A stretch of 56,712 nucleotides of DNA from the NCBI RefSeq assembly GCF_000687145.1, contig NZ_JMFG01000020.1, positions 90,001 through 146,712 of the forward strand, written 5' to 3'. This document shows, piece after piece, positions 1 to 56,712 of the stretch; positions within the stretch are counted from its first letter, which is position 1, and each line of letters begins with the position of its first letter. Source of the stretch: Thermoanaerobaculum aquaticum (GTDB taxonomy: Bacteria > Acidobacteriota > Thermoanaerobaculia > Thermoanaerobaculales > Thermoanaerobaculaceae). A program made the translations under genes and the position numbers. The notes beneath the pieces are model-generated. The model was not told the origin of the DNA and did not search any database. It was given only the letters and a program-made list of their open reading frames with translations.

Positions 1-600
<600 letters not shown>

Positions 601-660
601 ACTTCCTTCCCAAACGCTTGGTGTGCCAACCCAGTTGAGTTGTCCAAGTTTATGAGGTTT

Positions 661-779
<119 letters not shown>

Positions 780-783
780 TTAT

Positions 784-820
784 GAAAGCCCTGGAGTCAA
801 GTCCAGGGCTTTCGCTTTTA
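784..820 (+). terminator. Rho-independent terminator of the rRNA operon
   Basis: A perfect 12-bp inverted repeat (GAAAGCCCTGGA / TCCAGGGCTTTC) with a 6-nt loop spans 784-813. It is followed by GCTTTTATA and begins 5 nt after the 5S end. Confidence 0.9.
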
Positions 821-981
821 TACTTGAGTTATTCCGCAGGTGTTCACGCGGGCAGCGACCGACTGGTTTCAGCGCAAGCTAGCTTTCCAGACAAAACGGC
901 GTGCCCCAGGGCAAGGGCATGCGGGCTACTGGAAGCGCCCAGCCCGAAAACCTGTGGTTAGATTTTGCGTAAGAGTTCTCG

Positions 982-1452
982 ATGATGGGTGCTTTGGTGC
1001 TGGTGGCGGCGGCGGTGGGGGTTCTGGACCTCACACCGGCACAGCTGCAGGAGGAGCTGCGGAAGGCCTCGGTGCCGGTGGTGGTGAACGTGTGGGCCAC
1101 CTGGTGTCGGCCGTGCGTGGAGGAGTTTCCAGAAATCCTGGAGTTTGCCCGCAAAAATCAAGGTAACGTGAAGGTGATGCTGGTTTCTGCTGACTTTTCC
1201 AGCCGCCGGGAGCTGGTGGAGAAGTTCCTGCGGGAACGGGGCGTGGGGTTTGCGACCTACCTTAAGCAGGGCAGCGATGAGGCGTTTGTGGAGGTGCTTT
1301 CGCCGCAGTGGAGCGGAGCGCTCCCCGCCACCTTTGTTTTTGCGCCGGGGGGGAAGCTGGTTACCTGGTTTGAGCGGCAGATCACCAGGGCGGAGCTTGA
1401 GGACGCCGTGAAAAAGGCGAAAATGGAATCAAGAAAAGGGGGGAAGACATGA
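982..1452 (+). CDS. TlpA/thioredoxin-like protein
   Basis: A 156-residue thioredoxin-fold protein. The active-site motif WCRPC (Cys42, Cys45) follows a beta strand rich in Val, and a cis-Pro-type ALPATFVF segment follows later. A short hydrophobic N-terminus (residues 1-15) could be a signal or anchor, which would fit TlpA/ResA-like thiol reductases outside the membrane, but it is weak. A TAGATT box at 959-964 may be the -10 element. The stop overlaps the next thioredoxin-like gene by 4 nt, so the two are probably co-translated. The likely role is reduction or oxidation of disulfides; the partner is unknown. ATG 985 is an alternative start. Confidence 0.85.
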   Translation: MMGALVLVAAAVGVLDLTPAQLQEELRKASVPVVVNVWATWCRPCVEEFPEILEFARKNQGNVKVMLVSADFSSRRELVEKFLRERGVGFATYLKQGSDEAFVEVLSPQWSGALPATFVFAPGGKLVTWFERQITRAELEDAVKKAKMESRKGGKT

Positions 1453-2054
1453 AAGCGAAGGTCTTGGCGGTGTTGTTGGTGGCCATGGCGTTGGGCCCGG
1501 CGTGGGCGCTGAAACCCGGGGATAGCCTCCCGGAATCGGTGGCCAACGTCAAGATGAAGGGCGTGGATGGCAAGGAAGTGACCCTTAAAGAGCTCATGGG
1601 TCCCAAAGGGCTCTTGGTGATCTTCTCCTGCAACCACTGCCCGTGGGTGAAAGCCTGGCAGGCGCGCATGGTGGCGCTGGGCAACGAGTACAGCCAAAAG
1701 GGCGTGGGCGTGGTGGCGGTGAACTCCAACGACGTGACGGCGTATCCCGACGACGATATGGAGCACATGATCGCGCAAGCAAAAGAGCACGGCTACCGCT
1801 TTCCCTACGTGATGGACGCCACCTCGGATGTGGCACGCGCTTTTGGCGCCACCCGGACGCCGGAGGCCTTCCTTTTCGATGCCCAGGGCAAACTCGTTTA
1901 CCACGGGGCCATTGACGACAACGCCGAAAAACCCCAGGAGGTCAAGAAGACGTACCTGGCCGATGCGCTGGCGGCGGTGGTGGCGGGAAAGCCGGTGCCG
2001 GTGGCGGAAACCAAGGCTTTAGGGTGCTCCATCAAGTTCCGCCAGGCCAAATGA
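1449..2054 (+). CDS. Secreted thioredoxin-family (redoxin) protein
   Basis: A 201-residue protein with a clear signal peptide (residues 1-20, ending AWA). Its redox motif CNHCPWVKAW has Cys61 and Cys64. The CNHCP signature is typical of a periplasmic AhpC/TSA-like thioredoxin family often annotated only as 'thioredoxin family protein'. It overlaps the preceding TlpA-like gene by 4 nt. Its own stop overlaps the start of the following decarboxylase gene (ATGA), so the three form one operon. Function beyond thiol-disulfide chemistry cannot be read from the sequence. Confidence 0.88.
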   Translation: MKAKVLAVLLVAMALGPAWALKPGDSLPESVANVKMKGVDGKEVTLKELMGPKGLLVIFSCNHCPWVKAWQARMVALGNEYSQKGVGVVAVNSNDVTAYPDDDMEHMIAQAKEHGYRFPYVMDATSDVARAFGATRTPEAFLFDAQGKLVYHGAIDDNAEKPQEVKKTYLADALAAVVAGKPVPVAETKALGCSIKFRQAK

Positions 2055-3466
2055 ACCCTGACTGGGAGGAGCTTCTGCAGCTAGCCACCCAGTGGGTGGC
2101 AAAGTACCGCTCCCAGGTGGGCTCGCTCCCGGTTTTAGCGCAGGTGCAGCCCGGGTGGCTCACGGCGCAGCTGCCCGCGGCTCCGCCGGCAGAGGGGGAA
2201 CCGCCGGAAGCGTGGTTTGCCGATTTAGACCGCCTTATCCTGCCGGCGGTAACCCACTGGAACCACCCGGGCTTTTTGGGTTACTTTGGCATTACGGGCT
2301 CGCCGCCGGGAGTTGCTGCTGACCTTGTTTCCTCGGCGCTCAACGTCAACGGCATGCTGTGGAAGACCTGCCCGGCGCTCACCGAGCTGGAGCAGGTGGT
2401 GCTTTCCTGGTACGCGCAAGCGCTGGGGCTGCCGGGCTCGTGGTTTGGGATGATCACCGACACCGCCTCCACCTCCACCCTGCTGGCGCTGGGTGCGGCG
2501 CGGGAGCGGGCCCTTCCCGGCACCCGGGATCGCGGTTTGCAGGGTGCGCCCAGGCTTCGCCTTTACTGCTCCCAGGAGGCCCACTCCTCGGTGGACAAGG
2601 CGGCGATGGTGCTTGGGCTTGGCCGGGACAACGTGGTCCGGGTGCCGGCAGACGCCCAGTTCCGCATGCAGCCCGAGCTCCTGGCGGCAGCGGTGCACCG
2701 GGATCGGCAGGAAGGCTACTTGCCCTTTGCCGTGGTGGCCACGGTGGGGACAACCTCCTCCACCTCGGTGGATCCGGTTCCCGAAATTGCCGAGGTTTGC
2801 CGGGAAAACAGGCTCTGGCTGCACGTGGACGCGGCTTACGCCGGCAGTGCGGCGGTGGCGCCGGAGTTTCGCTGGGCGCTTGCCGGATGCGAGCTGGCTG
2901 ACTCCTTTGTGGCCAACCCCCACAAGTGGTTGTTCACGCCCATTGACTGCTCCTGCCTGTTTACCGCTCAGCCCGAGGCCTTTCGGCAAGCTTACTCGCT
3001 GGTGCCCACCTACCTCACCACCGATGTGGCCGGTGCCGTGGACCTCATGGACTACAGCTTCCAGCTGGGTCGCCGCTTTCGGGCTTTGAAGCTGTGGTTC
3101 GTGTTTCGCGCTTACGGCACCAAGGGGTTGGCGGAGATCATCCGCAAACACGTGGCGTTGGCCCAGGAGTTTGCCGGCTGGCTGGAGGCCAGCAAGGATT
3201 TTGAGCTTTTGGCCCCGGTGCCGTTTTCGGTGGTGAACTTCCGCTGGCATCCTCAGGGCTTGGACGACGAGAAAGCTTTAGCCGAGGCCAACCAGCGGCT
3301 CCTGCACGCGGTGAACGCCTCCGGCAGGGTGTTTTTGTCGCACACCACGCTGAAAGGCCGCTTTGCCTTGCACTTAGCGGTTGGCAACATGGAAACGGAC
3401 CGCAAAACCGTGGAAAAAGCCTGGTGGGAGATCACCAACGCCGCGCAAACGTTGGGCTTTTCCTAA
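2051..3466 (+). CDS. PLP-dependent group II (aromatic-L-amino-acid type) decarboxylase
   Basis: A 471-residue fold-type I PLP enzyme. The Schiff-base lysine is K292 in NPHKWLF, and the cofactor-binding Asp is D260 in the HVDAAYAG motif. The N-terminal PAVTHWNHPGFLGYF segment is characteristic of the DOPA/tryptophan/tyrosine decarboxylase family. ATG 2051 was chosen over the upstream in-frame start at 2024 because it makes an ATGA overlap with the redoxin stop and gives the usual family N-terminus. The family turns aromatic amino acids into amines plus CO2, though some members are aldehyde synthases. The substrate is not predictable here. Confidence 0.9.
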   Translation: MNPDWEELLQLATQWVAKYRSQVGSLPVLAQVQPGWLTAQLPAAPPAEGEPPEAWFADLDRLILPAVTHWNHPGFLGYFGITGSPPGVAADLVSSALNVNGMLWKTCPALTELEQVVLSWYAQALGLPGSWFGMITDTASTSTLLALGAARERALPGTRDRGLQGAPRLRLYCSQEAHSSVDKAAMVLGLGRDNVVRVPADAQFRMQPELLAAAVHRDRQEGYLPFAVVATVGTTSSTSVDPVPEIAEVCRENRLWLHVDAAYAGSAAVAPEFRWALAGCELADSFVANPHKWLFTPIDCSCLFTAQPEAFRQAYSLVPTYLTTDVAGAVDLMDYSFQLGRRFRALKLWFVFRAYGTKGLAEIIRKHVALAQEFAGWLEASKDFELLAPVPFSVVNFRWHPQGLDDEKALAEANQRLLHAVNASGRVFLSHTTLKGRFALHLAVGNMETDRKTVEKAWWEITNAAQTLGFS

Positions 3467-3504
3467 GCTACAATAGCGGGGCCCTTGGGGGCGAGGAGGG
3501 AAGA

Positions 3505-4026
3505 GTGGCAGAAAATCTCCAACCAGAGCCGGAGGATCCAAAGCTTTCCGATATTTTCGGGCCAGAGCACGTGCTGGACCAGCTTACCGCCAGCACCCGG
3601 GAAGAGGTCATCGCGGAAATCGTCAAGTTTGTGGCGGAAAAACGCATGGTGACCGACCCCCGCTGGCTGGAAACGGCGTTGATCCAGCGGGAACGGATGG
3701 TCCCCACCGCCATGCCCAACGGCGTGGCTTTTTTGCATGCCCGCCATCGGGCGGCGGACAAGTTCCCCCGTCAGTTTTTGGCGCTGGCCCGCTCCAAGGA
3801 GGGTGTCTCCTTTGGCTCCCCCGATGAGCGGCCCACGCACCTGTTTTTCCTCCTGGCCTTCCGCCGGGATCAGGCGCACCTGCGTTGGCTTGCCAGACTT
3901 TCGTGGATTTGCCGGCGCCGCACCACCGTTTCCAGCTTGCTGCAAGCCACCTCTGCCGAAGAAATCAGCCGGCAGTTGGCGCTGGCGGTGGAGGAGCTGC
4001 CCGGAAACTTGAAGATCCGCAGCTAG
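3505..4026 (+). CDS. PTS EIIA type-2 (PtsN-like) domain protein
   Basis: A 173-residue protein matching the PTS IIA fructose/nitrogen domain, with a pattern of the type MPNGVAFLHAR. His78 sits where EIIA domains carry the phosphorylated histidine (normally IPH; here FLH). GTG 3505 follows GAGGAGGG at a good distance, while an upstream ATG (3424) would overlap the decarboxylase deeply. A possible -10 (TACAAT, about 3468) lies just after the decarboxylase gene. No sugar-specific EIIB/EIIC is nearby, so a regulatory rather than transport role is more likely. The altered motif lowers confidence that it is phosphorylated. Confidence 0.8.
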   Translation: MAENLQPEPEDPKLSDIFGPEHVLDQLTASTREEVIAEIVKFVAEKRMVTDPRWLETALIQRERMVPTAMPNGVAFLHARHRAADKFPRQFLALARSKEGVSFGSPDERPTHLFFLLAFRRDQAHLRWLARLSWICRRRTTVSSLLQATSAEEISRQLALAVEELPGNLKIRS

Positions 4027-4045
4027 GCCGGACTGCCGGCATCGG

Positions 4046-5767
4046 CTAGGACGGTCGCCCCGGGCGGTAGGGCACGAAGCGCGGCTCCCACTGGGCCTGG
4101 GAGACCACCTCCTCAATTTCCTCATCCGCCAGCAGGCGACCAAGCCCCTGGTCGCGGGCTTTCTTGGCCACCGCCACGGCCACCTCCCGGGCCACCTGGC
4201 GCACCGATGTCAGCGGTGGCAAAAGCAAACCCCGTTCCTGCTCTTCTGCGGAAACCATGGCCGAAAGCGCCTCGCTGGCCGCCAGAAACATCTCGTCGGT
4301 GATCTTTGGGGCCTTGGCCACCAGGGTGCCCAAACCCACCCCGGGGAACACGTACAGGTTGTTGCACTGGGAGGTTTCCACCGTGCGGTCCTCCAGGGAC
4401 ACGGGAGGGAAGGGGCTGCCGGTGGCCACCAGGGCCCTCCCGCCGGTGGCGGCCAGGGCGTCCTCAGGGGTGCACTCCGATTTGCTGGTGGGGTTGGAAA
4501 GGGCCAGGATCACCGGGCGGGCTTCCTCTTTGGCCACCTGTTGCAGGAGCTTAGTGCTGAAAAGGCCGGGTTGGGCGGTGACACCCACGAGGATGGTGGG
4601 TTTGACGTTCACCACCACGTCTTCCAGGGTGATCTTTTGCGGGTCCTTGAGCTTCCATCCGGCAATTTCCTCCCGCTTGCGGGCAAAGGGGCGCTGCCAG
4701 GGCTCGAGGCTCGGGTCGTCCTGACATAAAAGCCCCTGCACATCCACCGGCCAAACTACCTTCCGGGCCTCTTCGGGGGGTAAACCCTGGCTTTGCAGGT
4801 AGGTGGCAATGGCTTTGGCGGTGCCCACCCCGGCTTGACCAAAACCCACGATGACCACCCGCTCGGCGGCCAACGGTTTTTGCTTGATGCGGCTGGCGGT
4901 GAGCAGGGCGGCGAGGGCGGTGGCGCCGGTGCCCTGGATGTCGTCGTTGAAGGAGGGGATGCGCTCGCGGTAGCGCTCCAGAAGCCTGAAGGCCTTGTGT
5001 TTGGCGAAGTCCTCCCACTGGATGAGGGCGTTGGGGAAGTTGCGCTTGACCCCTAAGACGAACCTCTCCACGAACCGGTCGTAGTCTTCGCCCTCCAACC
5101 GGCGACGGCGGAAGCCCAGGTAAAGGGGATCGGCCAGGAGGCGGTCGTTGTTGGTGCCCACATCCAGGCACACCGGCAGACAGCACGCGGGGTGGAGCCC
5201 CCCGGCTGCCACGTAAAGGCTGACCTTCCCCACGGGGATGCCCATGCCATCGGCGCCCAAATCCCCCAGGCCCAGGATGCGCTCACCGTCGGTCACCACG
5301 ATGAGCTGCACCTCCGGCAACGGCACGTTGGCAAAGATGGTGTCAATGGCGGCGATGTTGTCGGGGTGGATGTACACGCCCCGCGCCCGCCGCATGATAC
5401 GGGAAAGCAAAAGGCATGCTTGCCCCACGGTGGGGGTGTAAACGATGGGCAGCATCTCGATGAGGTTTTCGGTGAGCAGCTTGTAAAAGAGCGTTTCGTT
5501 GCGGTTGAGCAAGCCCAAAAGGAAGAGGTAGCGCTCCAAATCGTCGGGCTTGCGGCGGTAGCTTTCCAGCGAGCGCGCTGCTTCCTCTTCCAGCGAGGAA
5601 ACCCCGTGGGGCAAAAGCCCGGTAAGCCCTAAAGAGGCGCGTTCTTCAATGGAAAAGTGGGAACCCTTGTTGAGCAACGGGTCGGTTAAAAGCTGCTGGC
5701 CGCGAAGGTAAACCTCGTAGTACTGCTCTCCGGTCAGGGGGTCCACCTTGAACGAAAACGTCTTCAT
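4046..5767 (-). CDS. maeA: NAD-dependent malic enzyme (malate to pyruvate + CO2)
   Basis: 573 residues, the length of the large SfcA/MaeA-type malic enzymes (about 565). The family landmarks are visible in order: MLPIVYTPTVGQAC with the catalytic Tyr, GLGDLGADGMGIPVGK with the catalytic Lys, the metal-binding FNDDIQGT, the Rossmann GFGQAGVGTAKAI, and ALSNPTSKSECTPEDA. It makes pyruvate, the substrate of the ferredoxin oxidoreductase at 11771. The ATG is preceded by GGAGG, and CATAAT about 25 nt upstream is a plausible -10. Use of NAD rather than NADP is inferred from the subfamily. Confidence 0.95.
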   Translation of the reverse strand: MKTFSFKVDPLTGEQYYEVYLRGQQLLTDPLLNKGSHFSIEERASLGLTGLLPHGVSSLEEEAARSLESYRRKPDDLERYLFLLGLLNRNETLFYKLLTENLIEMLPIVYTPTVGQACLLLSRIMRRARGVYIHPDNIAAIDTIFANVPLPEVQLIVVTDGERILGLGDLGADGMGIPVGKVSLYVAAGGLHPACCLPVCLDVGTNNDRLLADPLYLGFRRRRLEGEDYDRFVERFVLGVKRNFPNALIQWEDFAKHKAFRLLERYRERIPSFNDDIQGTGATALAALLTASRIKQKPLAAERVVIVGFGQAGVGTAKAIATYLQSQGLPPEEARKVVWPVDVQGLLCQDDPSLEPWQRPFARKREEIAGWKLKDPQKITLEDVVVNVKPTILVGVTAQPGLFSTKLLQQVAKEEARPVILALSNPTSKSECTPEDALAATGGRALVATGSPFPPVSLEDRTVETSQCNNLYVFPGVGLGTLVAKAPKITDEMFLAASEALSAMVSAEEQERGLLLPPLTSVRQVAREVAVAVAKKARDQGLGRLLADEEIEEVVSQAQWEPRFVPYRPGRPS

Positions 5768-5814
5768 CGTAAGCCTCCGGCGTCATTATGCCGTAGATTT
5801 TCGGGCGGCCGGGC

Positions 5815-5820
5815 TAGACT
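5815..5820 (+). promoter_or_regulatory. -10 element (TAGACT) placed for a leaderless transcript
   Basis: TAGACTTAAGGC ends directly at the GTG start (5827) of the alkyltransferase-like gene. With only 6 nt between the -10 box and the start codon there is no room for a ribosome-binding site. The same string precedes the gene at 56162. Confidence 0.45.
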
Positions 5821-5826
5821 TAAGGC

Positions 5827-6216
5827 GTGGCGAAAAGGGGAAACCGCCTTCACGGCGACGTTGCAGAGCTTTCGGCGTTCCAGCTGGTTTACCGCCTGGT
5901 GCGCCAAATCCCCCCAGGAAGGGTCCTGACCTATGGGCAAATTTCCGCCCGGCTGGGGCACCTCCTTTCGCCGGCGGCGGTGGGATGGGCCCTGCACGTG
6001 TGTCCCGCGGACGTCCCGTGGCACCGGGTGGTCAACGCCCAGGGACGCTGTTCCACCGAGCGCCTGCCCGATTTCCCGCCGGGCCTTCAGCGCAGGCTTT
6101 TGGAAGCGGAAGGCGTGGTTTTTGATCCCCAGGGGCGCCTGGATTTGGCTTACTATGCCTGGGATGGAGGCGCGGGAGCGTCGTTTGATGACGGCAAAGA
6201 AAGGCAAGGACCCTGA
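5827..6216 (+). CDS. Alkyltransferase-like (ATL) DNA-binding protein
   Basis: 129 residues of the MGMT C-terminal fold: YRLVRQIPPGRVLTYGQISARLG is the DNA-binding helix-turn-helix, and ADVPWHRVVNAQG is the active-site loop. In true O6-alkylguanine transferases this loop reads PCHRV. Here Trp replaces the alkyl-accepting Cys, the hallmark of ATL proteins, which bind O6-alkylguanine and hand it to nucleotide excision repair rather than repairing it. The GTG start lies right behind a -10-like box, suggesting a leaderless mRNA. The 3' end overlaps the recombinase start by 29 nt. The Gly/Asp-rich tail after residue 110 is unusual. Confidence 0.85.
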   Translation: MAKRGNRLHGDVAELSAFQLVYRLVRQIPPGRVLTYGQISARLGHLLSPAAVGWALHVCPADVPWHRVVNAQGRCSTERLPDFPPGLQRRLLEAEGVVFDPQGRLDLAYYAWDGGAGASFDDGKERQGP

Positions 6217-7105
6217 AGGCTTCAACCGCTACCTGAGCCAGTACCTGGCCGAGCTCACGGTGGGGAGGGCCCTTTCGCCTTTTACTGTAGCCGCCTATTC
6301 AAGCGACCTGCTGCGCTTTGGCCAGTGGCTGCAGGACCGCGGGGTGGAGCTTTCCGCCTGTGAGCGGGCCGACGTACGGCTCTACCTTTCGCAGCTTCGG
6401 GGTACGGGGCTTTCGGCGCGCTCCACCGCCCGGGCGCTTTCCAGCTTGCGGGGCTTTTTCCGCTACCTCATGGAGCAAGGTGCCATCCAGCACGATCCCA
6501 CCCTGGAGCTGGAAAACCCCAAGCTCATGCGGGCGCTCCCCCGTTATCTCACCCCCGAGGAGGTGGAGATGCTGCTTGCAGCCCCCGATCCACAAACCCC
6601 CCAGGGGCTGCGGGACAAGAGCATGCTGGAGCTTTTATACGCCACCGGCTTGCGGGTTTCCGAGCTGGTGGGCCTGAAAGTTTCCCAGGTGCGCTTGGAC
6701 CCTGGGTTTGTGCGGGTGGTGGGCAAGGGGAACAAGGAACGGGTCGTCCCCATGGGCAGCGAGGCGCGCCTGTGGGTGGAGCGCTACCTCACCTTGGCCC
6801 GGGGGAAGCTGGTGCGGCAAGGCTCTCCCGAGGCGCTGTTTCTTACCGTGCGCGGGGAGGCCATGACCCGGCAGCGCTTCTGGCAAATCATCAAGGGGTA
6901 CGGGAAAAAGGTGGGCATTACCTCCCAGCTTTCCCCCCATGTGCTGCGCCACTCCTTTGCCACTCACCTTTTGGCCAACGGTGCGGATTTGCGGGCGCTG
7001 CAGGTGATGCTGGGCCACGCCGACATTTCCACCACCGAAATCTACACCCACGTGACCCGGGAGCGCTTGCGCCAGCTTTACGACCGCTCCCACCCCCGGG
7101 CCTAG
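6188..7105 (+). CDS. XerC/XerD-type tyrosine recombinase
   Basis: A 305-residue tyrosine recombinase with the usual two domains: an N-terminal SAM-like DNA-binding domain (about 10-95), then the catalytic domain. Catalytic residues are visible: R156 in ATGLRVSEL, Lys in GKGNKERVVP, HVLRHSFATHLL (His, Arg), LGHADISTTEIYTH (His) and the nucleophile Y286. ATG 6188 gives the normal Xer length; ATG 6164 is an alternative. No phage or integron genes lie nearby, so it is probably the housekeeping enzyme that resolves chromosome dimers. XerC and XerD cannot be told apart here. It is coupled to the upstream ATL gene and the downstream transglycosylase. Confidence 0.9.
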   Translation: MTAKKGKDPEGFNRYLSQYLAELTVGRALSPFTVAAYSSDLLRFGQWLQDRGVELSACERADVRLYLSQLRGTGLSARSTARALSSLRGFFRYLMEQGAIQHDPTLELENPKLMRALPRYLTPEEVEMLLAAPDPQTPQGLRDKSMLELLYATGLRVSELVGLKVSQVRLDPGFVRVVGKGNKERVVPMGSEARLWVERYLTLARGKLVRQGSPEALFLTVRGEAMTRQRFWQIIKGYGKKVGITSQLSPHVLRHSFATHLLANGADLRALQVMLGHADISTTEIYTHVTRERLRQLYDRSHPRA

Positions 7106-7106
7106 C

Positions 7107-7799
7107 ATGCGTTTTTTCTTGCTTGTTTGCACGGGGCTTTTGGCTTTAGCTGCTCCCGGCTTTGCCGCGTACCTGGTGGTGTTGACCGACGGCGGTTTCT
7201 TCCAGGTGGAAAGCGCAAACCTGGCCGGTACTGACCGCCTTCGCTTGCACCTTCAGGAAGGGGCCTGGGTGGAGCTGCCGCTTGCCCGGGTGGAGAGGGT
7301 TTTGGAGGTGGCTGATTTCAACCCCCACCCGGAAAGCGAAAAACCGCAGGAGCAAGCCGCAGTTACCTGTGAACCGGTTTTTGCTTCCCAGAGCTTGCCG
7401 GCGGAGCTCCCGTACCGGGGGGAAATCGTGGCTGCCGCCCAGCGCCACAACCTGGACCCCAGGCTTTTGGCGGCGGTGGTAGCGGTGGAATCGGGGTTTA
7501 ACCCCTTTGCGGTGTCCCGGGTGGGAGCCCGGGGCTTAATGCAGCTCATGCCGGGGGTGTGGCTGTCCTACGGCCTTCTGGACCCCCATCAGCCGGCGGC
7601 CAACCTGCAGGCTGGCGCGGCCCACCTGCGCAAGCTTCTGGATCGCTTTGCCCGGGTGGACTGGGCGCTGGCGGCTTACAACGCCGGGGCGGCGGTGGTG
7701 GAGGCTTACGGAGGCATCCCACCCTTTCGCGAAACCCAGAGCTACGTGAGCCGGGTCCTGGCCCGCTGGTGTCCCCAGGCGGCTGGGAAGGGCTTGTGA
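7107..7799 (+). CDS. Secreted lytic transglycosylase (SLT/goose-lysozyme fold)
   Basis: 230 residues: a signal peptide (about 1-20, ending GFA), a variable region, then an SLT domain from about 103. The catalytic Glu is E128 in [12 protein letters not shown], followed by the family motifs [10 protein letters not shown] and [18 protein letters not shown]. Such enzymes cleave peptidoglycan glycan strands to 1,6-anhydro products in the periplasm. The start lies one nucleotide after the recombinase stop, so it is probably translationally coupled. The substrate preference is not predictable. Confidence 0.9.
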
Positions 7800-7806
7800 A
7801 TGTGCG

Positions 7807-7812
7807 TATAAT
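7807..7812 (+). promoter_or_regulatory. -10 element (TATAAT) for the nuo genes
   Basis: A perfect TATAAT lies 64 nt before nuoB, in the gap after the transglycosylase gene. The -35 region is poor. It suggests separate transcription of the nuo genes from the upstream operon. Confidence 0.5.
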
Positions 7813-7875
7813 GCTCTTGGCTCTGGGAAGCTCGTCGCCCAGGTCCGGGTTCTTATTAAGGGGAGGGCGCGCAAC

Positions 7876-8385
7876 ATGAGGACACCGGATGGCAGCAGCG
7901 TGTTTTTAACCACGAAGCTGGAAAAGCTGCTGGATAAGGCCCGGGCCAACAGCCTTTGGCCTTACCCCTTTGGCACCGCCTGCTGCGGCATCGAGTTCAT
8001 GTCGGTGATGATGGGGCACTACGACCTCTCCAGGTTCGGGGCGGAAGTGGTGCGTTTTTCTCCCAGGCAGTCCGATCTCTTGATCGTCGCGGGCACGATT
8101 ACCGACAAGATGGCTCCTGTCCTGGTGCGGATTTACGAGCAAATGGCCGAGCCCAAGTACGTGATTTCCATGGGTGCCTGCGCCTGTACCGGTGGCTTTT
8201 ACCGGGCTTATCACGTGGTGCAGGGCATTGACGAGTTCATCCCGGTGGACGTTTACGTGCCCGGGTGCCCCCCCACGCCCGAGGCGCTGTTTGCCGGGGT
8301 GGTGAAGCTGCAGGAAATGATCGAAAGGGGGGAGACGCACTATCAGCGCATGGTGGCTGCCCGGCGGGCAGCGGCGGGGGAGTGA
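7876..8385 (+). CDS. nuoB: NADH-quinone oxidoreductase subunit B
   Basis: 169 residues of the NuoB/PSST family, which holds cluster N2, the last iron-sulfur centre before quinone. The four ligands are present: adjacent C36 and C37 in [10 protein letters not shown]102 in [11 protein letters not shown], and C131 in [22 protein letters not shown] precedes the ATG. It is followed after 1 nt by nuoCD and then nuoI. These three form the hydrophilic connecting module of complex I; no membrane subunit genes are in this window. Confidence 0.96.
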
Positions 8386-8386
8386 G

Positions 8387-10084
8387 ATGGCCACACGAGA
8401 GGCAAGGAGGGCGGCGGTTCGCCAAGCTTTCCCTGACGAAAACCTGGTGCGGGAGCTTCCCGGCGGCGACCAGCAGACCTTTGTGGTGGACCGCAAGGTG
8501 CTCTGGGACTTTGCCAAGCACCTCAAGGAGCACCCGGATTTAAGCTGCGATTTGCTCTTGGACGTGTGTGGGGTGGATTGGTGGGGCAAGCGCACGCCGC
8601 GCTTTGACGTGGTTTACCACCTCTACTCCTTGCGCCACGGGCACCGCATCCGTGTCAAGGTGCCGGTGGCCGAGGAGGACCCTGTGGTGCCCTCGGTGTA
8701 TGGGTTGTGGAAGGCCGCCGATTGGTTCGAGCGGGAAGCCTACGACATGTTTGGCATCCGCTTTTCCGGCCACCCCAACCTGCGCCGCATCCTCACCCAC
8801 GAGTCCTTCCAGGGTCACGCCCTGCGCAAGGACTACGATCCCGGTCAGCGCTGGCTTTTGAAAGAGGAAGAGCAGTACGTGCCCCAGTGGGCCAAAATCC
8901 CCCAGGAGGACGAGGACCACTTTGAAACGCAGGTCCTGAACCTGGGCCCGGCCCACCCGGCCACCCACGGCACCCTGCGCACGGTGGTGCGCCTGGACGG
9001 CGAAATCATCACCGAAGCGGAAACCGAAATTGGCTACCTGCACCGCTGCTTCGAGAAGATGTCCGAGCGGCACACCTGGAACCAGGTGATCCCCTACACC
9101 GATCGGCTGAACTACTGCTCGGCCATGATCAACGGCGTGGGGTACGCCTTTACCGTGGAAAACATGCTGGGCATTGAGGCCCCGCCCCGGGCCCAGGCGG
9201 TGCGGGTGATCCTCTCGGAGCTTTCCCGCATCATGGACCACATCGTGGACATCGGCGCCAACCTCACGGACCTGGGCGCCATGACGCCGTTTTTGTACCT
9301 CTACCAGGCGCGGGAGGAGATTTACTCGGTTCTGGAAGCCTGCGCCGGGGGCAGGCTCACGGTTTCCTACGTGCGCATTGGCGGTCTTGCCAACGACGTG
9401 CCCCACGACTTTGCCGATGCTGTGCGTTACCTCCTCAAGCGCATTCCGCCGCTCATTGACGACATGGAAAAGCTCATCACCGAAAACCGCATCTTCCGCG
9501 AGCGGACCGAGGGCATTGGCAAGATTTCCGCGGAAGAGGCCATCAACTGGGGCTGGACCGGGCCCTGCCTTCGTGCCTGTGGCGTGGCTTATGACGTGCG
9601 CAAGGCCCACCCTTACCTGGGCTACGACCAGTACGACTTCAAGGTGCCCATCGCCCACACCGGCGACACCTACGCCCGGTACCTGGTGCGGGTAGAGGAA
9701 ATGCGGCAAAGCTTGCGTATTGTGGAGCAAGCGCTGGCCAACCTGCCGGACGGTCCCATCATCGTGGAAAACCACCACGTTGCCTTGCCCCCCAAGGCCC
9801 GGGTTTACACCGAAATGGAGTCGCTCATTTACCACTTCAAGCTGATCATGGAAGGCATGAAGGTGCCGGCGGGGGAGTACTACGGCTACGTGGAGGGCGC
9901 CAACGGCGAGCTGGGCTTTTACGCCATTTCCGACGGCGGCGGCAAGCCCTACCGCTTGAAGGTGCGGCCCCCCTGTTTTGCCATCTTCCAGGCCTACCCT
10001 CACATGCTCAAGGGGCATTTGGTCGCCGACAGCGTGGCGATCCTGGGAAGCCTTAACATCATCGCTGGGGAGCTGGACCGATGA
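8387..10084 (+). CDS. nuoCD: NADH-quinone oxidoreductase, fused subunits C/D
   Basis: 565 residues. Residues about 1-165 match NuoC (30 kDa subunit; DWFEREAYDMFGIRFSGHPNLRRIL is its signature region). Residues about 180-565 match NuoD (49 kDa subunit; LGPAHPATHGTLR and IGYLHRCFEKM signatures, ending IIAGELDR). NuoD and NuoB form the quinone-reduction site. NuoC-NuoD fusion is known from enterobacteria and several other phyla. The 3' end overlaps nuoI by 4 nt. The start at 8387 lies 1 nt after the nuoB stop. Confidence 0.96.
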   Translation: MATREARRAAVRQAFPDENLVRELPGGDQQTFVVDRKVLWDFAKHLKEHPDLSCDLLLDVCGVDWWGKRTPRFDVVYHLYSLRHGHRIRVKVPVAEEDPVVPSVYGLWKAADWFEREAYDMFGIRFSGHPNLRRILTHESFQGHALRKDYDPGQRWLLKEEEQYVPQWAKIPQEDEDHFETQVLNLGPAHPATHGTLRTVVRLDGEIITEAETEIGYLHRCFEKMSERHTWNQVIPYTDRLNYCSAMINGVGYAFTVENMLGIEAPPRAQAVRVILSELSRIMDHIVDIGANLTDLGAMTPFLYLYQAREEIYSVLEACAGGRLTVSYVRIGGLANDVPHDFADAVRYLLKRIPPLIDDMEKLITENRIFRERTEGIGKISAEEAINWGWTGPCLRACGVAYDVRKAHPYLGYDQYDFKVPIAHTGDTYARYLVRVEEMRQSLRIVEQALANLPDGPIIVENHHVALPPKARVYTEMESLIYHFKLIMEGMKVPAGEYYGYVEGANGELGFYAISDGGGKPYRLKVRPPCFAIFQAYPHMLKGHLVADSVAILGSLNIIAGELDR

Positions 10085-10653
10085 ACAACGACGTGATCGT
10101 TTGCAACCCCCGCCCGTTGCGCTTTTGGCAGCGCTTTTACCTCCTGGAGATCCTGAAGGGGCTGGGCGTTACCTTGCGGCACTTCTTGGGCAACCTGTTT
10201 TCCCGCAAGTACACGGTAACCGTGGAGTGGCCGGAGGTGAAGCGCGAGTACTCCGAAAGAATGCGGGGCCGGCACGTGCTCCTAACCCGGGAAGACGGCA
10301 GCCCCCGCTGCGTGGCGTGCTACATGTGCGAAACCGCCTGTCCCGCCGACTGCATCCACATCGAAGCGGACGAGGACCCCAACGCCCCGGTGGAGTGGGA
10401 AAAGCAACCCAAGGTTTTCACCATTGACCTTTTGCGCTGCGTGTTCTGCGGCTTTTGTGTGGACGCCTGCCCCAAGGAAGCTATCATCATGACCCGCACC
10501 CACGAAATGGCCTTCCGCACCCGGGAAGAAGCGGTGATTGGCTTGGACCAGCTCCTTTACCGTGGGCCCCTTTCGGAGCTGGATATGGGCTATCGTCCCT
10601 ACTACGGCGAGCCGCGGACGCAAATCAAGCTCCCCATTCCCACGAAGAAGTAA
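10081..10653 (+). CDS. nuoI: NADH-quinone oxidoreductase subunit I (2x[4Fe-4S] ferredoxin)
   Basis: 190 residues with two CxxCxxCxxxC motifs (C77/80/83/87 and C120/123/126/130) that carry clusters N6a and N6b and pass electrons toward NuoB. The N-terminal RFYLLEILKGLGVTLRHFLGNLF amphipathic region (about 18-40) is typical of NuoI. It overlaps nuoCD by 4 nt. It directly follows nuoCD, whereas in a full operon NuoI usually follows NuoH, so this is a rearranged or split cluster. Confidence 0.95.
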   Translation: MNNDVIVCNPRPLRFWQRFYLLEILKGLGVTLRHFLGNLFSRKYTVTVEWPEVKREYSERMRGRHVLLTREDGSPRCVACYMCETACPADCIHIEADEDPNAPVEWEKQPKVFTIDLLRCVFCGFCVDACPKEAIIMTRTHEMAFRTREEAVIGLDQLLYRGPLSELDMGYRPYYGEPRTQIKLPIPTKK

Positions 10654-10679
10654 AGACAAAACCGCACGGTTCGCCGCTG

Positions 10680-10743
10680 CAAAAGCCTTTGTTCTAGCGG
10701 AAAAAAAAAGCGGCGCCGAAGCGCCGCAGCAAAAGGCTTTTTT
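10680..10743 (+). terminator. Terminator of the nuo operon (large hairpin)
   Basis: CAAAAGCCTTT (10680-10690) pairs with AAAGGCTTTTTT (10732-10743), ending in a T run on the plus strand. The csp terminator hairpin sits within its loop, so the region probably stops transcription from both sides. Confidence 0.6.
10701..10727 (-). terminator. Rho-independent terminator of the cold-shock gene
   Basis: GCGGCGC-CGAA-GCGCCGC (10710-10727) is a perfect stem with a stable tetraloop. On the minus strand it is followed by nine T residues (the A run at 10701-10709). Confidence 0.85.
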
Positions 10744-10750
10744 GTGCCGC

Positions 10751-10951
10751 TTAGATTTGCCGCACGTTCTTGGCCTGGAGCCCCTTGGGACCACGTTCCA
10801 CGTCAAACTGCACGCGGGCGCCTTCCTTCAGGGTCCGGAAGCCCTCACCCACGATTGCGGAGTAGTGGACGAACACGTCCTCGCCGCTCTCCTGGGTGAT
10901 GAAGCCAAAGCCCTTTGTTTCGTTAAACCACTTCACTGTACCTGTTGCCAT
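10751..10951 (-). CDS. csp: Cold-shock domain protein (CspA family)
   Basis: 66 residues, a single cold-shock domain. The RNA-binding motifs RNP1 (KGFGFIT) and RNP2 (VFVHYSAI) are both present, as is the typical start [15 protein letters not shown]. Such proteins bind single-stranded RNA/DNA and melt RNA structure. GAGGAG precedes the ATG. A possible promoter (TTGGGA, 16 nt, TATCAA on the minus strand, about 11060-11090) would leave a leader of about 100 nt, as is common for csp genes. It has its own terminator at 10701-10727. Confidence 0.95.
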
Positions 10952-11537
10952 GCTGCACTCCTCGTTTCGGTCCCGTGCTTCAGGACCATGTTCCTTGCTG
11001 GGGGCGTCCCAGCGGCCAACAGAAAAAGCCGCGAACTCGCCCTCTTTCGCGGCCGGTTTGATACTCGATTTTGGATAAATCCCAATGCACGTTACAACTC
11101 GCCCATGGGAATGCTCTCAAAGCTTTGCCGCAATGTCAACCCCCGGGGATCGCTGGCTCGAAACGCGAGGCCGCCGGCTGTTTGACGCGGGGGCACGGCC
11201 GCAACCTAGCCCTCTCCCGCGGGCGGCTTGGCCACCCGAGCTATTTGTCGCGGGGGGCTCGCGCGCAGCCCGCCCTTGCCGCCGCGCGCTCAGCCCCCCG
11301 AGCCCCCACGCGCGCGCCAGCAAAGCCGGATGCTCGCTTGTCTTGCCCACCCCCGCCGGCGCAGGAGCGCTGGCCCCACAAAGCAAACACAAAATGTGGG
11401 ACCCGCGCTCCGTCGCGGGTCGCTTTTCTCTTAGCCGCCGCGGAGCGGCGGCCCCACAGAGGCGGAGCGGCGGGCCCACACGCAGGGGCAGGGGTCGCCT
11501 AGTGTGTGCTACCATAACGCCTGCCGCGAGGTTGTGC
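10952..11537. other. 586-bp gap: csp leader plus GC-rich palindromic spacer
   Basis: No convincing gene. The left part (to about 11100) is probably the csp promoter and leader. The rest is extremely GC-rich with long runs of C or G and short reading frames in all directions without recognisable products. It contains the palindromes listed separately at 11400-11452. Confidence 0.6.
11400..11452. repeat. Pair of strong GC-rich palindromes
   Basis: GACCCGCG-CTCCGT-CGCGGGTC (11400-11421) is a perfect 8-bp stem followed by GCTTTTCTC, so it could act as a plus-strand terminator. GCCGCCGC-GGA-GCGGCGGC (11434-11452) is a second perfect 8-bp stem. Related CCGC/GGAGCG strings continue on both sides (to about 11490). 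They resemble dispersed palindromic repeats, but no second copy was noticed in this window. Confidence 0.55.
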
Positions 11538-11612
11538 GGCCCTGTCGTCTAACGGTTAGGACACCGGTCTTTCAAGCCGGCAGCAGGGGTTCGACTCCCC
11601 TCAGGGCCGCCA
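11538..11612 (+). tRNA. tRNA-Glu (UUC)
   Basis: 75 nt with encoded CCA. The acceptor stem GGCCCTG pairs with CAGGGCC, the T arm is GGGG-TTCGACT-CCCC, and the anticodon loop CTTTCAA gives anticodon TTC. The D arm GTCTAACGGTTAGGAC is typical of tRNA-Glu. Confidence 0.96.
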
Positions 11613-11700
11613 TTTGTCCCCTAGCCTCATGCATTTTCCCCCGAGCCCGCTTTACCACGTGCGCTGTTGCCGTTCTCTGGAAAAGGGCGTACACTTCACC

Positions 11701-11718
11701 TTGTGAAGCGGTTCACTT
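11701..11718. promoter_or_regulatory. Rex-like operator upstream of pyruvate:ferredoxin oxidoreductase
   Basis: TTGTGAAGCGGTTCACTT matches the Rex consensus TTGTGAA-N4-TTCACAA at 12 of 14 defined positions. It lies about 50 nt before the start of the oxidoreductase gene. Rex represses fermentative and anaerobic genes when NADH is low. An overlapping second palindrome (TTCAC-CTT-GTGAA) shares its left half. A rex gene is not in the window. Confidence 0.65.
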
Positions 11719-11770
11719 AATGGGCCGCCTCCAATGCGTCTTTGAACGCTTTAGGGGAAGGAGGAAAGAA

Positions 11771-14700
11771 ATGGCACAACGCCGTATGATCACGGTAGAT
11801 GGCAACGAAGCGGTGGCATCGGTTGCGCACCGCACCAACGAGGTCATTGCCATCTATCCGATTACACCTTCATCGCCCATGGGTGAGTTCGCAGACGAGT
11901 GGTCGGCCCAGGGGCGCAAAAACATTTGGGGAACCGTGCCCCAGGTGACAGAAATGCAGTCGGAGGCCGGAGCCATTGCTGCCGTTCACGGGGCCCTGCA
12001 AGCAGGTTCCCTGACCACCACCTTTACCGCCTCCCAGGGGCTTCTGCTCATGATCCCCAGCATGTACAAGATCGCTGGTGAGCTCACGTCTTTTGCCATG
12101 CACGTGTCGGCGCGTACGGTGGCCACCCACGCCCTGTCGATTTTTGGTGATCACTCCGACGTGATGGCCTGTCGGCAAACTGGCTTCGCTTTGCTGGCTT
12201 CGGGTTCGGTGCAGGAGGCCCACGATTTTGCTGCCATTGCCCAGGCGGCTACCCTGCGCAGCCGTGTCCCGTTCTTGCACTTTTTTGACGGCTTTCGCAC
12301 TTCCCACGAAGTGGCAAAGATCGAGGAGCTCACCAACGAGGACCTTTTGGCGTTGTTGCCTGACGAGCTCATTAAAGCTCATCGCGATCGCGCTTTAAAC
12401 CCCGATCGGCCGTTCATCCGCGGCACCGCCCAAAACCCCGATGTGTTTTTCCAAGCCAGGGAAGCCTGCAACCCGTTTTACCTGGCGTGCCCTCAAACTG
12501 TACAGGCCGTCATGGACCAGTTCGCCGAACTTACCGGCCGTCAGTACCACCTTTTTGATTACGTGGGCCACCCGGAAGCCGAACGGGTGATTGTCATCAT
12601 GGGATCCGGTGCGGAGGTCACCCACGAGTACGTGGAGTGGGCCGTGGCTCGGGGCGAGAAGATCGGGGTGCTGAAGGTTCGTCTCTACCGGCCGTTCTCG
12701 GTAAAGGACTTCATTGCGGCCTTGCCGGCTACCACGAAAGCTATTGCGGTTTTGGACCGTACTAAGGAACCTGGAGCGCTAGGCGAGCCGCTGTACCTCG
12801 ATGTCGTTTCAGCCCTGGTAGAGGACAGCACCGATGGCCGTCGTTTCTCCACCATCCCCCGGGTAGTGGGTGGCCGCTACGGGCTTTCCTCAAAAGAGTT
12901 CACCCCGGCCATGGTCAAGGCCGTCTATGACGAGCTGGCCAAACCCAACCCCAAGAACCACTTTACTGTAGGCATCGTGGACGACGTGATGCACACTTCT
13001 CTGCCGTTCGATTGGGACTTTGACATCGAGCCGGACGAGGTGAAGCGGGCGGTGTTCTTTGGCTTGGGTTCGGACGGAACGGTGGGCGCCAACAAGAACT
13101 CCATCAAGATCATTGCCGAGGAAACCGACAACTACGGCCAAGGCTACTTTGTCTACGACTCCAAGAAGGCTGGAGCAGTGACGATCTCCCACCTTCGGTT
13201 TGGCCCCAAGCCGATTCGCTCTTCATACCTCATCCGGCGCGCAAACTTCGTGGCTTGCCACCAGTTTGTTTTCGTGGATAAGTACGACATGCTGAGCTAC
13301 GCGGTTCCCGGCGGCACGTTCCTGCTCAACGCGCCGTTTGGCCCTGATGAGGTGTGGGAGCACCTCCCCCGAGAAGTGCAAGAAGCAGTTTTAGACAAAA
13401 AGCTCAAGTTCTATGTGATCGACGCGTACAAGGTGGCCAAGGAAACGGGGATGGGGGTACGTATCAACACCATCATGCAGACCTGCTTTTTTGCCATTTC
13501 CGGGGTGCTCCCGCGGGAAGAAGCCATTGCCAAGATCAAAGATGCCATTAAAAAGACCTACGGCAAGAAGGGCGAGGAGGTAGTGCGCAAGAACTTCGCT
13601 GCCGTAGATACCACGTTGGCCAACCTTTTCGAGGTGAAAGTGCCCGACAAAATCACCGCCACCCGCACGCGTCCGCCGGTGGTTTCGGACAAGGCTCCCG
13701 ATTTCGTCAAGCGGGTTACCGCGGTGATGATGGAAGGCAAAGGCGACTACCTGCCGGTGAGCGCCTTTCCGGTGGACGGCACGTGGCCTTCCGGCACCAC
13801 CCAGTGGGAAAAGCGCAACATTGCTTTGGAAATCCCGGTGTGGGATGCTGCGTTATGTATTCAGTGCAACAAATGCGCGCTTGTGTGCCCCCACGCGGCC
13901 ATCCGGGCCAAGGTTTACCCACCCGAGTACCTCAAGGATGCGCCGGCAACCTTCAAGTCCACCGATTACAAAGCACCGGAGTTCAAAGGCTGGAAGTACA
14001 CCATCCAGGTGGCACCGGAGGACTGCACCGGCTGCACCCTGTGCGTGATGGTTTGCCCAGCCAAAGACAAAGCGAACCCCAAGCACAAGGCCATTGACAT
14101 GCACCCGCAAATGCCCCTCCGCGAGCAGGAACGGGTCAACTACGAGTTTTTCTTGGGCCTTCCCGATCCCCCGCGGGAAGAGCTCAAGCTGGACGTGAAG
14201 GGTTCCCAGTTCCTGCAGCCGCTGTTCGAGTACTCCGGCGCCTGCGCGGGTTGCGGCGAAACACCGTACGTCAAGCTCCTCACCCAGCTCTTCGGCGACC
14301 GCGCGCTCATTGGCAACGCCACCGGTTGCTCCTCCATTTACGGCGGGAACTTGCCCACCACCCCCTACACCACCAACCGCGAAGGACGTGGACCGGCGTG
14401 GTCCAACTCGCTCTTTGAGGACGCCGCTGAGTTCGCCTTTGGCTTCCGCTTGGCGGTGGACAAACACACCGAACAGGCGCGGGAGCTGTTGGTGGAGCTT
14501 TCCGGGCAGATTGGCGACAACCTGGTGCACGAGCTTTTGACCGCCGACCAATACAGCGAGGCCGGCATTGCCGCTCAAAGGCAACGGGTACGCATCCTCC
14601 GGGAAAAACTGGCAAGCCTTTCCGATCCCCGGGCCCGCAGGTTGGAAGTGCTCGCCGATTACCTGGTACGCAAGTCCATCTGGGGCATCGGCGGCGACGG

Positions 14701-15361
14701 CTGGGCCTACGACATCGGCTACGGCGGTCTGGATCACGTCCTGGCCCAGGGCCGGGACATCAACCTCCTGGTGCTGGACACCGAGGTGTACTCCAACACC
14801 GGCGGCCAGCAGTCCAAAGCCACGCCCCTCGGGGCCGCCGCCAAGTTTGCTATGGCCGGTAAGGCTACGGCCAAGAAGGACTTGGGCCTACTGGCCATGA
14901 CCTACGGCCACGTGTACGTGGCTAGAGTGGCCTTTGGAGCCAAGGATGCCCAAACCGTACGGGCCTTCATCGAGGCTGACTCCTACCCCGGGCCCTCGCT
15001 CATCATTGCCTACAGCCACTGCATCGCCCACGGCTACGACCTGGCCTACGGTGCCGAACAGCAACGCCTGGCGGTGGAGTCCGGTTACTGGCCGCTCCTG
15101 CGCTTCGATCCCCGTCGTGCAGCGGCCGGCGAACCGCCTCTCAAGCTGGATTCCAGTACGCCCAAAGTGCCGCTGTCCCAGTACGTGGGCAACGAAACCC
15201 GCTACCGCATGGTGCAGCAGATGGACCCCGAGCGCTTCCGGCAGCTTATGGAACGCGCCGAGCAGGTGGTGAAGGAGCGGTGGGCTATGCACGAGTGGCT
15301 CGCTCAGTTTAAGCCCCCGGTAGCGGAGAAAGCCGAACTCGAGCCGGCGGCCCAAAAGTAA
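11771..15361 (+). CDS. nifJ: Pyruvate:ferredoxin (flavodoxin) oxidoreductase, homodimeric type
   Basis: 1196 residues, the full length of single-chain PFOR/NifJ. It converts pyruvate and CoA to acetyl-CoA and CO2 with ferredoxin reduction. Order of parts: pyrimidine-binding domain (TPSSPMGEFADEW), transketolase C-like domain, gamma domain, a ferredoxin domain with two [4Fe-4S] motifs (CIQCNKCALVCP from C696; CTGCTLCVMVCP), then the TPP domain with CAGCGETPYVKLL, GNATGCSSIYGGN and GGDGWAYDIGYGGLDH. ATG 11771 follows AAGGAGG; upstream in-frame codons run into the tRNA gene and are not used. The Rex-like site upstream fits NADH/NAD control. It is oxygen-sensitive in most organisms, supporting an anaerobic lifestyle. 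Confidence 0.97.
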   Translation: MAQRRMITVDGNEAVASVAHRTNEVIAIYPITPSSPMGEFADEWSAQGRKNIWGTVPQVTEMQSEAGAIAAVHGALQAGSLTTTFTASQGLLLMIPSMYKIAGELTSFAMHVSARTVATHALSIFGDHSDVMACRQTGFALLASGSVQEAHDFAAIAQAATLRSRVPFLHFFDGFRTSHEVAKIEELTNEDLLALLPDELIKAHRDRALNPDRPFIRGTAQNPDVFFQAREACNPFYLACPQTVQAVMDQFAELTGRQYHLFDYVGHPEAERVIVIMGSGAEVTHEYVEWAVARGEKIGVLKVRLYRPFSVKDFIAALPATTKAIAVLDRTKEPGALGEPLYLDVVSALVEDSTDGRRFSTIPRVVGGRYGLSSKEFTPAMVKAVYDELAKPNPKNHFTVGIVDDVMHTSLPFDWDFDIEPDEVKRAVFFGLGSDGTVGANKNSIKIIAEETDNYGQGYFVYDSKKAGAVTISHLRFGPKPIRSSYLIRRANFVACHQFVFVDKYDMLSYAVPGGTFLLNAPFGPDEVWEHLPREVQEAVLDKKLKFYVIDAYKVAKETGMGVRINTIMQTCFFAISGVLPREEAIAKIKDAIKKTYGKKGEEVVRKNFAAVDTTLANLFEVKVPDKITATRTRPPVVSDKAPDFVKRVTAVMMEGKGDYLPVSAFPVDGTWPSGTTQWEKRNIALEIPVWDAALCIQCNKCALVCPHAAIRAKVYPPEYLKDAPATFKSTDYKAPEFKGWKYTIQVAPEDCTGCTLCVMVCPAKDKANPKHKAIDMHPQMPLREQERVNYEFFLGLPDPPREELKLDVKGSQFLQPLFEYSGACAGCGETPYVKLLTQLFGDRALIGNATGCSSIYGGNLPTTPYTTNREGRGPAWSNSLFEDAAEFAFGFRLAVDKHTEQARELLVELSGQIGDNLVHELLTADQYSEAGIAAQRQRVRILREKLASLSDPRARRLEVLADYLVRKSIWGIGGDGWAYDIGYGGLDHVLAQGRDINLLVLDTEVYSNTGGQQSKATPLGAAAKFAMAGKATAKKDLGLLAMTYGHVYVARVAFGAKDAQTVRAFIEADSYPGPSLIIAYSHCIAHGYDLAYGAEQQRLAVESGYWPLLRFDPRRAAAGEPPLKLDSSTPKVPLSQYVGNETRYRMVQQMDPERFRQLMERAEQVVKERWAMHEWLAQFKPPVAEKAELEPAAQK

Positions 15362-15371
15362 AGGAGGCAAC

Positions 15372-16370
15372 ATGGATCTTTCGGTCAGCTATTTGGGTTT
15401 GAGGCTTCCCCACCCGTTCATGCCTGGGGCATCCCCCCTGGTGGATGACCTCGCCATGGTGGACAAGCTCGTGGAAGCGGGAGCGTCCGCCATCGTCATG
15501 CACTCGCTTTTCGAGGAACAGCTCACTTACGATCAGCTGCGCGCTTTCCGGGACACCGAGCTTTACGCCGAATCCTTTGCCGAGGCGGCCACCGTGCTCC
15601 CCTCCCCCCCTCAGTACGCCCTGGGTCCCGATGCCTACCTGGAGCAGATCCGCGCCATCAAGGCCCGGGTTGGCGTGCCGGTGATTGCCTCCCTCAACGG
15701 TTCGTCCCCTTCCGGCTGGCTGGAGTACGCCAAGCTCATGCAGCAAGCCGGTGCCGATGCACTGGAGCTCAACTACTACTACCTACCCATTGACTCCCGG
15801 GAAACCTCCGAGTCGGTGGAGCAGCGGCTTTTAGATGTGGTGAAGATCATCAAAGAAGAGGTCACGATTCCGGTGGCGGTGAAGCTCTCCCCGTTTTACA
15901 CCTGCCTGCCTAACCTCGCCGCCAAGCTTGAAAAGGCCGGTGCTGACGGTTTGGTGCTCTTCAACCGCTTTTACCAGCCCGACATTGACGTGGAAAATCT
16001 GGAAGCCACCACCACCCTGCACCTTTCCGACTCTTCGGAGCTTTTACTCCGCTTGCGCTGGCTGGCCATTCTCTACGGGCGCTTCAGCAAGTCCCTGGCT
16101 TGCTCCGGCGGCGTGCACACCGGTTTGGACGCCCTCAAGGCCATCATGTGCGGCGCCAGCGCCGTGCAGGTGGTCTCCGCCCTGCTCATGCACGGACCCC
16201 AGCGCCTCAAGCAAATCAAGGACGAAGTGACCCTGTGGCTTGAGGAGCACGAGTACGAATCGCTGCAGCAAGCCCTGGGCTCCATGAGCTTGCGCCGCTG
16301 CCCCGACCCCGCCGCGTTTGAACGCACCAACTACATGCGCATCCTGCAATCGTTCCGGCTTTCGCCCTAG
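15372..16370 (+). CDS. Dihydroorotate dehydrogenase-like protein
   Basis: 332 residues with a TIM-barrel flavoprotein pattern (FMPGASPLVDD start, VPVIASLNGSS, GADALELNYYY, VAVKLSPFYTCLPNLA, CSGGVHTGLDALKAIMCGASAVQVVSALL). It starts 10 nt after the ferredoxin oxidoreductase stop, behind AAAGGAGG. A dihydroorotate-dehydrogenase-like gene next to this oxidoreductase is a pattern I recall from other anaerobes. That suggests a role other than pyrimidine synthesis, but none is established from this sequence. Confidence 0.85.
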   Translation: MDLSVSYLGLRLPHPFMPGASPLVDDLAMVDKLVEAGASAIVMHSLFEEQLTYDQLRAFRDTELYAESFAEAATVLPSPPQYALGPDAYLEQIRAIKARVGVPVIASLNGSSPSGWLEYAKLMQQAGADALELNYYYLPIDSRETSESVEQRLLDVVKIIKEEVTIPVAVKLSPFYTCLPNLAAKLEKAGADGLVLFNRFYQPDIDVENLEATTTLHLSDSSELLLRLRWLAILYGRFSKSLACSGGVHTGLDALKAIMCGASAVQVVSALLMHGPQRLKQIKDEVTLWLEEHEYESLQQALGSMSLRRCPDPAAFERTNYMRILQSFRLSP

Positions 16371-16401
16371 CAAGCCCCTGTCGCGGTTTTGAAGCAAAAT
16401 C

Positions 16402-16436
16402 CAGGACCTGCGCCCCGCCGCAGGTCCTGCTTTTTT
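16402..16436 (+). terminator. Rho-independent terminator after the oxidoreductase operon
   Basis: CAGGACCTGCG (16402-16412) and CGCAGGTCCTG (16419-16429) form a perfect 11-bp stem followed by CTTTTTT. Confidence 0.95.
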
Positions 16437-16482
16437 CTTTCCTGGAGGAGCGTGCACCCTTTTCAGCAATCGTGCTCTCCCC

Positions 16483-16491
16483 TGCTAGCAT
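16483..16491 (+). promoter_or_regulatory. Extended -10 element TGCTAGCAT
   Basis: TGCTAGCAT lies 45 nt before the C69 peptidase start. The same 9-mer lies upstream of the genes at 47659 and 54437, and a one-base variant upstream of thiI. The -35 region here is weak. Confidence 0.5.
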
Positions 16492-16536
16492 ACGTGCGTT
16501 TGGCCGGCCACTGGGCCGGTGCCAGAGGGGGAGAAA

Positions 16537-18156
16537 ATGAGGGTTCGCGGGTTACTGATGGCTTTGGCGGTTTGGTTTGGCGGTTGGCAGACGCTTTCGG
16601 CGTGCACCAACATCCTGGTGACCAAAGGGGCCAGCGCTGACGGCTCTACGTTCATTTCCTACGCCGCGGATTCCCACGAGCTTTACGGGGAGCTTTACTT
16701 CACGCCGGCAGCCAAACACCCGCCGGGAGCCTGGCGCGACATCATCGAGTGGGATACTGGCAAGTTCCTGGGCCGCATCCCGCAACCCCCGGAAACCTAC
16801 CAGGTGGTGGGCAACATCAACGAGTTTCAGGTCGCCATTGGCGAAACCACCTTTGGTGGCCGCGAGGAGCTTGCGGAACCGGCGGGGATCATTGACTACG
16901 GTTCCCTCATGTACATTGCCTTGGAACGCGCCAAAACCGCCCGCGAGGCCATTCAAGTGATGACCAGCTTGGTGGCGGAGTACGGCTACGCTTCCACCGG
17001 GGAAAGCTTTTCCATTGCCGATCCCAACGAGGTGTGGCTTTTGGAAATGATTGGCAAAGGCAAGGGAGAAAAAGGAGCGGTATGGGTGGCGGTGAGATTG
17101 CCCGACGGGACGGTTTCCGCTCACGCCAACCAGGCGCGCATCCGCCGTTTTCCCCTCAACGACCCGCAAAACTGTCTCTACAGCCCCGATGTCATTGAGT
17201 TTGCCAGGAAAAAGGGGTGGTTTTCCGGCACGGATGAAGAGTTCAGCTTTGCCGATACCTACGCGCCTTACGACTTTGGTGCTGCTCGCTTTTGCGAATC
17301 GCGGGTTTGGAGCGTTTTTCGCCGGGTGGCCCCTTCCCTCAACCTGACTGTGGAGTATGTTGACGGGTACCATCTCGAAAAGCGCCTGCCGCTTTACGTC
17401 AAGCCCGATAAGAAGCTCGCAGTGGCCGACATGTTTGCCCTTATGCGTGACCATTTTGAAGGCACACCGCTGGACATGACCAGGGATGTGGGCGCCGGTC
17501 CCTTTGCCTGCCCTTACCGGTGGCGGCCTATGGAGTGGGAAGTGGACGGCAAAAAGTACGTGCACGAGCGGGCCATTTCCACCCAGCAAACTGGCTTTTC
17601 GTTCATTGCGCAAATGCGTTCCTTTTTGCCAAATCCCATCGGTGGGGTTTTGTGGTTTGGCCTGGATGACACCTACACCACCGTGTACGTCCCCATGTAC
17701 TGTGGGATTCGCAGCGTTCCCAAACCCCACGCCGTGGGCACCGGGGATTTTTCCCGTTTTTCCTGGGATTCGGCCTTTTGGGTTTTCAACTTCGTGGCCA
17801 ACTGGGCGTACAGCCGCTACGCCGACATGATTCAGGATATCCAGCCGGTCCAGCGGGAGCTGGAAGGCTCGTTTCTGGCCAGACAAAAGGACGTGGAAGA
17901 GGCAGCCCTAGCGCTTTACCGCCAATCCCCTGAGCTGGCCCGGGAGTTTCTCACCCGCTACAGTGTGGAAGAAGGCGAAAAGGTGGTGGCCCGCTGGAAA
18001 AAGCTTGGAGAGTTTCTGATCTGGAAGTACCTTGACGGCAACGTCCGGGACAGCCAAGGCAACGTCACCCACCCCCGCTACCCCGACGACTGGTACCGCC
18101 GCATTGTGAAGGAACGGGGGGAAAGCATAAAGGTCCCGGAAAAGCCCAAGGAGTAA
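16537..18156 (+). CDS. C69-family dipeptidase, exported
   Basis: 539 residues of the PepD/C69 Ntn-hydrolase family: ACTNILVTKGASADGS near the N-terminus, then VVGNINEFQVAIGETTFGGREEL and the ESFSIADPNEVWLLEMIG block. A signal sequence (1-22) ends just before Cys23, the expected N-terminal nucleophile after processing. LSAC also reads as a lipobox, so lipidation of the same Cys is formally possible but would block catalysis. ATG 16537 follows AGAGGGGGAG; the in-frame GTG 16519 was rejected. It probably hydrolyses di- or small peptides in the periplasm, supplying amino acids to a peptide-using anaerobe. Confidence 0.9.
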   Translation: MRVRGLLMALAVWFGGWQTLSACTNILVTKGASADGSTFISYAADSHELYGELYFTPAAKHPPGAWRDIIEWDTGKFLGRIPQPPETYQVVGNINEFQVAIGETTFGGREELAEPAGIIDYGSLMYIALERAKTAREAIQVMTSLVAEYGYASTGESFSIADPNEVWLLEMIGKGKGEKGAVWVAVRLPDGTVSAHANQARIRRFPLNDPQNCLYSPDVIEFARKKGWFSGTDEEFSFADTYAPYDFGAARFCESRVWSVFRRVAPSLNLTVEYVDGYHLEKRLPLYVKPDKKLAVADMFALMRDHFEGTPLDMTRDVGAGPFACPYRWRPMEWEVDGKKYVHERAISTQQTGFSFIAQMRSFLPNPIGGVLWFGLDDTYTTVYVPMYCGIRSVPKPHAVGTGDFSRFSWDSAFWVFNFVANWAYSRYADMIQDIQPVQRELEGSFLARQKDVEEAALALYRQSPELAREFLTRYSVEEGEKVVARWKKLGEFLIWKYLDGNVRDSQGNVTHPRYPDDWYRRIVKERGESIKVPEKPKE

Positions 18157-18272
18157 GCGAATCTAAGCGCCCCGAGGCGTCGGGAACATTGAGAACTCGA
18201 GTGTTTTTACCTCCGGGCAAAATTACTCCCGAGTGAACTTGCCCGCGGGGATAACCTCCTTCGAGCGTCCAG

Positions 18273-19412
18273 ATGGCGCCGGGGTTTTACCCCCTCCGCC
18301 AGCTGGTGAGGCCGTGGTACATTTCTGGGGTGGAACCAGAAACAAGGGAGCGTTGGCGGGAGGCGTTTTGGCAAAGCTTGGGCGCCGGTGACGACGCGGT
18401 TCGGCAGCTTTTGGCCCTTTGCACGCCTCTTCCGCCCCCCTGCGCGCCGCCTCCCCTTGCCGACGAGCCGCACGTGGCGTTTTACCGGGAGCTTCCTACC
18501 CAGGGCAGTGCCCTCGTCGCGCGCCTCGCTGAGGCTTTCCCGCAGCTTTCCTTTTCGCCAGCGGAAGGTTTGAGCCAAACGCCGGAGTGGGTGCAAGCGG
18601 TGCGCCGGGGGGAACCCCGCGAAGGTCGAAAAAACCCATCGCTTCAAGCCCCGGAAGCCCTCACCTTGCAGTTGCTCCCCACCCCTGCCGGAACTCTGCC
18701 GGTTTTAATTGCCGGTTTCCGGGAAGACTTCGTGCGGCTGGTGCAGCTCCTGGCCCATCGGGGGGAGCCGGTGCCCATTCCCGATTCCATGGGGGCCTGT
18801 TTGCTCCAGGGGCTCAACAACTGGCAGCGCTACCGGGCCTTGCGCCAGCAGTGGGAAGAAGATCCCAAAGCCTCACAATCGTGGGAGCAAATGCTGCAGC
18901 GCAAGGAGCTCTACCAGGACCGGCTTGTTCTTGCTTCCCGAGGACCTTACAGCGGGGTGCCGGTCCCGGAAAGCTCGCATAAGGAAGACAAAGCTCTGGT
19001 TATCCGCCTGAACCATGAAGCGGCCCACTACCTCACGCTTCGGGTTTTTGGCAAGTTGGGCCATACGGTGCTGGAGGAGCTGGTGGCGGATTGGTACGGA
19101 TTGCAAGCCGCCTACGGCAACTACGATGCGGAGCTGGCCTTGCGGTTCCTGGGTTTGGAGGCCTTTCCCGTCATTCGCCTGAGCGGCCGCTTGAACAACT
19201 ACCGGGGAATGCCCCCTCTTTCCGATGAGGCCTTTCAGTTCCTGGGATCCGCCTGCTGCCGAGCAGCCAACTTTTTAAGCAAGCTCGGCTCGCCCCAGGA
19301 GCAGGACAAAGCTTTTCTGCTCGTGTCCCTATTGCAGCTTTCTTTGGAAGAGCTGGCAGCAGGAGAATTCAAAGCGGTGCCTTCGGCGCACCAAAAGGGG
19401 GATGAACCTTGA
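18273..19412 (+). CDS. Uncharacterised protein with HExxH motif (DUF7005-like)
   Basis: 379 residues. The only clear motif is LNHEAAHYLTLRVFG with H248-E249-x-x-H252, followed about 20 residues later by LEELVADWYG, the layout of a zinc-metallopeptidase (HExxH...E). It recalls a domain of unknown function I know as DUF7005. No signal peptide or membrane segment is seen. It overlaps the next gene, a carboxylic-acid-reductase-like enzyme, by 3 nt, which implies a shared pathway. The start is uncertain because no good ribosome-binding site precedes ATG 18273. Protease activity is a guess from the motif. Confidence 0.7.
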   Translation: MAPGFYPLRQLVRPWYISGVEPETRERWREAFWQSLGAGDDAVRQLLALCTPLPPPCAPPPLADEPHVAFYRELPTQGSALVARLAEAFPQLSFSPAEGLSQTPEWVQAVRRGEPREGRKNPSLQAPEALTLQLLPTPAGTLPVLIAGFREDFVRLVQLLAHRGEPVPIPDSMGACLLQGLNNWQRYRALRQQWEEDPKASQSWEQMLQRKELYQDRLVLASRGPYSGVPVPESSHKEDKALVIRLNHEAAHYLTLRVFGKLGHTVLEELVADWYGLQAAYGNYDAELALRFLGLEAFPVIRLSGRLNNYRGMPPLSDEAFQFLGSACCRAANFLSKLGSPQEQDKAFLLVSLLQLSLEELAAGEFKAVPSAHQKGDEP

Positions 19413-22400
19413 GCCACCCACCTTGGCTTGCTCGCCTCCTCCGCGACCACCCCGATTTGGCGCCCACCGTGGCCCATTTTCGAGAGGTGGCGGCGGTGCT
19501 GCGGGCGGCAACCCGGCAAGCTTTCGTAGCACCAGCGGAACCACCCCATCCGCAGCAAGGGGAACTGCAGGAAAAGCTTTTGGCACTGGCAGAAAGAGCA
19601 CAAAAGCTTTCGGAGCAACCCGATGCCCGAGCAGCCTGGGAGCTGCTTGCTGAGCTTTTCGTGCTACGTGCGGAAAGCTACTTCCTGGCCCCAACCCGGG
19701 CTACATCAGGACCGATAGCCCGGTGGGTTCTGGCGGAAAGCTTGCAGCAGTTTCGCCAGGCCTGGGCGGAGCTGGAACGGGCATGCCAGGAAGCCGGAGT
19801 TTCGGTGCCCCTGCGCTTGCTGTTGGCCAGCCACGTGGATGAAACCCTGCCCATGGAACAACTGGAGCTGGTGGGCAACGAGCTCCCCGGGGTGCCGTTA
19901 GCTTCGCTTCCTTGGGGAGAACGCTGCGCGCTCACGGGCATCTGGTTTCAAAAGGATGGGGACGGCCGTCCCCGCTTTCGCAGCGAGCAAAGCTTTTTCT
20001 CCTTGGCCCCCCAGGCCTACGACGCCTTCTCCCGCTGCCAAGAAGCGATTAGCAAGCTCCAAGCCTTCGCCCCGGAAGCTTTTGAAGCAGCGCTGGCCTC
20101 CTTCCCCGAGCTTGGCCACGCCTTTTACGAAGCACGCTCCGGGCCTACCTTTGCCGGCTTGGGCCTCACCGAGTTCCCCTCGCAAGCGGTAAGCCTCAAC
20201 AACGCCTTGCTGCGCTTTTCAAATCGGACCTCGTTTGTGAAGGCTTGGGAAAAGGGAAGCCGCCTCAGCTACGGCGATGTTCGCCAAAAAGCCTTAGGCC
20301 TCGCCCATGCCCTGGAGGCGGCAGGCCTGGCCTCCGGGGACAAGGTGGCAGTGGCCTTCAAAAACCCAGGTTGGGAAAGCTACCTCGTGGACTTTGCCTG
20401 CGTTTTCGCGCACCTGTCCACCGTGGGCTTGGATCCCGCGGCTTCCCCCGAGCACTGGCAAAGCGTTGTGGCCCAAGCCGGCGTAGCGGCGGTGGTGGGC
20501 GATCGGGAAGGCCTTGAGCGCCTCACCGGTTTTTCCGGGCTCAAGCTTTGCCTCGACAGCTCCTGCCCCCCTGGGTGTGTGCCGCTCGAGCCCACCCCGC
20601 CACCTCCCGGCTGGCGCAGCCGCAGTGGGGTGAGCCTAGAAACTCCAGTGCTTTTCGATGACGAGCCTTCCTGGCAAAAGGCTAAGGAACTGGGGATTGC
20701 CGCGGATTCCCAGGAGGACCTTTACACAGTCGTGTTTACCTCCGGCTCCACTGGAAGACCTAAGCCCATCCCCATCACCCGTAATCGGATGCGGGCTGGC
20801 AGGGAGTACCGGGCGTTCCTCTACCCTCTGATTACCGCATCTTTCCAGCCCTTTGCGCTGCTTGCGGACCGCAAGGCCGTGTGGCAAACCCTGCTCAACG
20901 GCGGCACCGTGGGCTTTTGCCGCCGGGGCTTGGAGCTGTGGGAAGACCTGCAAGCTTTAGGCCCCACGTATCTCGAAGGTCCCCCCGCCCTCTTTCAGCC
21001 CCTGGTGCAGGCGTACCAACAGGCCCTGGAGCGGCAAGAACCGGTTTCGGAGCTGGCGCGGCTGCGTTTGGCCCTCCGCGCCCGTCTCGGCGGGCGTGTG
21101 GCCACCGCGGCGGTCGGCGGAGCGGCAGTGCCCGAAGGGTTCGCACAACTCCTGGAGACCATCCTCGGCGTCCCGGTCCACGAAGCTTACGGCGCCACCG
21201 AAGTGGGTACCATCGCGTACAACGGCAAGCTGCAAGCAAACGTGGCGGTGCGGCTTGTGGATCGCCCGGATTTGGGGTTTACCCAAGCCGACCGGCCCTA
21301 CCCGCGAGGGGAGCTAGCCGTGAAGCTGCCACGCTACGCCTTGCCCGGCTATGAGCCTTCCCGGATCACCCAGGACGGCTATTTCCTCACCGGAGACTTG
21401 GTGGAGCTGCGGCCGGACGGCACGGTCAAGGTTTTAGGCCGGGCCAGCGCCGCCGTTAAGCTGGCCGACGGCTACTTCGTGCTGGCCGAAGAAATGGAAC
21501 AAGCCCTTTTGGCCACAGGCTTCTGCCAGCAGGCGGCGGTGGTACCCTCCCCCACCGGACCGGTGGCGGTGGTAGTGGCCGGGCCTGAAGCTCCTAGGGA
21601 AAACCTGGAAGCCCGTCTAGCGAGCGCCCTGGCCCAACGCTTTCCGGGCCGGGCCTTACCTGCCATTGTGGTGGATCCGGAAAACACCCCCTGGACCCCG
21701 GAAAACCGGCTGCTGACCCCTTCCCTCAAACCCAACCGGGCGGCCATTGCCGCCTATTACCGGCACCTGCTGGTGGCTCCCAAAGCCACAACGGCCCTGC
21801 CGGAAGCCGAACCGTCCACGACCGGGAGTTTGCTGAACCTCGTAGCCCAAATCCTGCATCGTCCAGAGGAAGCTTTAGACCTCACCCTGCCCCTCGCCCA
21901 GCAAGGGCTGGACTCCCTGGCTTGCGCCGAGATCTTAAGCCTCGCCGATGCCCGGGCGGTGCCCTTAGGGGTGGAGGAGGTTCGTTTTTTGCCTCTGGGG
22001 GAGTTGCTTGAAAAGCTCCAGCAGCCTCCGGGAATAAGGTCAAGGCCTGCTTTTCCCCCTCAGGGGTCAGCAAAAGCCCCGGTAACCGCAAGCAGGGAAG
22101 ACGAGGTTGCGCTCCAGGTGCTGCGCACGCCTTTGCCGCAAGCCATTCCGGAATTTTCCCCTCGTGGACTCACGGTTCTAACCGGAGCCACCGGATTCCT
22201 GGGCATCCACCTCTTGGCGGAACTCGCTGGAAGACCCCCGGGTGGGGGCCCGGTGGTGGCGCTGGTCCGCGCCCAAAGCCACGAACACGCCCGTCACCGT
22301 CTCAAGGAAGCAGCCGTCCGGGCCGCAGTCATTATCCCGGAACCCGGTTTGCCGGGCGACTCAGAAAAAAACCTTTGGGCCGTGGCCGCCGATCTTTCCC

Positions 22401-23359
22401 ACCCGCAGCTTGGGCTGGCGAACGAGCTTTACACCCGCCTGGCCCGGGAAACCGCAGCGATCGTTCATGCCGCCGCCGCAGTGCAGCATGGAGCAAGCTT
22501 TGCCGAGCTTGTGGAGGACAACGTCACCCCCACTCGAAACCTTTTGGACTTTTCGGTCACCCAGCGCCTGAAGGCCTTTCATCTGGTTTCCAGCTTGGAT
22601 GTCACCCGCCTGGCCTTGAGTTTGGGGTTAGGTGGCTCCGAGGAGGCGCCGCTGCCCCCCCGCTTGGGGGAAGCCGCAGCAAAAGCCGATGGCTACGTGC
22701 TGACCAAATGGGTGAGCGAACGAATGGTGGAGCTTTTGGCCCAGCACTGCCAGGGGCGCATGCCGGTGCTGGTGAGCCGCCCCGGGCTTTTGTCCTGGGC
22801 AACCACCAGCGGTTACGCTCCCACCAAGGAGTGGTTCCCTGCCCTTTTGGCAAGCTGCCTGCAGGTAGGAGCCCTGCCCCTTAAGCCGCCAGCGGTTTTC
22901 CCTTCAGAGCCGGTTTTAAGCGAAACCTCCGCCCGGGGCCTGGAGCTTTTACCGGTGGATTTTGCGGCCGAGCTTCTTGCCAGGCTCTCCGTGGCCTTGA
23001 TGGGAGCAGCAGAAAAAGGCGAGGCGCGGTTTTCCCGGCTCAACCTGGTGAACACCAATCCGGGAACCGCCGGCTTGGCCCTCTGGCCGCAAATCTTTTG
23101 CTACCTGCAGGCAGCTTATCTGGCCGAATTTCCGCACAAAAAGCCGTTGAAAGCAGTGTCTTTGGCCGACTTTCGCGACTTGTGTTTGGCCGCCAACGCG
23201 CCCTTTGCTCCCCTGGTTCCCAGCTTCCGGGAGCTTCCAGCCGTACCCCGCACCCAAGCGGAAACCATGAAAGCATTCTGCGGCGATGAAAGTCCCCCTC
23301 CCATTAGCTGGCACCTGTTCTGCCCCTTCGTGCGACAGGTGGCGGGCAGCGCGCGCTAA
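19409..23359 (+). CDS. Carboxylic-acid-reductase-like enzyme: unknown domain + adenylation + ACP + thioester reductase
   Basis: 1316 residues. Residues 1 to about 270 are an uncharacterised domain. The adenylation domain (about 275-770) has TSGSTGRPK at 444-452, YGATEVGT around 594-601 and YFLTGDLVELRPDG. The carrier domain has GLDSLA with the phosphopantetheine Ser836. The reductase domain has the NADPH motif TGATGFLG at 925-932 and the catalytic Y1096/K1100 pair (YVLTK). Such enzymes activate a carboxylic acid with ATP, load it on the carrier and release an aldehyde or alcohol with NADPH. The TTG start overlaps the stop of the HExxH gene (TTGA) behind AAAAGGGGG. The substrate is unknown; the extra N-terminal domain is not part of standard carboxylic acid reductases. 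Confidence 0.88.
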   Translation: MSHPPWLARLLRDHPDLAPTVAHFREVAAVLRAATRQAFVAPAEPPHPQQGELQEKLLALAERAQKLSEQPDARAAWELLAELFVLRAESYFLAPTRATSGPIARWVLAESLQQFRQAWAELERACQEAGVSVPLRLLLASHVDETLPMEQLELVGNELPGVPLASLPWGERCALTGIWFQKDGDGRPRFRSEQSFFSLAPQAYDAFSRCQEAISKLQAFAPEAFEAALASFPELGHAFYEARSGPTFAGLGLTEFPSQAVSLNNALLRFSNRTSFVKAWEKGSRLSYGDVRQKALGLAHALEAAGLASGDKVAVAFKNPGWESYLVDFACVFAHLSTVGLDPAASPEHWQSVVAQAGVAAVVGDREGLERLTGFSGLKLCLDSSCPPGCVPLEPTPPPPGWRSRSGVSLETPVLFDDEPSWQKAKELGIAADSQEDLYTVVFTSGSTGRPKPIPITRNRMRAGREYRAFLYPLITASFQPFALLADRKAVWQTLLNGGTVGFCRRGLELWEDLQALGPTYLEGPPALFQPLVQAYQQALERQEPVSELARLRLALRARLGGRVATAAVGGAAVPEGFAQLLETILGVPVHEAYGATEVGTIAYNGKLQANVAVRLVDRPDLGFTQADRPYPRGELAVKLPRYALPGYEPSRITQDGYFLTGDLVELRPDGTVKVLGRASAAVKLADGYFVLAEEMEQALLATGFCQQAAVVPSPTGPVAVVVAGPEAPRENLEARLASALAQRFPGRALPAIVVDPENTPWTPENRLLTPSLKPNRAAIAAYYRHLLVAPKATTALPEAEPSTTGSLLNLVAQILHRPEEALDLTLPLAQQGLDSLACAEILSLADARAVPLGVEEVRFLPLGELLEKLQQPPGIRSRPAFPPQGSAKAPVTASREDEVALQVLRTPLPQAIPEFSPRGLTVLTGATGFLGIHLLAELAGRPPGGGPVVALVRAQSHEHARHRLKEAAVRAAVIIPEPGLPGDSEKNLWAVAADLSHPQLGLANELYTRLARETAAIVHAAAAVQHGASFAELVEDNVTPTRNLLDFSVTQRLKAFHLVSSLDVTRLALSLGLGGSEEAPLPPRLGEAAAKADGYVLTKWVSERMVELLAQHCQGRMPVLVSRPGLLSWATTSGYAPTKEWFPALLASCLQVGALPLKPPAVFPSEPVLSETSARGLELLPVDFAAELLARLSVALMGAAEKGEARFSRLNLVNTNPGTAGLALWPQIFCYLQAAYLAEFPHKKPLKAVSLADFRDLCLAANAPFAPLVPSFRELPAVPRTQAETMKAFCGDESPPPISWHLFCPFVRQVAGSAR

Positions 23360-23519
23360 GCCCGCAAAGGCGCAAGGGAGCAGCTCCCACGGCTCGACAA
23401 ACGCTAGAACGATGCGGGCAACCCCCTCCCAAGCAACACAAAGGGACTAAACCTCCACTGATTTCGGCCGTAACTGCGCATGCAGGGCAAGGCCAATCGG
23501 AACGCCAATGGAAACTCAT

Positions 23520-24584
23520 TTAAGCCCGAGCGACGTAAAAGACGTGCATTGGGTCGCCTTCCAGATGATGGGTTTGGATGTCGGAAAACCCAGCTTCTTT
23601 CAGGTATTCCCGTGCTACTTGTTCGCCCCACATGGCTCCCAAACCTTCGCCACCCTGCGCCAGTGACACCATCATGCAATGCATGACCGACGAGGCGTAA
23701 AGCCCCGGACCCAACGGGTGATCGAGGTTCTCCTCCAGGTGGCTAGAGGCCGCGATGTCCATCATGAGAAAAACGCCTCCCTGACGCAGGGCACGGTTGA
23801 TGTGGGCAAGAACCGCCCTGGGCCTGGCGAGATCGTGAATGACGTCGAACGCGGTTACAAAATCGAATTCTCCGGGCAGCCCGGCCATAATGTCAGCAAC
23901 CTCGAAGCGCGCGTTGGGAAGCTTCCAACGGGCCGCTTCGGCACGGGCCGCCTCAATGCCTTCGGACGAGAAATCCACGCCCAGAAAACGACTGTTGGGG
24001 AACGCCCGGGCCATTACATTGACGGCATGGCCTTGACCCGTACCCAAGTCAATCACGTCAATGCCAGAGCGCAGGCGTTCCACCACCCCGTCCGCCAAGG
24101 GCAAAATCGTCTCCACCAAGGCCGTGTCATAAAGCCTGGCACTCTCTTCGGCCTGAAGGCGTTGGAAGTCGGGGTACTTCTCATACCCAACTCCACCGCC
24201 TTCACGGAACGCCCGGATAACATCCTGCTCAACCGCACCCACACCCCGGATATACTGCGTGAAAAACGCGAGGTTGTTGGCGCCAGCGGACCGCGTGAGA
24301 AATGCGGCGTGTTCGCGCGGGAGCACGTACGTTTTGCTGGGCGGGTCGTACATGACAATCCGCGCCACCACCATGCCCCCTAGCCACTCCCGCACGTAGC
24401 GCTCCTGAAGCCCCGTGGCTTGGGCGATGGCCTCACTGGTGGCCGCTGGCATTTCCGCCATGGTATCGAAAAGGCTTGTCTGATGCCCAATGCTCACCAG
24501 GATCCCCACGAACGCGTCGTTCAGCAGCCCCATCATTCTGCTGGCGAACGCCTCAGCCTTTGCCTGATCCATCGTTTCGTTCAT
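23520..24584 (-). CDS. SAM-dependent methyltransferase with N-terminal helical/winged-helix domain
   Basis: 354 residues. The N-terminal part (about 15-110) looks like a dimerisation or winged-helix domain (SEAIAQATGLQERYVREWLGGM). Motif I of a class I methyltransferase follows (VIDLGTGQGHAVNVMA), then FLGVDFSSEGIEAAR and FDFVTAFDVIHDLARP. The architecture resembles O-methyltransferases and related small-molecule enzymes. The ATG follows TTGGAGGTG. It stands alone: convergent with the reductase gene and followed upstream by a 0.9-kb gap. The substrate is unknown. Confidence 0.85.
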   Translation of the reverse strand: MNETMDQAKAEAFASRMMGLLNDAFVGILVSIGHQTSLFDTMAEMPAATSEAIAQATGLQERYVREWLGGMVVARIVMYDPPSKTYVLPREHAAFLTRSAGANNLAFFTQYIRGVGAVEQDVIRAFREGGGVGYEKYPDFQRLQAEESARLYDTALVETILPLADGVVERLRSGIDVIDLGTGQGHAVNVMARAFPNSRFLGVDFSSEGIEAARAEAARWKLPNARFEVADIMAGLPGEFDFVTAFDVIHDLARPRAVLAHINRALRQGGVFLMMDIAASSHLEENLDHPLGPGLYASSVMHCMMVSLAQGGEGLGAMWGEQVAREYLKEAGFSDIQTHHLEGDPMHVFYVARA

Positions 24585-24756
24585 TTTTCACCTCCAAGAA
24601 TTGGTTTTTCTCTTTGCATACCACACTTGCAACAGCCCATGCTGGCTCCGGTCGGCGGCGCTAGGGAAATGAGCGACGAAAGACTGCGCCCGGGGCCTTT
24701 GCGGCGCGGACCTTTCCAACCTGTGCCTCACCAACTCCGGGTTTTCATCGCGGCCT

Positions 24757-25031
24757 TCACACCGTCCTCGGGTGGCGCACCCACCGAAGGAGGCGATGGC
24801 ATTTTTCTACTTGCGTAGATGCCCCGCCGGTGTTTTGGCTCTTCCGTGCTCGCCGAGAACGTTCGGAGTCGCTCACCAGCACCTCCATGAAGGTCGTCAC
24901 CGCGTAGATGGTCGCACCTACCGGCCTCACCGCCACCCAGACGGCAAGCCCTACGCCCCAGCGAAACCACGGTGGGAGCGCGGTCGGGGCCCTCTCCTCG
25001 GCATGTGCAACCGACAGCCGGACCGTCCCAT
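24757..25031 (-). pseudogene. Possible frameshifted remnant of a small membrane protein
   Basis: AAAGGAGGGAACAAC precedes ATG 25031, but that frame stops after 26 codons. The neighbouring frame is open down to the TGA at 24757-24759, has strong G/C third positions and encodes a hydrophobic stretch (WFRWGVGLAVWVAVRPVGAT...) followed by a basic tail. It has no start codon of its own. The simplest reading is one base gained or lost near the start. Chance is not excluded. Confidence 0.25.
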
Positions 25032-25173
25032 GTTGTTCCCTCCTTTCCGGCGAGAAATCCTCAACCCCGTAAAAGGTTCCCGCCCATTTTGGGGACAGCC
25101 CGACCTGTCGGTTTCAAAACGTTGGCCCCATTCCCTTGCCGGCATTGTCCGTAGCCGTCCCGTAGTTTTCCTA

Positions 25174-25203
25174 TTTGTAGTATGAGTCGCAGTATGCTGT
25201 CAA
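25174..25203 (-). promoter_or_regulatory. Sigma-70-type promoter TTGACA-N18-TACAAA
   Basis: On the minus strand TTGACA (25203-25198) and TACAAA (25179-25174) are 18 nt apart. It points toward the possible small membrane-protein remnant at 24757-25031. Confidence 0.45.
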
Positions 25204-25491
25204 GCCCCTGAAAACGCTCCGTTGTCCCTGAGGCTCCCGGAGGGCGCAAGATTGTGGAAAGACCACTCATCGCCAGCAAAAAATGGGCGACCGGCGGGCA
25301 CACTCCAGGTTTTTCTTTTGTGCTGGCCCTTAGGCTACCGGCGTGCGGACCAGCAAAGACCAGCGACAAGCCTCTTACAAGCTGCTACGGGACCCACCCG
25401 GTACCTGGCAGTTCGTTGTCCTTTGCTGGAGCGGGTTGTGGGCACAGCAGCTCTTAAGTCTCTTGCTGAGGAGGAGCAAACAAGCCATGGG

Positions 25492-28400
25492 TTACGCCAT
25501 CTGGCGTTGGGCCAGGAGGGCGAACTTGCCGCCCTTGGCCATGAGCTCCTGGAAGCTGCCCTCTTCAATGATTTTCCCGCCTTCCAGGTAGCAAATGCGG
25601 TCGGCGTTGATGATGGTGGAAAGCCGGTGGGCAATGACGATGCGTGTGGCTTGCAGTTTTTCGATGCTTTCCATGACCACCGCTTGCGAGCGGTTGTCCA
25701 GGGCCGAGGTTGCTTCGTCAAAAATCATGATCCTCGGCTTGCGCACCAAGGCCCGGGCAATGAGCACCTTTTGCCTCTGCCCGCCGGAAAACCCACCGCC
25801 GCCCTCAGAAATGTAGGTGTGCATGCCCATGGGCATTTGCGAAATATCCTCCGCAAGCCCAGCCAAGGCGGCGGCCTCCCACGCGGCCTGTACCGGCAGC
25901 CCCGAGGAGCCCACGATGTTGCGGTAGATGTCAGTGGGCAAGAGGGTGGAGTTCTGCAGTACCACGCCAATTTGCTGCCGCACTTCCCGCAAATCCAGGG
26001 TTGCCAAATCCTGCCCGTCGTAGTACACCGCGCCCCGGGTGGGTGTTTCAAAGCCCAAAAGGATGCGCATGAGCGTGGATTTCCCGCAACCCGAAGCGCC
26101 CACAAAGGCAATGAACTCGCCGGGCTTAATGTGAACCGAAAGGTCGTTGAGGATCCACGGGCCATCTTCGCTGTAGCGGAAGGAAACGTGGGACACTTGG
26201 ATTTCACCGCGAAGCTTCCCTGGATAAGCCCGCGCTTCGTCCAGCTCTGGCGGCGTGGTCACAATGGGTTTCAAGCGCTCGTAAATCGGTACAATGCGCA
26301 GCATGTCCAAAGACGCATCGCCCAAACCCTGCAGCGCAGCCACAAAGGCAGAAAAGGCGGCGTTAAAGGCAATGAAATCACCGGTGGTAATAGAAGGGGG
26401 CTGGCCCTTAGCCAGGGCTGCTTCCTGAATTTTCCACAGCACGTAGAATATGCCCAATGATGAAAGCACTGGAAAGCCCGACGTCAGGACTTGAATGGCG
26501 TTTTTGATTTGGCCGATGCGGAACAAAAGCCGACGCTGCTGAGCGTACGCTTTAGCCCACGTTTTAAAAGCGTGGTTTTCGGCGCCAGCCACCCTGATTT
26601 TTGGCACACCAGTAATGAACTGCAGCACCATGCCGGTAATGGTTCCGCGCAACCCCATCTCCTGCCGTTCCTGGCGCAAGCGTAGGTAGTTGGCGGTGGT
26701 GGTGGCCGCAACGTACAAGAACGAAATGCCCATGCCGGCGGCGGCCAACAGCAAGCTGTATTTGGCCATCAAAAATACGTAAAAAATCGAGCTCAAAAAG
26801 CCCAGGATGGAGTTGATGCCGGCACCGGCCACCAGCGCACGGATCTTGTCCACCCCCTGGGCGCGATCTGCCAAGTCGCCGGCGGTGTACTGACGCAAAG
26901 CGTTGGAGGGCAAATTTAACAGGCGATCCCAAAGCGCCGCTTGGATGGAGTAATCCATCTTTCCCTGGATTCGCAAAATGGCAATGGCCTGACACACCTT
27001 AAAGGCGCTGGAAACCAACGCCCCCACCAAGAGGCCCACCACAAACTGCCACAAAAGCGCCCGGTCCGCTTGGGGAATGGCAGTGTCAAAAAGCCGGCCG
27101 GTGAAATAGGGAGGGATGGTGCCCAAGAGGCCCAGCCCCACCCCCATGGCCACCACCCATCGCACGTCCGGCTTCAAGCCCCGGAGGCCAAAGCGAATCA
27201 GGTCCCGGGCGGAAAGCGGGCCATCGGGGAAGGGACGGTAAAACACGTAGCCAAAGCCCGAAAGACGCTGAACCACAGCCTCGGTGACCAGGCCGCGCTC
27301 GCCGGTAGCCGGGTCCACGTACTCGTAAGCTTTGGCCCCCTTGGGCACCAGCGCCACCGGGCCTCCGCCCTCCTCCCACGCGCCCAAAATGGGGCCTTGG
27401 TCCCGGCGGTACCAGTCGTCCCTGAGAGCCACCTGCCGCACCTGAAAGCGGGAGGCCTTGGCCACGGCTTGTAAACGGGTGCGCAAATCGGCGCGTTTGT
27501 CCACCTCCGGGTGGTCGCGGACGCTCATCCCTAGGGCCTCGCCCACCAGCCGCACAGCGTCCAGCACCGGGTCGCGGCTGGGACCGGCCATGTGCCCCGC
27601 TTCTTCCTGCCCCTCGGCCATGACCCCGGCAATTTCCCGCTCCGCCTCTTCCCCAGCAGCGCGCGCGTGCTCGGCTTTCACCCGCAAGCGGTGCAGCTCA
27701 TCCACAAGCCCCAAGCGCTTGTTGATGAACTCGCAGCGGCACACGATTTCGTGGAAGCTGGCCAGACCTGCCCAAAAAGCCGGCGTGGCTATGGCCTCAG
27801 CCGTGGCATGGACCCGCACCACCGTGGCCTGGTCGGCGGGGTTAGCGGCAATCATCCAGGTATCGGTGGCCAAAGGGAAAACCGCCCGCAATCGGCTCAG
27901 CTGCTCCAAAAGATCCCCGGCTTGGGCGCGCGCCTGCTGAAGCGGCTCCCACCCCACAAACAGCAGCTCGCCAGCTACAACTTCGAGCCAGCTCACCTCC
28001 CGCCCACCGCGCAGGCACCCACCGTTGGGCACCTCCACCGATGCCCCTGCGGTGGCCACCACCGTGGGCGGAGGTCCGCCACCAAGGGAAGCGGCAAAAG
28101 CCGAAGCAACAGTTTGAACCCATGCGTCCACCAAAGCCGCCAGCTCTTGCCGGAAGCGCTCCTGCTTGGCGAACACCTTCAGCTGGCTCAAGGCGACCTC
28201 GATAACCTTGGTCCCGCCCTTGCCCACCGCCAAGATGCCGGCTCCCAGGCCAAAGCGCTTGAAATCCATGCCGAAAATGAGGTTGCCGGGACCCAGCGTG
28301 CAAAAGTGCGCCCGCGCCCCCTGCGGTTCGCCGCGATCGTCCAAGGGCACGGTAAACAGCACCACTTGCCCCTCGCTCACGTACCAAGCGGTTGTTTCGT

Positions 28401-28920
28401 CGCCAATAACCCAGGGGGTGTTGCCGCTCACCTGCCGGGTTTGGCCCCATTGGGCCAGCGCTTCGCTTAAGGTCGCGGACAGCTCCACCGAAGGCTGGTA
28501 CGCGGGGGGTGGGGGAGCCAGAGGAGCCGCAGAAGGCGGTGCCGGAGGCGCTGGCGCAGCCGTGGGCACCTCCAGCCTCACCGTGGCCTCCTGCTCCTCC
28601 TCGGCTCCCAAGTGAAAAACGAAAACCGTAGCCCCCAGGCGGAAGCTTTCGCCGTTCTGAAGCTGGTGTTCGGCGACCCTTCTTCCCCCCACCCAAACGC
28701 CGTTGGCCGAGCCTAAATCAGCCAAAAGCCAGGTCCCATCCACCAGCTTGAGCTCGGCGTGCCGCCGGGACATGGCTTTGTCCTGAACCGCCAATTGGCA
28801 ATCCGGGGAACGCCCCAAAACGAAAGACACAGCCTCCAACGGGATGGCCTTTCCCACCAGTGCCGAATCCGGCGACTCGCTGATCTTCACGAAGGCGGGG
28901 CGGGGAGGTTTGCTGGCCAT
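25492..28920 (-). CDS. NHLM-type ABC transporter (ABC2) with N-terminal FHA domain
   Basis: 1142 residues. Residues about 10-105 form an FHA domain (VLGRSPDCQL, SRRHAEL, DLGSANGVWVGG), the phosphothreonine-binding fold. A Pro/Ala-rich linker carries EATVRLEVP (T113). The central part matches the second ABC protein of NHLM bacteriocin systems, with a cNMP-like fold region and no peptidase. A six-helix transmembrane domain covers roughly 570-870. The nucleotide-binding domain has FVGASGCGKST, FSGGQRQKVLIARAL and IMIFDEATSALD. Last gene of the lanthipeptide operon; its start overlaps the stop of the C39 exporter. It probably partners that exporter. The FHA fusion is the unusual part. Confidence 0.9.
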   Translation of the reverse strand: MASKPPRPAFVKISESPDSALVGKAIPLEAVSFVLGRSPDCQLAVQDKAMSRRHAELKLVDGTWLLADLGSANGVWVGGRRVAEHQLQNGESFRLGATVFVFHLGAEEEQEATVRLEVPTAAPAPPAPPSAAPLAPPPPAYQPSVELSATLSEALAQWGQTRQVSGNTPWVIGDETTAWYVSEGQVVLFTVPLDDRGEPQGARAHFCTLGPGNLIFGMDFKRFGLGAGILAVGKGGTKVIEVALSQLKVFAKQERFRQELAALVDAWVQTVASAFAASLGGGPPPTVVATAGASVEVPNGGCLRGGREVSWLEVVAGELLFVGWEPLQQARAQAGDLLEQLSRLRAVFPLATDTWMIAANPADQATVVRVHATAEAIATPAFWAGLASFHEIVCRCEFINKRLGLVDELHRLRVKAEHARAAGEEAEREIAGVMAEGQEEAGHMAGPSRDPVLDAVRLVGEALGMSVRDHPEVDKRADLRTRLQAVAKASRFQVRQVALRDDWYRRDQGPILGAWEEGGGPVALVPKGAKAYEYVDPATGERGLVTEAVVQRLSGFGYVFYRPFPDGPLSARDLIRFGLRGLKPDVRWVVAMGVGLGLLGTIPPYFTGRLFDTAIPQADRALLWQFVVGLLVGALVSSAFKVCQAIAILRIQGKMDYSIQAALWDRLLNLPSNALRQYTAGDLADRAQGVDKIRALVAGAGINSILGFLSSIFYVFLMAKYSLLLAAAGMGISFLYVAATTTANYLRLRQERQEMGLRGTITGMVLQFITGVPKIRVAGAENHAFKTWAKAYAQQRRLLFRIGQIKNAIQVLTSGFPVLSSLGIFYVLWKIQEAALAKGQPPSITTGDFIAFNAAFSAFVAALQGLGDASLDMLRIVPIYERLKPIVTTPPELDEARAYPGKLRGEIQVSHVSFRYSEDGPWILNDLSVHIKPGEFIAFVGASGCGKSTLMRILLGFETPTRGAVYYDGQDLATLDLREVRQQIGVVLQNSTLLPTDIYRNIVGSSGLPVQAAWEAAALAGLAEDISQMPMGMHTYISEGGGGFSGGQRQKVLIARALVRKPRIMIFDEATSALDNRSQAVVMESIEKLQATRIVIAHRLSTIINADRICYLEGGKIIEEGSFQELMAKGGKFALLAQRQMA

Positions 28921-31130
28921 CAGTGCTTGATGAGCTCGGCGTACAAGCCGGGCTGGTCCTTAAGCTCGTCGTGGGTGCCGCGCTGAACGATCTTTCCTCG
29001 CTCCATGACGATGATTTCGTCGGCGTCGCGAATGGTGGAAAGCCGGTGAGCAATGATCACGCAGGTGCACCCCCGCCGCCGCACCGCTTCGTCCACCCAC
29101 AGCTCGGTGGCCGGGTCCAAAGCTGACGTAGCCTCGTCCAAAACCAAAATCGTGGGGTCCCCGACCAGGGCCCGGGCAATTTCCAGCCGCTGCCTTTGCC
29201 CTCCGGAAAAGTTGCGGCCCCCCTCTTCCACCCGGGCGTCGTACTTGTCGTTGCGGGCTTGGATGTCGTCGTCAATGGCGGCGTCCCGACACGCTTTGGT
29301 TACCGCCGCCCGCGGTAGGGTGCTGTCCCACATGGTGACGTTTTCGTAAACCGTGCCGCCAAAAAGGAAGATGTCCTGATCCACGAAGGCCAAAGAGTTG
29401 CGCACCAGCTCCGGGGGGAGCTTTTCCACCGGCACCCCATCGAAGAGAATTTGCCCTGACCAAGGTTTGTAAAGCCCTGCCAATAGCTTCGAGATCGTGG
29501 ACTTGCCGCTACCGCTGCGTCCCACGATGGCAACCCGTCTCCCTGGGCGAACTTTCAAATTGAAGTTTTCGATAAGCGGCGGGTCCAGGGGGCTGTAGCC
29601 AAAGGTGACGTCGCGAAGCTCCACCTCCCCAGCCAGCTTGGGAACTTCGGCAGCTTTCACTTCCCCCGAAGGCCGCCCAACCCGGCGGTACTGCTCGTCC
29701 TGGGGAAAGCGCAGCACGTCGTCCAGGCGGTTCATGTCGGCTTCCAGCTCCTGTACTGCCGCACCAAACCCCACCAGGGTGGATAGCGGCTTGTTAAAGG
29801 AAGCCATGAGGCTTTGGTACGCCACCAGCATGCCCACGGTCATGCCCCCGTCCATCACCTTCATGGAGCCCAAAAGGAGGATCATCGCGGTGGTGAGGTT
29901 AGAAACCAAAGGCGGAACCGCGTTCAAAAGCTGGGACAGCGTGTCCAGTTCCTGTTGGGAGCGGAGGGCCTTGGCCTGGTACCCGGCCCACCGCGCAAAA
30001 AACTCCGATTCGGCTCCTGTAGCCTTGATGGTTTCCATGAGCTGCAGGCCGTTCATGGCGGTCCCCATGAGCTTGCCGTAGTCCTGCTGCATGCGTCGAG
30101 AGGCATCCACCCGACGGCGGGCCACAAGTTTCATCCCGATTACGTTTGCAAGCCCCAAGAAAATGCAAAGCAACGTAAGGGGAACGTCGTAAAGCATCAT
30201 GAGCACCGCGTAAAAAACCACCAAGATCGAATCAATGACCGTGGTGGTAAGCTTTCCCGAAATCATTTCCGCTACTTTGTCGTTAATTTGCAAACGGGAG
30301 CCGATTTCTCCAGCGTACCTTTGTGCAAAATAGGAAACCGGCAAACGCAAGATATGGTTGAAAAATCCTGTGGAGTTTGATAGGGCAATTTTGGTCTCAA
30401 GCCGCAAGAGGTAGTACTCCTGCAGGTAGGTAAGGCCCATGCGCAAAAGTGCAGTCAAAAGCATGCCGATTAAAAGCGGGGTGACGATGGACTGTCTGCC
30501 GCCTACCAGGTAGTCGTCAATAAACACTCGGGAAAACGTGGGTATCACCAAACCCGGAACCACCAAGAAAAGCCCACACAAAAGCACAAACAAAATGGCT
30601 TCTTCCGAGCCCTCCAAACGCCGGCGGAAAGCCGCTGCCATGCTGGGCTTTTCACCGGCTTCCCGAAATTCCGGTCCCTTTTCAAAGGTCAGCACCACGC
30701 CGGAAAACGAGGCGTCCAGCTCTTCCAGCGTCACCACCCGCGGTCCCGAAGCGGGATCGTTAAGGTACACCTTGCCGCCTTTGAACCCCTCCAGCACCAA
30801 GAAGTGGTTCATGTTCCAAAACAGGATCACCGGCAGCGGCAGGTCGTAAAGCTTGTCGATGTTCTCGTATTTAAAGCCCTTGGCCACCAGGCCGTACTTG
30901 CGGGCGGCGCGCAGGACGTTGGACGCTTTGGACCCATCCCGGGAAACCCCGCACTCCACCCGCAGCTCTTCCAGCGGCACGATCCGCCCGTGGTAGCCCA
31001 GGATGATGGCCAGAGCTGCCGCCCCGCACTCCACCGCCTCCATTTGCAGAACGGTGGGGGTCCTCACCCGCTTGTTGGGCGGCGGGGGCAGTGGCGCGCT
31101 TTGCGGTGTTTCCTGCGCTGCAGTAGCCAT
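28920..31130 (-). CDS. NHLM-type peptidase/permease/ATPase exporter (C39 PCAT, ABC1)
   Basis: 736 residues. The N-terminal C39 peptidase domain carries the catalytic triad C35 (QMEAVECGAAAL), H109 (NMNHFLVLEG) and D125 (YLNDPASG). It cuts leader peptides after a double glycine, as present in the precursor at 39955-40293. A transmembrane domain follows (about 165-450), then a nucleotide-binding domain with IVGRSGSGKSTISK, FSGGQRQRLEIARAL and ILVLDEATSALDP. ATG 31130 was chosen because it lies 7 nt after the HlyD stop; the longer frame to 31184 would overlap HlyD. It matures and exports the lanthipeptide across the inner membrane. Confidence 0.95.
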   Translation of the reverse strand: MATAAQETPQSAPLPPPPNKRVRTPTVLQMEAVECGAAALAIILGYHGRIVPLEELRVECGVSRDGSKASNVLRAARKYGLVAKGFKYENIDKLYDLPLPVILFWNMNHFLVLEGFKGGKVYLNDPASGPRVVTLEELDASFSGVVLTFEKGPEFREAGEKPSMAAAFRRRLEGSEEAILFVLLCGLFLVVPGLVIPTFSRVFIDDYLVGGRQSIVTPLLIGMLLTALLRMGLTYLQEYYLLRLETKIALSNSTGFFNHILRLPVSYFAQRYAGEIGSRLQINDKVAEMISGKLTTTVIDSILVVFYAVLMMLYDVPLTLLCIFLGLANVIGMKLVARRRVDASRRMQQDYGKLMGTAMNGLQLMETIKATGAESEFFARWAGYQAKALRSQQELDTLSQLLNAVPPLVSNLTTAMILLLGSMKVMDGGMTVGMLVAYQSLMASFNKPLSTLVGFGAAVQELEADMNRLDDVLRFPQDEQYRRVGRPSGEVKAAEVPKLAGEVELRDVTFGYSPLDPPLIENFNLKVRPGRRVAIVGRSGSGKSTISKLLAGLYKPWSGQILFDGVPVEKLPPELVRNSLAFVDQDIFLFGGTVYENVTMWDSTLPRAAVTKACRDAAIDDDIQARNDKYDARVEEGGRNFSGGQRQRLEIARALVGDPTILVLDEATSALDPATELWVDEAVRRRGCTCVIIAHRLSTIRDADEIIVMERGKIVQRGTHDELKDQPGLYAELIKH

Positions 31131-31137
31131 AGACAAC

Positions 31138-32280
31138 CTACCCGGCACCGGTGGCCCGCTTGACCAGCGGGATGATGTAGGCAATGGGGCGTTTGGTTTC
31201 CACCACTACTGAGCCCTGGCACAGGGTTCCAGGGAAGACCTTCAGAGGCGGGCCCTTGCCCGAGGTCCAGCGGAAGCCGGAAGGGGCATCAGGTTGCGGG
31301 ACGAGCTCCACGGTTACGCGAATAGGGGTGGCCCGACCCGCAAGCTCCTGGGCCAGCTGTTCGTTGCGGAGGATGCGCTTTAAGGCCTCGGGGGTCAGGG
31401 GAAACTCGGAAAGCTCTTCCACCTTCCCCACGATGTAGCCGTACTCCTCGGGGCGCACGGTGGAGGGGGAAACGTTGGCCGGCATCCCCGGGGCAATCTT
31501 CTTCCCTTCCGCCGCCGGCACGAAGAGCACAGCCTTCAAGGGTTGCGAGGGGTCTTCCAAAGTCACCAGCCGTGTCCCGGGCTGCACGAGATCCCCCACG
31601 TTGGTGGTCACCTCCAAAACCCGACCGTTGTAGGGGCTTTTCACCACCAGCTGGGCCAGCTGGGCTTCCAGCTCCTTGAGCCTGGCCCGCACCTGCTCAA
31701 TTTGCACGCTGCGACCCGCGGAAGAGGCCCGCAAGTTGGCAATGCTTTCCTCGGTAGCGGTGAGCTCGGCTTGGGTTTGCAAAAGCTGCGAGCCAGTCAG
31801 AAGCCCCCGCTCCACCAGCTTGCGCTGGCTTTCGATTTTTTTTCGCAGCTCCGCAGCTCGCGTTTGGTAACGAGCTAACAGCTGCGATTGCGCCACCGCT
31901 TGCTCAGCTCCATGCCCGGAAATCGCGGCCAGCTCTTCCTTGGTGTTTTCGTAGCGCACCCGCAGTTCGGGCTGATCCAAACGCAGCACCACGTCCCCGG
32001 AGGCCACCATTTGCCCCGGTTCCACTTCCACCGCAAGCACGTGCCCAGCCAGCGTGGAGGTAATCTCGAAAACCGAGCCGCCGCGCATGAGGATGCCCTT
32101 GCCGTTTACCTTCACAGCAATGCTGCCGATGATGCCCCACACGATGGCCGCCACGATGGCAAACCCCAATCCCCCCAAGGCCAGCCACCCAGCCGGCGAC
32201 GTGACCTGCATGAGCTCGTCCAGCCGTTCGGGAGACGAGAGCCTTTCGAGCGCTTTTTTGCGGAAGAGGTTGGAGGCCAT
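31138..32280 (-). CDS. HlyD-family membrane fusion protein (NHLM secretion adaptor)
   Basis: 380 residues. One transmembrane helix (about 32-58, LALGGLGFAIVAAIVWGIIG) is followed by a lipoyl/barrel-sandwich half (GHVLAVEVEPGQMVASGDVVLRLD). A coiled-coil hairpin (about 105-205) and the second lipoyl half (VKSPYNGRVLEVTTNVGDLVQPG) come next. It would link the inner-membrane exporters (genes on the 3' side) to a TolC protein (genes on the 5' side). It starts 3 nt after the preceding TolC stop. Confidence 0.94.
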   Translation of the reverse strand: MASNLFRKKALERLSSPERLDELMQVTSPAGWLALGGLGFAIVAAIVWGIIGSIAVKVNGKGILMRGGSVFEITSTLAGHVLAVEVEPGQMVASGDVVLRLDQPELRVRYENTKEELAAISGHGAEQAVAQSQLLARYQTRAAELRKKIESQRKLVERGLLTGSQLLQTQAELTATEESIANLRASSAGRSVQIEQVRARLKELEAQLAQLVVKSPYNGRVLEVTTNVGDLVQPGTRLVTLEDPSQPLKAVLFVPAAEGKKIAPGMPANVSPSTVRPEEYGYIVGKVEELSEFPLTPEALKRILRNEQLAQELAGRATPIRVTVELVPQPDAPSGFRWTSGKGPPLKVFPGTLCQGSVVVETKRPIAYIIPLVKRATGAG

Positions 32281-32283
32281 AAC

Positions 32284-34230
32284 CTAAAGCTCCCCCACCC
32301 GGACCTCTGTGCCTTGCACCTGGATCGGCAGGAGCTCACCCAGCTCGTACCGCAACTTCACCACGTCGGTGGCTAAGCTCAACTGGGCGTTCACCATGGC
32401 AATCTGCGCGGCAATCAGCGCTTCCTCGGTAACGATAAGGTCCACCATCCCCAGCTCACCGGCGCGGAAGAGCTCCTGCGCCGCTTCCAGGCTCTTGGCC
32501 GCCGCTTCCGCGCCCTGCACTCGTGCTAAAAACTCGGCCTTTCGCTCCCTCACCTTTGCTACCTGCTCGGTGGCCCGCAACCCAATGGTGCGCTCCAGGT
32601 CCCCCTGGCGGATGAGGGCTTGCCGTTCTAAAGCGCGAGCTGAGGCCAGACGTCCACGGGCAAAGCTGTTGGCAAAAGGCAAGGAAAAGTTTAAGGAAAG
32701 CACCGCCGAAGGTCCTGCAAAACCCTCACCAAAGGCCTTGGTAACCCCCGGCCACCAGCGGGTGGCGGCCATGGTTTTGGGGGTCTCGTGCAAACCGGTG
32801 TACCAAGCGGTGAAGGAGAGGTTCACCTCCCGGCGGAGGTCGGCCCGTGCTGCGTCTGCCAGGAAGCTAGCGGCTTTTGCGGCCAGCTTGGCGGCCGTTA
32901 CTTCCGGCCGGGCTGCCGCCAGCTCTTGCCTCACAAGCTTGGCTGCCAAGGCCTCAAGCTCTTGTTCTCCCGGGGGCTCGGGGAGAGCATCGGAAAGCTC
33001 GGGAAGGTTGCTGGGGTCAAAAGCAGAAAAGCCCATCGTGGACAAAAGCTCCACCCTGGCCCGCTGGTAGGCTTCCCGCGCCTGGGCGGCTTGCGCTTGC
33101 GCCTGAGCCAGCCGTGCTTGCAGCAGCACCGTATCCGCAGGGGCTATCTCGTCAGCCTCCACCAAAGCATTGGCGAGCTCGAAAAGCTTTTCCTCGCGGG
33201 TCACCGTTTCCTGAAAGAGCCGAAGACGTTCCCGCGCCGCCACAGCGTTGTAGTAAGCCACCCAGGTACTGAGCGCGGTGCGCTGGAGGGTGGCTCCTTC
33301 GCTATAGGCGCTGGCTTCCGCCTGTGCCTGGGCTGCCCTTTCTGCACTTTGCGCGGAAATGTAACCCCCACCACGGCCGAGGGGGATGTCCAGTTGAAAG
33401 CCCATGCGGGAGGTGTAGGAAGCCAAAACCCCCTTGCCGCCAAAGGAAGGATCCAAAGGCTTGCCCCGCCAGGTGTCGCGCACAGCTTCGATCTGGACTT
33501 GTGGCGCCAACTGAATCCCGTTGCGGTACAACTTGGTAAGACCAAAGGAATACGCAAGCGTGTCGCGATCCTCAATGGTGGGGGCCACGCCCTGCTGGCG
33601 CAAGATTTGCCGGCTTACGTAAGCCACCAAGCGGGCGGTGGCGAGATAGGTTTCCAGCTGCCGGCGCCAGGCGTCCCGTACCGCTTGCACGGCCTCCGGA
33701 AGACCGGCGTCTTCATAGCCGCGGAGGAGGGCTTCCAGGTCAATAAACACCGTGTTGGGCACGCAGTGGACTTCGGTCACCGTTGTGCCAATGGTGATGG
33801 TGGTTTCAATGCACTCAGGAAGCGGCCCCAATTCTCCAGAATCCAGTTGCTGTTGGATCCCTTGCGCCAACGCTTCAAAGGCGTTGGCCACCCCCCGCAA
33901 AATCCTCCGCCGGACCAGCTCGTTCTTGTAAAGGCCGCTGGCAAGCGGTAACGTGTCCCGGGAAAAAGACCCGTCAAAGGTAAACACCTCATCAAAGGCC
34001 CCTTGCTGCAAGCGCCAGCTCCCAAGGTTGAACGCTTTAGTGGCCCGGGCTTGGGCCACTGCCGGATCGTGGGTCAAAGCCAGCGTCAGGGCTTGCTGCA
34101 ATCCCAAAGACCCACCGCTGGCCGTAGGGGGCACCCAAGGTTGGCTGGAGGGAGAGGCAAAAAGCCAGGGGCTCGAAAGCCAACTCAGCATTGCAACGGC
34201 TAGGCCCAAAAAACCTGGTTGCCGCCTCAT
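32284..34230 (-). CDS. TolC-family outer-membrane factor, second copy
   Basis: 648 residues with a signal peptide, then two outer-membrane-efflux repeats rich in Ala/Glu/Gln helices; IPLGRGGGYIS and VLSLNFSLPFANSFARG are matching beta-strand regions of the two halves. ATG 34230 follows AGGTGG and lies 8 nt after the first copy's stop; the longer frame to 34266 would overlap it. It is clearly similar in layout to the neighbouring TolC protein (shared IPLGRG, EADEI, ALVEADEIAPAD-type motifs), so the pair looks like a tandem duplication that has diverged. Confidence 0.9.
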   Translation of the reverse strand: MRRQPGFLGLAVAMLSWLSSPWLFASPSSQPWVPPTASGGSLGLQQALTLALTHDPAVAQARATKAFNLGSWRLQQGAFDEVFTFDGSFSRDTLPLASGLYKNELVRRRILRGVANAFEALAQGIQQQLDSGELGPLPECIETTITIGTTVTEVHCVPNTVFIDLEALLRGYEDAGLPEAVQAVRDAWRRQLETYLATARLVAYVSRQILRQQGVAPTIEDRDTLAYSFGLTKLYRNGIQLAPQVQIEAVRDTWRGKPLDPSFGGKGVLASYTSRMGFQLDIPLGRGGGYISAQSAERAAQAQAEASAYSEGATLQRTALSTWVAYYNAVAARERLRLFQETVTREEKLFELANALVEADEIAPADTVLLQARLAQAQAQAAQAREAYQRARVELLSTMGFSAFDPSNLPELSDALPEPPGEQELEALAAKLVRQELAAARPEVTAAKLAAKAASFLADAARADLRREVNLSFTAWYTGLHETPKTMAATRWWPGVTKAFGEGFAGPSAVLSLNFSLPFANSFARGRLASARALERQALIRQGDLERTIGLRATEQVAKVRERKAEFLARVQGAEAAAKSLEAAQELFRAGELGMVDLIVTEEALIAAQIAMVNAQLSLATDVVKLRYELGELLPIQVQGTEVRVGEL

Positions 34231-34238
34231 GGTCCACC

Positions 34239-36191
34239 TCACCGCTGGGTCCTGGGCAAAGCCCAAAGATCACCCACCACCAGGTACTCGCCTTCCGGCG
34301 TTTCTTCCACGAGGGTTCCGGTATCGAAGCGCAGCTTGGCCAGGGTCTGCGCCACCGCAAATTGCGCTTGAATCACGGTGAGATCGGCTTCCACCGCCCG
34401 CTGCTCGGTGAGGATCGTGTCAATAAGCGTGGAACGCCCGAAACGGAACTTTTCCAGTTCGTTTTCAAAAGCTTGCCGAGCTGCTTGCGCGGAAACTTTG
34501 GCTGCTTCCAGCTGCGTAAGGAGTTGTTCCAAGGTAATGCGGGTTTGCAAGACATCAAGGCGTACCCGACGCTCGGCATCGGCTGCAGAAATTTGCCTTT
34601 GCGCCCACAGGGCCTGGCGCTGTTCCAACTGTCCGCGCTGGGTGAGATTAGCCAGGGGCTTTTCATAAGCAAAACTGAGGCTCGCCGAGGGACCAGCCCA
34701 ATTGCCAAAAAGCGCTCGGCCCAGGTTGTGCCCCATGTTGCCGCCAGCATCGGAAAGGCCGGCATAGGAAATCTTGAAGTCCAGGTCCTTCTTGGCAGCC
34801 AAATCAATGACCGCCGCCCGCCAAAGCACCCGCCCGGACCTCTCCAGGTCGCGGGCTGCGGCCACGTCCAAGCGGCGGCTGGCACCCATCTCGGCCAGAG
34901 CCTCTGCGGAAACCGCCGCCAGGTCAGAAGGCGAAGGCGGAGGCGGAAAGCCCTCCACGGCTTGGGGTAACGAGGAGGGCTCGGCGATGCTCACGCCCAT
35001 GGCGGTGGCCAGCGCCACCTGCGCCTGAGCCAGGCTGCTCTTGGCTGCTTGCAGCTGGGAGGTGACCTCGGCTTGTCTCGCTTGCATGCGGGAGATCTCG
35101 GCACGGGGGATCTCGTCGGCTTCGGCCAACGCCTGCACCAGCTCCAAAAGACGCCCCTGGAGCTCGGAAGAACGCCCGTAGACCGCCACGGTTTCCTGGG
35201 CACGGTAGAGGTCGAGGTAGGCAAAAACCGTGGCGAGCACGCTTTGCGAGGCGGTAAACGCCAGGGTCTTGCGGCTGGCCTCCCAGTCAATCAAGCTCGA
35301 TTGCTCGGCAGCTCCCGCCGATTCTACGCCCTTGCCACGCCCCAGTGGGATGTTCACGGAAAAACCCAAGGTGGCGTTGTACGTGTCCTCCCGTCCCGGA
35401 CCGCCAAACTTGTCGCTCTTGGGTTTGCCCTGGTAGCGCAGGCTTTCACCGGAGAGGTTCATAAACGGCGTGAGGGTCAATCCGGTGCGGTAGTGCTTGG
35501 AAAGCTGCAGGTCAATGGTGCCCCTTTGGGTTTGCTCCACTTCCGCCACGGGCCCTAGCTGTCGCAGCTCCTGCCTTCCACCCACCGCCGTGGCCAGCTC
35601 TTCGTTTCTGGCAATGGTGAGCTCACCCAAACGCGATTCGATCCAGTTGATGATGTCCTGGCGGATTTGGGCTTGCTGGGCGGGGGAGGCATTGCGATAC
35701 AGGACGAGCATCGCCTCCCACTGTGCCTGCAATTGGGGGTCCAAAAAACTTACACCAGCCGGAATCAAACCGCTCTGCAAATCCGAACGAGCTTGCAACA
35801 ACTGTTGAATCATTTGATCGTATTGGGCCATTTTGGCTTCAGCCTTGGCGATCTCGTCCCGAATCTCGTCCCGCTTTTTTTTCTGATCCAGCTTTTCTGC
35901 AGCGGATAAGGGCCTCTGCGTGAACTCATAGGAAACGTTGCCAATAAGCGTAAGGTCAAAGGCTCCTGCCGCCTGCAGCGAAAGCCCTTCCTTTGCCTTC
36001 ACATCTTCCCGGCTTAATGCCAAATTGGGCTCATGGGCCAAGGTTAATTTGAGAGCTTCCGAAAGCGTCAGCTCGCGTTTTTGAAGAGGGGGGAAACTCG
36101 GCGCTTCAACCCCCCGTCCCTGCGACCACGCCGTGCTCCCAAGCCCCAGAAGCCCGCAAACGGCCATAGCCACAGCTTTTCCCTTTCGCAT
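34239..36191 (-). CDS. TolC-family outer-membrane factor, first copy
   Basis: 650 residues. Signal peptide 1 to about 24 (VAMAVCGLLGLGSTAWSQ). The first repeat carries an inserted charged coiled-coil segment (LDQKKKRDEIRDEIAKAEAK), and the second repeat ends near TGTLVEETPEG. The region VNIPLGRGKGVESAGAAEQ matches the equivalent part of the second copy. TolC proteins form trimeric channels through the outer membrane and periplasm. GGGGAGG precedes the ATG, 15 nt after the GNAT gene. Confidence 0.9.
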   Translation of the reverse strand: MRKGKAVAMAVCGLLGLGSTAWSQGRGVEAPSFPPLQKRELTLSEALKLTLAHEPNLALSREDVKAKEGLSLQAAGAFDLTLIGNVSYEFTQRPLSAAEKLDQKKKRDEIRDEIAKAEAKMAQYDQMIQQLLQARSDLQSGLIPAGVSFLDPQLQAQWEAMLVLYRNASPAQQAQIRQDIINWIESRLGELTIARNEELATAVGGRQELRQLGPVAEVEQTQRGTIDLQLSKHYRTGLTLTPFMNLSGESLRYQGKPKSDKFGGPGREDTYNATLGFSVNIPLGRGKGVESAGAAEQSSLIDWEASRKTLAFTASQSVLATVFAYLDLYRAQETVAVYGRSSELQGRLLELVQALAEADEIPRAEISRMQARQAEVTSQLQAAKSSLAQAQVALATAMGVSIAEPSSLPQAVEGFPPPPSPSDLAAVSAEALAEMGASRRLDVAAARDLERSGRVLWRAAVIDLAAKKDLDFKISYAGLSDAGGNMGHNLGRALFGNWAGPSASLSFAYEKPLANLTQRGQLEQRQALWAQRQISAADAERRVRLDVLQTRITLEQLLTQLEAAKVSAQAARQAFENELEKFRFGRSTLIDTILTEQRAVEADLTVIQAQFAVAQTLAKLRFDTGTLVEETPEGEYLVVGDLWALPRTQR

Positions 36192-36206
36192 ATGACCTCC
36201 CCTTTC

Positions 36207-37151
36207 TCATCCAGCCCGCGTTACCCATTGCGGTTGGTGCTGCAGTTTTTTTGTGCTTCCTAAGGTCCACCGTGCCTGCTGCGCCCACGGGGCCATGTGC
36301 TTTTCTACAAACTGCACCATGGTGGGGTGGCGTACCGGAGCAACAAAGGAAGCCAGCGTAAATCCCGCTTCTACCATGCGATGGATGGACTCGGAAAAAA
36401 GCGGCAAAATTCTGCCCCGCCGCCCCCAGTCTTTGCGGATAAAGCTGCAGGTAAAACGCAACCACTGCGCATTTAATGCATGGTTAATCACCCAGCCCAT
36501 AATGCCTTCCGGGGCGCGCAAGGCCACGCTGGTGCGCTCCTCGAACCCCTCCTCCACGTATCGCCAGGGAACGAGGTCGGGGGCAATCCATGGGCTTTTC
36601 TCCTGCGAGACCTTCAGGGCTTCCATTTCCTCGCGGGTTACGCTGACAAAGGGCACGATTTCGCACCCTTCCCGCACAGGAAAACGGTCCAGCCAGGGAA
36701 AACGCAGCGCCTCCTGGGCGGTGAACAACACCGAAAGGGTTCGTCGCTCGGGCGGGCCCCAGCCGAGCTCCTGGGACACCTTCGCCCACCACTGGCTCCC
36801 GCTGCCGCCCTCCGTCCACACCACCCCCAGGCTGGCAAAACTGGCGTTGGATGCCACGGTTTCCGCGGCCTGCACCAGCTTCTTGCCCCAACCCTTCCCT
36901 CGGTGCTCGCCGACCACGTATACCGAAAGCAGTTCCGCGGTTTCCCGCTCTCCTAAGGGCAGGGCTAAAAGAGCCAGGCCCACCGCTTCGCTTCCCAGGA
37001 AAGCCCCCAGGGCCACGGGCTGCACCGGCGGCGACCCCGCTTCACCTAAAAGCTTGGGGCCCACCTCAACGGTCAAGAGATGCCGATAGGCCGGGAACGT
37101 CATGGGCAGAAAGACCGGGTCAGCGGGCGGAGCAAGCAGCCTTATTTCCAT
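36207..37151 (-). CDS. GNAT-fold protein, probably double-domain acyltransferase
   Basis: 314 residues. The N-terminal half has a clear acetyl-CoA-binding motif A (VYVVGEHRGKGWGKKLVQAAE). The C-terminal half (about 215-305) resembles a second, degenerate GNAT domain (ILPLFSESIHRMVEAGFTLASF), without a good motif A. ATG 37151, behind GGAGGG, overlaps the LanM stop by 10 nt, so the two are translationally coupled. It could acylate the modified peptide (N-terminus or Lys) or give self-protection; neither is shown. The longer frame to 37283 would lie inside lanM. Confidence 0.8.
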   Translation of the reverse strand: MEIRLLAPPADPVFLPMTFPAYRHLLTVEVGPKLLGEAGSPPVQPVALGAFLGSEAVGLALLALPLGERETAELLSVYVVGEHRGKGWGKKLVQAAETVASNASFASLGVVWTEGGSGSQWWAKVSQELGWGPPERRTLSVLFTAQEALRFPWLDRFPVREGCEIVPFVSVTREEMEALKVSQEKSPWIAPDLVPWRYVEEGFEERTSVALRAPEGIMGWVINHALNAQWLRFTCSFIRKDWGRRGRILPLFSESIHRMVEAGFTLASFVAPVRHPTMVQFVEKHMAPWAQQARWTLGSTKKLQHQPQWVTRAG

Positions 37152-39877
37152 GGCTTCGCTCCCTCCACTCCTCCGACCAAAACTGAACCCAACTCCCCCG
37201 GTAGCAACAGTCGAGAAAGGTGGAAAAGGAAGCCAGGCAAACCGTCGAAAAGGCCTCCTTTCGGATCCAGTTCCCGCCGCCAAAGCCCCGAGCTGAAGAG
37301 CAGCGCGGCCAGCTTCGTCGCCTCGTCCATGAGCCGCTCGTCGCCAGCGAGCTCGCCGATGATCAACGAGATTTCGCTACGACCAATGCTACCACAGCAC
37401 AAGCTCAAGGGGCTGGAGAGCTTCAAGGGAACAAGTCGGGCGTAGGCCTCTGCGTTTTGGCGGGCAAGGTGTAGGGTCACCAATTCGGCAGGCACCAGCT
37501 TCCTGGCCGCCAGGGCCCCCGCCGGTCCATGGCACCAGCCGTTAAGGCCCACCGAAACGGTTTCACCGGCTGGAAGCTCGGCCTCCGCCCACCAGGTGCC
37601 CGCCCGGGGCTCCTGCTCCAAGAGCCACACCGCCTCCCGAGCCCACCGCAGGTTACCGGTCGCCTTACCTACCCGCAAAAGCGCTGCCGCCACCCCCGAA
37701 ATGCCGTGGGCGAAGCCCGGCTTCCAAATGCTTTTGCCCCCGTTGGCCGCCGCCCCTGGAACTGCGACCAAGAGACTAGCCGCCCCGCTCTCTAATGCCT
37801 CATGCAACTCAGGCAGGCCCCGGACGCTTTCCGCAACCCCCAAAAGCAAGCCGGCAAGACCCGCCTCCACGTCCAGGTGTTCCGGGGGCTCGGATCTGCC
37901 CAAGGCCTCCTTTGCAAGACCACGGGCCAATTCGCAAAACGCTGGCTCTTCAAGCCAGCAACCGCAAGCAAAAAAGGCGTAAACCACGCCGCCGAAACCG
38001 GAGGCATAACCCGGAGGCCAGCTTCCCGGGATTCCACCTTGAAGCTCCCCTTGGAGCCGTTCTAGGTATTGCCGCGCCCGTTGCCTGGCCGTTGCATCGC
38101 CGCTGGCCCTAGCCCAGGCGGCCCAGGCCAGGGCCCAACCCGCCCATCCCCGGCGCAGGAAGGGCCCAACTTCCAGGCCGAGAGCGGCCTCGCCCTGGCG
38201 CAACGCGGCAGCTACCTCGCTGGCGGCTTGCCGCAACGCCGCCCTTGGGTCTTCCCTGAGGCTGTGGAGGCTCGCCGCTAAGACCGCCAGCTGGTGCTTG
38301 ATGAACTTGTGATCCAACCGCCTCAGCCTGAGCAGGATTTGCTGTTGGCCGGAACGCCGCACCACGCCGCAGCGGCGGGCTGCCGGCAGCGTGAGGCGGG
38401 GAACCGCAAAGCTGTGAAGAGCCAGCGTTTCCGCACGCAGGAACGGGACGAGAGCGCGGATGTCCATACCCGCGGCCAAAGGCCCGCGCCATCGGGTTTC
38501 CGCTAACAGACTGAGCTGCCAGCACTCGCGAACTTTGGAGTTTTGCAAGGCCGAGCGAAAGAAGGAGGCATAGGCCTCGCTGGGACGGGCCACCCAGCGG
38601 ACCTGGAGCCGCGAAAGCTCATTAAATGGCAAACGAAGCTGCCCACTTCGCCAGGCCCACAGCAGCTTATCCAAAGCATCGCGAGCACCCGCCACAATCT
38701 CCTCTCGGTATTGGCAGGGATCCACGGGTTGTCCGGCAAAAAGCGGTAGGGATCTCGCCCCCGGGCGGTGGCCACCGAGGAAAGCTCCATCGTCCCGCAG
38801 GCCGGAGGGACCATTCATGGGGAACGTCACCAGCCCTGAGGCCAAGATGTCGCCATCTTCTTTTGGGTCGAAGACCGTGAGCGGGCGGCACCAGGTTTCG
38901 CCGTCCACCACCACGGGTCCATCCTCTCCTGCCACCACGTTTTCCCAGTGCAAATCTGAAAGCCCCAAAAGCCAAGCCACAGCCGCCAGGTGGCCAGCCG
39001 TGAAGAACCACCGCTGCACCTGTTCGCGAGCAAGAAGGCTGGCCTGGGACACCTCTGCTACCCATCCGTATCGCGACCGAGCCACCATTTCCGGCAAGGG
39101 CGGCAGCGTAATCCCCACCGGGCGCAAGGCATCAAAAAAGACCGCCAGCACCCGCTCCGGCTCCAAAGAACGGGGCTTGTAGAAAAAGGCCAGGCCCGGG
39201 GCCGAGACCAAGCGAGCTACGGTTTCCCCCTCCTGGTGCCGGTCGGAAAGGCCGAAGGTTAGCTCGGTCACCTGCAGGCTTCGCCCGCCAAGCAGACTCT
39301 GCTCGATTTCGGACCGATCCCGCTGGAGTCTTTGGGCCAGGGTCCGACAGCTGCGCAACCATTGGCTAAAGCGGGTGGCCAGCAAGCGTGCCGAAAAGGG
39401 TCGCTCCTCAAAGGCTTCCCAGGCCCCAGCCGTTGGATTGACAGCCGCCGCTTCCAGGAGTTGCCGGCAATGGGTTTCCAGCTGCTGAGCAATAGCGGCG
39501 GGCACCCTTAGGGAAAAGAGCGGAGCCGCAAAAACTCGGCGGCACTTTGGGAGGACGACCTCCGCCAAAAGCCGCGGTACTTCACCAATAACTGCTCGCT
39601 CAGGTATTACCCGCTGCAAGAGCAAAAGCCACTGCGGTGTTTCTTCTAATAAACAGCAAAGGCCCCGCTGCAGGCGGGCCAAAGCCTCGGTTTCGGTCAG
39701 GCCCTCCGCCGTCAAGCGCCTGGAGAAAAGGTCACTGGCACCCCCGCTCACCGCCTGCCGCCAACCTTGGGCTACGGGTGTTGCTGCAGTTTCCTGAAGA
39801 GGGCGCGACCCAGTATTCTCCCCAAAAGCCAAAATCTCCTGTAGAAACGCCCCACCACGGATGAGCCTTGAGGCCAT
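37142..39877 (-). CDS. lanM: Class II lanthipeptide synthetase LanM
   Basis: 911 residues. The N-terminal dehydratase half shows the LanM kinase-like signatures FYKPRSLE, LLGLSDLHWENVV and VVVDGETWC; it phosphorylates Ser/Thr and eliminates phosphate. The C-terminal LanC-like cyclase half has the zinc ligands C782 (NGWCHG) and C827/C828 (LCCGSIG), plus the AHGISG motif. Cys-Cys-Gly instead of Cys-His-Gly is the mark of the ProcM-like group, which tends to be promiscuous and to form rings with different geometry. GGAGGG lies 12 nt before ATG 39877, and the longer frame to 40015 would run into the precursor gene. It modifies the peptide encoded just upstream. Confidence 0.95.
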   Translation of the reverse strand: MASRLIRGGAFLQEILAFGENTGSRPLQETAATPVAQGWRQAVSGGASDLFSRRLTAEGLTETEALARLQRGLCCLLEETPQWLLLLQRVIPERAVIGEVPRLLAEVVLPKCRRVFAAPLFSLRVPAAIAQQLETHCRQLLEAAAVNPTAGAWEAFEERPFSARLLATRFSQWLRSCRTLAQRLQRDRSEIEQSLLGGRSLQVTELTFGLSDRHQEGETVARLVSAPGLAFFYKPRSLEPERVLAVFFDALRPVGITLPPLPEMVARSRYGWVAEVSQASLLAREQVQRWFFTAGHLAAVAWLLGLSDLHWENVVAGEDGPVVVDGETWCRPLTVFDPKEDGDILASGLVTFPMNGPSGLRDDGAFLGGHRPGARSLPLFAGQPVDPCQYREEIVAGARDALDKLLWAWRSGQLRLPFNELSRLQVRWVARPSEAYASFFRSALQNSKVRECWQLSLLAETRWRGPLAAGMDIRALVPFLRAETLALHSFAVPRLTLPAARRCGVVRRSGQQQILLRLRRLDHKFIKHQLAVLAASLHSLREDPRAALRQAASEVAAALRQGEAALGLEVGPFLRRGWAGWALAWAAWARASGDATARQRARQYLERLQGELQGGIPGSWPPGYASGFGGVVYAFFACGCWLEEPAFCELARGLAKEALGRSEPPEHLDVEAGLAGLLLGVAESVRGLPELHEALESGAASLLVAVPGAAANGGKSIWKPGFAHGISGVAAALLRVGKATGNLRWAREAVWLLEQEPRAGTWWAEAELPAGETVSVGLNGWCHGPAGALAARKLVPAELVTLHLARQNAEAYARLVPLKLSSPLSLCCGSIGRSEISLIIGELAGDERLMDEATKLAALLFSSGLWRRELDPKGGLFDGLPGFLFHLSRLLLPGELGSVLVGGVEGAKPWK

Positions 39878-39954
39878 CGTCAGAAGAATCCCTCCGGAAA
39901 AGGCGGCCCACGGTCGCCCGGCGCGCAGAAGGCGACCGTGGGCCTGTTTTTCGT

Positions 39955-40293
39955 TTAAAAGAGGCTGGCGTTGATTTCCACCCGGGTGCCGAAGCCCAAA
40001 CCTTGGACTTCGCACTTGTAGGTGTCCTTCTTGCCACCGGCCACCTGCTCCAGGTCAGCGTCGGAAAGCTCTTGGCCTTCTTTTGCCACATGGGGAATGA
40101 TCACGTAAAACTCGTTGGGCTTTTCCTCGATGACCTTCACCTGCACCGAAGGCGGAATGGAAGTCCCCAGCTGCGCTCCCACCACCTCCCGGGGCTTGGC
40201 CAGGAGGGCCTTGCGGTACTCCGGGTTCTTGGTGGCAAACCCGGCGATCAGATCGTTGACTTCCCCTCTGGTTAACGTGACAGCTTCTGGCAT
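39955..40293 (-). CDS. NHLP-type lanthipeptide precursor peptide
   Basis: 112 residues. Residues 1-87 are a nitrile-hydratase-alpha-like leader ending in ELSDADLEQVAGG, the double-glycine site for the C39 exporter. The predicted core (88-112) is 25 residues with one Cys (C94) and three Ser/Thr (T91, T103, S110). T91 and C94 form a T-Y-K-C spacing suited to one small methyllanthionine ring; the other two could become dehydrated. GGAGG precedes the ATG. It is the first gene after the sigma-54 promoter, 41 nt from the predicted transcription start. A single-copy precursor with one Cys is unusual for a LanM of the Cys-Cys-Gly group. Confidence 0.93.
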   Translation of the reverse strand: MPEAVTLTRGEVNDLIAGFATKNPEYRKALLAKPREVVGAQLGTSIPPSVQVKVIEEKPNEFYVIIPHVAKEGQELSDADLEQVAGGKKDTYKCEVQGLGFGTRVEINASLF

Positions 40294-40344
40294 TTTTGTT
40301 TCCTCCTTTCTCTTGCAGCTCTTTGCGCGCGCGCTTTTGCCAAG

Positions 40345-40360
40345 AGCAAGAGGCGTGCCA
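40345..40360 (-). promoter_or_regulatory. Sigma-54 (-24/-12) promoter of the lanthipeptide operon
   Basis: On the minus strand TGGCACG-CCTC-TTGCT (40360-40345) matches the consensus TGGCACG-N4-TTGCW at every position. The GG (-24) and GC (-12) are correctly spaced. Start of transcription would be near 40334. The gene for an activator of sigma-54 holoenzyme lies 1.6 kb upstream on the same strand. Confidence 0.9.
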
Positions 40361-40371
40361 AGCTTGCCAGA

Positions 40372-40437
40372 AACGTAACACGTTGTACCAAAAGGACTTG
40401 TCTAGAAGCGAAAGGAACGCAAATAGAGCTATCGCTC
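40372..40437. promoter_or_regulatory. Candidate activator-binding palindromes
   Basis: Two inverted repeats lie upstream of the sigma-54 promoter: AACGT-AAC-ACGTT (40372-40384, about -38 to -50) and ATAGAGC-TATC-GCTCCAT (40423-40440, arms with one mismatch, about -90 to -106). The second is at a usual enhancer distance. Neither is proven. Confidence 0.35.
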
Positions 40438-40464
40438 CATTGCTGGCGTCGGGCCTCCAGGTGC

Positions 40465-41946
40465 CTAGGTTTCCCTTGTAAACAGCGCTAACACTTCCGA
40501 AAGGGGCTGGCGGAGTCGGAATTCCATTTCTTCCACGTCACAGAGGGCAAGGCGCCTGCGAAAACGCCAGGTTCCCACCCGAAGCGGGGGTTGGTGCGCT
40601 AGCGCCGCACGTACCGGAGCCAAAAGCTCTTCCAGACGGGCGTGCATGCGCTCCCAGCACCAGGAAAAGCCTTCGGCAAACGCCTCGCGCACAGCCGCGG
40701 ATGCTTCTCGCCAGGGGAAAAACTCGTTGCGGGCTCGCACGATGGTCTTGGGGGTAATGACCTGCCGCTGGGCGAGGCTGCGGGCTTGAACCAACGTCAT
40801 CCGCGCCAGCGCCCCCGAAGCCTCGCTCTGAGCCACCAGTTCCGGGGGGAGGGCAAGGTTTAAAAAACAGTGCTCAAAGTCAATGAGCGTGAGACGCTCC
40901 CGCCCTTTGACATCAACGGTCACAAACGCGTTGCGGGGACGGATGTCGGCGTTAGCGAAGGCGTAGGCAAAGGCCAGGTGGGCCCCGAGGTCAAAGGCCA
41001 CCTCTGGATTGGGGGGCGAGGTGTAGGGCTTCCCCTTCACCGCTTGGGAGATGCCCAACGGCTCCCCATCCTCAACCACCCAGGCTTCGGGAACCGGTAG
41101 CTCTAGTCTTTGCGCTAGGGACCGGGCCAGGGCATCTACGTAGGCCGCCGCCGGATCCCAGAAGCGCTTGCAAAAGAAAAGCTCCTCCTCCTCGCCACAG
41201 GAGGCCACTACCGTGGCCAGCAGGTTGTACCGTCCCTCCTGGCCTTCGGCCAGCGGTTCAATGCGCTCCACTCGCCATGTTTTCAGCCCCAGGGCCAGCC
41301 TTTGCCCTTCAGCCAGCAGCGGGGCAAATCCGGTGTCTTCCCAGGAAAGCCAGCCCAAACGGAAAAACCGTGGTAAACGCTGCGAGCCTACCAGCAAAAC
41401 CGGAAACCCCAGCCGTCGGGCCGCCCCATCGGAGGCCTCCGAGTCTCCCACAACCAGGATTTGCGAAGGGGGCAGACCTAGCTCCTGGGATAAGCGCGAG
41501 AAAACCTCGGGGGATGGCTTGGTGATCCCCAAGTTGCACGATAAAAGCTGCGCATCAAACAACTCCCGCAAGCCCAAATCCTCAAGCACCCGGGCATGAG
41601 CTGAGGAGAGGTTAGAGACCAAGGCCAGCTTGAGCCCTCGCCGGCGTAGAAAGCGCAACACCGATAAGGCCCCCGCAGTCAGCTGCGCCTGTGCCACTTG
41701 CTCCCGCAGCGCTTGCACCAAGAGCTCCTGTCCTGGGCTTTGCGACGCCCCCGCTTGCTCCGCCAGTGCACTGACGAGCTCCTCCACTGCGGAAAAGGAC
41801 TGCCGAAGCCCAACCTGACGCACGGCGGAAAGCCACGCCCGCGCTGGCACCCCCAAAAGCTTGGGCGCCAGGCGCCGAAACCAGGGATCCGGCAGGTGCA
41901 ACAGGGTGCCAAACAAATCGCAGGCCACCGCGCGGATTTGCGTCAT
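40465..41946 (-). CDS. HAD-hydrolase / kinase-fold fusion protein
   Basis: 493 residues. Residues 1 to about 225 are a HAD domain: motif I DLFGTLLHL (D10), motif II LVSNLS, motif III Lys before PSPEVF, motif IV VVGDSEASDG. The second Asp of motif I is Phe, as in the haloacid-dehalogenase subgroup, so phosphatase activity is uncertain. Residues about 250-440 resemble a kinase or phosphotransferase fold: FANADIRPRNAFV (D334, Asn) and LTLIDFEHCF (D356) fit the catalytic loop and metal site of PI3K/HipA/APH-like enzymes. ATG 41946 overlaps the activator stop (ATGA), so the two proteins are co-produced. A role in phospho-control of the activator or of peptide synthesis is inferred only from position. 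Confidence 0.75.
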   Translation of the reverse strand: MTQIRAVACDLFGTLLHLPDPWFRRLAPKLLGVPARAWLSAVRQVGLRQSFSAVEELVSALAEQAGASQSPGQELLVQALREQVAQAQLTAGALSVLRFLRRRGLKLALVSNLSSAHARVLEDLGLRELFDAQLLSCNLGITKPSPEVFSRLSQELGLPPSQILVVGDSEASDGAARRLGFPVLLVGSQRLPRFFRLGWLSWEDTGFAPLLAEGQRLALGLKTWRVERIEPLAEGQEGRYNLLATVVASCGEEEELFFCKRFWDPAAAYVDALARSLAQRLELPVPEAWVVEDGEPLGISQAVKGKPYTSPPNPEVAFDLGAHLAFAYAFANADIRPRNAFVTVDVKGRERLTLIDFEHCFLNLALPPELVAQSEASGALARMTLVQARSLAQRQVITPKTIVRARNEFFPWREASAAVREAFAEGFSWCWERMHARLEELLAPVRAALAHQPPLRVGTWRFRRRLALCDVEEMEFRLRQPLSEVLALFTRET

Positions 41947-43070
41947 TGCGGTTTTAACTGATGGTGCCGGAGGAAATCCATGAAGCGCTGGTAGTCCGCC
42001 TCCCGCAGATGAAACAGCTGCAAAAGCCGCTTGTAGGAGTTGCCACTGTGAGCCAGCCCCCAGCGGATGATGTGCTGTACCTGCGTGCGGTTGAGGTCGC
42101 GGTTTAAAAACGCGTCGTGAACCAGATGCCAAAAGTCGCCCTTTTCCACCAGTTGGCGCACCAGCTCGTCTTCCAACCTTCTCCGGGGCGCTGGGTCCTC
42201 GCCCAAAAGCTCGATGAAGTGCTCAGGCTCGATGGTCCGCCCCTCGGCCATGGCGTAGCCCATGGTGACCACGCTGATGAGCTCACGAACGTTGCCCGGC
42301 CAACGATGCCGCGACAGCACATCCATGGCTTGGGGAGAAAACACCTTCTCCACCCCGTGCTTGGTGGCCAGACAGTGCAAGGTAAACGCCACCAGGTCCA
42401 GCCAGTCATCCCCCCGCTCGCGCAGGGGCGGAACCTGCAAGCGAAAGTAACGCAACCGGAAGTAAAGGTCCTCCCGAAAGCGATCCCCCAGCCGCAGGCT
42501 TTCCAGCGGCCTGTTGGTGGCGGCCACCACCCGCACGTCAGACCGACGTACCTTGGAATCCCCCAGCGCCTGAAACTCGCCGCTGGCCAGGGTCCGCAGC
42601 AGCATCACCTGCGCGGAAAGGTGCAAATCCGCCACTTCGTCCAGGAAAATGACCCCGCCGGTGGCTAGCTCAAAGGCTCCCTTGCGATCGGCAATGGCAC
42701 CGGTGAAGCTGCCCTTCTTATGGCCAAAGAGCTCGCTCACCGTGAGGTTAGCATCTTCAAACTGCGGGCAATTCACCGGAATAAACGGCCCACTTCGCCG
42801 TGGTGATAACAGATACAGGGCCTTTGCTAGAAGCTCCTTGCCGGTCCCCGATTCGCCCAGGAGCAGCACCGGCTCGGAAAACGGGGCAACCTTGGCGATT
42901 TTTTCCAGGAGATGCGTGAGCGCTGGCGAGCGCCCCACCAGGCACACCGCTTGGTGGTCCCCCCACACCCGGCGCGAAAGCCGGCATACGGTCCTCGCCA
43001 GCGGCACCATCCATTGCTCAGGGCGCGACGACACAATCGGCATAGGCAGGGTAAGGCGATCGCCGCTCAC
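41943..43070 (-). CDS. Sigma-54-dependent transcriptional activator (bEBP)
   Basis: 375 residues. The AAA+ domain has Walker A GESGTGKE (72-79), the sigma-54 contact loop GSFTGA (120-125; GAFTGA variant), Walker B GVIFLDEVA (139-147) and FREDLYFRL. The N-terminal 45 residues have no receiver, GAF, PAS or FHA domain, so the input signal must come from another protein. The C-terminus (about 320-375, YKRLLQLFHLREADYQRFMDFLRHH) is a helical domain in the place of the usual Fis-type HTH. It is co-translated with the HAD/kinase fusion and probably activates the promoter at 40345-40360. Divergent from the cNMP/FHA gene. Confidence 0.92.
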   Translation of the reverse strand: MSGDRLTLPMPIVSSRPEQWMVPLARTVCRLSRRVWGDHQAVCLVGRSPALTHLLEKIAKVAPFSEPVLLLGESGTGKELLAKALYLLSPRRSGPFIPVNCPQFEDANLTVSELFGHKKGSFTGAIADRKGAFELATGGVIFLDEVADLHLSAQVMLLRTLASGEFQALGDSKVRRSDVRVVAATNRPLESLRLGDRFREDLYFRLRYFRLQVPPLRERGDDWLDLVAFTLHCLATKHGVEKVFSPQAMDVLSRHRWPGNVRELISVVTMGYAMAEGRTIEPEHFIELLGEDPAPRRRLEDELVRQLVEKGDFWHLVHDAFLNRDLNRTQVQHIIRWGLAHSGNSYKRLLQLFHLREADYQRFMDFLRHHQLKPQ

Positions 43071-43084
43071 GGCACCCCCTCCGC

Positions 43085-43113
43085 TTGACGCCGCGCCAGG
43101 GCAGGCGTAGCTT
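43085..43113 (+). promoter_or_regulatory. Sigma-70-type promoter for the cNMP/FHA gene
   Basis: TTGACG and TAGCTT are separated by 17 nt. Downstream lie two near-identical strings (GGAAGGAAGCTA and GGGAGGAAGCTA), 20 nt apart, the second serving as ribosome-binding site. Confidence 0.55.
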
Positions 43114-43150
43114 TGAATGGAAGGAAGCTAATGTTCGGGAGGAAGCTACA

Positions 43151-43897
43151 GTGAGTACACCTGGCGCCCCGGTGTTGGAAGATCTGCAGGTCACCTACCC
43201 GGCTGGAACCTACGTTTTCCGCCAGGGGGAAGCCGGCAGCGAGATGTTCATCATCCAGGAAGGCAGGGTGGAGATCCTCGCCCAAAAAGGGCGAAAGGAA
43301 GTCCCGCTGGCGGTGCTGGAGGAAGGGGACTTTTTTGGGGAAATGGCAGTGCTGGAAGACCTGCCTCGGACCGCTTCGGCCCGCACGCTTACCCCGTGCC
43401 AGCTGCTGCGCATTGACCGCCAAACGTTTGACCAGCTCATCCGCCACAACCCGGAAATTGCCGTGCGCATGCTGCGTAAGCTCTGCCATCGCTTGCGCAC
43501 CGCCCAACCCCAACCGCTGGAGGCGCCAGCTACCGTTCCCGAACCGCCCGCACCGGCGGAAACTCTGAGCGCCTCTGCCGCCGCGCTTGTCCATGTGGCT
43601 TCCGATACCCGCTTCGTGTTGTCCACCGAAACTGAAAACAGCGTGGGGCGAAAGGACCCGGTAACTGGCCTGGCCCCTACCGTGGATCTTTCCGCCGTTG
43701 ACCCCCAGAAAACCACGAGCCGCCGCCATGCCACGCTTTTCTTGCGGGATGGGAAGTGGTTCGTCCGGGAGGAGGTGGGTGTGCGCAACGGCACCTTTGT
43801 GAACGGCCAGCGCCTCACCCCCGGCGAGGAGCGAACCGTCTCCCACGGTGACCGCCTGCGCTTTGGCCTGGTGGAGCTGGAGTTCCATAGCCTCTAA
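43151..43897 (+). CDS. Cyclic-nucleotide-binding domain + FHA domain protein
   Basis: 248 residues. Residues about 8-120 are a cNMP-binding domain with the phosphate-binding cassette FFGEMAVLEDLPRTASART, whose Arg is conserved. After a Pro-rich linker an FHA domain follows (SVGRKDP, TSRRHATLFL, NGTFVNGQRL). There is no HTH, so it is not a CRP-type regulator; it more likely joins a nucleotide signal to a phosphothreonine partner. GTG 43151 follows GGGAGGAAG; the in-frame TTG 43085 lies inside the promoter. Divergent from the sigma-54 activator, which suggests shared regulation. Confidence 0.88.
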   Translation: MSTPGAPVLEDLQVTYPAGTYVFRQGEAGSEMFIIQEGRVEILAQKGRKEVPLAVLEEGDFFGEMAVLEDLPRTASARTLTPCQLLRIDRQTFDQLIRHNPEIAVRMLRKLCHRLRTAQPQPLEAPATVPEPPAPAETLSASAAALVHVASDTRFVLSTETENSVGRKDPVTGLAPTVDLSAVDPQKTTSRRHATLFLRDGKWFVREEVGVRNGTFVNGQRLTPGEERTVSHGDRLRFGLVELEFHSL

Positions 43898-44310
43898 ACC
43901 CCTTCCCGGGCTTCCGCCCGGGCAAGCAGCGCCAGCACCGCTTGCGCCAAAAGCTCCACGCGGTCGTCACCCTTCACGGCCGCCAGGGCCTCTGCCACTG
44001 AGGGAAGCACGCGACAGAGCCTCGCCACCCCGGAAAGCTCGAGGAACCGCTGAACATCCGGGTTAGGTGCCGCCAGTGCAAAACCTCCCCCTTGCGTTTC
44101 AAGCCGGCGGGCAGCAACCAAAAAGAGCCGTAGCACCTCGCTGGTAACTTGGGGACAGGCCGCAAGATCAATGATGACGCGGGATCTTGGGGTGGTCATC
44201 AAAGGTGTCAACACCTCCTCGAGCGAAGAAAGCCCCTCGGCGTCCAGTTCACGATTGAGTCTAAGAATCTTAGTCCCCGTCTCTTCGCGGAGCTCCCAAT
44301 CACGGCCCAT
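43894..44310 (-). CDS. STAS-domain protein (anti-sigma-antagonist-like)
   Basis: 138 residues with the STAS pattern: a first strand WELREETGTKILRLNRELD, then VIIDLAACPQVTSEVLRLFLVAARRLETQGG. In SpoIIAA-like proteins the phosphorylated Ser sits in a DSSG motif; here the region reads VTSEVL, so phosphorylation is uncertain. About 25 extra residues follow the domain. Its stop overlaps the stop of the cNMP/FHA gene on the other strand. No cognate anti-sigma kinase is nearby, except the pseudokinase at 45102-47453. Confidence 0.75.
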   Translation of the reverse strand: MGRDWELREETGTKILRLNRELDAEGLSSLEEVLTPLMTTPRSRVIIDLAACPQVTSEVLRLFLVAARRLETQGGGFALAAPNPDVQRFLELSGVARLCRVLPSVAEALAAVKGDDRVELLAQAVLALLARAEAREGV

Positions 44311-44346
44311 AGCGCTCGGAACCCCCTTCCACCGCCTGGCCGGCGG

Positions 44347-45021
44347 CTAAAAGCGGATGGCTAGGCCCGCGGTGAACCAGGTTTGGGTGAACCAGTCCTT
44401 GTAGGCAAAGGTGTAGGAGCAGGGGGCACGGCAGTCAGGATTGGCAAAGGTGTACGTGGATCGCAGCGACTCATCGGTATTGGCGGCAAAATAGCGGCCC
44501 TCCAGGCGGAAACCCAAATGCTCGGAAAGCTCCCACTGGAGACCGCCGCCCACGCTGTAGGACATCACGGTGTCCGAGGGGATGGGCAGGAGGAAGTTAA
44601 AGTGGGTCACACCCAAACCGGCAACCAAATGCCAGCGTGTGGGTCCGTGCTTGGCGACCCAGAGAAGACCGGCCTGAGCCGTGGTCAGCTCCACGTCCAG
44701 GATGTGTTTGCTGTCAGGCTCGATGAAGCCACCGGGAACCTCACCGAATAGCGCTTGGTTATCTTTGAGCTGCGTGTCCTGCCTCAAAACCAAAAGCTCG
44801 CCCGCAAGGGAGGCACCCAGCGGCACATCCAGCACCAGCCCGTAACTCCCGCCGGAGGAAACGTCCACGTCCAAGTCCTTGAACTGAAAGGCCCTCTCTT
44901 CCACACGGATTTGACCGCCCCAACCGTAGCCAATGCTGGGTACCAGCTCCACCCGCGGCGTTTGCGCTGCCAAGGTAGAAGCCAACGTGAGAGTACTCAC
45001 CAAAACCAAACGAAAACGCAT
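44347..45021 (-). CDS. Outer-membrane beta-barrel protein (small porin-like)
   Basis: 224 residues with a signal peptide (1 to about 20, ending TLAAQ). It has alternating hydrophobic strands and ends with aromatic Phe (FTAGLAIRF), the usual outer-membrane insertion signal. The general layout resembles OmpW/opacity-type barrels with about eight strands. A CRAPC pair lies in a late loop. ATG 45021 follows a GGGGG stretch; the longer frame to 45093 lacks a signal peptide at its start. Possible role in passage of a small product or as structural protein; unknown. Confidence 0.75.
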   Translation of the reverse strand: MRFRLVLVSTLTLASTLAAQTPRVELVPSIGYGWGGQIRVEERAFQFKDLDVDVSSGGSYGLVLDVPLGASLAGELLVLRQDTQLKDNQALFGEVPGGFIEPDSKHILDVELTTAQAGLLWVAKHGPTRWHLVAGLGVTHFNFLLPIPSDTVMSYSVGGGLQWELSEHLGFRLEGRYFAANTDESLRSTYTFANPDCRAPCSYTFAYKDWFTQTWFTAGLAIRF

Positions 45022-45101
45022 AATGCCCCCTTTCTTGCGCGCCTGAAACGTTCTAGCGGCAATATAGCGCCGCCATCGAGAAGGGTCAAGCAACCCGCCA
45101 G

Positions 45102-47453
45102 CTACAGACCAAACAGCCCGCGCTTGCGCCGCACCTCCAGGGGGCGATCGGGGCTTGCCAAAAGCCCCTGATGGCCGGAGTGATCTTCGGCCAACACGTA
45201 AAACTCCAGGTCCTCATTACCGTGAGTGGCCGGCACGATTTCGCCCACGTAGGTTCCGGCTGAGGTCTTGCTCATGGGCAAAGAGCGGTAGCTCTTCTCC
45301 CCCTTCTTGCGGAAAAACAGCGTCACCCGGGCCACTCCATGGTCGTCCGAGGCCTTCACCTCCACTTTGGCCACCTGCCCTTTCGGGTACTCCCACTTGT
45401 ACCCCGGCGCCGGCGGGGTAACCGCAGGCGCTCCGGAGTCCAAGGCTGAAAGCTGTGCGGCCAGTTTTTCCTTGAGCTTGGCCACCTCGGCGGCCATCCC
45501 CCCGTTGGCGGCCACTTCGGCAAGCAACGCCAAGCCTTGTTCGGGCTTACCCTCGTTGCCCAACTGAGCCGCCCGGTCCAAAACCTTTCGGAGCTGCTCC
45601 TGTCGCCCTTGAGCCTCCCGCAGGCGCGCGATTTTTTCCGCAAGCCCCGGCCTTGCCGGCAAGTAGCGCTCAACGGTCTGCAGAAAATGAAGCGCTTGCG
45701 GGTAGTTCCCCTGGCTTTCCGCGACTTTGGCCTGCTGCTCCAAAGCTTGTGCCGCCCGCTCCTGAGCTGCTGCCGCCTCACGGGTGCCCGGGAGCAAGCG
45801 CTCCAGATTTTGGACCTCGGAAAGCACCTGCTCCCACCGCTGTGCCTTCTCCTCCTGGGCCAAGCGAGTCATGACCTGGTTGATGCTCCGGGCCTGGCTT
45901 ACGAGATGGCGGTCCTCAGCGGAAAGCGCATCTTCCTGGCCTTTAACGGATTCAAAATCGCGGAGCGCCCTGCGCAAACCGGAAACATCCCCAGCCTTCA
46001 GCGAGCGGCGGAGGCCTTCCAAAGCCCGCCTTTGCTCAAAAGCCGCAAGGCGTGTCCGCAACGCCTCGTACTTGCTTCTTTCCTCCGGTGTAAGGCCCGC
46101 CTCCTGCACCCCGGCAAGGAGCTCGCGGAGCTCTTCCCATTGTTCCCCCTCGGCCAGCAGCTCCCCTCGCGCCAGGAGCGAGCTCGCTTCTGAGGGTTGT
46201 TGGGCCGTTGTCGGCACCGGCGTTGGGCGGGTGGGAACCGGTACCGGCGTGGGGGCAGGAGCCGAAACCGAACCCCCACGGGAGAAGAGCCACAAGCCCA
46301 GCCCCGCCAGCAGCCCCAACCCCACCACCGCTCCTACCACCCATGGCAGCTTGCTCCGGGACGGCGCCGCCTGGGGCTTGGCGGCCGGTTGGGGTGGCGG
46401 GGGCGCAGGGACCTGAGGCTCCGGCGGCGCAGGGGCAGGAGAGGGCTCGGGGGAAGGCGCAGGAGCTCCCTCCTCACCAGTTGGAGCTGCAAGCACAGTA
46501 GGCTGCTCGCTCGCCGGCGTTGGCTCGGGTTCGGGGGGAGCTGCCTCGTCCGAAGGCCCAGCTTCGGGAAGGCCTTCCGCCGGGAGGATCACCGTGGCAG
46601 CCTCCTCGCCGGCCTCTTGAAGCGGAACGCCCCCCTCTTCTTCCGGCAGCAGTCGAACCGTGCCCTCCTCCTCGGCGGTCCCCGGCAAAACCGCAGCTGC
46701 CAGCGCCTGTCGCAGCTCACCCACTGAGGCCGGACGCTCGAAGGGGTCCTCATGCAAGCAGCGGGCAAGGCAGGCTTCCAGCTCCTGCCAGTTTTGCAGT
46801 TTTTCCCGCACCGGTTGCGGCAGGGTCACCCGAGCCTCTTCGTCCTCGTAAACCACCTGGGCGCCAAACAGCTCAACAGCAATTTGCGCAAGCGAAAACA
46901 CGTCGCAGCGTTGGGGTTCGGCCAAATCTACGGCCTTTCGCAGCTCGGGGGCGGCAAAGGGTGCCCCGGAGCCGGGTATCCGCAAAAAGCCCCAACCCAG
47001 CCCCGTGAGGTAAACCCTGTCCGCCGAAACCACCAGGATGTTGTCGGGGGCAAGGTTCAAATGGGCCACCGCGGCCTGGTGCAAGCTGCCCACGCTGGCG
47101 GCGGCCAGTTCCAATATGTGCGCAGCTTGCGACGGGGTAAGCCCGGTGAGTTGGGTGAGGCGGGTTCCAGGGACCGGGACGAACAGCAGCACCGCCGCTT
47201 CCGGGCCCCACGCCGCGTCCTTTAGTGGAGGAACCCCCGCCGGCGCGTTTTTGATGAGGGCGCTTACCGCCTTCAAAAACCGCAGGCGGTGCACCTCCCC
47301 CACACCGGTTCCGGAAAGGCGAAGGACCTTGGCCACCACCGGATCTCCCGAGGCCCGAGCCCTGCCCCGAAAGACAACAGTGGCTTCGCCCGCTTGGATG
47401 ACCCCTTCCAGGTCGTAGCTTTCAGCGAGTCTGTCGTCGGGAAGCTTTTCCAT
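45102..47453 (-). CDS. Membrane-anchored Ser/Thr pseudokinase with C-terminal sensor region
   Basis: 783 residues. Residues about 12-255 have a protein-kinase fold with the ATP-site Lys (K42), but HRD reads HLN (131-133) and DFG reads GLG (151-153), so catalysis is unlikely. An acidic, Pro-rich linker (256-370) carries T-V-x-L motifs at T265, T287 and T319. A transmembrane helix (371-390) is followed by Pro-rich and helical-repeat regions, and a C-terminal beta domain (about 680-775) like those binding extracytoplasmic ligands. The linker threonines could be substrates or FHA docking sites. Divergent from the FHA gene at 47659. Confidence 0.85.
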   Translation of the reverse strand: MEKLPDDRLAESYDLEGVIQAGEATVVFRGRARASGDPVVAKVLRLSGTGVGEVHRLRFLKAVSALIKNAPAGVPPLKDAAWGPEAAVLLFVPVPGTRLTQLTGLTPSQAAHILELAAASVGSLHQAAVAHLNLAPDNILVVSADRVYLTGLGWGFLRIPGSGAPFAAPELRKAVDLAEPQRCDVFSLAQIAVELFGAQVVYEDEEARVTLPQPVREKLQNWQELEACLARCLHEDPFERPASVGELRQALAAAVLPGTAEEEGTVRLLPEEEGGVPLQEAGEEAATVILPAEGLPEAGPSDEAAPPEPEPTPASEQPTVLAAPTGEEGAPAPSPEPSPAPAPPEPQVPAPPPPQPAAKPQAAPSRSKLPWVVGAVVGLGLLAGLGLWLFSRGGSVSAPAPTPVPVPTRPTPVPTTAQQPSEASSLLARGELLAEGEQWEELRELLAGVQEAGLTPEERSKYEALRTRLAAFEQRRALEGLRRSLKAGDVSGLRRALRDFESVKGQEDALSAEDRHLVSQARSINQVMTRLAQEEKAQRWEQVLSEVQNLERLLPGTREAAAAQERAAQALEQQAKVAESQGNYPQALHFLQTVERYLPARPGLAEKIARLREAQGRQEQLRKVLDRAAQLGNEGKPEQGLALLAEVAANGGMAAEVAKLKEKLAAQLSALDSGAPAVTPPAPGYKWEYPKGQVAKVEVKASDDHGVARVTLFFRKKGEKSYRSLPMSKTSAGTYVGEIVPATHGNEDLEFYVLAEDHSGHQGLLASPDRPLEVRRKRGLFGL

Positions 47454-47561
47454 GCCCGCCCCTCTTTCGCTCCTGGTTCGTCATGGCAGTTTACCACTTC
47501 AAATACCAGCAGAGCACGGCCCACCTTTGGCCCACACCCCCACCGTGCCACGGCTTATCCC

Positions 47562-47589
47562 TTGACCTTGCACCGGGCCGTGCTAGCAT
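47562..47589 (+). promoter_or_regulatory. Sigma-70-type promoter TTGACC-N16-TAGCAT
   Basis: TTGACC and TAGCAT are 16 nt apart, the latter within an extended -10 (TGCTAGCAT). It lies about 70 nt before the coiled-coil FHA gene. Confidence 0.65.
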
Positions 47590-47658
47590 GAGACAAATGT
47601 TGGGTTCACTTTGCATCAAGCGTCTTTTGGTGCCTGGCATTGCCCAAAGGAGGAAGCT

Positions 47659-48549
47659 ATGCTCAAGGAGCTGGAAGCCATAGACACATCACCCATTGAG
47701 CAGCTGCAGAGCCTGAAGGCCGAGCAGCTCACGCTCAAGGAAAGGTTGGACCGCATGGTGGCCATGAAGGACCGGGTTTCGCCGGAGGTGTACACCCGCG
47801 TGCGCAAGGACTACGAAGCGCGCTTTGCCGCCTTGGAAAGCCAAGCCCGTCCCCTTTTGGACAAGGCTCGTCGCGAGTACGCCCGGCTCAAGGCGGTGGT
47901 CACCGAGTTGGAGCGCAAGCTCAACGCCGCCCGCTTGGCCAAGGAAGAAGTGGAGTTCCGCAACGCCCTGGGCGAATACACACAGTCCCAGTTCGCAGAG
48001 CTTTTGGCACAAGCGGAAGGAGAGGTGGCCGAGGTGGAAGGGCATTTGGCGGAAGCCGGAGCGCTCCGCCAGCGGTTTTTGGAAGCTGTGCTTTCCGAAA
48101 GCGAGCTGGAGGGCGGCGCCGCCCCGCCACCACCACCCTCCCACGCCAAAGCCGAAGAGGCGGCTGCACCTCCGCCCTCGGTGGAGGCCACCGAAGCCAT
48201 GGCACTGGCCACCCCACCCCCCGAAGAAGCCGGGGCCACCATTGCCCTCGCCATGCCCAGGCTTTTGGTGCAAACCCCCGAAGGGGTCAGCCAGGAGTTC
48301 CAGCTGAAAGCGCAAGTCACCACCATTGGCCGCTCCCCCCGCAACGACATCTGCATTGCCGAGGCTTCGGTGTCCCGCCAGCACGCGGAGATCTTTCTTT
48401 CCGCGCGCGGCTACAGCATCCGCGATTTGGGCTCCAACAACGGCGTGTTCGTTAACGGTCAAAAGGTGGTGGAGCACCTGTTGGCCTCCGGGGACGTCAT
48501 TGAGCTGGGCGCTCCCGGCTGGAAGCTCACGTTCCTGGCCCCCGAATAG
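47659..48549 (+). CDS. Coiled-coil + FHA domain protein
   Basis: 296 residues. Residues about 1-150 are predicted coiled coil (heptad-like, Leu/Glu/Ala-rich). A Pro-rich linker carries ATIAL (T194), similar to the T-V-x-L motifs of the pseudokinase and FHA-exporter. The C-terminal FHA domain (about 200-296) has GRSPRNDICI, SVSRQHAEI and DLGSNNGVFVNG, all residues needed for phosphothreonine binding. ATG 47659 follows AAAGGAGG; the upstream ATG 47611 lacks one. Divergently arranged with the pseudokinase gene, its likely partner. Confidence 0.88.
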   Translation: MLKELEAIDTSPIEQLQSLKAEQLTLKERLDRMVAMKDRVSPEVYTRVRKDYEARFAALESQARPLLDKARREYARLKAVVTELERKLNAARLAKEEVEFRNALGEYTQSQFAELLAQAEGEVAEVEGHLAEAGALRQRFLEAVLSESELEGGAAPPPPPSHAKAEEAAAPPPSVEATEAMALATPPPEEAGATIALAMPRLLVQTPEGVSQEFQLKAQVTTIGRSPRNDICIAEASVSRQHAEIFLSARGYSIRDLGSNNGVFVNGQKVVEHLLASGDVIELGAPGWKLTFLAPE

Positions 48550-48575
48550 CCTGCCCGGAGCCCACCAACCCTCTG

Positions 48576-48584
48576 TGCTAGCCT
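48576..48584 (+). promoter_or_regulatory. Extended -10 element (TGCTAGCCT) upstream of thiI
   Basis: A one-base variant of the TGCTAGCAT motif used elsewhere in this window, 16 nt before the ATG and just ahead of GGAGGGGG. Confidence 0.4.
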
Positions 48585-48600
48585 TCCCGGCGGAGGGGGC

Positions 48601-49776
48601 ATGGAGGTTCGCTACGTCCTGGGGACCTATCACGAGATCATCCTCAAGGGGCAAAACCGCGGTTTTTTCGAGCGCAAGCTGCTGGCCAACATCAAGCGGG
48701 CTTTGGCGGGACTTCCGGTGGCGTCCGTTACCATCCCTTCCCGGGTAGTAATTGCTTTCAGCGAGGATGTGCCCTGGGCCCAGGTACAGGCGCGCCTGGC
48801 CACGGTTTTTGGGCTTGCCGGCCTCATTCCGGCGCTGTGGGCGGGTAGAACTTACGAAGAGCTGGAGCGTGCGGTGGAATCGCGCCTGCATACCCTCGGA
48901 GGGGAAAGCTTTGCCGTGCGCTGCAAGCGGTCGGACAAGCGTTTTCCCCTCACCTCGGAAGACATCCAAAAAAAGCTCGGCGCCTTCATCAAGGCCCGAA
49001 CCGGTAAGCAGGTCAACCTCACCAACCCCGACACCGTGGTGCGGGTGTACGTGCAGAGCGACGGCCTTTACCTTTCCCTGGGAGAAGTGCCCGGCCCGGG
49101 CGGTTTGCCGGTGGGGACTTCGGGCAAGGTGCTGGTGTTACTTTCCGGCGGCATTGACTCCCCGGTGGCCGCGCTTTTGACGCTCAAGCGCGGGGCAAAG
49201 GTGGAGTTCGTGCACTTCCACTCGGCCCCTTACACCAGCGAGGCGTCCATCCGCAAGGTGGAAGAGCTTGTTCGGGTTTTGGCCCGCTACCAGGGGCAAG
49301 CCCGCCTCACCCTGGTGCCCTTTGGCGAGTTTCAGCAGGAGGTGGCGCGGCTCGCACCCGAGCGCCTGCGGGTGATCCTCTACCGCCGCATGATGCTGCG
49401 GGTGGCCGAGCGCATCGCCCGGCGCCACCGCTGCCTGGCACTGGCCACCGGCGAATCGCTCAACCAGGTTTCCTCGCAAACGCTGGAAAACCTGGCGGCC
49501 ATCGATCGCGTGGCGCACATGCCGGTGCTGCGCCCGCTGGTGGGGCTGGACAAACAGGAAATCATTGATATCGCCACCAAAGCTGGGACCTTTGAGCTTT
49601 CGATTCTCCCGCACCAGGACTGCTGCTCGTTCCTGCAGCCCCTCCACCCCGCCACCCGCACCACCCCAAAGGCCTGCGAGGAAGCGGAAAAACCCCTGGA
49701 TGTGGAGGATTGGGCCCGGCGGCTGCAGCACCAGGCCCAAAGCCAGGTGCTGGCCCCCCTCCCCTGGGACAGCTAA
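48601..49776 (+). CDS. thiI: tRNA 4-thiouridine synthetase ThiI
   Basis: 391 residues: an N-terminal ferredoxin-like region and THUMP domain (about 1-165), then the PP-loop ATPase with LLSGGIDSPVAALL. It ends with the family motif ILPHQDCCSFLQPLHPATRT. It adenylates U8 of tRNA before sulfur insertion, and some members feed thiazole synthesis. The rhodanese domain of the E. coli protein is absent, as in many bacteria, so a separate sulfur carrier is needed. It is directly followed by a tRNA-Arg gene. Confidence 0.94.
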   Translation: MEVRYVLGTYHEIILKGQNRGFFERKLLANIKRALAGLPVASVTIPSRVVIAFSEDVPWAQVQARLATVFGLAGLIPALWAGRTYEELERAVESRLHTLGGESFAVRCKRSDKRFPLTSEDIQKKLGAFIKARTGKQVNLTNPDTVVRVYVQSDGLYLSLGEVPGPGGLPVGTSGKVLVLLSGGIDSPVAALLTLKRGAKVEFVHFHSAPYTSEASIRKVEELVRVLARYQGQARLTLVPFGEFQQEVARLAPERLRVILYRRMMLRVAERIARRHRCLALATGESLNQVSSQTLENLAAIDRVAHMPVLRPLVGLDKQEIIDIATKAGTFELSILPHQDCCSFLQPLHPATRTTPKACEEAEKPLDVEDWARRLQHQAQSQVLAPLPWDS

Positions 49777-49802
49777 GCCTTTTCGTGGTACAACTGGCAA
49801 GG

Positions 49803-49878
49803 GCGCCGGTAGCGCAACGGATAGAGCACCTGACTTCGGATCAGGCGGTTGGGGGTTCGAATCCCTCCCGGCGCGCCA
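49803..49878 (+). tRNA. tRNA-Arg (UCG)
   Basis: 76 nt with encoded CCA. Acceptor stem GCGCCGG / CCGGCGC, anticodon stem CCTGA / TCAGG with loop CTTCGGA (anticodon TCG), T arm GGGGG-TTCGAAT-CCCTC. The anticodon reads CGA (and possibly other CGN) arginine codons. Confidence 0.95.
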
Positions 49879-49879
49879 G

Positions 49880-50410
49880 CTAAAACCCTTCCAGCACCGA
49901 AACCACCACCGCCCGGGCAAACTCCCGGGACAGCCGCTCGATGGCTTCCAGCTCGCGGTCAAAGTAGTCCACCGCCGAGGCGTCCACCTCGTAGGTGACG
50001 GTGCGGGAAAGCCGCGGCTCGTGCCAGAGCTCCTTGGGCTTTTCGCCGGTGCGGTCCACCAGCTTCATGTCAGCCACCACCAGAAGCTGGTACTGGGTGG
50101 CGCGCCCCTGGGCGTCAAACTGCACCGGGGTGACGTTCACCGCCACCAGCGTCCCGGAAAGCACGGCATCCGCCTCCTCGGCGGAACCCACCAGCTGGAA
50201 CCGTCCCCGCCGTAGCCACTCCTGGGAGAGCTCCTCGGAAAGCCGCTGGTCCAGCTCGGCCCTGCCGGTCTGGTTCACCAGCGGGGCCACGTAAAGTTTG
50301 GCCAGGTGTGAAGGGAGGTTCCCGGCGCCGGTACCCACCAGGTGGTAGCCACAACCGGAAGGGCCACCCAGGCTCAAGCTCGCCAAAACCGCTAAAAGCC
50401 GGGCTTTCAT
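49880..50410 (-). CDS. lptE: LPS-assembly lipoprotein LptE
   Basis: 176 residues with a lipoprotein-type signal: a hydrophobic stretch ends in SGCGYHL, the Cys-Gly-Tyr-x-Leu start typical of mature LptE. Then VAPLVNQTGRAELDQRLSEELSQEW, ADAVLSGTLVAV and AVDYFDRELEAIERLSREFARAVV follow the usual family pattern. It plugs LptD in the outer membrane during LPS insertion, supporting a diderm cell envelope with LPS. It follows leuS with a 4-nt overlap, a common bacterial order. Confidence 0.9.
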   Translation of the reverse strand: MKARLLAVLASLSLGGPSGCGYHLVGTGAGNLPSHLAKLYVAPLVNQTGRAELDQRLSEELSQEWLRRGRFQLVGSAEEADAVLSGTLVAVNVTPVQFDAQGRATQYQLLVVADMKLVDRTGEKPKELWHEPRLSRTVTYEVDASAVDYFDRELEAIERLSREFARAVVVSVLEGF

Positions 50411-52860
50411 CCCTTCACCACAAAGGAAACCAGCTTGTCGGGAACGTGAACGACCTTGACGATTTCCTTACCTTCCAGCCAGCGGCCGGCGGCCCTTGCT
50501 GCCAGCTCCCGGGCCCGTTCGGCATCCAGTCCGGGATCCGCCTCCACCGTGGCCCGCAGCTTGCCGTTGACCTGAACGGCCAGCGTGACCTTTTGCTTGG
50601 CCAGCAAAGCCTCATCGAAGCTCGGCCAACCGGCGCGCAAAAGCGAGCTGTCGTGACCCAAAAGACGCCAGAGCTCCTCGGTGATGTGCGGGGCAATGGG
50701 GTGCAAGAGCTTCAGGAGCGTTTCGTATGCGTGGCGCATGGCCGCGGCACCCACCAGCCCACGGGCCTCCTGAATGGCGTTGGCCAGCTCCATCATGGCA
50801 GCAATGGCGGTGTTGGGGTGGAAGCGCTGCAGGTCTTCGGTGACCTTTTTGACGGTGCGATGGACGGCCACCGCCAGTCTTTCTGCTGCCGCCGCATCCC
50901 GGTCCGCCTCCCCCGCTTCAAAAACCGCATCCTGAAGCGCCCAAACCCGCTGCAAAAACCGGTGGGCGCCGGCCACCCCCTCATCGGTCCACTCCGCTTC
51001 CTTTTCGGGAGGACCCATGAACAGCGTGTAAACCCTTTCGGTGTCGGCGCCGTAGCGGGCGATGAGCTCGTCGGGGGCCACCACGTTGCCCTTGGACTTG
51101 GACATCTTTTCCAGCTTCCCGGAAATGCTGGACTTGGCCACGATCATGCCCTGGTTGAAAAGCAGCGCAAAGGGCTCGTCGTTGGGCACCAGGCCGAAAT
51201 CGTAAAGGACTTTGTAAATGAACCGCGAGTACATGAGGTGCAGGATGGCGTGCTCGATACCGCCGATGTAAATGTCCACCGGCATCCAACGCCTGGCCCG
51301 CTCCACGTCGAACATGCGGTCGTGCACGTGGGGGTTGATGAAGCGCAGGTAGTACCAGGAGGAGTCCACAAAGGTGTCCATGGTGTCGGTTTCCCGCCGG
51401 GCTTTTTTGCCGCAGCGAGGGCAGGTGGTTTGGGTGAAGCTGGGGCTCTTCTCCAAGGGGTTGCCCTCGATGCCCCCAAAGGCAATATCGGTGGGCAAAA
51501 GCACCGGCAAGTCCGCTTCCGGCACCGGCACGATGCCGCAGTCCCCACAGTAAATGGCGGGAATGGGCGTGCCCCAATAGCGCTGGCGGGAGATCAGCCA
51601 GTCCCGCAGCCGGTACCGCACCTTCTTTTCCCCAAAGCCGTTGGCCTCGGCAAAGGAAGCCATGGCTTCCTGAGCTTGCTGCCAATCCATACCGGAAAAC
51701 TGGCCGGAGTTCACCAGCTTTCCGGGGCCGGTGTAGGCGTCGGAAAGCTCGGCGTTCTCGTCCATGCCCGGGCCCAAAACCACCACGCGGACGGGAAGCC
51801 CGTACTTGCGGGCGAAGGCAAAATCCCGCTCGTCGTGGGCGGGCACCGACATGATGGCGCCGGTGCCGTAGTCCATGAGCACGAAGTTGGCCACCCAAAT
51901 GGGCAGTTTTTGCCCGTTGAAGGGGTTTTCGGCATAAAGGCCGGTGAAACGCCCCTCCTTTTCGCCCCCTTCCGCTTCCCGTTGCAGCCGGGTTTGGTTT
52001 TTGAGGCGCACCACAAAATCCCAGTAATCGGCATCGGGAGCGGTGGCTTTGGCCTTTTCCGCCAGCGGGTGCTCGGGGGCAATGGCCACAAAGGTAGCCC
52101 CAAAGATGGTGTCCACCCGGGTGGTAAAGATCGTGAGTTTTTCCCCAAGCCCATCCACCGTGAACTGGACGTCGCACCCCACCGACCGCCCAATCCAGTT
52201 CCGCTGCATGACCTTGACCTTTTCCGGCCAGTTGGGGAGACGGTCAAGCCCTTCCAGCAAGCGATCGGCGTAGGCGGTGATGCGCAAGAACCACTGCTCC
52301 AGCTCCTTTTGCACCACTTCGGTGCCGCACCGCTCGCAACCCCCACCCACCACCTGCTCGTTGGCCAACACCGTGCGGCAGGAGGGGCACCAGTTCACCG
52401 GCGCAGTGCCGCGGTAAGCCAGGCCCTTTTCCCACATCTTCAAGAACAACCACTGGTTCCAGCGGTAGTACTCGGGCTCGCAGGAAGCAATTTCCTTGTC
52501 CCAATCGTAGAGGATGCCCCAACGGCGGAACTGCCGCTTCATGCGGGCAATGTTGGCAATCGTCCACTCCCGGGGGTGAATGTTGCGCTTGATGGCTGCG
52601 TTTTCTGCGGGCAGGCCAAAGGCGTCCCAGCCCATGGGGTTGAGAACCCGGCGCCCGTTCATGAGAAAGTAGCGGAACAGGCAGTCGCCCAGGATGTAGT
52701 TGCGCCCGTGACCCACGTGCAAATCGCCTGAGGGGTACGGGAACATGTTGAGCATGTAAAGCTCCTTGTCTTGCGCCGTGTCCACGTAAGCGATGCGCTG
52801 CGAATCCCAAAATTCTTGCCACTTGGGCTCGATGGCTTGCGGATCGTAGGGTTCGCGCAT
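50407..52860 (-). CDS. leuS: Leucyl-tRNA synthetase
   Basis: 817 residues, a normal LeuRS length. The ATP-binding motif PYPSGDLHVGHGRN (HIGH type) lies near the N-terminus and LEKMSKSKGNVV (KMSKS) later. Between them are a zinc region with CxxC pairs (WCPSCRT, CERCGTE), the CP1 editing domain (FTTRVDTIFGATF, APEHPL), and a second Cys cluster (YCGDCG, CPRCG). ATG 52860 follows GGAGGGG; a longer frame to 52893 is not needed. A long antisense frame over it is a shadow. Confidence 0.98.
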   Translation of the reverse strand: MREPYDPQAIEPKWQEFWDSQRIAYVDTAQDKELYMLNMFPYPSGDLHVGHGRNYILGDCLFRYFLMNGRRVLNPMGWDAFGLPAENAAIKRNIHPREWTIANIARMKRQFRRWGILYDWDKEIASCEPEYYRWNQWLFLKMWEKGLAYRGTAPVNWCPSCRTVLANEQVVGGGCERCGTEVVQKELEQWFLRITAYADRLLEGLDRLPNWPEKVKVMQRNWIGRSVGCDVQFTVDGLGEKLTIFTTRVDTIFGATFVAIAPEHPLAEKAKATAPDADYWDFVVRLKNQTRLQREAEGGEKEGRFTGLYAENPFNGQKLPIWVANFVLMDYGTGAIMSVPAHDERDFAFARKYGLPVRVVVLGPGMDENAELSDAYTGPGKLVNSGQFSGMDWQQAQEAMASFAEANGFGEKKVRYRLRDWLISRQRYWGTPIPAIYCGDCGIVPVPEADLPVLLPTDIAFGGIEGNPLEKSPSFTQTTCPRCGKKARRETDTMDTFVDSSWYYLRFINPHVHDRMFDVERARRWMPVDIYIGGIEHAILHLMYSRFIYKVLYDFGLVPNDEPFALLFNQGMIVAKSSISGKLEKMSKSKGNVVAPDELIARYGADTERVYTLFMGPPEKEAEWTDEGVAGAHRFLQRVWALQDAVFEAGEADRDAAAAERLAVAVHRTVKKVTEDLQRFHPNTAIAAMMELANAIQEARGLVGAAAMRHAYETLLKLLHPIAPHITEELWRLLGHDSSLLRAGWPSFDEALLAKQKVTLAVQVNGKLRATVEADPGLDAERARELAARAAGRWLEGKEIVKVVHVPDKLVSFVVKG

Positions 52861-52913
52861 GTTTCCCCTCCGGCTGCGCATTATAAGCGCCAAAACACAA
52901 AGCTTTTGGAGGC

Positions 52914-53591
52914 TTAAGGCATCAACCCTTGTTGCCGGAGCGAGACAAACCCCCCGGCGGCCACCACCACGTGGTCCACCACGGCGATGCGCAACACCTT
53001 GCCCGCTTCCACCAGGGTGCGGGTTAAGGCCACGTCGTCGGGGCTGGGACGGGGATCACCGGAGGGGTGGGTGTGCCAGAGGACGACCCCATGGGCGTTG
53101 TCCAGAATGGCGTGATAGAAAACCTCGGAAGGCTCCACGCTGGCACCGTCCCGCACCCCGCGGTGGAGGACGTGTTCGCGGATCAGCCGGTGGCGCACAT
53201 CCAGGCTCAAAAAACCAAAAACCTCCGTGCGCTCCCGCAGGTAAGCCGGGGCCAAAAGGCGAAAAACCGCCTCCGGGGAATCCAAAACCGCCCCCAGTCG
53301 CAGCTCCTCGGCCGCCAACCGGCGGGAAAGCTCCAGGGCCGCCAGGAGGGTTGCCGCTTTGGCCTTCCCCACACCCTTGCGCTTGAGGATGGTTTCCGGT
53401 GAAAGCCGAGAAAGCCCCGGAAGTCCCCCCACTTCGGCCAGCCAATTTTGGGCCAGCTCCAGCACCCCATGTTGTCTGGTTCCCGTGCGCAATAGCACCG
53501 CCAAAAGCTCTGCGGTGGAACAGGCCGCCGGGCCCCAGGCGAGCAGCTTTTCCCGCGGCCTTTCTTCCCGCGAAAGCTCACGCACGCGCAC
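52914..53591 (-). CDS. radC: RadC-family (JAB/JAMM) protein
   Basis: 225 residues: an N-terminal helix-hairpin-helix region (about 40-100, GLSRLSPETILKRKGVGKAKAATLLAALE) and a JAMM domain with the zinc motif WHTHPSGDPRPSPDD. Despite the old name, a repair function is not well supported; some members act on mobile DNA. A GTG start at 53591, overlapping the sirtuin gene by 14 nt, is assumed; a second in-frame GTG lies at 53585. It is co-transcribed with the sirtuin. Confidence 0.9.
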   Translation of the reverse strand: MRVRELSREERPREKLLAWGPAACSTAELLAVLLRTGTRQHGVLELAQNWLAEVGGLPGLSRLSPETILKRKGVGKAKAATLLAALELSRRLAAEELRLGAVLDSPEAVFRLLAPAYLRERTEVFGFLSLDVRHRLIREHVLHRGVRDGASVEPSEVFYHAILDNAHGVVLWHTHPSGDPRPSPDDVALTRTLVEAGKVLRIAVVDHVVVAAGGFVSLRQQGLMP

Positions 53592-54330
53592 CTTGCACCT
53601 CCAAAAGCCTGGCCGTCAAAGCCGGCAAAGCCTCCCCTGCCTTCGCTGGGATCTGCACGGTGGCCAGGTAGGCCAACGCCGAAGGCTCGGGGTTGACCTC
53701 GATGACCGCAGCCCCCCAGGCCGCCGCCACCTCCACCAAACCGGCAGCCGGCCACACCACCCCGGACGTACCCACCACCAGCATGGCGTCGGCTTGGCTG
53801 GAAACCCGCTCGGCTTCGGCCAACACAGCTTCGGGGAGCGGTTCCCCAAACCAAACCACGCCGGGCCGCTCCAGGCCACCGCAAACCCCGCAGCGGGGAG
53901 GAAGCTGAGGCAGCGGCACCTGGTGGTCCTCGCGGGTTCGCCCGCACTTTGCGCAAAAAAGGCGCCAGAGCGAGCCGTGCAGCTCCAAGACCCGGGTGGA
54001 GCCCGCCCGCTGGTGCAGCCCGTCCACGTTTTGGGTCACCACCACCAGCGAGGGGAAAAGCTCCTCCAGCTTGGCGATGGCTTTATGGGCTGGGTTAGGC
54101 TGGGCTTTTTTGGCGTTTTCCCGGCGCATGGCGTAAAAACGCCAAACCAACAGCGGATCCCGGCCAAAGGCCTCAGGTGTGGCGACATCTTCCACCCGAT
54201 GTCCCTCCCACAAGCCCCCGGCCCCGCGGAAGGTGGCCAGGCCGCTTTCCGCCGAAACCCCGGCACCGGTAAAAACCACCACGTTTTTGGCCCGGGAAAG
54301 CAGCAACGCCGCACGCATCACTGGTTCCAT
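53578..54330 (-). CDS. cobB: Sir2-family NAD-dependent protein deacylase (CobB-like)
   Basis: 250 residues. GAGVSAESGLATFRG (NAD site), TQNVDGLHQRAG, catalytic His in ELHGSL, and two Cys pairs for zinc (FCAKCGR, RCGVCGG) are all visible, followed by GTSGVVWPAAGL. It removes acyl groups from lysines using NAD. The sirtuin classification is clear; the preferred acyl group is not. ATG 54330 gives the usual N-terminus; ATG 54318 is possible. The promoter is probably in the gap shared with the crotonase gene. Confidence 0.94.
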   Translation of the reverse strand: MEPVMRAALLLSRAKNVVVFTGAGVSAESGLATFRGAGGLWEGHRVEDVATPEAFGRDPLLVWRFYAMRRENAKKAQPNPAHKAIAKLEELFPSLVVVTQNVDGLHQRAGSTRVLELHGSLWRLFCAKCGRTREDHQVPLPQLPPRCGVCGGLERPGVVWFGEPLPEAVLAEAERVSSQADAMLVVGTSGVVWPAAGLVEVAAAWGAAVIEVNPEPSALAYLATVQIPAKAGEALPALTARLLEVQGARA

Positions 54331-54400
54331 AGCGAAAGTGTACGAAACGAGGTGGCTCCGCCAAAAGCTGCCCACCTGTTTCCTTTCCTGGCTTGCGCCG

Positions 54401-54409
54401 TGCTAGCAT
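54401..54409 (+). promoter_or_regulatory. Extended -10 element TGCTAGCAT
   Basis: Identical to the motif at 16483 and 47582; it lies 27 nt before the crotonase start and ahead of CGGAGGAG. No good -35 is seen. Confidence 0.5.
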
Positions 54410-54436
54410 GGGCGGGCGATGCACGGAGGAGACGCC

Positions 54437-55198
54437 ATGGAAGAGCTCGTACGGGTGGAAACGCACGGAAGCTTGGCCCTGGTGGCGTTGAACCGGCCCG
54501 AAAAGCGCAACGCTCTAAACCCACTCATGCTGCAGCAGCTCCACCAGCACCTTCTCCAGCTGTCCCAGGACCCCACGGTTCACGTGATCATCCTCTACGG
54601 TGAAGGGGCGGGCTTTTGCGCCGGTGCTGACCTTGCGCTTTTAGAACAGGCCCGCAAGGAGAACAACTTTCAGGCCTTTAGCGAAGCCGAAGAGCTGCTG
54701 CAGGAGTGCGTGAAGCTCCTGGCCACCTGCCCCAAGATCACCATGGCGGCCATGCACGGCTTTGTGTTGGGGTCAGGCCTGGACCTGGCCCTGGCCTGCG
54801 ACTTACGGGTAGCCGCAGCAGGCACGCAAATAGCAGCCAACAACGTGCGCCTGGGGTTGGTGCCCGACGGTGGCGCCACCTGGGCGCTCCCCCGTCTCAT
54901 CGGCTTGGGTCCGGCCATGGCCATGCTGCTTTCCGGGGATCCCGTGGAAGCCGAGGGGGCGTACCGCTTAGGGCTCATCCACAAGCGGGTCCACGCCGGG
55001 CGTCACCTAGAGGAAGCGGCGGCCTGGGGTGGCGAGCTAGCCCGCTGCTGCTGGGGAGCCCACGCCGCCATCAAGCGCCTGGCGCGGGTGGATCCCCGTC
55101 TGACGTTGGAAGCGGCCCTCAAGGAAGAGCGGGAAGCGCAAAAGAGGCTCTTTGAGGACGGGCTGCCCTCCCGCTCGGCCGGTCGCACCCCCAGCTAG
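54437..55198 (+). CDS. Enoyl-CoA hydratase/isomerase (crotonase) family protein
   Basis: 253 residues of the crotonase fold: LNRPEKRNALN, the oxyanion-hole motifs GFCAGAD and HGFVLGSGLDLALACDLR, then NNVRLGLVPDGGATWALPRLIG. The hydratase Glu pair is not clearly conserved (the second Glu position reads PDGG), so isomerase or another acyl-CoA reaction is as likely. ATG 54437 follows GGAGGA; the in-frame ATG 54419 does not. Convergent with the permease gene, sharing 4 nt at the stops. Confidence 0.88.
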   Translation: MEELVRVETHGSLALVALNRPEKRNALNPLMLQQLHQHLLQLSQDPTVHVIILYGEGAGFCAGADLALLEQARKENNFQAFSEAEELLQECVKLLATCPKITMAAMHGFVLGSGLDLALACDLRVAAAGTQIAANNVRLGLVPDGGATWALPRLIGLGPAMAMLLSGDPVEAEGAYRLGLIHKRVHAGRHLEEAAAWGGELARCCWGAHAAIKRLARVDPRLTLEAALKEEREAQKRLFEDGLPSRSAGRTPS

Positions 55199-56115
55199 CC
55201 GGGGGAAGCAACCCCGCACACCATCCCCCAAAGGACAAAGGCAGGAAAAGCCAGCGCCGTGGTCACGAGCACCGCAGCGCCCGCCAGCCGGGAGTCCCCA
55301 CCCATCTCCACCGCCACCGGGTACGAGGCCACCGCAGTGGGGGAAGCCAGCAGCAGCACCCCGACCTGAACGTCAAGGCTGGGAAGAGAAAGCGCCCGCA
55401 GCAGGAAAAACCCCGCCCCGGGGAGCAGTACCAGCTTAGAAAGTGAAGCTAGCAGCAGAGGCCCCCGCACGTCCCGCAGCTTTTCCACCTCCAGTTGTGC
55501 CCCCAGGGCCAAAAGTGCTGCCGGCAAAGCAAAATCAGCCACGATCTTCAGCGTGTGGTGGAGCCAGCCCCAGGGCTGCCAGGATAGAGCTGAAAGGAAA
55601 AGCCCCAGGTTGGCACCCAACACCAGCGGGTTGGTTATCACCGCCCAGGCCAGCTTTCCCCACCCCCGGCCCCCGCCGCGGGCCAGCTGCAGCACCACCA
55701 CCGCTAAAAAGTTCATGACCGGGATCAGCACGGCCGAGGTGAGCGCTGCCCGCCGCAAGCCCTCTTCCCCCAGGCTGGCCAGGATCACCGGAAAGGCCAT
55801 GTAGGCCAGGTTGCCGCGAAAGGCCGCCTGGGAAAACACCCCCCGTTGGGGGCGGGGAAGGCCCAAAAGGTAAGCGAGCAAAAAAGCCAGCACCGCCATG
55901 ACCACCACCAAGAGCGTGGTCATCGCTGCCAGCGGCGCGGAAAAGCCGGTAGCCAAGGGAGACGTGCCAATGGTGAGGAGCAAAAGCGCGGGAAGGGCCA
56001 CGTTAGCGGTGAGGCGATTAAGTCCAGCCGCGCTTTCGGCGGTTAAAAGCCCCCAGCGCCGCAAAAGCGCCCCCAGCCCCAAAACCAAAAACGCAGGAAG
56101 CACGTTTGCCAGCAC
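55195..56115 (-). CDS. AEC (auxin efflux carrier)-family permease
   Basis: About 306 residues with about ten hydrophobic segments in two blocks. The family signatures are FRGNLAYMAFPVILASLGEEG in the middle and VLLLASPTAVASYPVAVEMGGD near the end. These transporters export or exchange organic acids and similar anions. The start is uncertain: GTG 56115 or GTG 56103. TATACT (-10-like) lies only a few nt before GTG 56115, so this message may be nearly leaderless. The longer frame to 56268 runs into the divergent gene. Confidence 0.85.
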   Translation of the reverse strand: MLANVLPAFLVLGLGALLRRWGLLTAESAAGLNRLTANVALPALLLLTIGTSPLATGFSAPLAAMTTLLVVVMAVLAFLLAYLLGLPRPQRGVFSQAAFRGNLAYMAFPVILASLGEEGLRRAALTSAVLIPVMNFLAVVVLQLARGGGRGWGKLAWAVITNPLVLGANLGLFLSALSWQPWGWLHHTLKIVADFALPAALLALGAQLEVEKLRDVRGPLLLASLSKLVLLPGAGFFLLRALSLPSLDVQVGVLLLASPTAVASYPVAVEMGGDSRLAGAAVLVTTALAFPAFVLWGMVCGVASPG

Positions 56116-56147
56116 GACGCGAGTATAGCGTTGCCCCGCTGCTGTCG

Positions 56148-56153
56148 TAGACT
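56148..56153 (+). promoter_or_regulatory. -10 element (TAGACT) placed for a leaderless transcript
   Basis: TAGACTTAAGGCTG is followed directly by ATG 56162, leaving 8 nt between -10 box and start codon. The same 12-mer (TAGACTTAAGGC) lies before the gene at 5827. Confidence 0.45.
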
Positions 56154-56161
56154 TAAGGCTG

Positions 56162-56602
56162 ATGCGGGTGCGGGAAGAGGTGCCGCTTTTTTGCGAAGAG
56201 CTGCGGCTTTTGGCTCCCCTGCGGTGGGCGGGGGGGCTTGCGGTCACGGGCCTGCTGGCCACCGGCATCTGGAGCGGCGGCTGGGGTGGCAGTGCCCTGC
56301 AGTGGCTTTCCGGCCTTTGCCTGACCCTGGGCAGCGTGGGGGCGGTGGGGCTTTGGCGGCTTTCCCGTTTCGAAACCGCCGTGGGCCGCTACGGGGTTCG
56401 CGCCGGCTGCTGGGAGCTGACGTTTACCTTTGCCCGCGCCGATGTGCTGGCGGCAGAACGGCAAAAGGCCCGTTCCTGGCGGGCGTTTTTTGCCAAGGAG
56501 GAGGTGCTCCTGAAGCTTTCCGGCCCCGCCGGAGGCCGGCACATCGCCATCCCCTCCCGGGAGCCCCAGGAGCTCATGGAAGCGCTGCAGGAAAACCCTT
56601 AA
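56162..56602 (+). CDS. Small membrane protein, uncharacterised
   Basis: 146 residues. Two transmembrane segments (about 19-37 and 42-65, WAGGLAVTGLLATGIWSG and WLSGLCLTLGSVGAVGLW) are followed by a soluble part of about 80 residues with charged strands (WELTFTFARADVLAAERQ, EEVLLKLSG), somewhat like bacterial PH-like membrane proteins. No family was recognised. The -10 box and the start codon are 8 nt apart, pointing to leaderless expression. Its stop overlaps that of the next gene on the opposite strand. Confidence 0.7.
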   Translation: MRVREEVPLFCEELRLLAPLRWAGGLAVTGLLATGIWSGGWGGSALQWLSGLCLTLGSVGAVGLWRLSRFETAVGRYGVRAGCWELTFTFARADVLAAERQKARSWRAFFAKEEVLLKLSGPAGGRHIAIPSREPQELMEALQENP

Positions 56603-56712
56603 GGTGTGCGGCGTTGCTTTTCCGGAGGCCCCAGGTAGCGCAGCGGCTTGTCGCTCACGGTGAGAACCACCCCTGGATAACCCACAAAGTGGTAGAGATT
56701 GGCGGGCGCCGT
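56599..56712 (-). CDS. C-terminal end of an unidentified protein (cut by window edge)
   Basis: An open frame enters from the right edge and ends at TAA 56601-56599. It gives 37 residues with good codon third positions (NLYHFVGYPGVVLTVSDKPL, then a basic tail). No family is recognised from so little sequence. Convergent with the membrane-protein gene, with overlapping stop codons. Confidence 0.6.
   Translation of the reverse strand, partial: TAPANLYHFVGYPGVVLTVSDKPLRYLGPPEKQRRTP

What the first reader, a model, noticed from the sequence alone, without database searches (positions are those of the whole stretch)
25492..43070. Sigma-54-controlled lanthipeptide locus with its own activator
The sequence shows a perfect -24/-12 promoter (40345-40360) just before an NHLP precursor, LanM and a complete export set, and an activator gene with an intact sigma-54 loop on the same strand. 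Two-component or quorum systems are the usual controls for lanthipeptides; a receiver-less activator co-translated with a HAD/kinase protein is not a layout I know.
Basis: partly seen in the sequence, partly recalled or inferred. Interest (0 to 1): 0.85.

Follow-up and report, generated by a model that had tools for sequence, protein, structure and literature searches.

The report
Sigma-54-switched lanthipeptide locus with enhancer
A peptide-making gene cluster in an acidobacterium appears to be switched on by its own dedicated activator, which reads a specific DNA tag in front of a sigma-54 promoter; the same wiring recurs in relatives and is a control type not usually described for this kind of peptide.

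Summary
A perfect -24/-12 element (40345-40360, minus strand) ends 51 bases before an NHLP-leader precursor, followed by LanM and a full NHLP export set. A sigma-54 activator (GSFTGA loop, no receiver) overlaps a HAD/kinase-like gene by ATGA just upstream. The genome has one rpoN.

The activator's C-terminal domain is strongly matched in 23 of 148 class genomes; in 20 of them an NHLP precursor follows on the same contig. A -24/-12 element lies in 24 of 25 precursor-upstream intervals (0.04 expected). I also found the probable enhancer: TGGAGC-N4-GCTCCA palindromes (20 of 25). Four intervals carry TCGYGC-N4-GCRCGA instead, and exactly those four genomes have a changed recognition helix (YKRFMGFL for YQ[RK][FL]MDFL), with at least two coupled switches on the activator tree.

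Corrections: receiver-less activators are not unusual; the HAD/kinase gene is absent from 7 of 23; the loop is GSFTGA. New: the single-cysteine precursor is far more conserved than its synthetase, and a stable hairpin separates the two genes.

All of this is inferred from sequence. The named literature searches, read mostly as capped listings, showed no report of sigma-54 control of a lanthipeptide. New variant of a known kind.

The parts
41943..43070 (-). Sigma-54 activator (bEBP), no receiver or sensor domain, GSFTGA loop, C-terminal HTH domain found once in this genome
   Evidence: PF00158 1.6e-56; alignment A4; C-terminal 71 aa matches only itself in the own genome and 23 of 148 class genomes at 58 bits or more
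40465..41946 (-). HADk: HAD domain with motif D[LI][YF]GT plus a kinase-like C-terminal part (NADLRPRN-type, DxE); ATGA overlap with the activator
   Evidence: PF00702 in 12 of 12 aligned members; C-terminal part unmatched in Pfam; invariant residues in 12 of the 16 members, the ones aligned
40444..40459 (-). Distal enhancer (UAS) palindrome TGGAGGCCCGACGCCA (3 mismatches to the consensus)
   Evidence: tandem pattern (up to 3 mismatches) found at this place in 4 of 4 genomes; reversed control 0
40424..40439 (-). Proximal enhancer (UAS) palindrome TGGAGCGATAGCTCTA (1 mismatch); centre 71 bases upstream of the -24 element
   Evidence: 20 of 25 intervals hold a site with at most 1 mismatch
40345..40360 (-). 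Sigma-54 -24/-12 promoter TGGCACGCCTCTTGCT, predicted +1 at 40334
   Evidence: 10 vs 1 control genome-wide; conserved 4 of 4 in diverged flanks; 24 of 25 intervals
39955..40293 (-). NHLP-leader lanthipeptide precursor, GG cleavage site, one Cys in the core (KKDTYKCEVQGLGFGTRVEINASLF)
   Evidence: TIGR03793 67.9 bits; alignment A1
39905..39944 (-). Stable hairpin between precursor and LanM (probable attenuator or 3'-end stabiliser)
   Evidence: -37.3 kcal/mol, z -3.17, 1 of 200 shuffles as good; long stems after the precursor also in G001, G002, G003, G344, G440, G445, G408 (no shuffles there)
37142..39877 (-). LanM class II lanthipeptide synthetase (longest ORF to 40015)
   Evidence: TIGR03897 259 bits (below cut-off 304), DUF4135, LANC_like; aligned to LicM2 and CylM; WCHG and LCCG zinc motifs
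36207..37283 (-). GNAT-fold protein
   Evidence: PF00583 1.3e-7; position kept in relatives
34239..36191 (-). Outer-membrane efflux protein (TolC-like) 1
   Evidence: PF02321
32284..34266 (-). Outer-membrane efflux protein (TolC-like) 2
   Evidence: PF02321
31138..32280 (-). NHLM HlyD-type adaptor
   Evidence: TIGR03794 325 bits
28920..31184 (-). NHLM ABC1: C39 peptidase/permease/ATPase
   Evidence: TIGR03796 1105.6 bits
25492..28920 (-). NHLM ABC2 permease/ATPase with an N-terminal FHA domain
   Evidence: TIGR03797 878 bits; PF00498 1.1e-17 at 34-96
43085..43897 (+). Divergent cNMP-binding/FHA protein (longest ORF), candidate trans-acting controller of the activator
   Evidence: PF00027 6e-27, PF00498 1.5e-13; seen near the activator in 20 of 23 class genomes

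Best explanation
The locus is a sigma-54 regulon that, as far as the sequence shows, has one target. A receiver-less activator binds two tandem palindromes (form TGGAGC-N4-GCTCCA, centres 71 and 91 bases upstream of the -24 element) and, as a AAA+ ATPase, opens RNA polymerase/sigma-54. This drives the NHLP precursor first and, past a strong hairpin that favours precursor mRNA, LanM, GNAT and the export genes. LanM installs at most one (methyl)lanthionine ring per peptide, since the core has one Cys; ABC1 (C39) cuts after GG, and the HlyD, ABC2 and TolC-like proteins export the product. The activator has no sensor, so its signal must come from a partner. The divergent cNMP/FHA protein is the best candidate; HADk is an accessory in most loci. 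Shown by sequence: parts, conservation, enhancer and its co-variation. Inferred: binding, sigma-54 dependence, product, signal.
For: Promoter exact, 10 vs 1 control genome-wide. Footprint in four genomes. -24/-12 in 24 of 25 intervals against mean 0.04, maximum 1 in 300 resamples; 4 hits elsewhere in 641,068 strand-bases of the first 16 genomes' loci. Enhancer with at most 1 mismatch in 20 of 25 intervals, variant form in 4 of 25. In two genomes (G352, G020) a second precursor has its own promoter and enhancer. Enhancer variant and helix change coincide: changed helix in 4 of 4 genomes with the variant, 0 of 18 with the first form, with at least two switches on the tree. DNA-binding domain found once in the genome; C-terminal helices 346-352 and 357-369 in a stretch of pLDDT 80-89 place the changed residues on one helix. 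RpoN present.
Against: No expression, binding or product data. G490 has the enhancer but no recognisable -24/-12 element; G408 has the promoter but no enhancer within 1 mismatch. The strict form TGGCAY-N5-TTGC is met in 15 of 25 (my count); the relaxed form was chosen after seeing the sequences. The second enhancer form was defined from the four intervals lacking the first. Intervals of related genomes are not independent, and the double switch rests on one branch (support 0.925). In G442 and G444 the activator is on another contig than the precursor; in G442 the activator is followed by 2.8 kb without HADk or precursor. LanM is below the TIGR03897 cut-off. Of 17 sampled phylum genomes with an NHLP leader above the cut-off, 7 have the close activator, so this wiring is not general to NHLP loci. 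No evidence names the signal or the role of HADk.
Confidence: 0.86

Rival explanations
1. The -24/-12 match is a chance resemblance and the operon is driven by a housekeeping promoter, with the activator serving another target.
For: Single matches to a degenerate consensus can be fortuitous; up to 1 mismatch the window expects about 3.4 matches by chance.
Against: The match is exact; 24 of 25 homologous intervals keep the element; the activator gene is linked; the reversed control is 10-fold rarer genome-wide.
Confidence: 0.03
2. Sigma-54 drives the operon, but the TGGAGC palindromes belong to a different regulator (for example one working with the cNMP/FHA protein, or a global factor), and the neighbouring activator acts without them or elsewhere.
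For: No binding data; the cNMP/FHA gene is also a neighbour in 20 of 23 class genomes.
Against: The palindrome variant tracks the activator's recognition helix, 4 of 4 vs 0 of 18 genomes, with at least two switches. The cNMP/FHA protein shows no DNA-binding domain in Pfam. With up to 3 mismatches the tandem site is confined to this locus in 4 genomes, except for a repeat at a contig end of G000.
Confidence: 0.08
3. HADk is the sensor: its kinase-like half phosphorylates, or its HAD half dephosphorylates, the activator or an FHA ligand, and so gates the lanthipeptide operon.
For: ATGA overlap with the activator; catalytic-type residues invariant in the 12 aligned members; FHA domains on the exporter and on two neighbouring proteins.
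Against: Absent from 7 of 23 class genomes that keep activator, promoter, enhancer and precursor, and from G408. HAD motif I lacks the second Asp of phosphatases. Structure model unusable.
Confidence: 0.2

Closest known systems
Sigma-54/EBP control of natural-product genes in Myxococcus xanthus (Ma, Welch, Garza 2021, PMC7910581; passages read)
   Same: Sigma-54 promoter and enhancer-binding protein directly drive biosynthetic genes
   Different: Those passages concern PK/NRP genes and EBPs such as Nla28; the text has 0 hits for lanthi-, lanti- and bacteriocin. Here the target is a lanthipeptide and the activator is encoded in the locus, with its own enhancer
RpoN/Sfa2 control of the Pseudomonas H2-T6SS (PMC8855297; title and abstract opening in a search listing only)
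   Same: A secretion cluster activated by RpoN and an EBP
   Different: Different cargo and machine; activator families not compared here
Receiver-less EBPs PspF and HrpR/S (recalled)
   Same: AAA+ plus DNA-binding domain, no sensor; regulated in trans
   Different: The C-terminal domain here has no Pfam HTH hit; regulating partner unknown
NHLP/LanM class II lanthipeptide loci with NHLM export (TIGR03793/03794/03796/03797), prochlorosin-like by the CCG zinc motif (recalled for ProcM)
   Same: Precursor leader, LanM with LCCG motif, C39 exporter, ABC2, HlyD
   Different: Sigma-54 wiring, FHA-fused ABC2, two TolC-like genes, one conserved core (comparison with prochlorosins recalled, not tested)

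Membership tests
Sigma-54-dependent promoter | GG at -24 and GC at -12 with TGGCAC-N5-TTGCW consensus | tested here: met
   exact match; 24 of 25 homologous intervals keep TGGCAY-N5-NTGC
Sigma-54-dependent promoter | Transcription lost without RpoN | not testable with these tools
   no expression data; rpoN is present
Bacterial enhancer-binding protein | AAA+ domain with Walker A/B, GAFTGA-type loop, arginine finger | tested here: met
   PF00158 1.6e-56; GESGTGKE, GSFTGA, FLDEV, FREDLYFRL in the sequence; motif names recalled
Bacterial enhancer-binding protein | DNA-binding domain with upstream activating sites | tested here: inconclusive
   predicted helices 346-352/357-369; palindromes co-vary with the helix; no Pfam HTH hit and binding itself untested
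Two-component response regulator (NtrC type) | N-terminal receiver domain | tested here: not met
   no receiver in Pfam scan; AAA+ domain starts at residue 44
NHLP-leader RiPP precursor (TIGR03793) | Leader above curated cut-off, GG motif | tested here: met
   67.9 vs 50.9 bits; VAGG
Class II lanthipeptide synthetase LanM (TIGR03897) | Model score above curated cut-off | tested here: not met
   259 vs 304 bits; LanM-like by domains, a divergent protein by this model
Class II lanthipeptide synthetase LanM (TIGR03897) | Dehydratase catalytic residues and LanC zinc ligands | tested here: met
   DLHWEN...DGE, WCHG, LCCG; aligned to LicM2 (both domains) and CylM (dehydratase domain); roles recalled
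Class II lanthipeptide synthetase LanM (TIGR03897) | Product contains (methyl)lanthionine | not testable with these tools
   needs mass spectrometry
HAD phosphatase | DxD motif I | tested here: not met
   D[LI][YF]GT in 12 of 12 aligned members; best solved relatives include haloacid dehalogenases and phosphatases

The most novel reading that the evidence does not exclude
A locus-private sigma-54 switch, spread through a class of Acidobacteriota, makes a strongly conserved, single-ring lanthipeptide on demand. Because the precursor is conserved far better than its synthetase within the family, the peptide would be a signal or envelope component rather than a diversifying antibiotic. Its synthesis and export would be gated by phospho-recognition: a cNMP/FHA protein on the activator side, an FHA domain on the exporter, and in most loci a HAD/kinase-like protein.
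Probability: 0.25. Interest if true: 0.78.

Novelty: new variant of a known kind. Interest (0 to 1): 0.62.

Why it matters
Many RiPP clusters are silent in culture because their trigger is unknown (general knowledge). This locus names the probable promoter, enhancer and activator, so the idea that the operon can be turned on by supplying one protein is directly testable. The two enhancer/helix pairs offer a natural specificity swap for a DNA-binding domain without a Pfam model hit. The conserved single-cysteine core raises the possibility that some lanthipeptides are housekeeping signals rather than weapons.

Tried and rejected
Rejected: the minus-strand ORF 43067-43888 as a gene upstream of the activator (no Pfam hit; plus-strand cNMP/FHA gene instead). 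Rejected: HADk as a defining part (absent in 7 of 23). Rejected: 'receiver-less' as unusual (and recall).

Led nowhere: the HADk structure model (mean pLDDT 47.9) was not searched further. The activator model is poor outside its C-terminal domain (mean 44.3); its Foldseek hits at E <= 0.001 are AAA+ activators and say nothing on the DNA-binding domain. The solved-structure search with 12 HADk sequences gave 163 hits; the best 60 shown name no kinase. The repeat at G000:C10:54146-54201 lies near a contig end, past the stop of an open frame; I judge it unrelated but did not test it. Helical phasing of enhancer-to-promoter distances is suggestive only (at period 10.5, 0.035% of uniform draws reach the value for 23 related intervals and 2.2% after thinning to 16; period 10 gives 5.6%, period 11 fits best; distances entered by hand).

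Weaker matches not counted: one search found the C-terminal domain in 28 of 148 genomes at E <= 0.001; five of these (G004, G007, G008, G026, G034) match at 43.3 bits or less. Of those five I looked at G008 and G034; neither stretch shows a precursor by my search.

Counts dropped: three gaps examined (G442a, G444b, G444c) hold no -24/-12 element and were left out of the 25, because G442a is not directly before a precursor and the other two lie between tandem precursors; the second and third precursors of G444 thus show no promoter of their own. Gaps before the second precursor of G490 and before the second and third of G477 were not counted. The G352b, G490 and G442b intervals and the G020b and G477 intervals were cut by hand upstream of the precursor, not from the previous stop; several intervals run a little into the precursor gene. 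In one search no precursor stop was found by my pattern in G015, G023, G029, G028, G056 and G477, so their hairpins were not examined; G394 and G005 gave weaker folds.
Full report
Observation. The window is G000:C20:90001-146712 of a 2.66 Mb genome. A scan with the LanM alignment returned four loci: two in Thermoanaerobaculum MAGs, one in a Thermoanaerobaculaceae MAG (the contigs of G002, G001 and G003 by length) and one distant in a Deltaproteobacteria MAG (28 percent). G001 and G002 are of the window's genus, so the host is an acidobacterium of or near Thermoanaerobaculum. The minus-strand order is activator, HADk, promoter, NHLP precursor, LanM, GNAT, two TolC-like proteins, HlyD, ABC1 (C39) and FHA-ABC2. 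The promoter TGGCACGCCTCTTGCT is exact and is the only match with up to 1 mismatch in the window. Genome-wide there are 10 exact matches against 1 for the reversed control. The genome has one rpoN hit and 21 Sigma54_activat hits, 15 of them above 190 bits.

Four-genome footprint. In G000, G001, G002 and G003 the gene order is kept as far as the contigs reach, with two broken frames: HADk in G003 and the first TolC-like gene in G002. The 171-178 base gap before the precursor has diverged, except for TTGGCAY-N5-TTGC, two tandem palindromes of the form TGGAGC-N4-GCTCCA spaced 20 bases, and a GCGCGCA-type motif near the predicted start. The tandem pattern with up to 3 mismatches is found at this place in 4 of 4 genomes. 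The only other hits are a repeat in G000; the reversed control gives 0.

Class-wide test. HADk occurs in 16 of 148 class genomes at E <= 1e-20. The activator's C-terminal domain is matched at 58 bits or more in 23 of 148: those 16 plus G029, G020, G056, G477, G467, G394 and G028, which lack HADk. On the same contig a precursor follows the activator, with or without HADk between, in 20 of 23 (with a gap of about 1.8-1.9 kb before the precursor in G490 and G477). In the other three (G469, G444, G442) the pieces lie on different or ending contigs. In G442 the activator contig runs 2.8 kb on without HADk or precursor, so its layout differs. A further case, G408, from another class of the phylum, has activator, promoter and precursor without HADk. 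TGGCAY-N5-NTGC lies in 24 of 25 intervals in front of precursors (23 genomes); Markov resamples give mean 0.04, maximum 1. The strict TTGC form is met in 15 of the 25. G490 is the miss. In G352 and G020 a second precursor has its own promoter and enhancer. The wiring is not general to NHLP loci: 41 of 396 sampled phylum genomes match the NHLP leader, 17 above the cut-off, and 7 of those 17 have the close activator.

Enhancer and activator. A TGGAGC-N4-GCTCCA site with at most 1 mismatch is in 20 of 25 intervals (resample mean 0.02). Where the promoter is also present, the nearest site is centred 59-128 bases from the -24 element. Four more intervals (G344, G440, G444, G445) have TCGYGC-N4-GCRCGA palindromes with the same geometry; this second form was defined from those four. 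G408 has neither within 1 mismatch, but holds TGGAGGCCTCACGCCA. The activators of these four genomes carry YKRFMGFL near the C-terminus (in G444 the activator is on another contig), whereas the 18 genomes with the first form carry YQ[RK][FL]MDFL. The model gives this stretch as the last helix of a helix-turn-helix (346-352, 357-369; pLDDT blocks 80-89). On a FastTree tree of the AAA+ part, G440 (second form) is sister to G443 (first form, support 0.925) inside the second-form group, so enhancer and helix changed together at least twice if that branch is right. This is the strongest evidence that the neighbouring activator reads the palindrome. The domain occurs once in the own genome.

Product. 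Each complete precursor printed has a single Cys after the GG; the G352 frames run on and their ends are uncertain, G442 and one of G020 are cut by contig ends, and G015, G023, G029, G028 and G056 were not read in full. The precursor is 97, 89 and 86 percent identical between G000 and G002, G001, G003, while LanM is 60, 49 and 43 percent. Over precursor codons 1-95, 3, 8 and 8 differences change the residue; in LanM 364 of 910, 476 of 929 and 515 of 909 compared codons do. LanM keeps the aligned dehydratase residues and WCHG plus LCCG in G000-G003. A simple motif search found no WCHG in the G005, G344, G445, G467 (LanM reaches the contig end) and G477 loci; this was not followed up. A 15-pair hairpin follows the precursor gene, and long stems recur there in relatives. 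It probably favours precursor mRNA over enzyme mRNA (inference).

Control input. The activator lacks a sensor. A cNMP/FHA gene is near it in 20 of 23 class genomes, mostly on the opposite strand. G490 and G028 have little or no upstream sequence, and G056 has none in about 4 kb. HADk has a HAD domain with D[LI][YF]GT in place of DxD and a kinase-like half with invariant NADLRPRN-type and DxE residues in the 12 of 16 members aligned, unmatched in Pfam. 'Kinase-like' rests on these motifs, read by eye; the structure model failed. Its role is open.

Literature. Searches listed no paper whose title or abstract opening concerns sigma-54 control of a lanthipeptide or NHLP locus. Searches found 0 papers, one search listed 8 of 8 and 1 of 1; the others are capped (20 of 46, 12 of 175, 12 of 1,989, 15 of 1,095, 15 of 398). 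Passages were read in PMC7910581, PMC12316311 and PMC10663231; everything else was seen as a listing. The library holds open papers only. PMC7910581 treats sigma-54 control of PK/NRP genes in Myxococcus. PMC12316311 has no hit for Acidobacteri-, bacteriocin, lanthi- or NHLP. PMC10663231 reports a Sigma-54 domain in 2 percent of response regulators of the clusters it surveyed.

Verdict. A conserved, locus-linked sigma-54 switch for a lanthipeptide operon: a known kind of regulation and a known kind of product in a combination I did not find described. Regulation, binding and product remain to be shown at the bench.

Noticed in passing
window 40324-40334: GC-rich GCGCGCGCGCA at the predicted start site; a TGCGCGCA- or GCGCGCA-type motif sits at the same place in G001, G002 and G003.
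   Followed up: no
window 25492-28920: FHA domain fused to the NHLM ABC2 exporter; the N-terminal part is also aligned in the ABC2 of G002, G005, G344 and G352.
   Followed up: partly
window 43894-47453: STAS protein, outer-membrane barrel and a protein-kinase-like protein (Pkinase 29.9 bits, cut-off 31.7) lie next to the locus and are syntenic in G001, G002 and G003.
   Followed up: partly
window 47611-48549 (+): Another FHA protein (PF00498 3.7e-21), so three FHA domains lie within about 20 kb.
   Followed up: no
L043, about 7524-8230 (G003): HADk is broken into two frames in G003 while activator, promoter and precursor are intact, consistent with HADk being dispensable or with an assembly error.
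   Followed up: no
L040:13729-15681 (G002): The first TolC-like gene is split into two frames in G002.
   Followed up: no
L148 (G444), L162 (G477): Three tandem NHLP precursors per locus.
   Followed up: partly
L044, L045 (own genome): Two other exact -24/-12 sites of the genome lie within about 400 bases downstream of activator genes, suggesting more sigma-54 targets beside their activators.
   Followed up: no
L184 (G114:C38): A related activator beside an ABC-transporter fragment, with a -24/-12 site downstream.
   Followed up: no

Follow-up and report, generated by a model that had tools for sequence, protein, structure and literature searches.

The cNMP/FHA and STAS proteins encoded beside a lanthipeptide cluster of Thermoanaerobaculum aquaticum probably form, at a probability that we put near 0.6, the regulatory arm of a class II, NHLP-type lanthipeptide system found in Acidobacteriota, governing the sensor-less sigma-54 activator of the precursor gene. 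The cluster, by which this heat-loving acidobacterium produces a small modified peptide and exports it, lies in the stretch of 56,712 nucleotides analysed here (the window). The signalling block next to it is not one unit, cNMP/FHA and STAS being conserved parts of the cluster and the membrane pseudokinase a local neighbour.

The lanthipeptide genes and their proposed sigma-54 switch

The precursor is a 112 aa peptide with an NHLP leader (TIGR03793 over cut-off) and one Cys in its core (39955–40293, minus strand). Its probable class II synthetase LanM (37142–40015, minus strand, start uncertain) is over cut-off for Pfam DUF4135 and LANC_like and scores 259 bits against TIGR03897, below the cut-off of 304. 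Export is encoded on the same strand by an NHLP HlyD-type adaptor (31138–32280; TIGR03794), an exporter subunit with a C39 peptidase (28920–31184; TIGR03796) and a second ABC exporter subunit (25492–28920; TIGR03797), all over cut-off, so leader precursor and exporter parts together identify an NHLP system. The leader, HlyD and both exporter subunits are thus shared with the NHLP/NHLM export system over curated cut-offs, whilst the second subunit differs in its N-terminal FHA domain (1.1e-17), found in 7/7 Acidobacteriota and 0/5 Verrucomicrobiota examined.

A near-consensus sigma-54 (-24/-12) promoter, TGGCACGCCTCTTGCT (40345–40360, minus strand), lies 51 bp before the precursor start and is also present in relatives, and a palindromic upstream activator site, ATGGAGC-N4-GCTCTAT (40423–40440), is centred 71 bp upstream of its -24 box. 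Relatives carry the same pair ahead of the precursor. In most of them the palindrome centre and the -24 box below it are 69–73 bp apart, and many have a second copy ca. 20 or 32 bp farther upstream. When the enhancer motif was run on 13 loci left out of motif building (208 kb), 14 of its 16 strong matches lay upstream of NHLP genes and at most 500 bp away, including those at four Verrucomicrobiota loci, and a sigma-54 site of at least 11 bits was also present in 9 of the 10 validation loci with an enhancer in that position. Activator and enhancer recur together in Verrucomicrobiota. Genome-wide, a loose version of the pattern gave 137 matches against 68 for a reversed control, and since this is only about a twofold excess we claim no further regulon. 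Ahead of the cNMP/FHA, STAS and pseudokinase genes, neither an enhancer nor a sigma-54 site was found. A 17.2-bit enhancer-like match at 43871–43888 falls within the cNMP/FHA coding sequence, at its 3′ end, and is found at that place in one relative (G002) too; it was taken as coding.

The activator (41943–43070, minus strand; Sigma54_activat 1.6e-56) is an AAA+ protein without a sensor domain, and its stop is overlapped by 4 bp by the gene of a HAD-type phosphatase fused to a further C-terminal domain (40465–41946, minus strand). Its predicted structure matches the AAA+ domains of NtrC1 and PspF (Z 22–24), and the GAFTGA loop occurs as a GSFTGA variant that is invariant in 11/11 sequences. 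With its sigma-54 interaction domain, a GAFTGA-type loop, and a -24/-12 promoter plus upstream site at its putative target, the protein has the marks of a bacterial enhancer-binding protein, and RpoN is encoded in the genome. Five helices, the terminal two paired, are predicted for the C-terminus, which contains the conserved stretch YQRFMDFLRHH; searches of this region against Pfam and PDB sequences gave no match and no known DNA-binding domain family. The protein shares with PspF-type activators an AAA+ domain lacking an N-terminal sensor, so that control must come in trans, but differs from them in that its C-terminus could not be assigned to a known HTH family and no PspA-like partner was identified.

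The divergent gap and the genes of the block

Activator and cNMP/FHA gene are separated by 80 bp (43071–43150), in which the original prediction placed a divergent promoter tying the two blocks together. This was not borne out: the gap holds a sigma-70-like element for the cNMP/FHA gene only (TTGACG-17-TAGCTT, 43085–43113, plus strand; conserved in 4/4 genomes of the genus and a sister genus), and no matching element toward the activator, no sigma-54 site and no enhancer site were found in it. The control point found is instead the sigma-54 promoter and enhancer before the precursor gene. The ORF-finder start of the cNMP/FHA gene, TTG 43085, was rejected as it is the -35 box of this element, and the start is GTG 43151, as originally given.

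The cNMP/FHA protein (248 aa; 43151–43897, plus strand, divergent from the activator) carries a cNMP-binding domain (Pfam, 6e-27) and an FHA domain (1.5e-13). Counting residues from TTG 43085, E86 and R95 of the cNMP pocket (the Glu and Arg of the phosphate-binding cassette) and R189, S212 and N235 of the predicted phospho-Thr site of the FHA domain are invariant in 10/10 cluster orthologues, and at the level of these residues the protein qualifies both as a predicted phospho-Thr-binding FHA protein and as a predicted cNMP binder. It is followed by a STAS protein (43894–44310, minus strand; Pfam 2.8e-13), which on alignment with SpoIIAA has a Ser at the position of Ser58, and by an outer-membrane beta-barrel protein (OMP; 44347–45021, minus strand; weak OMP_b-brl match), overlooked in the earlier description, whose gene sits between those for STAS and the pseudokinase and adjoins STAS in 10/10 Thermoanaerobaculales cluster genomes. 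The membrane protein (45102–47453, minus strand) scores 29.9 bits against Pkinase (4.6e-07), slightly under the cut-off of 31.7; it was predicted to be a pseudokinase and indeed is one, the HRD Asp being replaced by Asn and the DFG Asp by Gly in 6/6 homologues, with the beta3 Lys retained. A coiled-coil FHA protein (47659–48549, plus strand; FHA 3.7e-21), most likely starting at ATG 47659, completes the block, and Pfam recovered the cNMP/FHA, STAS, kinase-like and FHA proteins where they had been predicted. FHA domains were called with Pfam; a strict FHA regular expression gave no hits, missing even known FHA proteins.

Conservation of the neighbourhood

We compared 40 relatives, 10 of them cluster-bearing. 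In each of these ten, the cNMP/FHA, STAS and OMP genes accompany the lanthipeptide genes: OMP, STAS, cNMP/FHA, activator, precursor and LanM lie together in G000–G003, G005, G015, G023 and G029, and across contig breaks in G020 and G028, a neighbourhood kept across genera and two families. Beyond these genomes, cNMP/FHA and STAS genes sit beside the activator in six further Acidobacteriota loci (L158, L162, L165, L166, L168 and L170). Cluster-linked copies of cNMP/FHA form one branch of the tree (96/88, 98% of bootstraps), apart from 22 unlinked paralogues. The pseudokinase shows a different relationship: it is linked only in G000–G003 (Thermoanaerobaculum and one sister genus), is encoded elsewhere in every other cluster-bearing genome, and its homologues are equally common in genomes without the cluster; we therefore rejected it as a cluster part. 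The prediction that the two blocks belong together, to be abandoned if relatives always had them apart, consequently stands for cNMP/FHA, STAS and OMP and falls for the pseudokinase. The coiled-coil FHA protein is present in 10/10 cluster genomes against 3/30 others (Fisher p = 3e-7, relatedness ignored).

Proposed mechanism and alternatives

The observed part of our explanation is the gene content, its linkage, and the conservation of promoter and enhancer. On this basis the activator, an AAA+ motor, would use its conserved C-terminal region to bind the palindrome ATGGAGC-N4-GCTCCAT and would open the -24/-12 promoter that precedes the gene for the precursor. Expressed from its own sigma-70-type promoter, the cNMP/FHA protein would most likely act in trans as the sensor that the activator lacks, linking a cyclic-nucleotide signal with a phospho-threonine interaction. 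STAS may be a vestige of a partner-switch module (FHA-GAF-SpoIIE phosphatase and STAS, once with an RsbW-like kinase) retained beside the same activator in relatives, the FHA domain of the exporter suggests that export responds to the same kinase signals, and the pseudokinase would be a later neighbour. Verrucomicrobiota have this activator and enhancer but no cNMP/FHA gene near them, so the cNMP/FHA protein is not essential to the core switch.

The cNMP/FHA protein might instead leave the activator alone and, with the FHA-exporter, control secretion or self-protection post-translationally, its closeness to the activator reflecting shared cluster membership. This reading, which we regard as rather unlikely, draws on the parallel distribution of the cNMP/FHA gene and the FHA domain of the exporter (found in Acidobacteriota but not in the Verrucomicrobiota examined) and on a weak match of the protein to TIGR03896 (cyc_nuc_ocin), a cNMP-domain family tied to bacteriocin-type transport; that match reaches 29.7 of the 161 bits of the cut-off, and here a single cNMP domain is fused to FHA. 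However, among the 17 linked loci in the tree set, 16 have the cNMP/FHA gene no more than 4 kb from the activator, 13 of them directly next to it, and G057 alone has it nearer the exporter. A further, still more tentative reading, which we think improbable, is that one phospho-threonine/cyclic-nucleotide network governs all steps of the conserved single-Cys lanthipeptide: the FHA-GAF-cyclase, the sole class III cyclase found in the genome, would make the signal, cNMP/FHA would gate the activator in trans and the exporter FHA would gate secretion. Were this true, the well-conserved one-Cys core would suggest an Acidobacteriota signalling peptide rather than an antibiotic. It is a little less probable again that the activator is switched chiefly by STAS together with SpoIIE- and RsbW-type partners in trans, as full partner-switching on sigma-54. 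An FHA-GAF-SpoIIE gene adjoins STAS in four relatives (L136, L162, L165 and L166), with HATPase_c_2 at L136, RsbW-like and SpoIIE proteins are encoded elsewhere in the genome, and the phospho-position is Ser in the window protein and in G001, G002, G020, G029, G057, L158, L162, L165, L166 and L168. Yet G005, G023, G015 and L170 have Gly or Ala there, so the phospho-switch is not conserved, no partner is linked in the window, and at C6:54280–55938 the FHA-GAF and SpoIIE parts are split by an in-frame TAG.

That the five genes form one signalling complex scaffolded by the pseudokinase, as originally envisaged, fits the shared strand of pseudokinase, OMP and STAS and an order conserved in four genomes, but the dispersal of pseudokinase homologues described above makes it very improbable. 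We give almost no credence to ordinary regulatory genes having come by chance to lie between the RiPP cluster and the housekeeping genes thiI, lptE and leuS. FHA proteins are common in this 2.66-Mb genome (10 domains), and the three predicted within 23 kb, exporter included, were found within 19.9 kb; as any three of ten would fall this close with a probability of ca. 0.02, the clustering alone is modest evidence. The linkage, however, is kept across families at 23–60% identity, whereas outside the genus the cluster has no thiI, lptE or leuS next to it, and linked cNMP/FHA copies occupy their separate branch. Chance neighbourhood is already refuted for cNMP/FHA, STAS and OMP, and stands for the pseudokinase.

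Relation to known systems

Lanthipeptides are usually viewed as being under two-component or autoinduction control. Jelsbak and colleagues are said to have described, in 2005, FHA-domain enhancer-binding proteins of Myxococcus xanthus in which FHA is fused to the activator. The present system shares with these the joining of FHA to sigma-54 activation; Pfam, however, finds no FHA domain in the activator itself, which sets it apart from the Myxococcus type, FHA being on a separate, divergently encoded cNMP-binding protein and the target being a RiPP precursor. Myxovirescin, under sigma-54/enhancer-binding protein control (Volz et al. 2012, as described in PMC6971385), is likewise a natural product under sigma-54 with specific activators, but is of another product class, from myxobacteria, and the available part of that account describes neither an FHA/cNMP partner in trans nor a dedicated palindrome. 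The tha cluster of coral Thermoanaerobaculia (PMC13083261), from the same class of bacteria, is also a class II lanthipeptide cluster, with a GMC oxidase; regulation and an FHA protein are not discussed in the portion of the paper available. With the SpoIIAA/RsbV partner switch the window shares STAS, the Ser at the phospho-position, and SpoIIE and RsbW-like partners in relatives, but the target would be a sigma-54 activator and the phospho-site is not in all clusters. Our search of open-licence papers found none linking FHA or sigma-54 to lanthipeptide control.

Here the lanthipeptide precursor has a sigma-54 promoter and a dedicated palindromic enhancer, which is shared by Acidobacteriota and Verrucomicrobiota; the activator lacks a sensor and has the FHA/cNMP protein as its likely partner. 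The enhancer motif offers a handle to find such clusters and to activate silent ones in a laboratory host. With the activator and cNMP/FHA gene pair, control of sigma-54 in trans by FHA becomes directly testable in E. coli.

The window also encodes a DUF7005 protein (18273–19412, plus strand), a predicted zinc metalloprotease by its sequence motif (HExxH...ExxAD). Structure matches to thermolysin-like and M3 peptidases are weak (Z 3.3–3.8) and mixed with unrelated proteins, whilst the gluzincin motif is clear. Elsewhere, DUF7005 forms a divergent pair with the coiled-coil FHA gene.

Conservation of the signalling genes beside the lanthipeptide cluster

The original prediction had set a phospho-signalling block beside the lanthipeptide genes, and its four proteins all found matches in Pfam: a cNMP/FHA protein (43151-43897, plus strand), a STAS protein (43894-44310, minus strand), a kinase-like membrane protein (45102-47453, minus strand) and a coiled-coil FHA protein (47659-48549, plus strand), whilst a small outer-membrane beta-barrel (OMP) gene between the STAS and kinase genes (44347-45021) had been missed. 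The predicted cluster of three FHA domains, including that of the exporter (25492-28920), is also present and spans 19.9 kb of the window (bases 90001-146712 of contig C20, genome size 2.66 Mb); ten FHA domains were located genome-wide, and three lying so close by chance has p ~0.02.

The stretch bounded by the lanthipeptide genes and the coiled-coil FHA gene kept its gene order in two genomes of the same genus and one of a sister genus, and within the genus the order held as far as leuS; the genomes beyond these are the informative ones. The OMP, STAS, cNMP/FHA, activator, precursor and LanM genes stay together in two genomes of the same family (G005, G015) and in four of another (G020, G023, G028, G029), with regulatory genes at 23-60% identity and the housekeeping flank thiI, lptE and leuS absent from the cluster side in all six. 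Local order differs in G023, contigs break inside the compared region in G020 and G028, and the relatives are mostly metagenome bins in which contig ends mask some linkages. Conservation of the neighbourhood held for cNMP/FHA, STAS and OMP but, outside the genus and the sister genus, failed for the kinase-like protein, which we rejected as a cluster component: its closest homologues in the more distant cluster genomes sit on other contigs or 280 kb off, and homologues are equally present in genomes lacking the cluster. It is evidently a pseudokinase, as the catalytic Asp is replaced by Asn and the Mg-binding Asp by Gly in 6/6 aligned homologues, with the beta3 Lys retained. The coiled-coil FHA protein, counted by match across its coiled coil, occurred in 10/10 cluster genomes vs. 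3/30 others (Fisher p = 3e-7, with no correction for relatedness). In a tree of 39 cNMP/FHA proteins one branch (96/88; 98% of bootstraps) parted 17 cluster-linked proteins from 22 unlinked paralogues, several of which share genomes with linked copies.

In relatives the coiled-coil FHA gene usually forms a divergent pair with the DUF7005 gene, which in the window lies at the opposite extreme of the cluster (18273-19412), and in some Verrucomicrobiota immediately 3' of the activator. An HExxH...ExxAD motif is invariant in DUF7005 and its orthologues, which are therefore probably gluzincin-type metalloproteases. Adjoining it, here and in G002 of the same genus, is a carboxylic acid reductase-like protein of 1316 aa (19409-23359; AMP-binding, carrier and NAD_binding_4 reductase).

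A predicted sigma-54 promoter and a palindrome precede NHLP genes

The activator (41943-43070, minus strand) is an AAA+ sigma-54 enhancer-binding protein (EBP) by Pfam and has GSFTGA. No more than ~40 residues precede its AAA+ domain, and YQ-x-x-MDFLRH near the C-terminus is invariant; its structural model matched NtrC1, NtrX and PspF (Z 22-24, chiefly residues 36-294), and the genome encodes RpoN. In Verrucomicrobiota the activator lies directly 3' of the exporter gene. Scanning the window for sigma-54 sites gave a single strong hit, TGGCACGCCTCTTGCT (40345-40360), 51 bp upstream of the precursor start, and relatives carry sites at the equivalent position. Each site is preceded by a palindromic motif, ATGGAGC-N4-GCTCCAT, whose centre is 69-73 bp away from the -24 box at most loci and 59 bp away at two; a further copy is often present 20-21 or 32 bp farther out, spacings that would place it on approximately the same helix face. 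The palindrome was first spotted in training loci and afterwards tried on loci outside the motif set, genome contigs found via the activator C-terminal region. Strong matches there numbered 16 in 208 kb. Ten loci, four of them from Verrucomicrobiota, account for 14 of these, each no more than 500 bp upstream of an NHLP gene; of the remaining two, one separates an NHLP gene from LanM and the other falls within an activator gene. A sigma-54 site of at least 11 bits was also present in nine of those ten loci. Among the regulatory statements drawn here from sequence, a sigma-54 promoter with palindrome before the NHLP genes is the best supported, and from the co-conservation of activator and palindrome we infer that the one binds the other.

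A divergent promoter had been proposed to tie the two blocks, yet no shared-regulator link was found in the 80-bp gap between the activator and cNMP/FHA genes. The gap holds TTGACG-17-TAGCTT, conserved in four genomes and pointing toward the cNMP/FHA gene, which starts at GTG 43151 behind GGGAGGA; the TTG chosen as start by the ORF-finder belongs to the -35 box.

A putative FHA layer in Acidobacteriota

Adjacency and architecture suggest that the cNMP/FHA protein could be the activator's missing sensor, which would be the simplest mechanism. Its cNMP- and FHA-binding residues are invariant across orthologues; the STAS protein of the window has the Ser, and four relatives have Gly or Ala in its place. 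The Acidobacteriota set comprises the exporter FHA domain (7/7 examined vs. 0/5 Verrucomicrobiota), cNMP/FHA next to the activator, and STAS, to which some loci add an FHA-GAF-SpoIIE phosphatase and an RsbW-like ATPase. The Verrucomicrobiota activator loci examined had neither the cNMP/FHA gene nor the exporter FHA domain; the FHA layer therefore seems to have been added in Acidobacteriota. A single class III nucleotide cyclase was found in the source genome, an FHA-GAF-cyclase (contig C23, 10195-11745). On contig C6 (54280-55938), FHA-GAF and SpoIIE parts share a frame with an in-frame TAG between them, a split or broken gene or an assembly error.

FHA-fused EBPs are known from Myxococcus. 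Sigma-54 control of secondary metabolites is likewise described there (PMC6971385), and lanthipeptides of Thermoanaerobaculia are already known (PMC13083261), from passages that do not cover their regulation. The literature searched returned no report of a lanthipeptide controlled by sigma-54 or FHA.

Precursor and other cluster genes

In the precursor (39955-40293) and its orthologues the core after VAGG contains exactly one Cys (11/11 cluster orthologues read over their full length), and the GTxVEIxASLF-like tail is conserved. The predicted lanthipeptide has one ring, and the unusual conservation of its core would suit a signal better than an antibiotic in an arms race. The LanC domain of LanM (37142-40015) has CCG, not CHG, at the expected zinc site, as in ProcM-type relaxed synthetases. 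An HAD-type phosphatase fused to a further C-terminal domain (40465-41946) overlaps the activator stop codon and is kept in most clusters, but was not found in G020 and G029. A distant LanM/C39-exporter locus in G072 lacks this sigma-54 activator; inspected by eye, it contains short precursor-like genes in repeated copies, with YcaO/TfuA-like genes nearby. A tandem pair of OEP-type outer-membrane factors (32284-36191) within one exporter operon is conserved across clusters.
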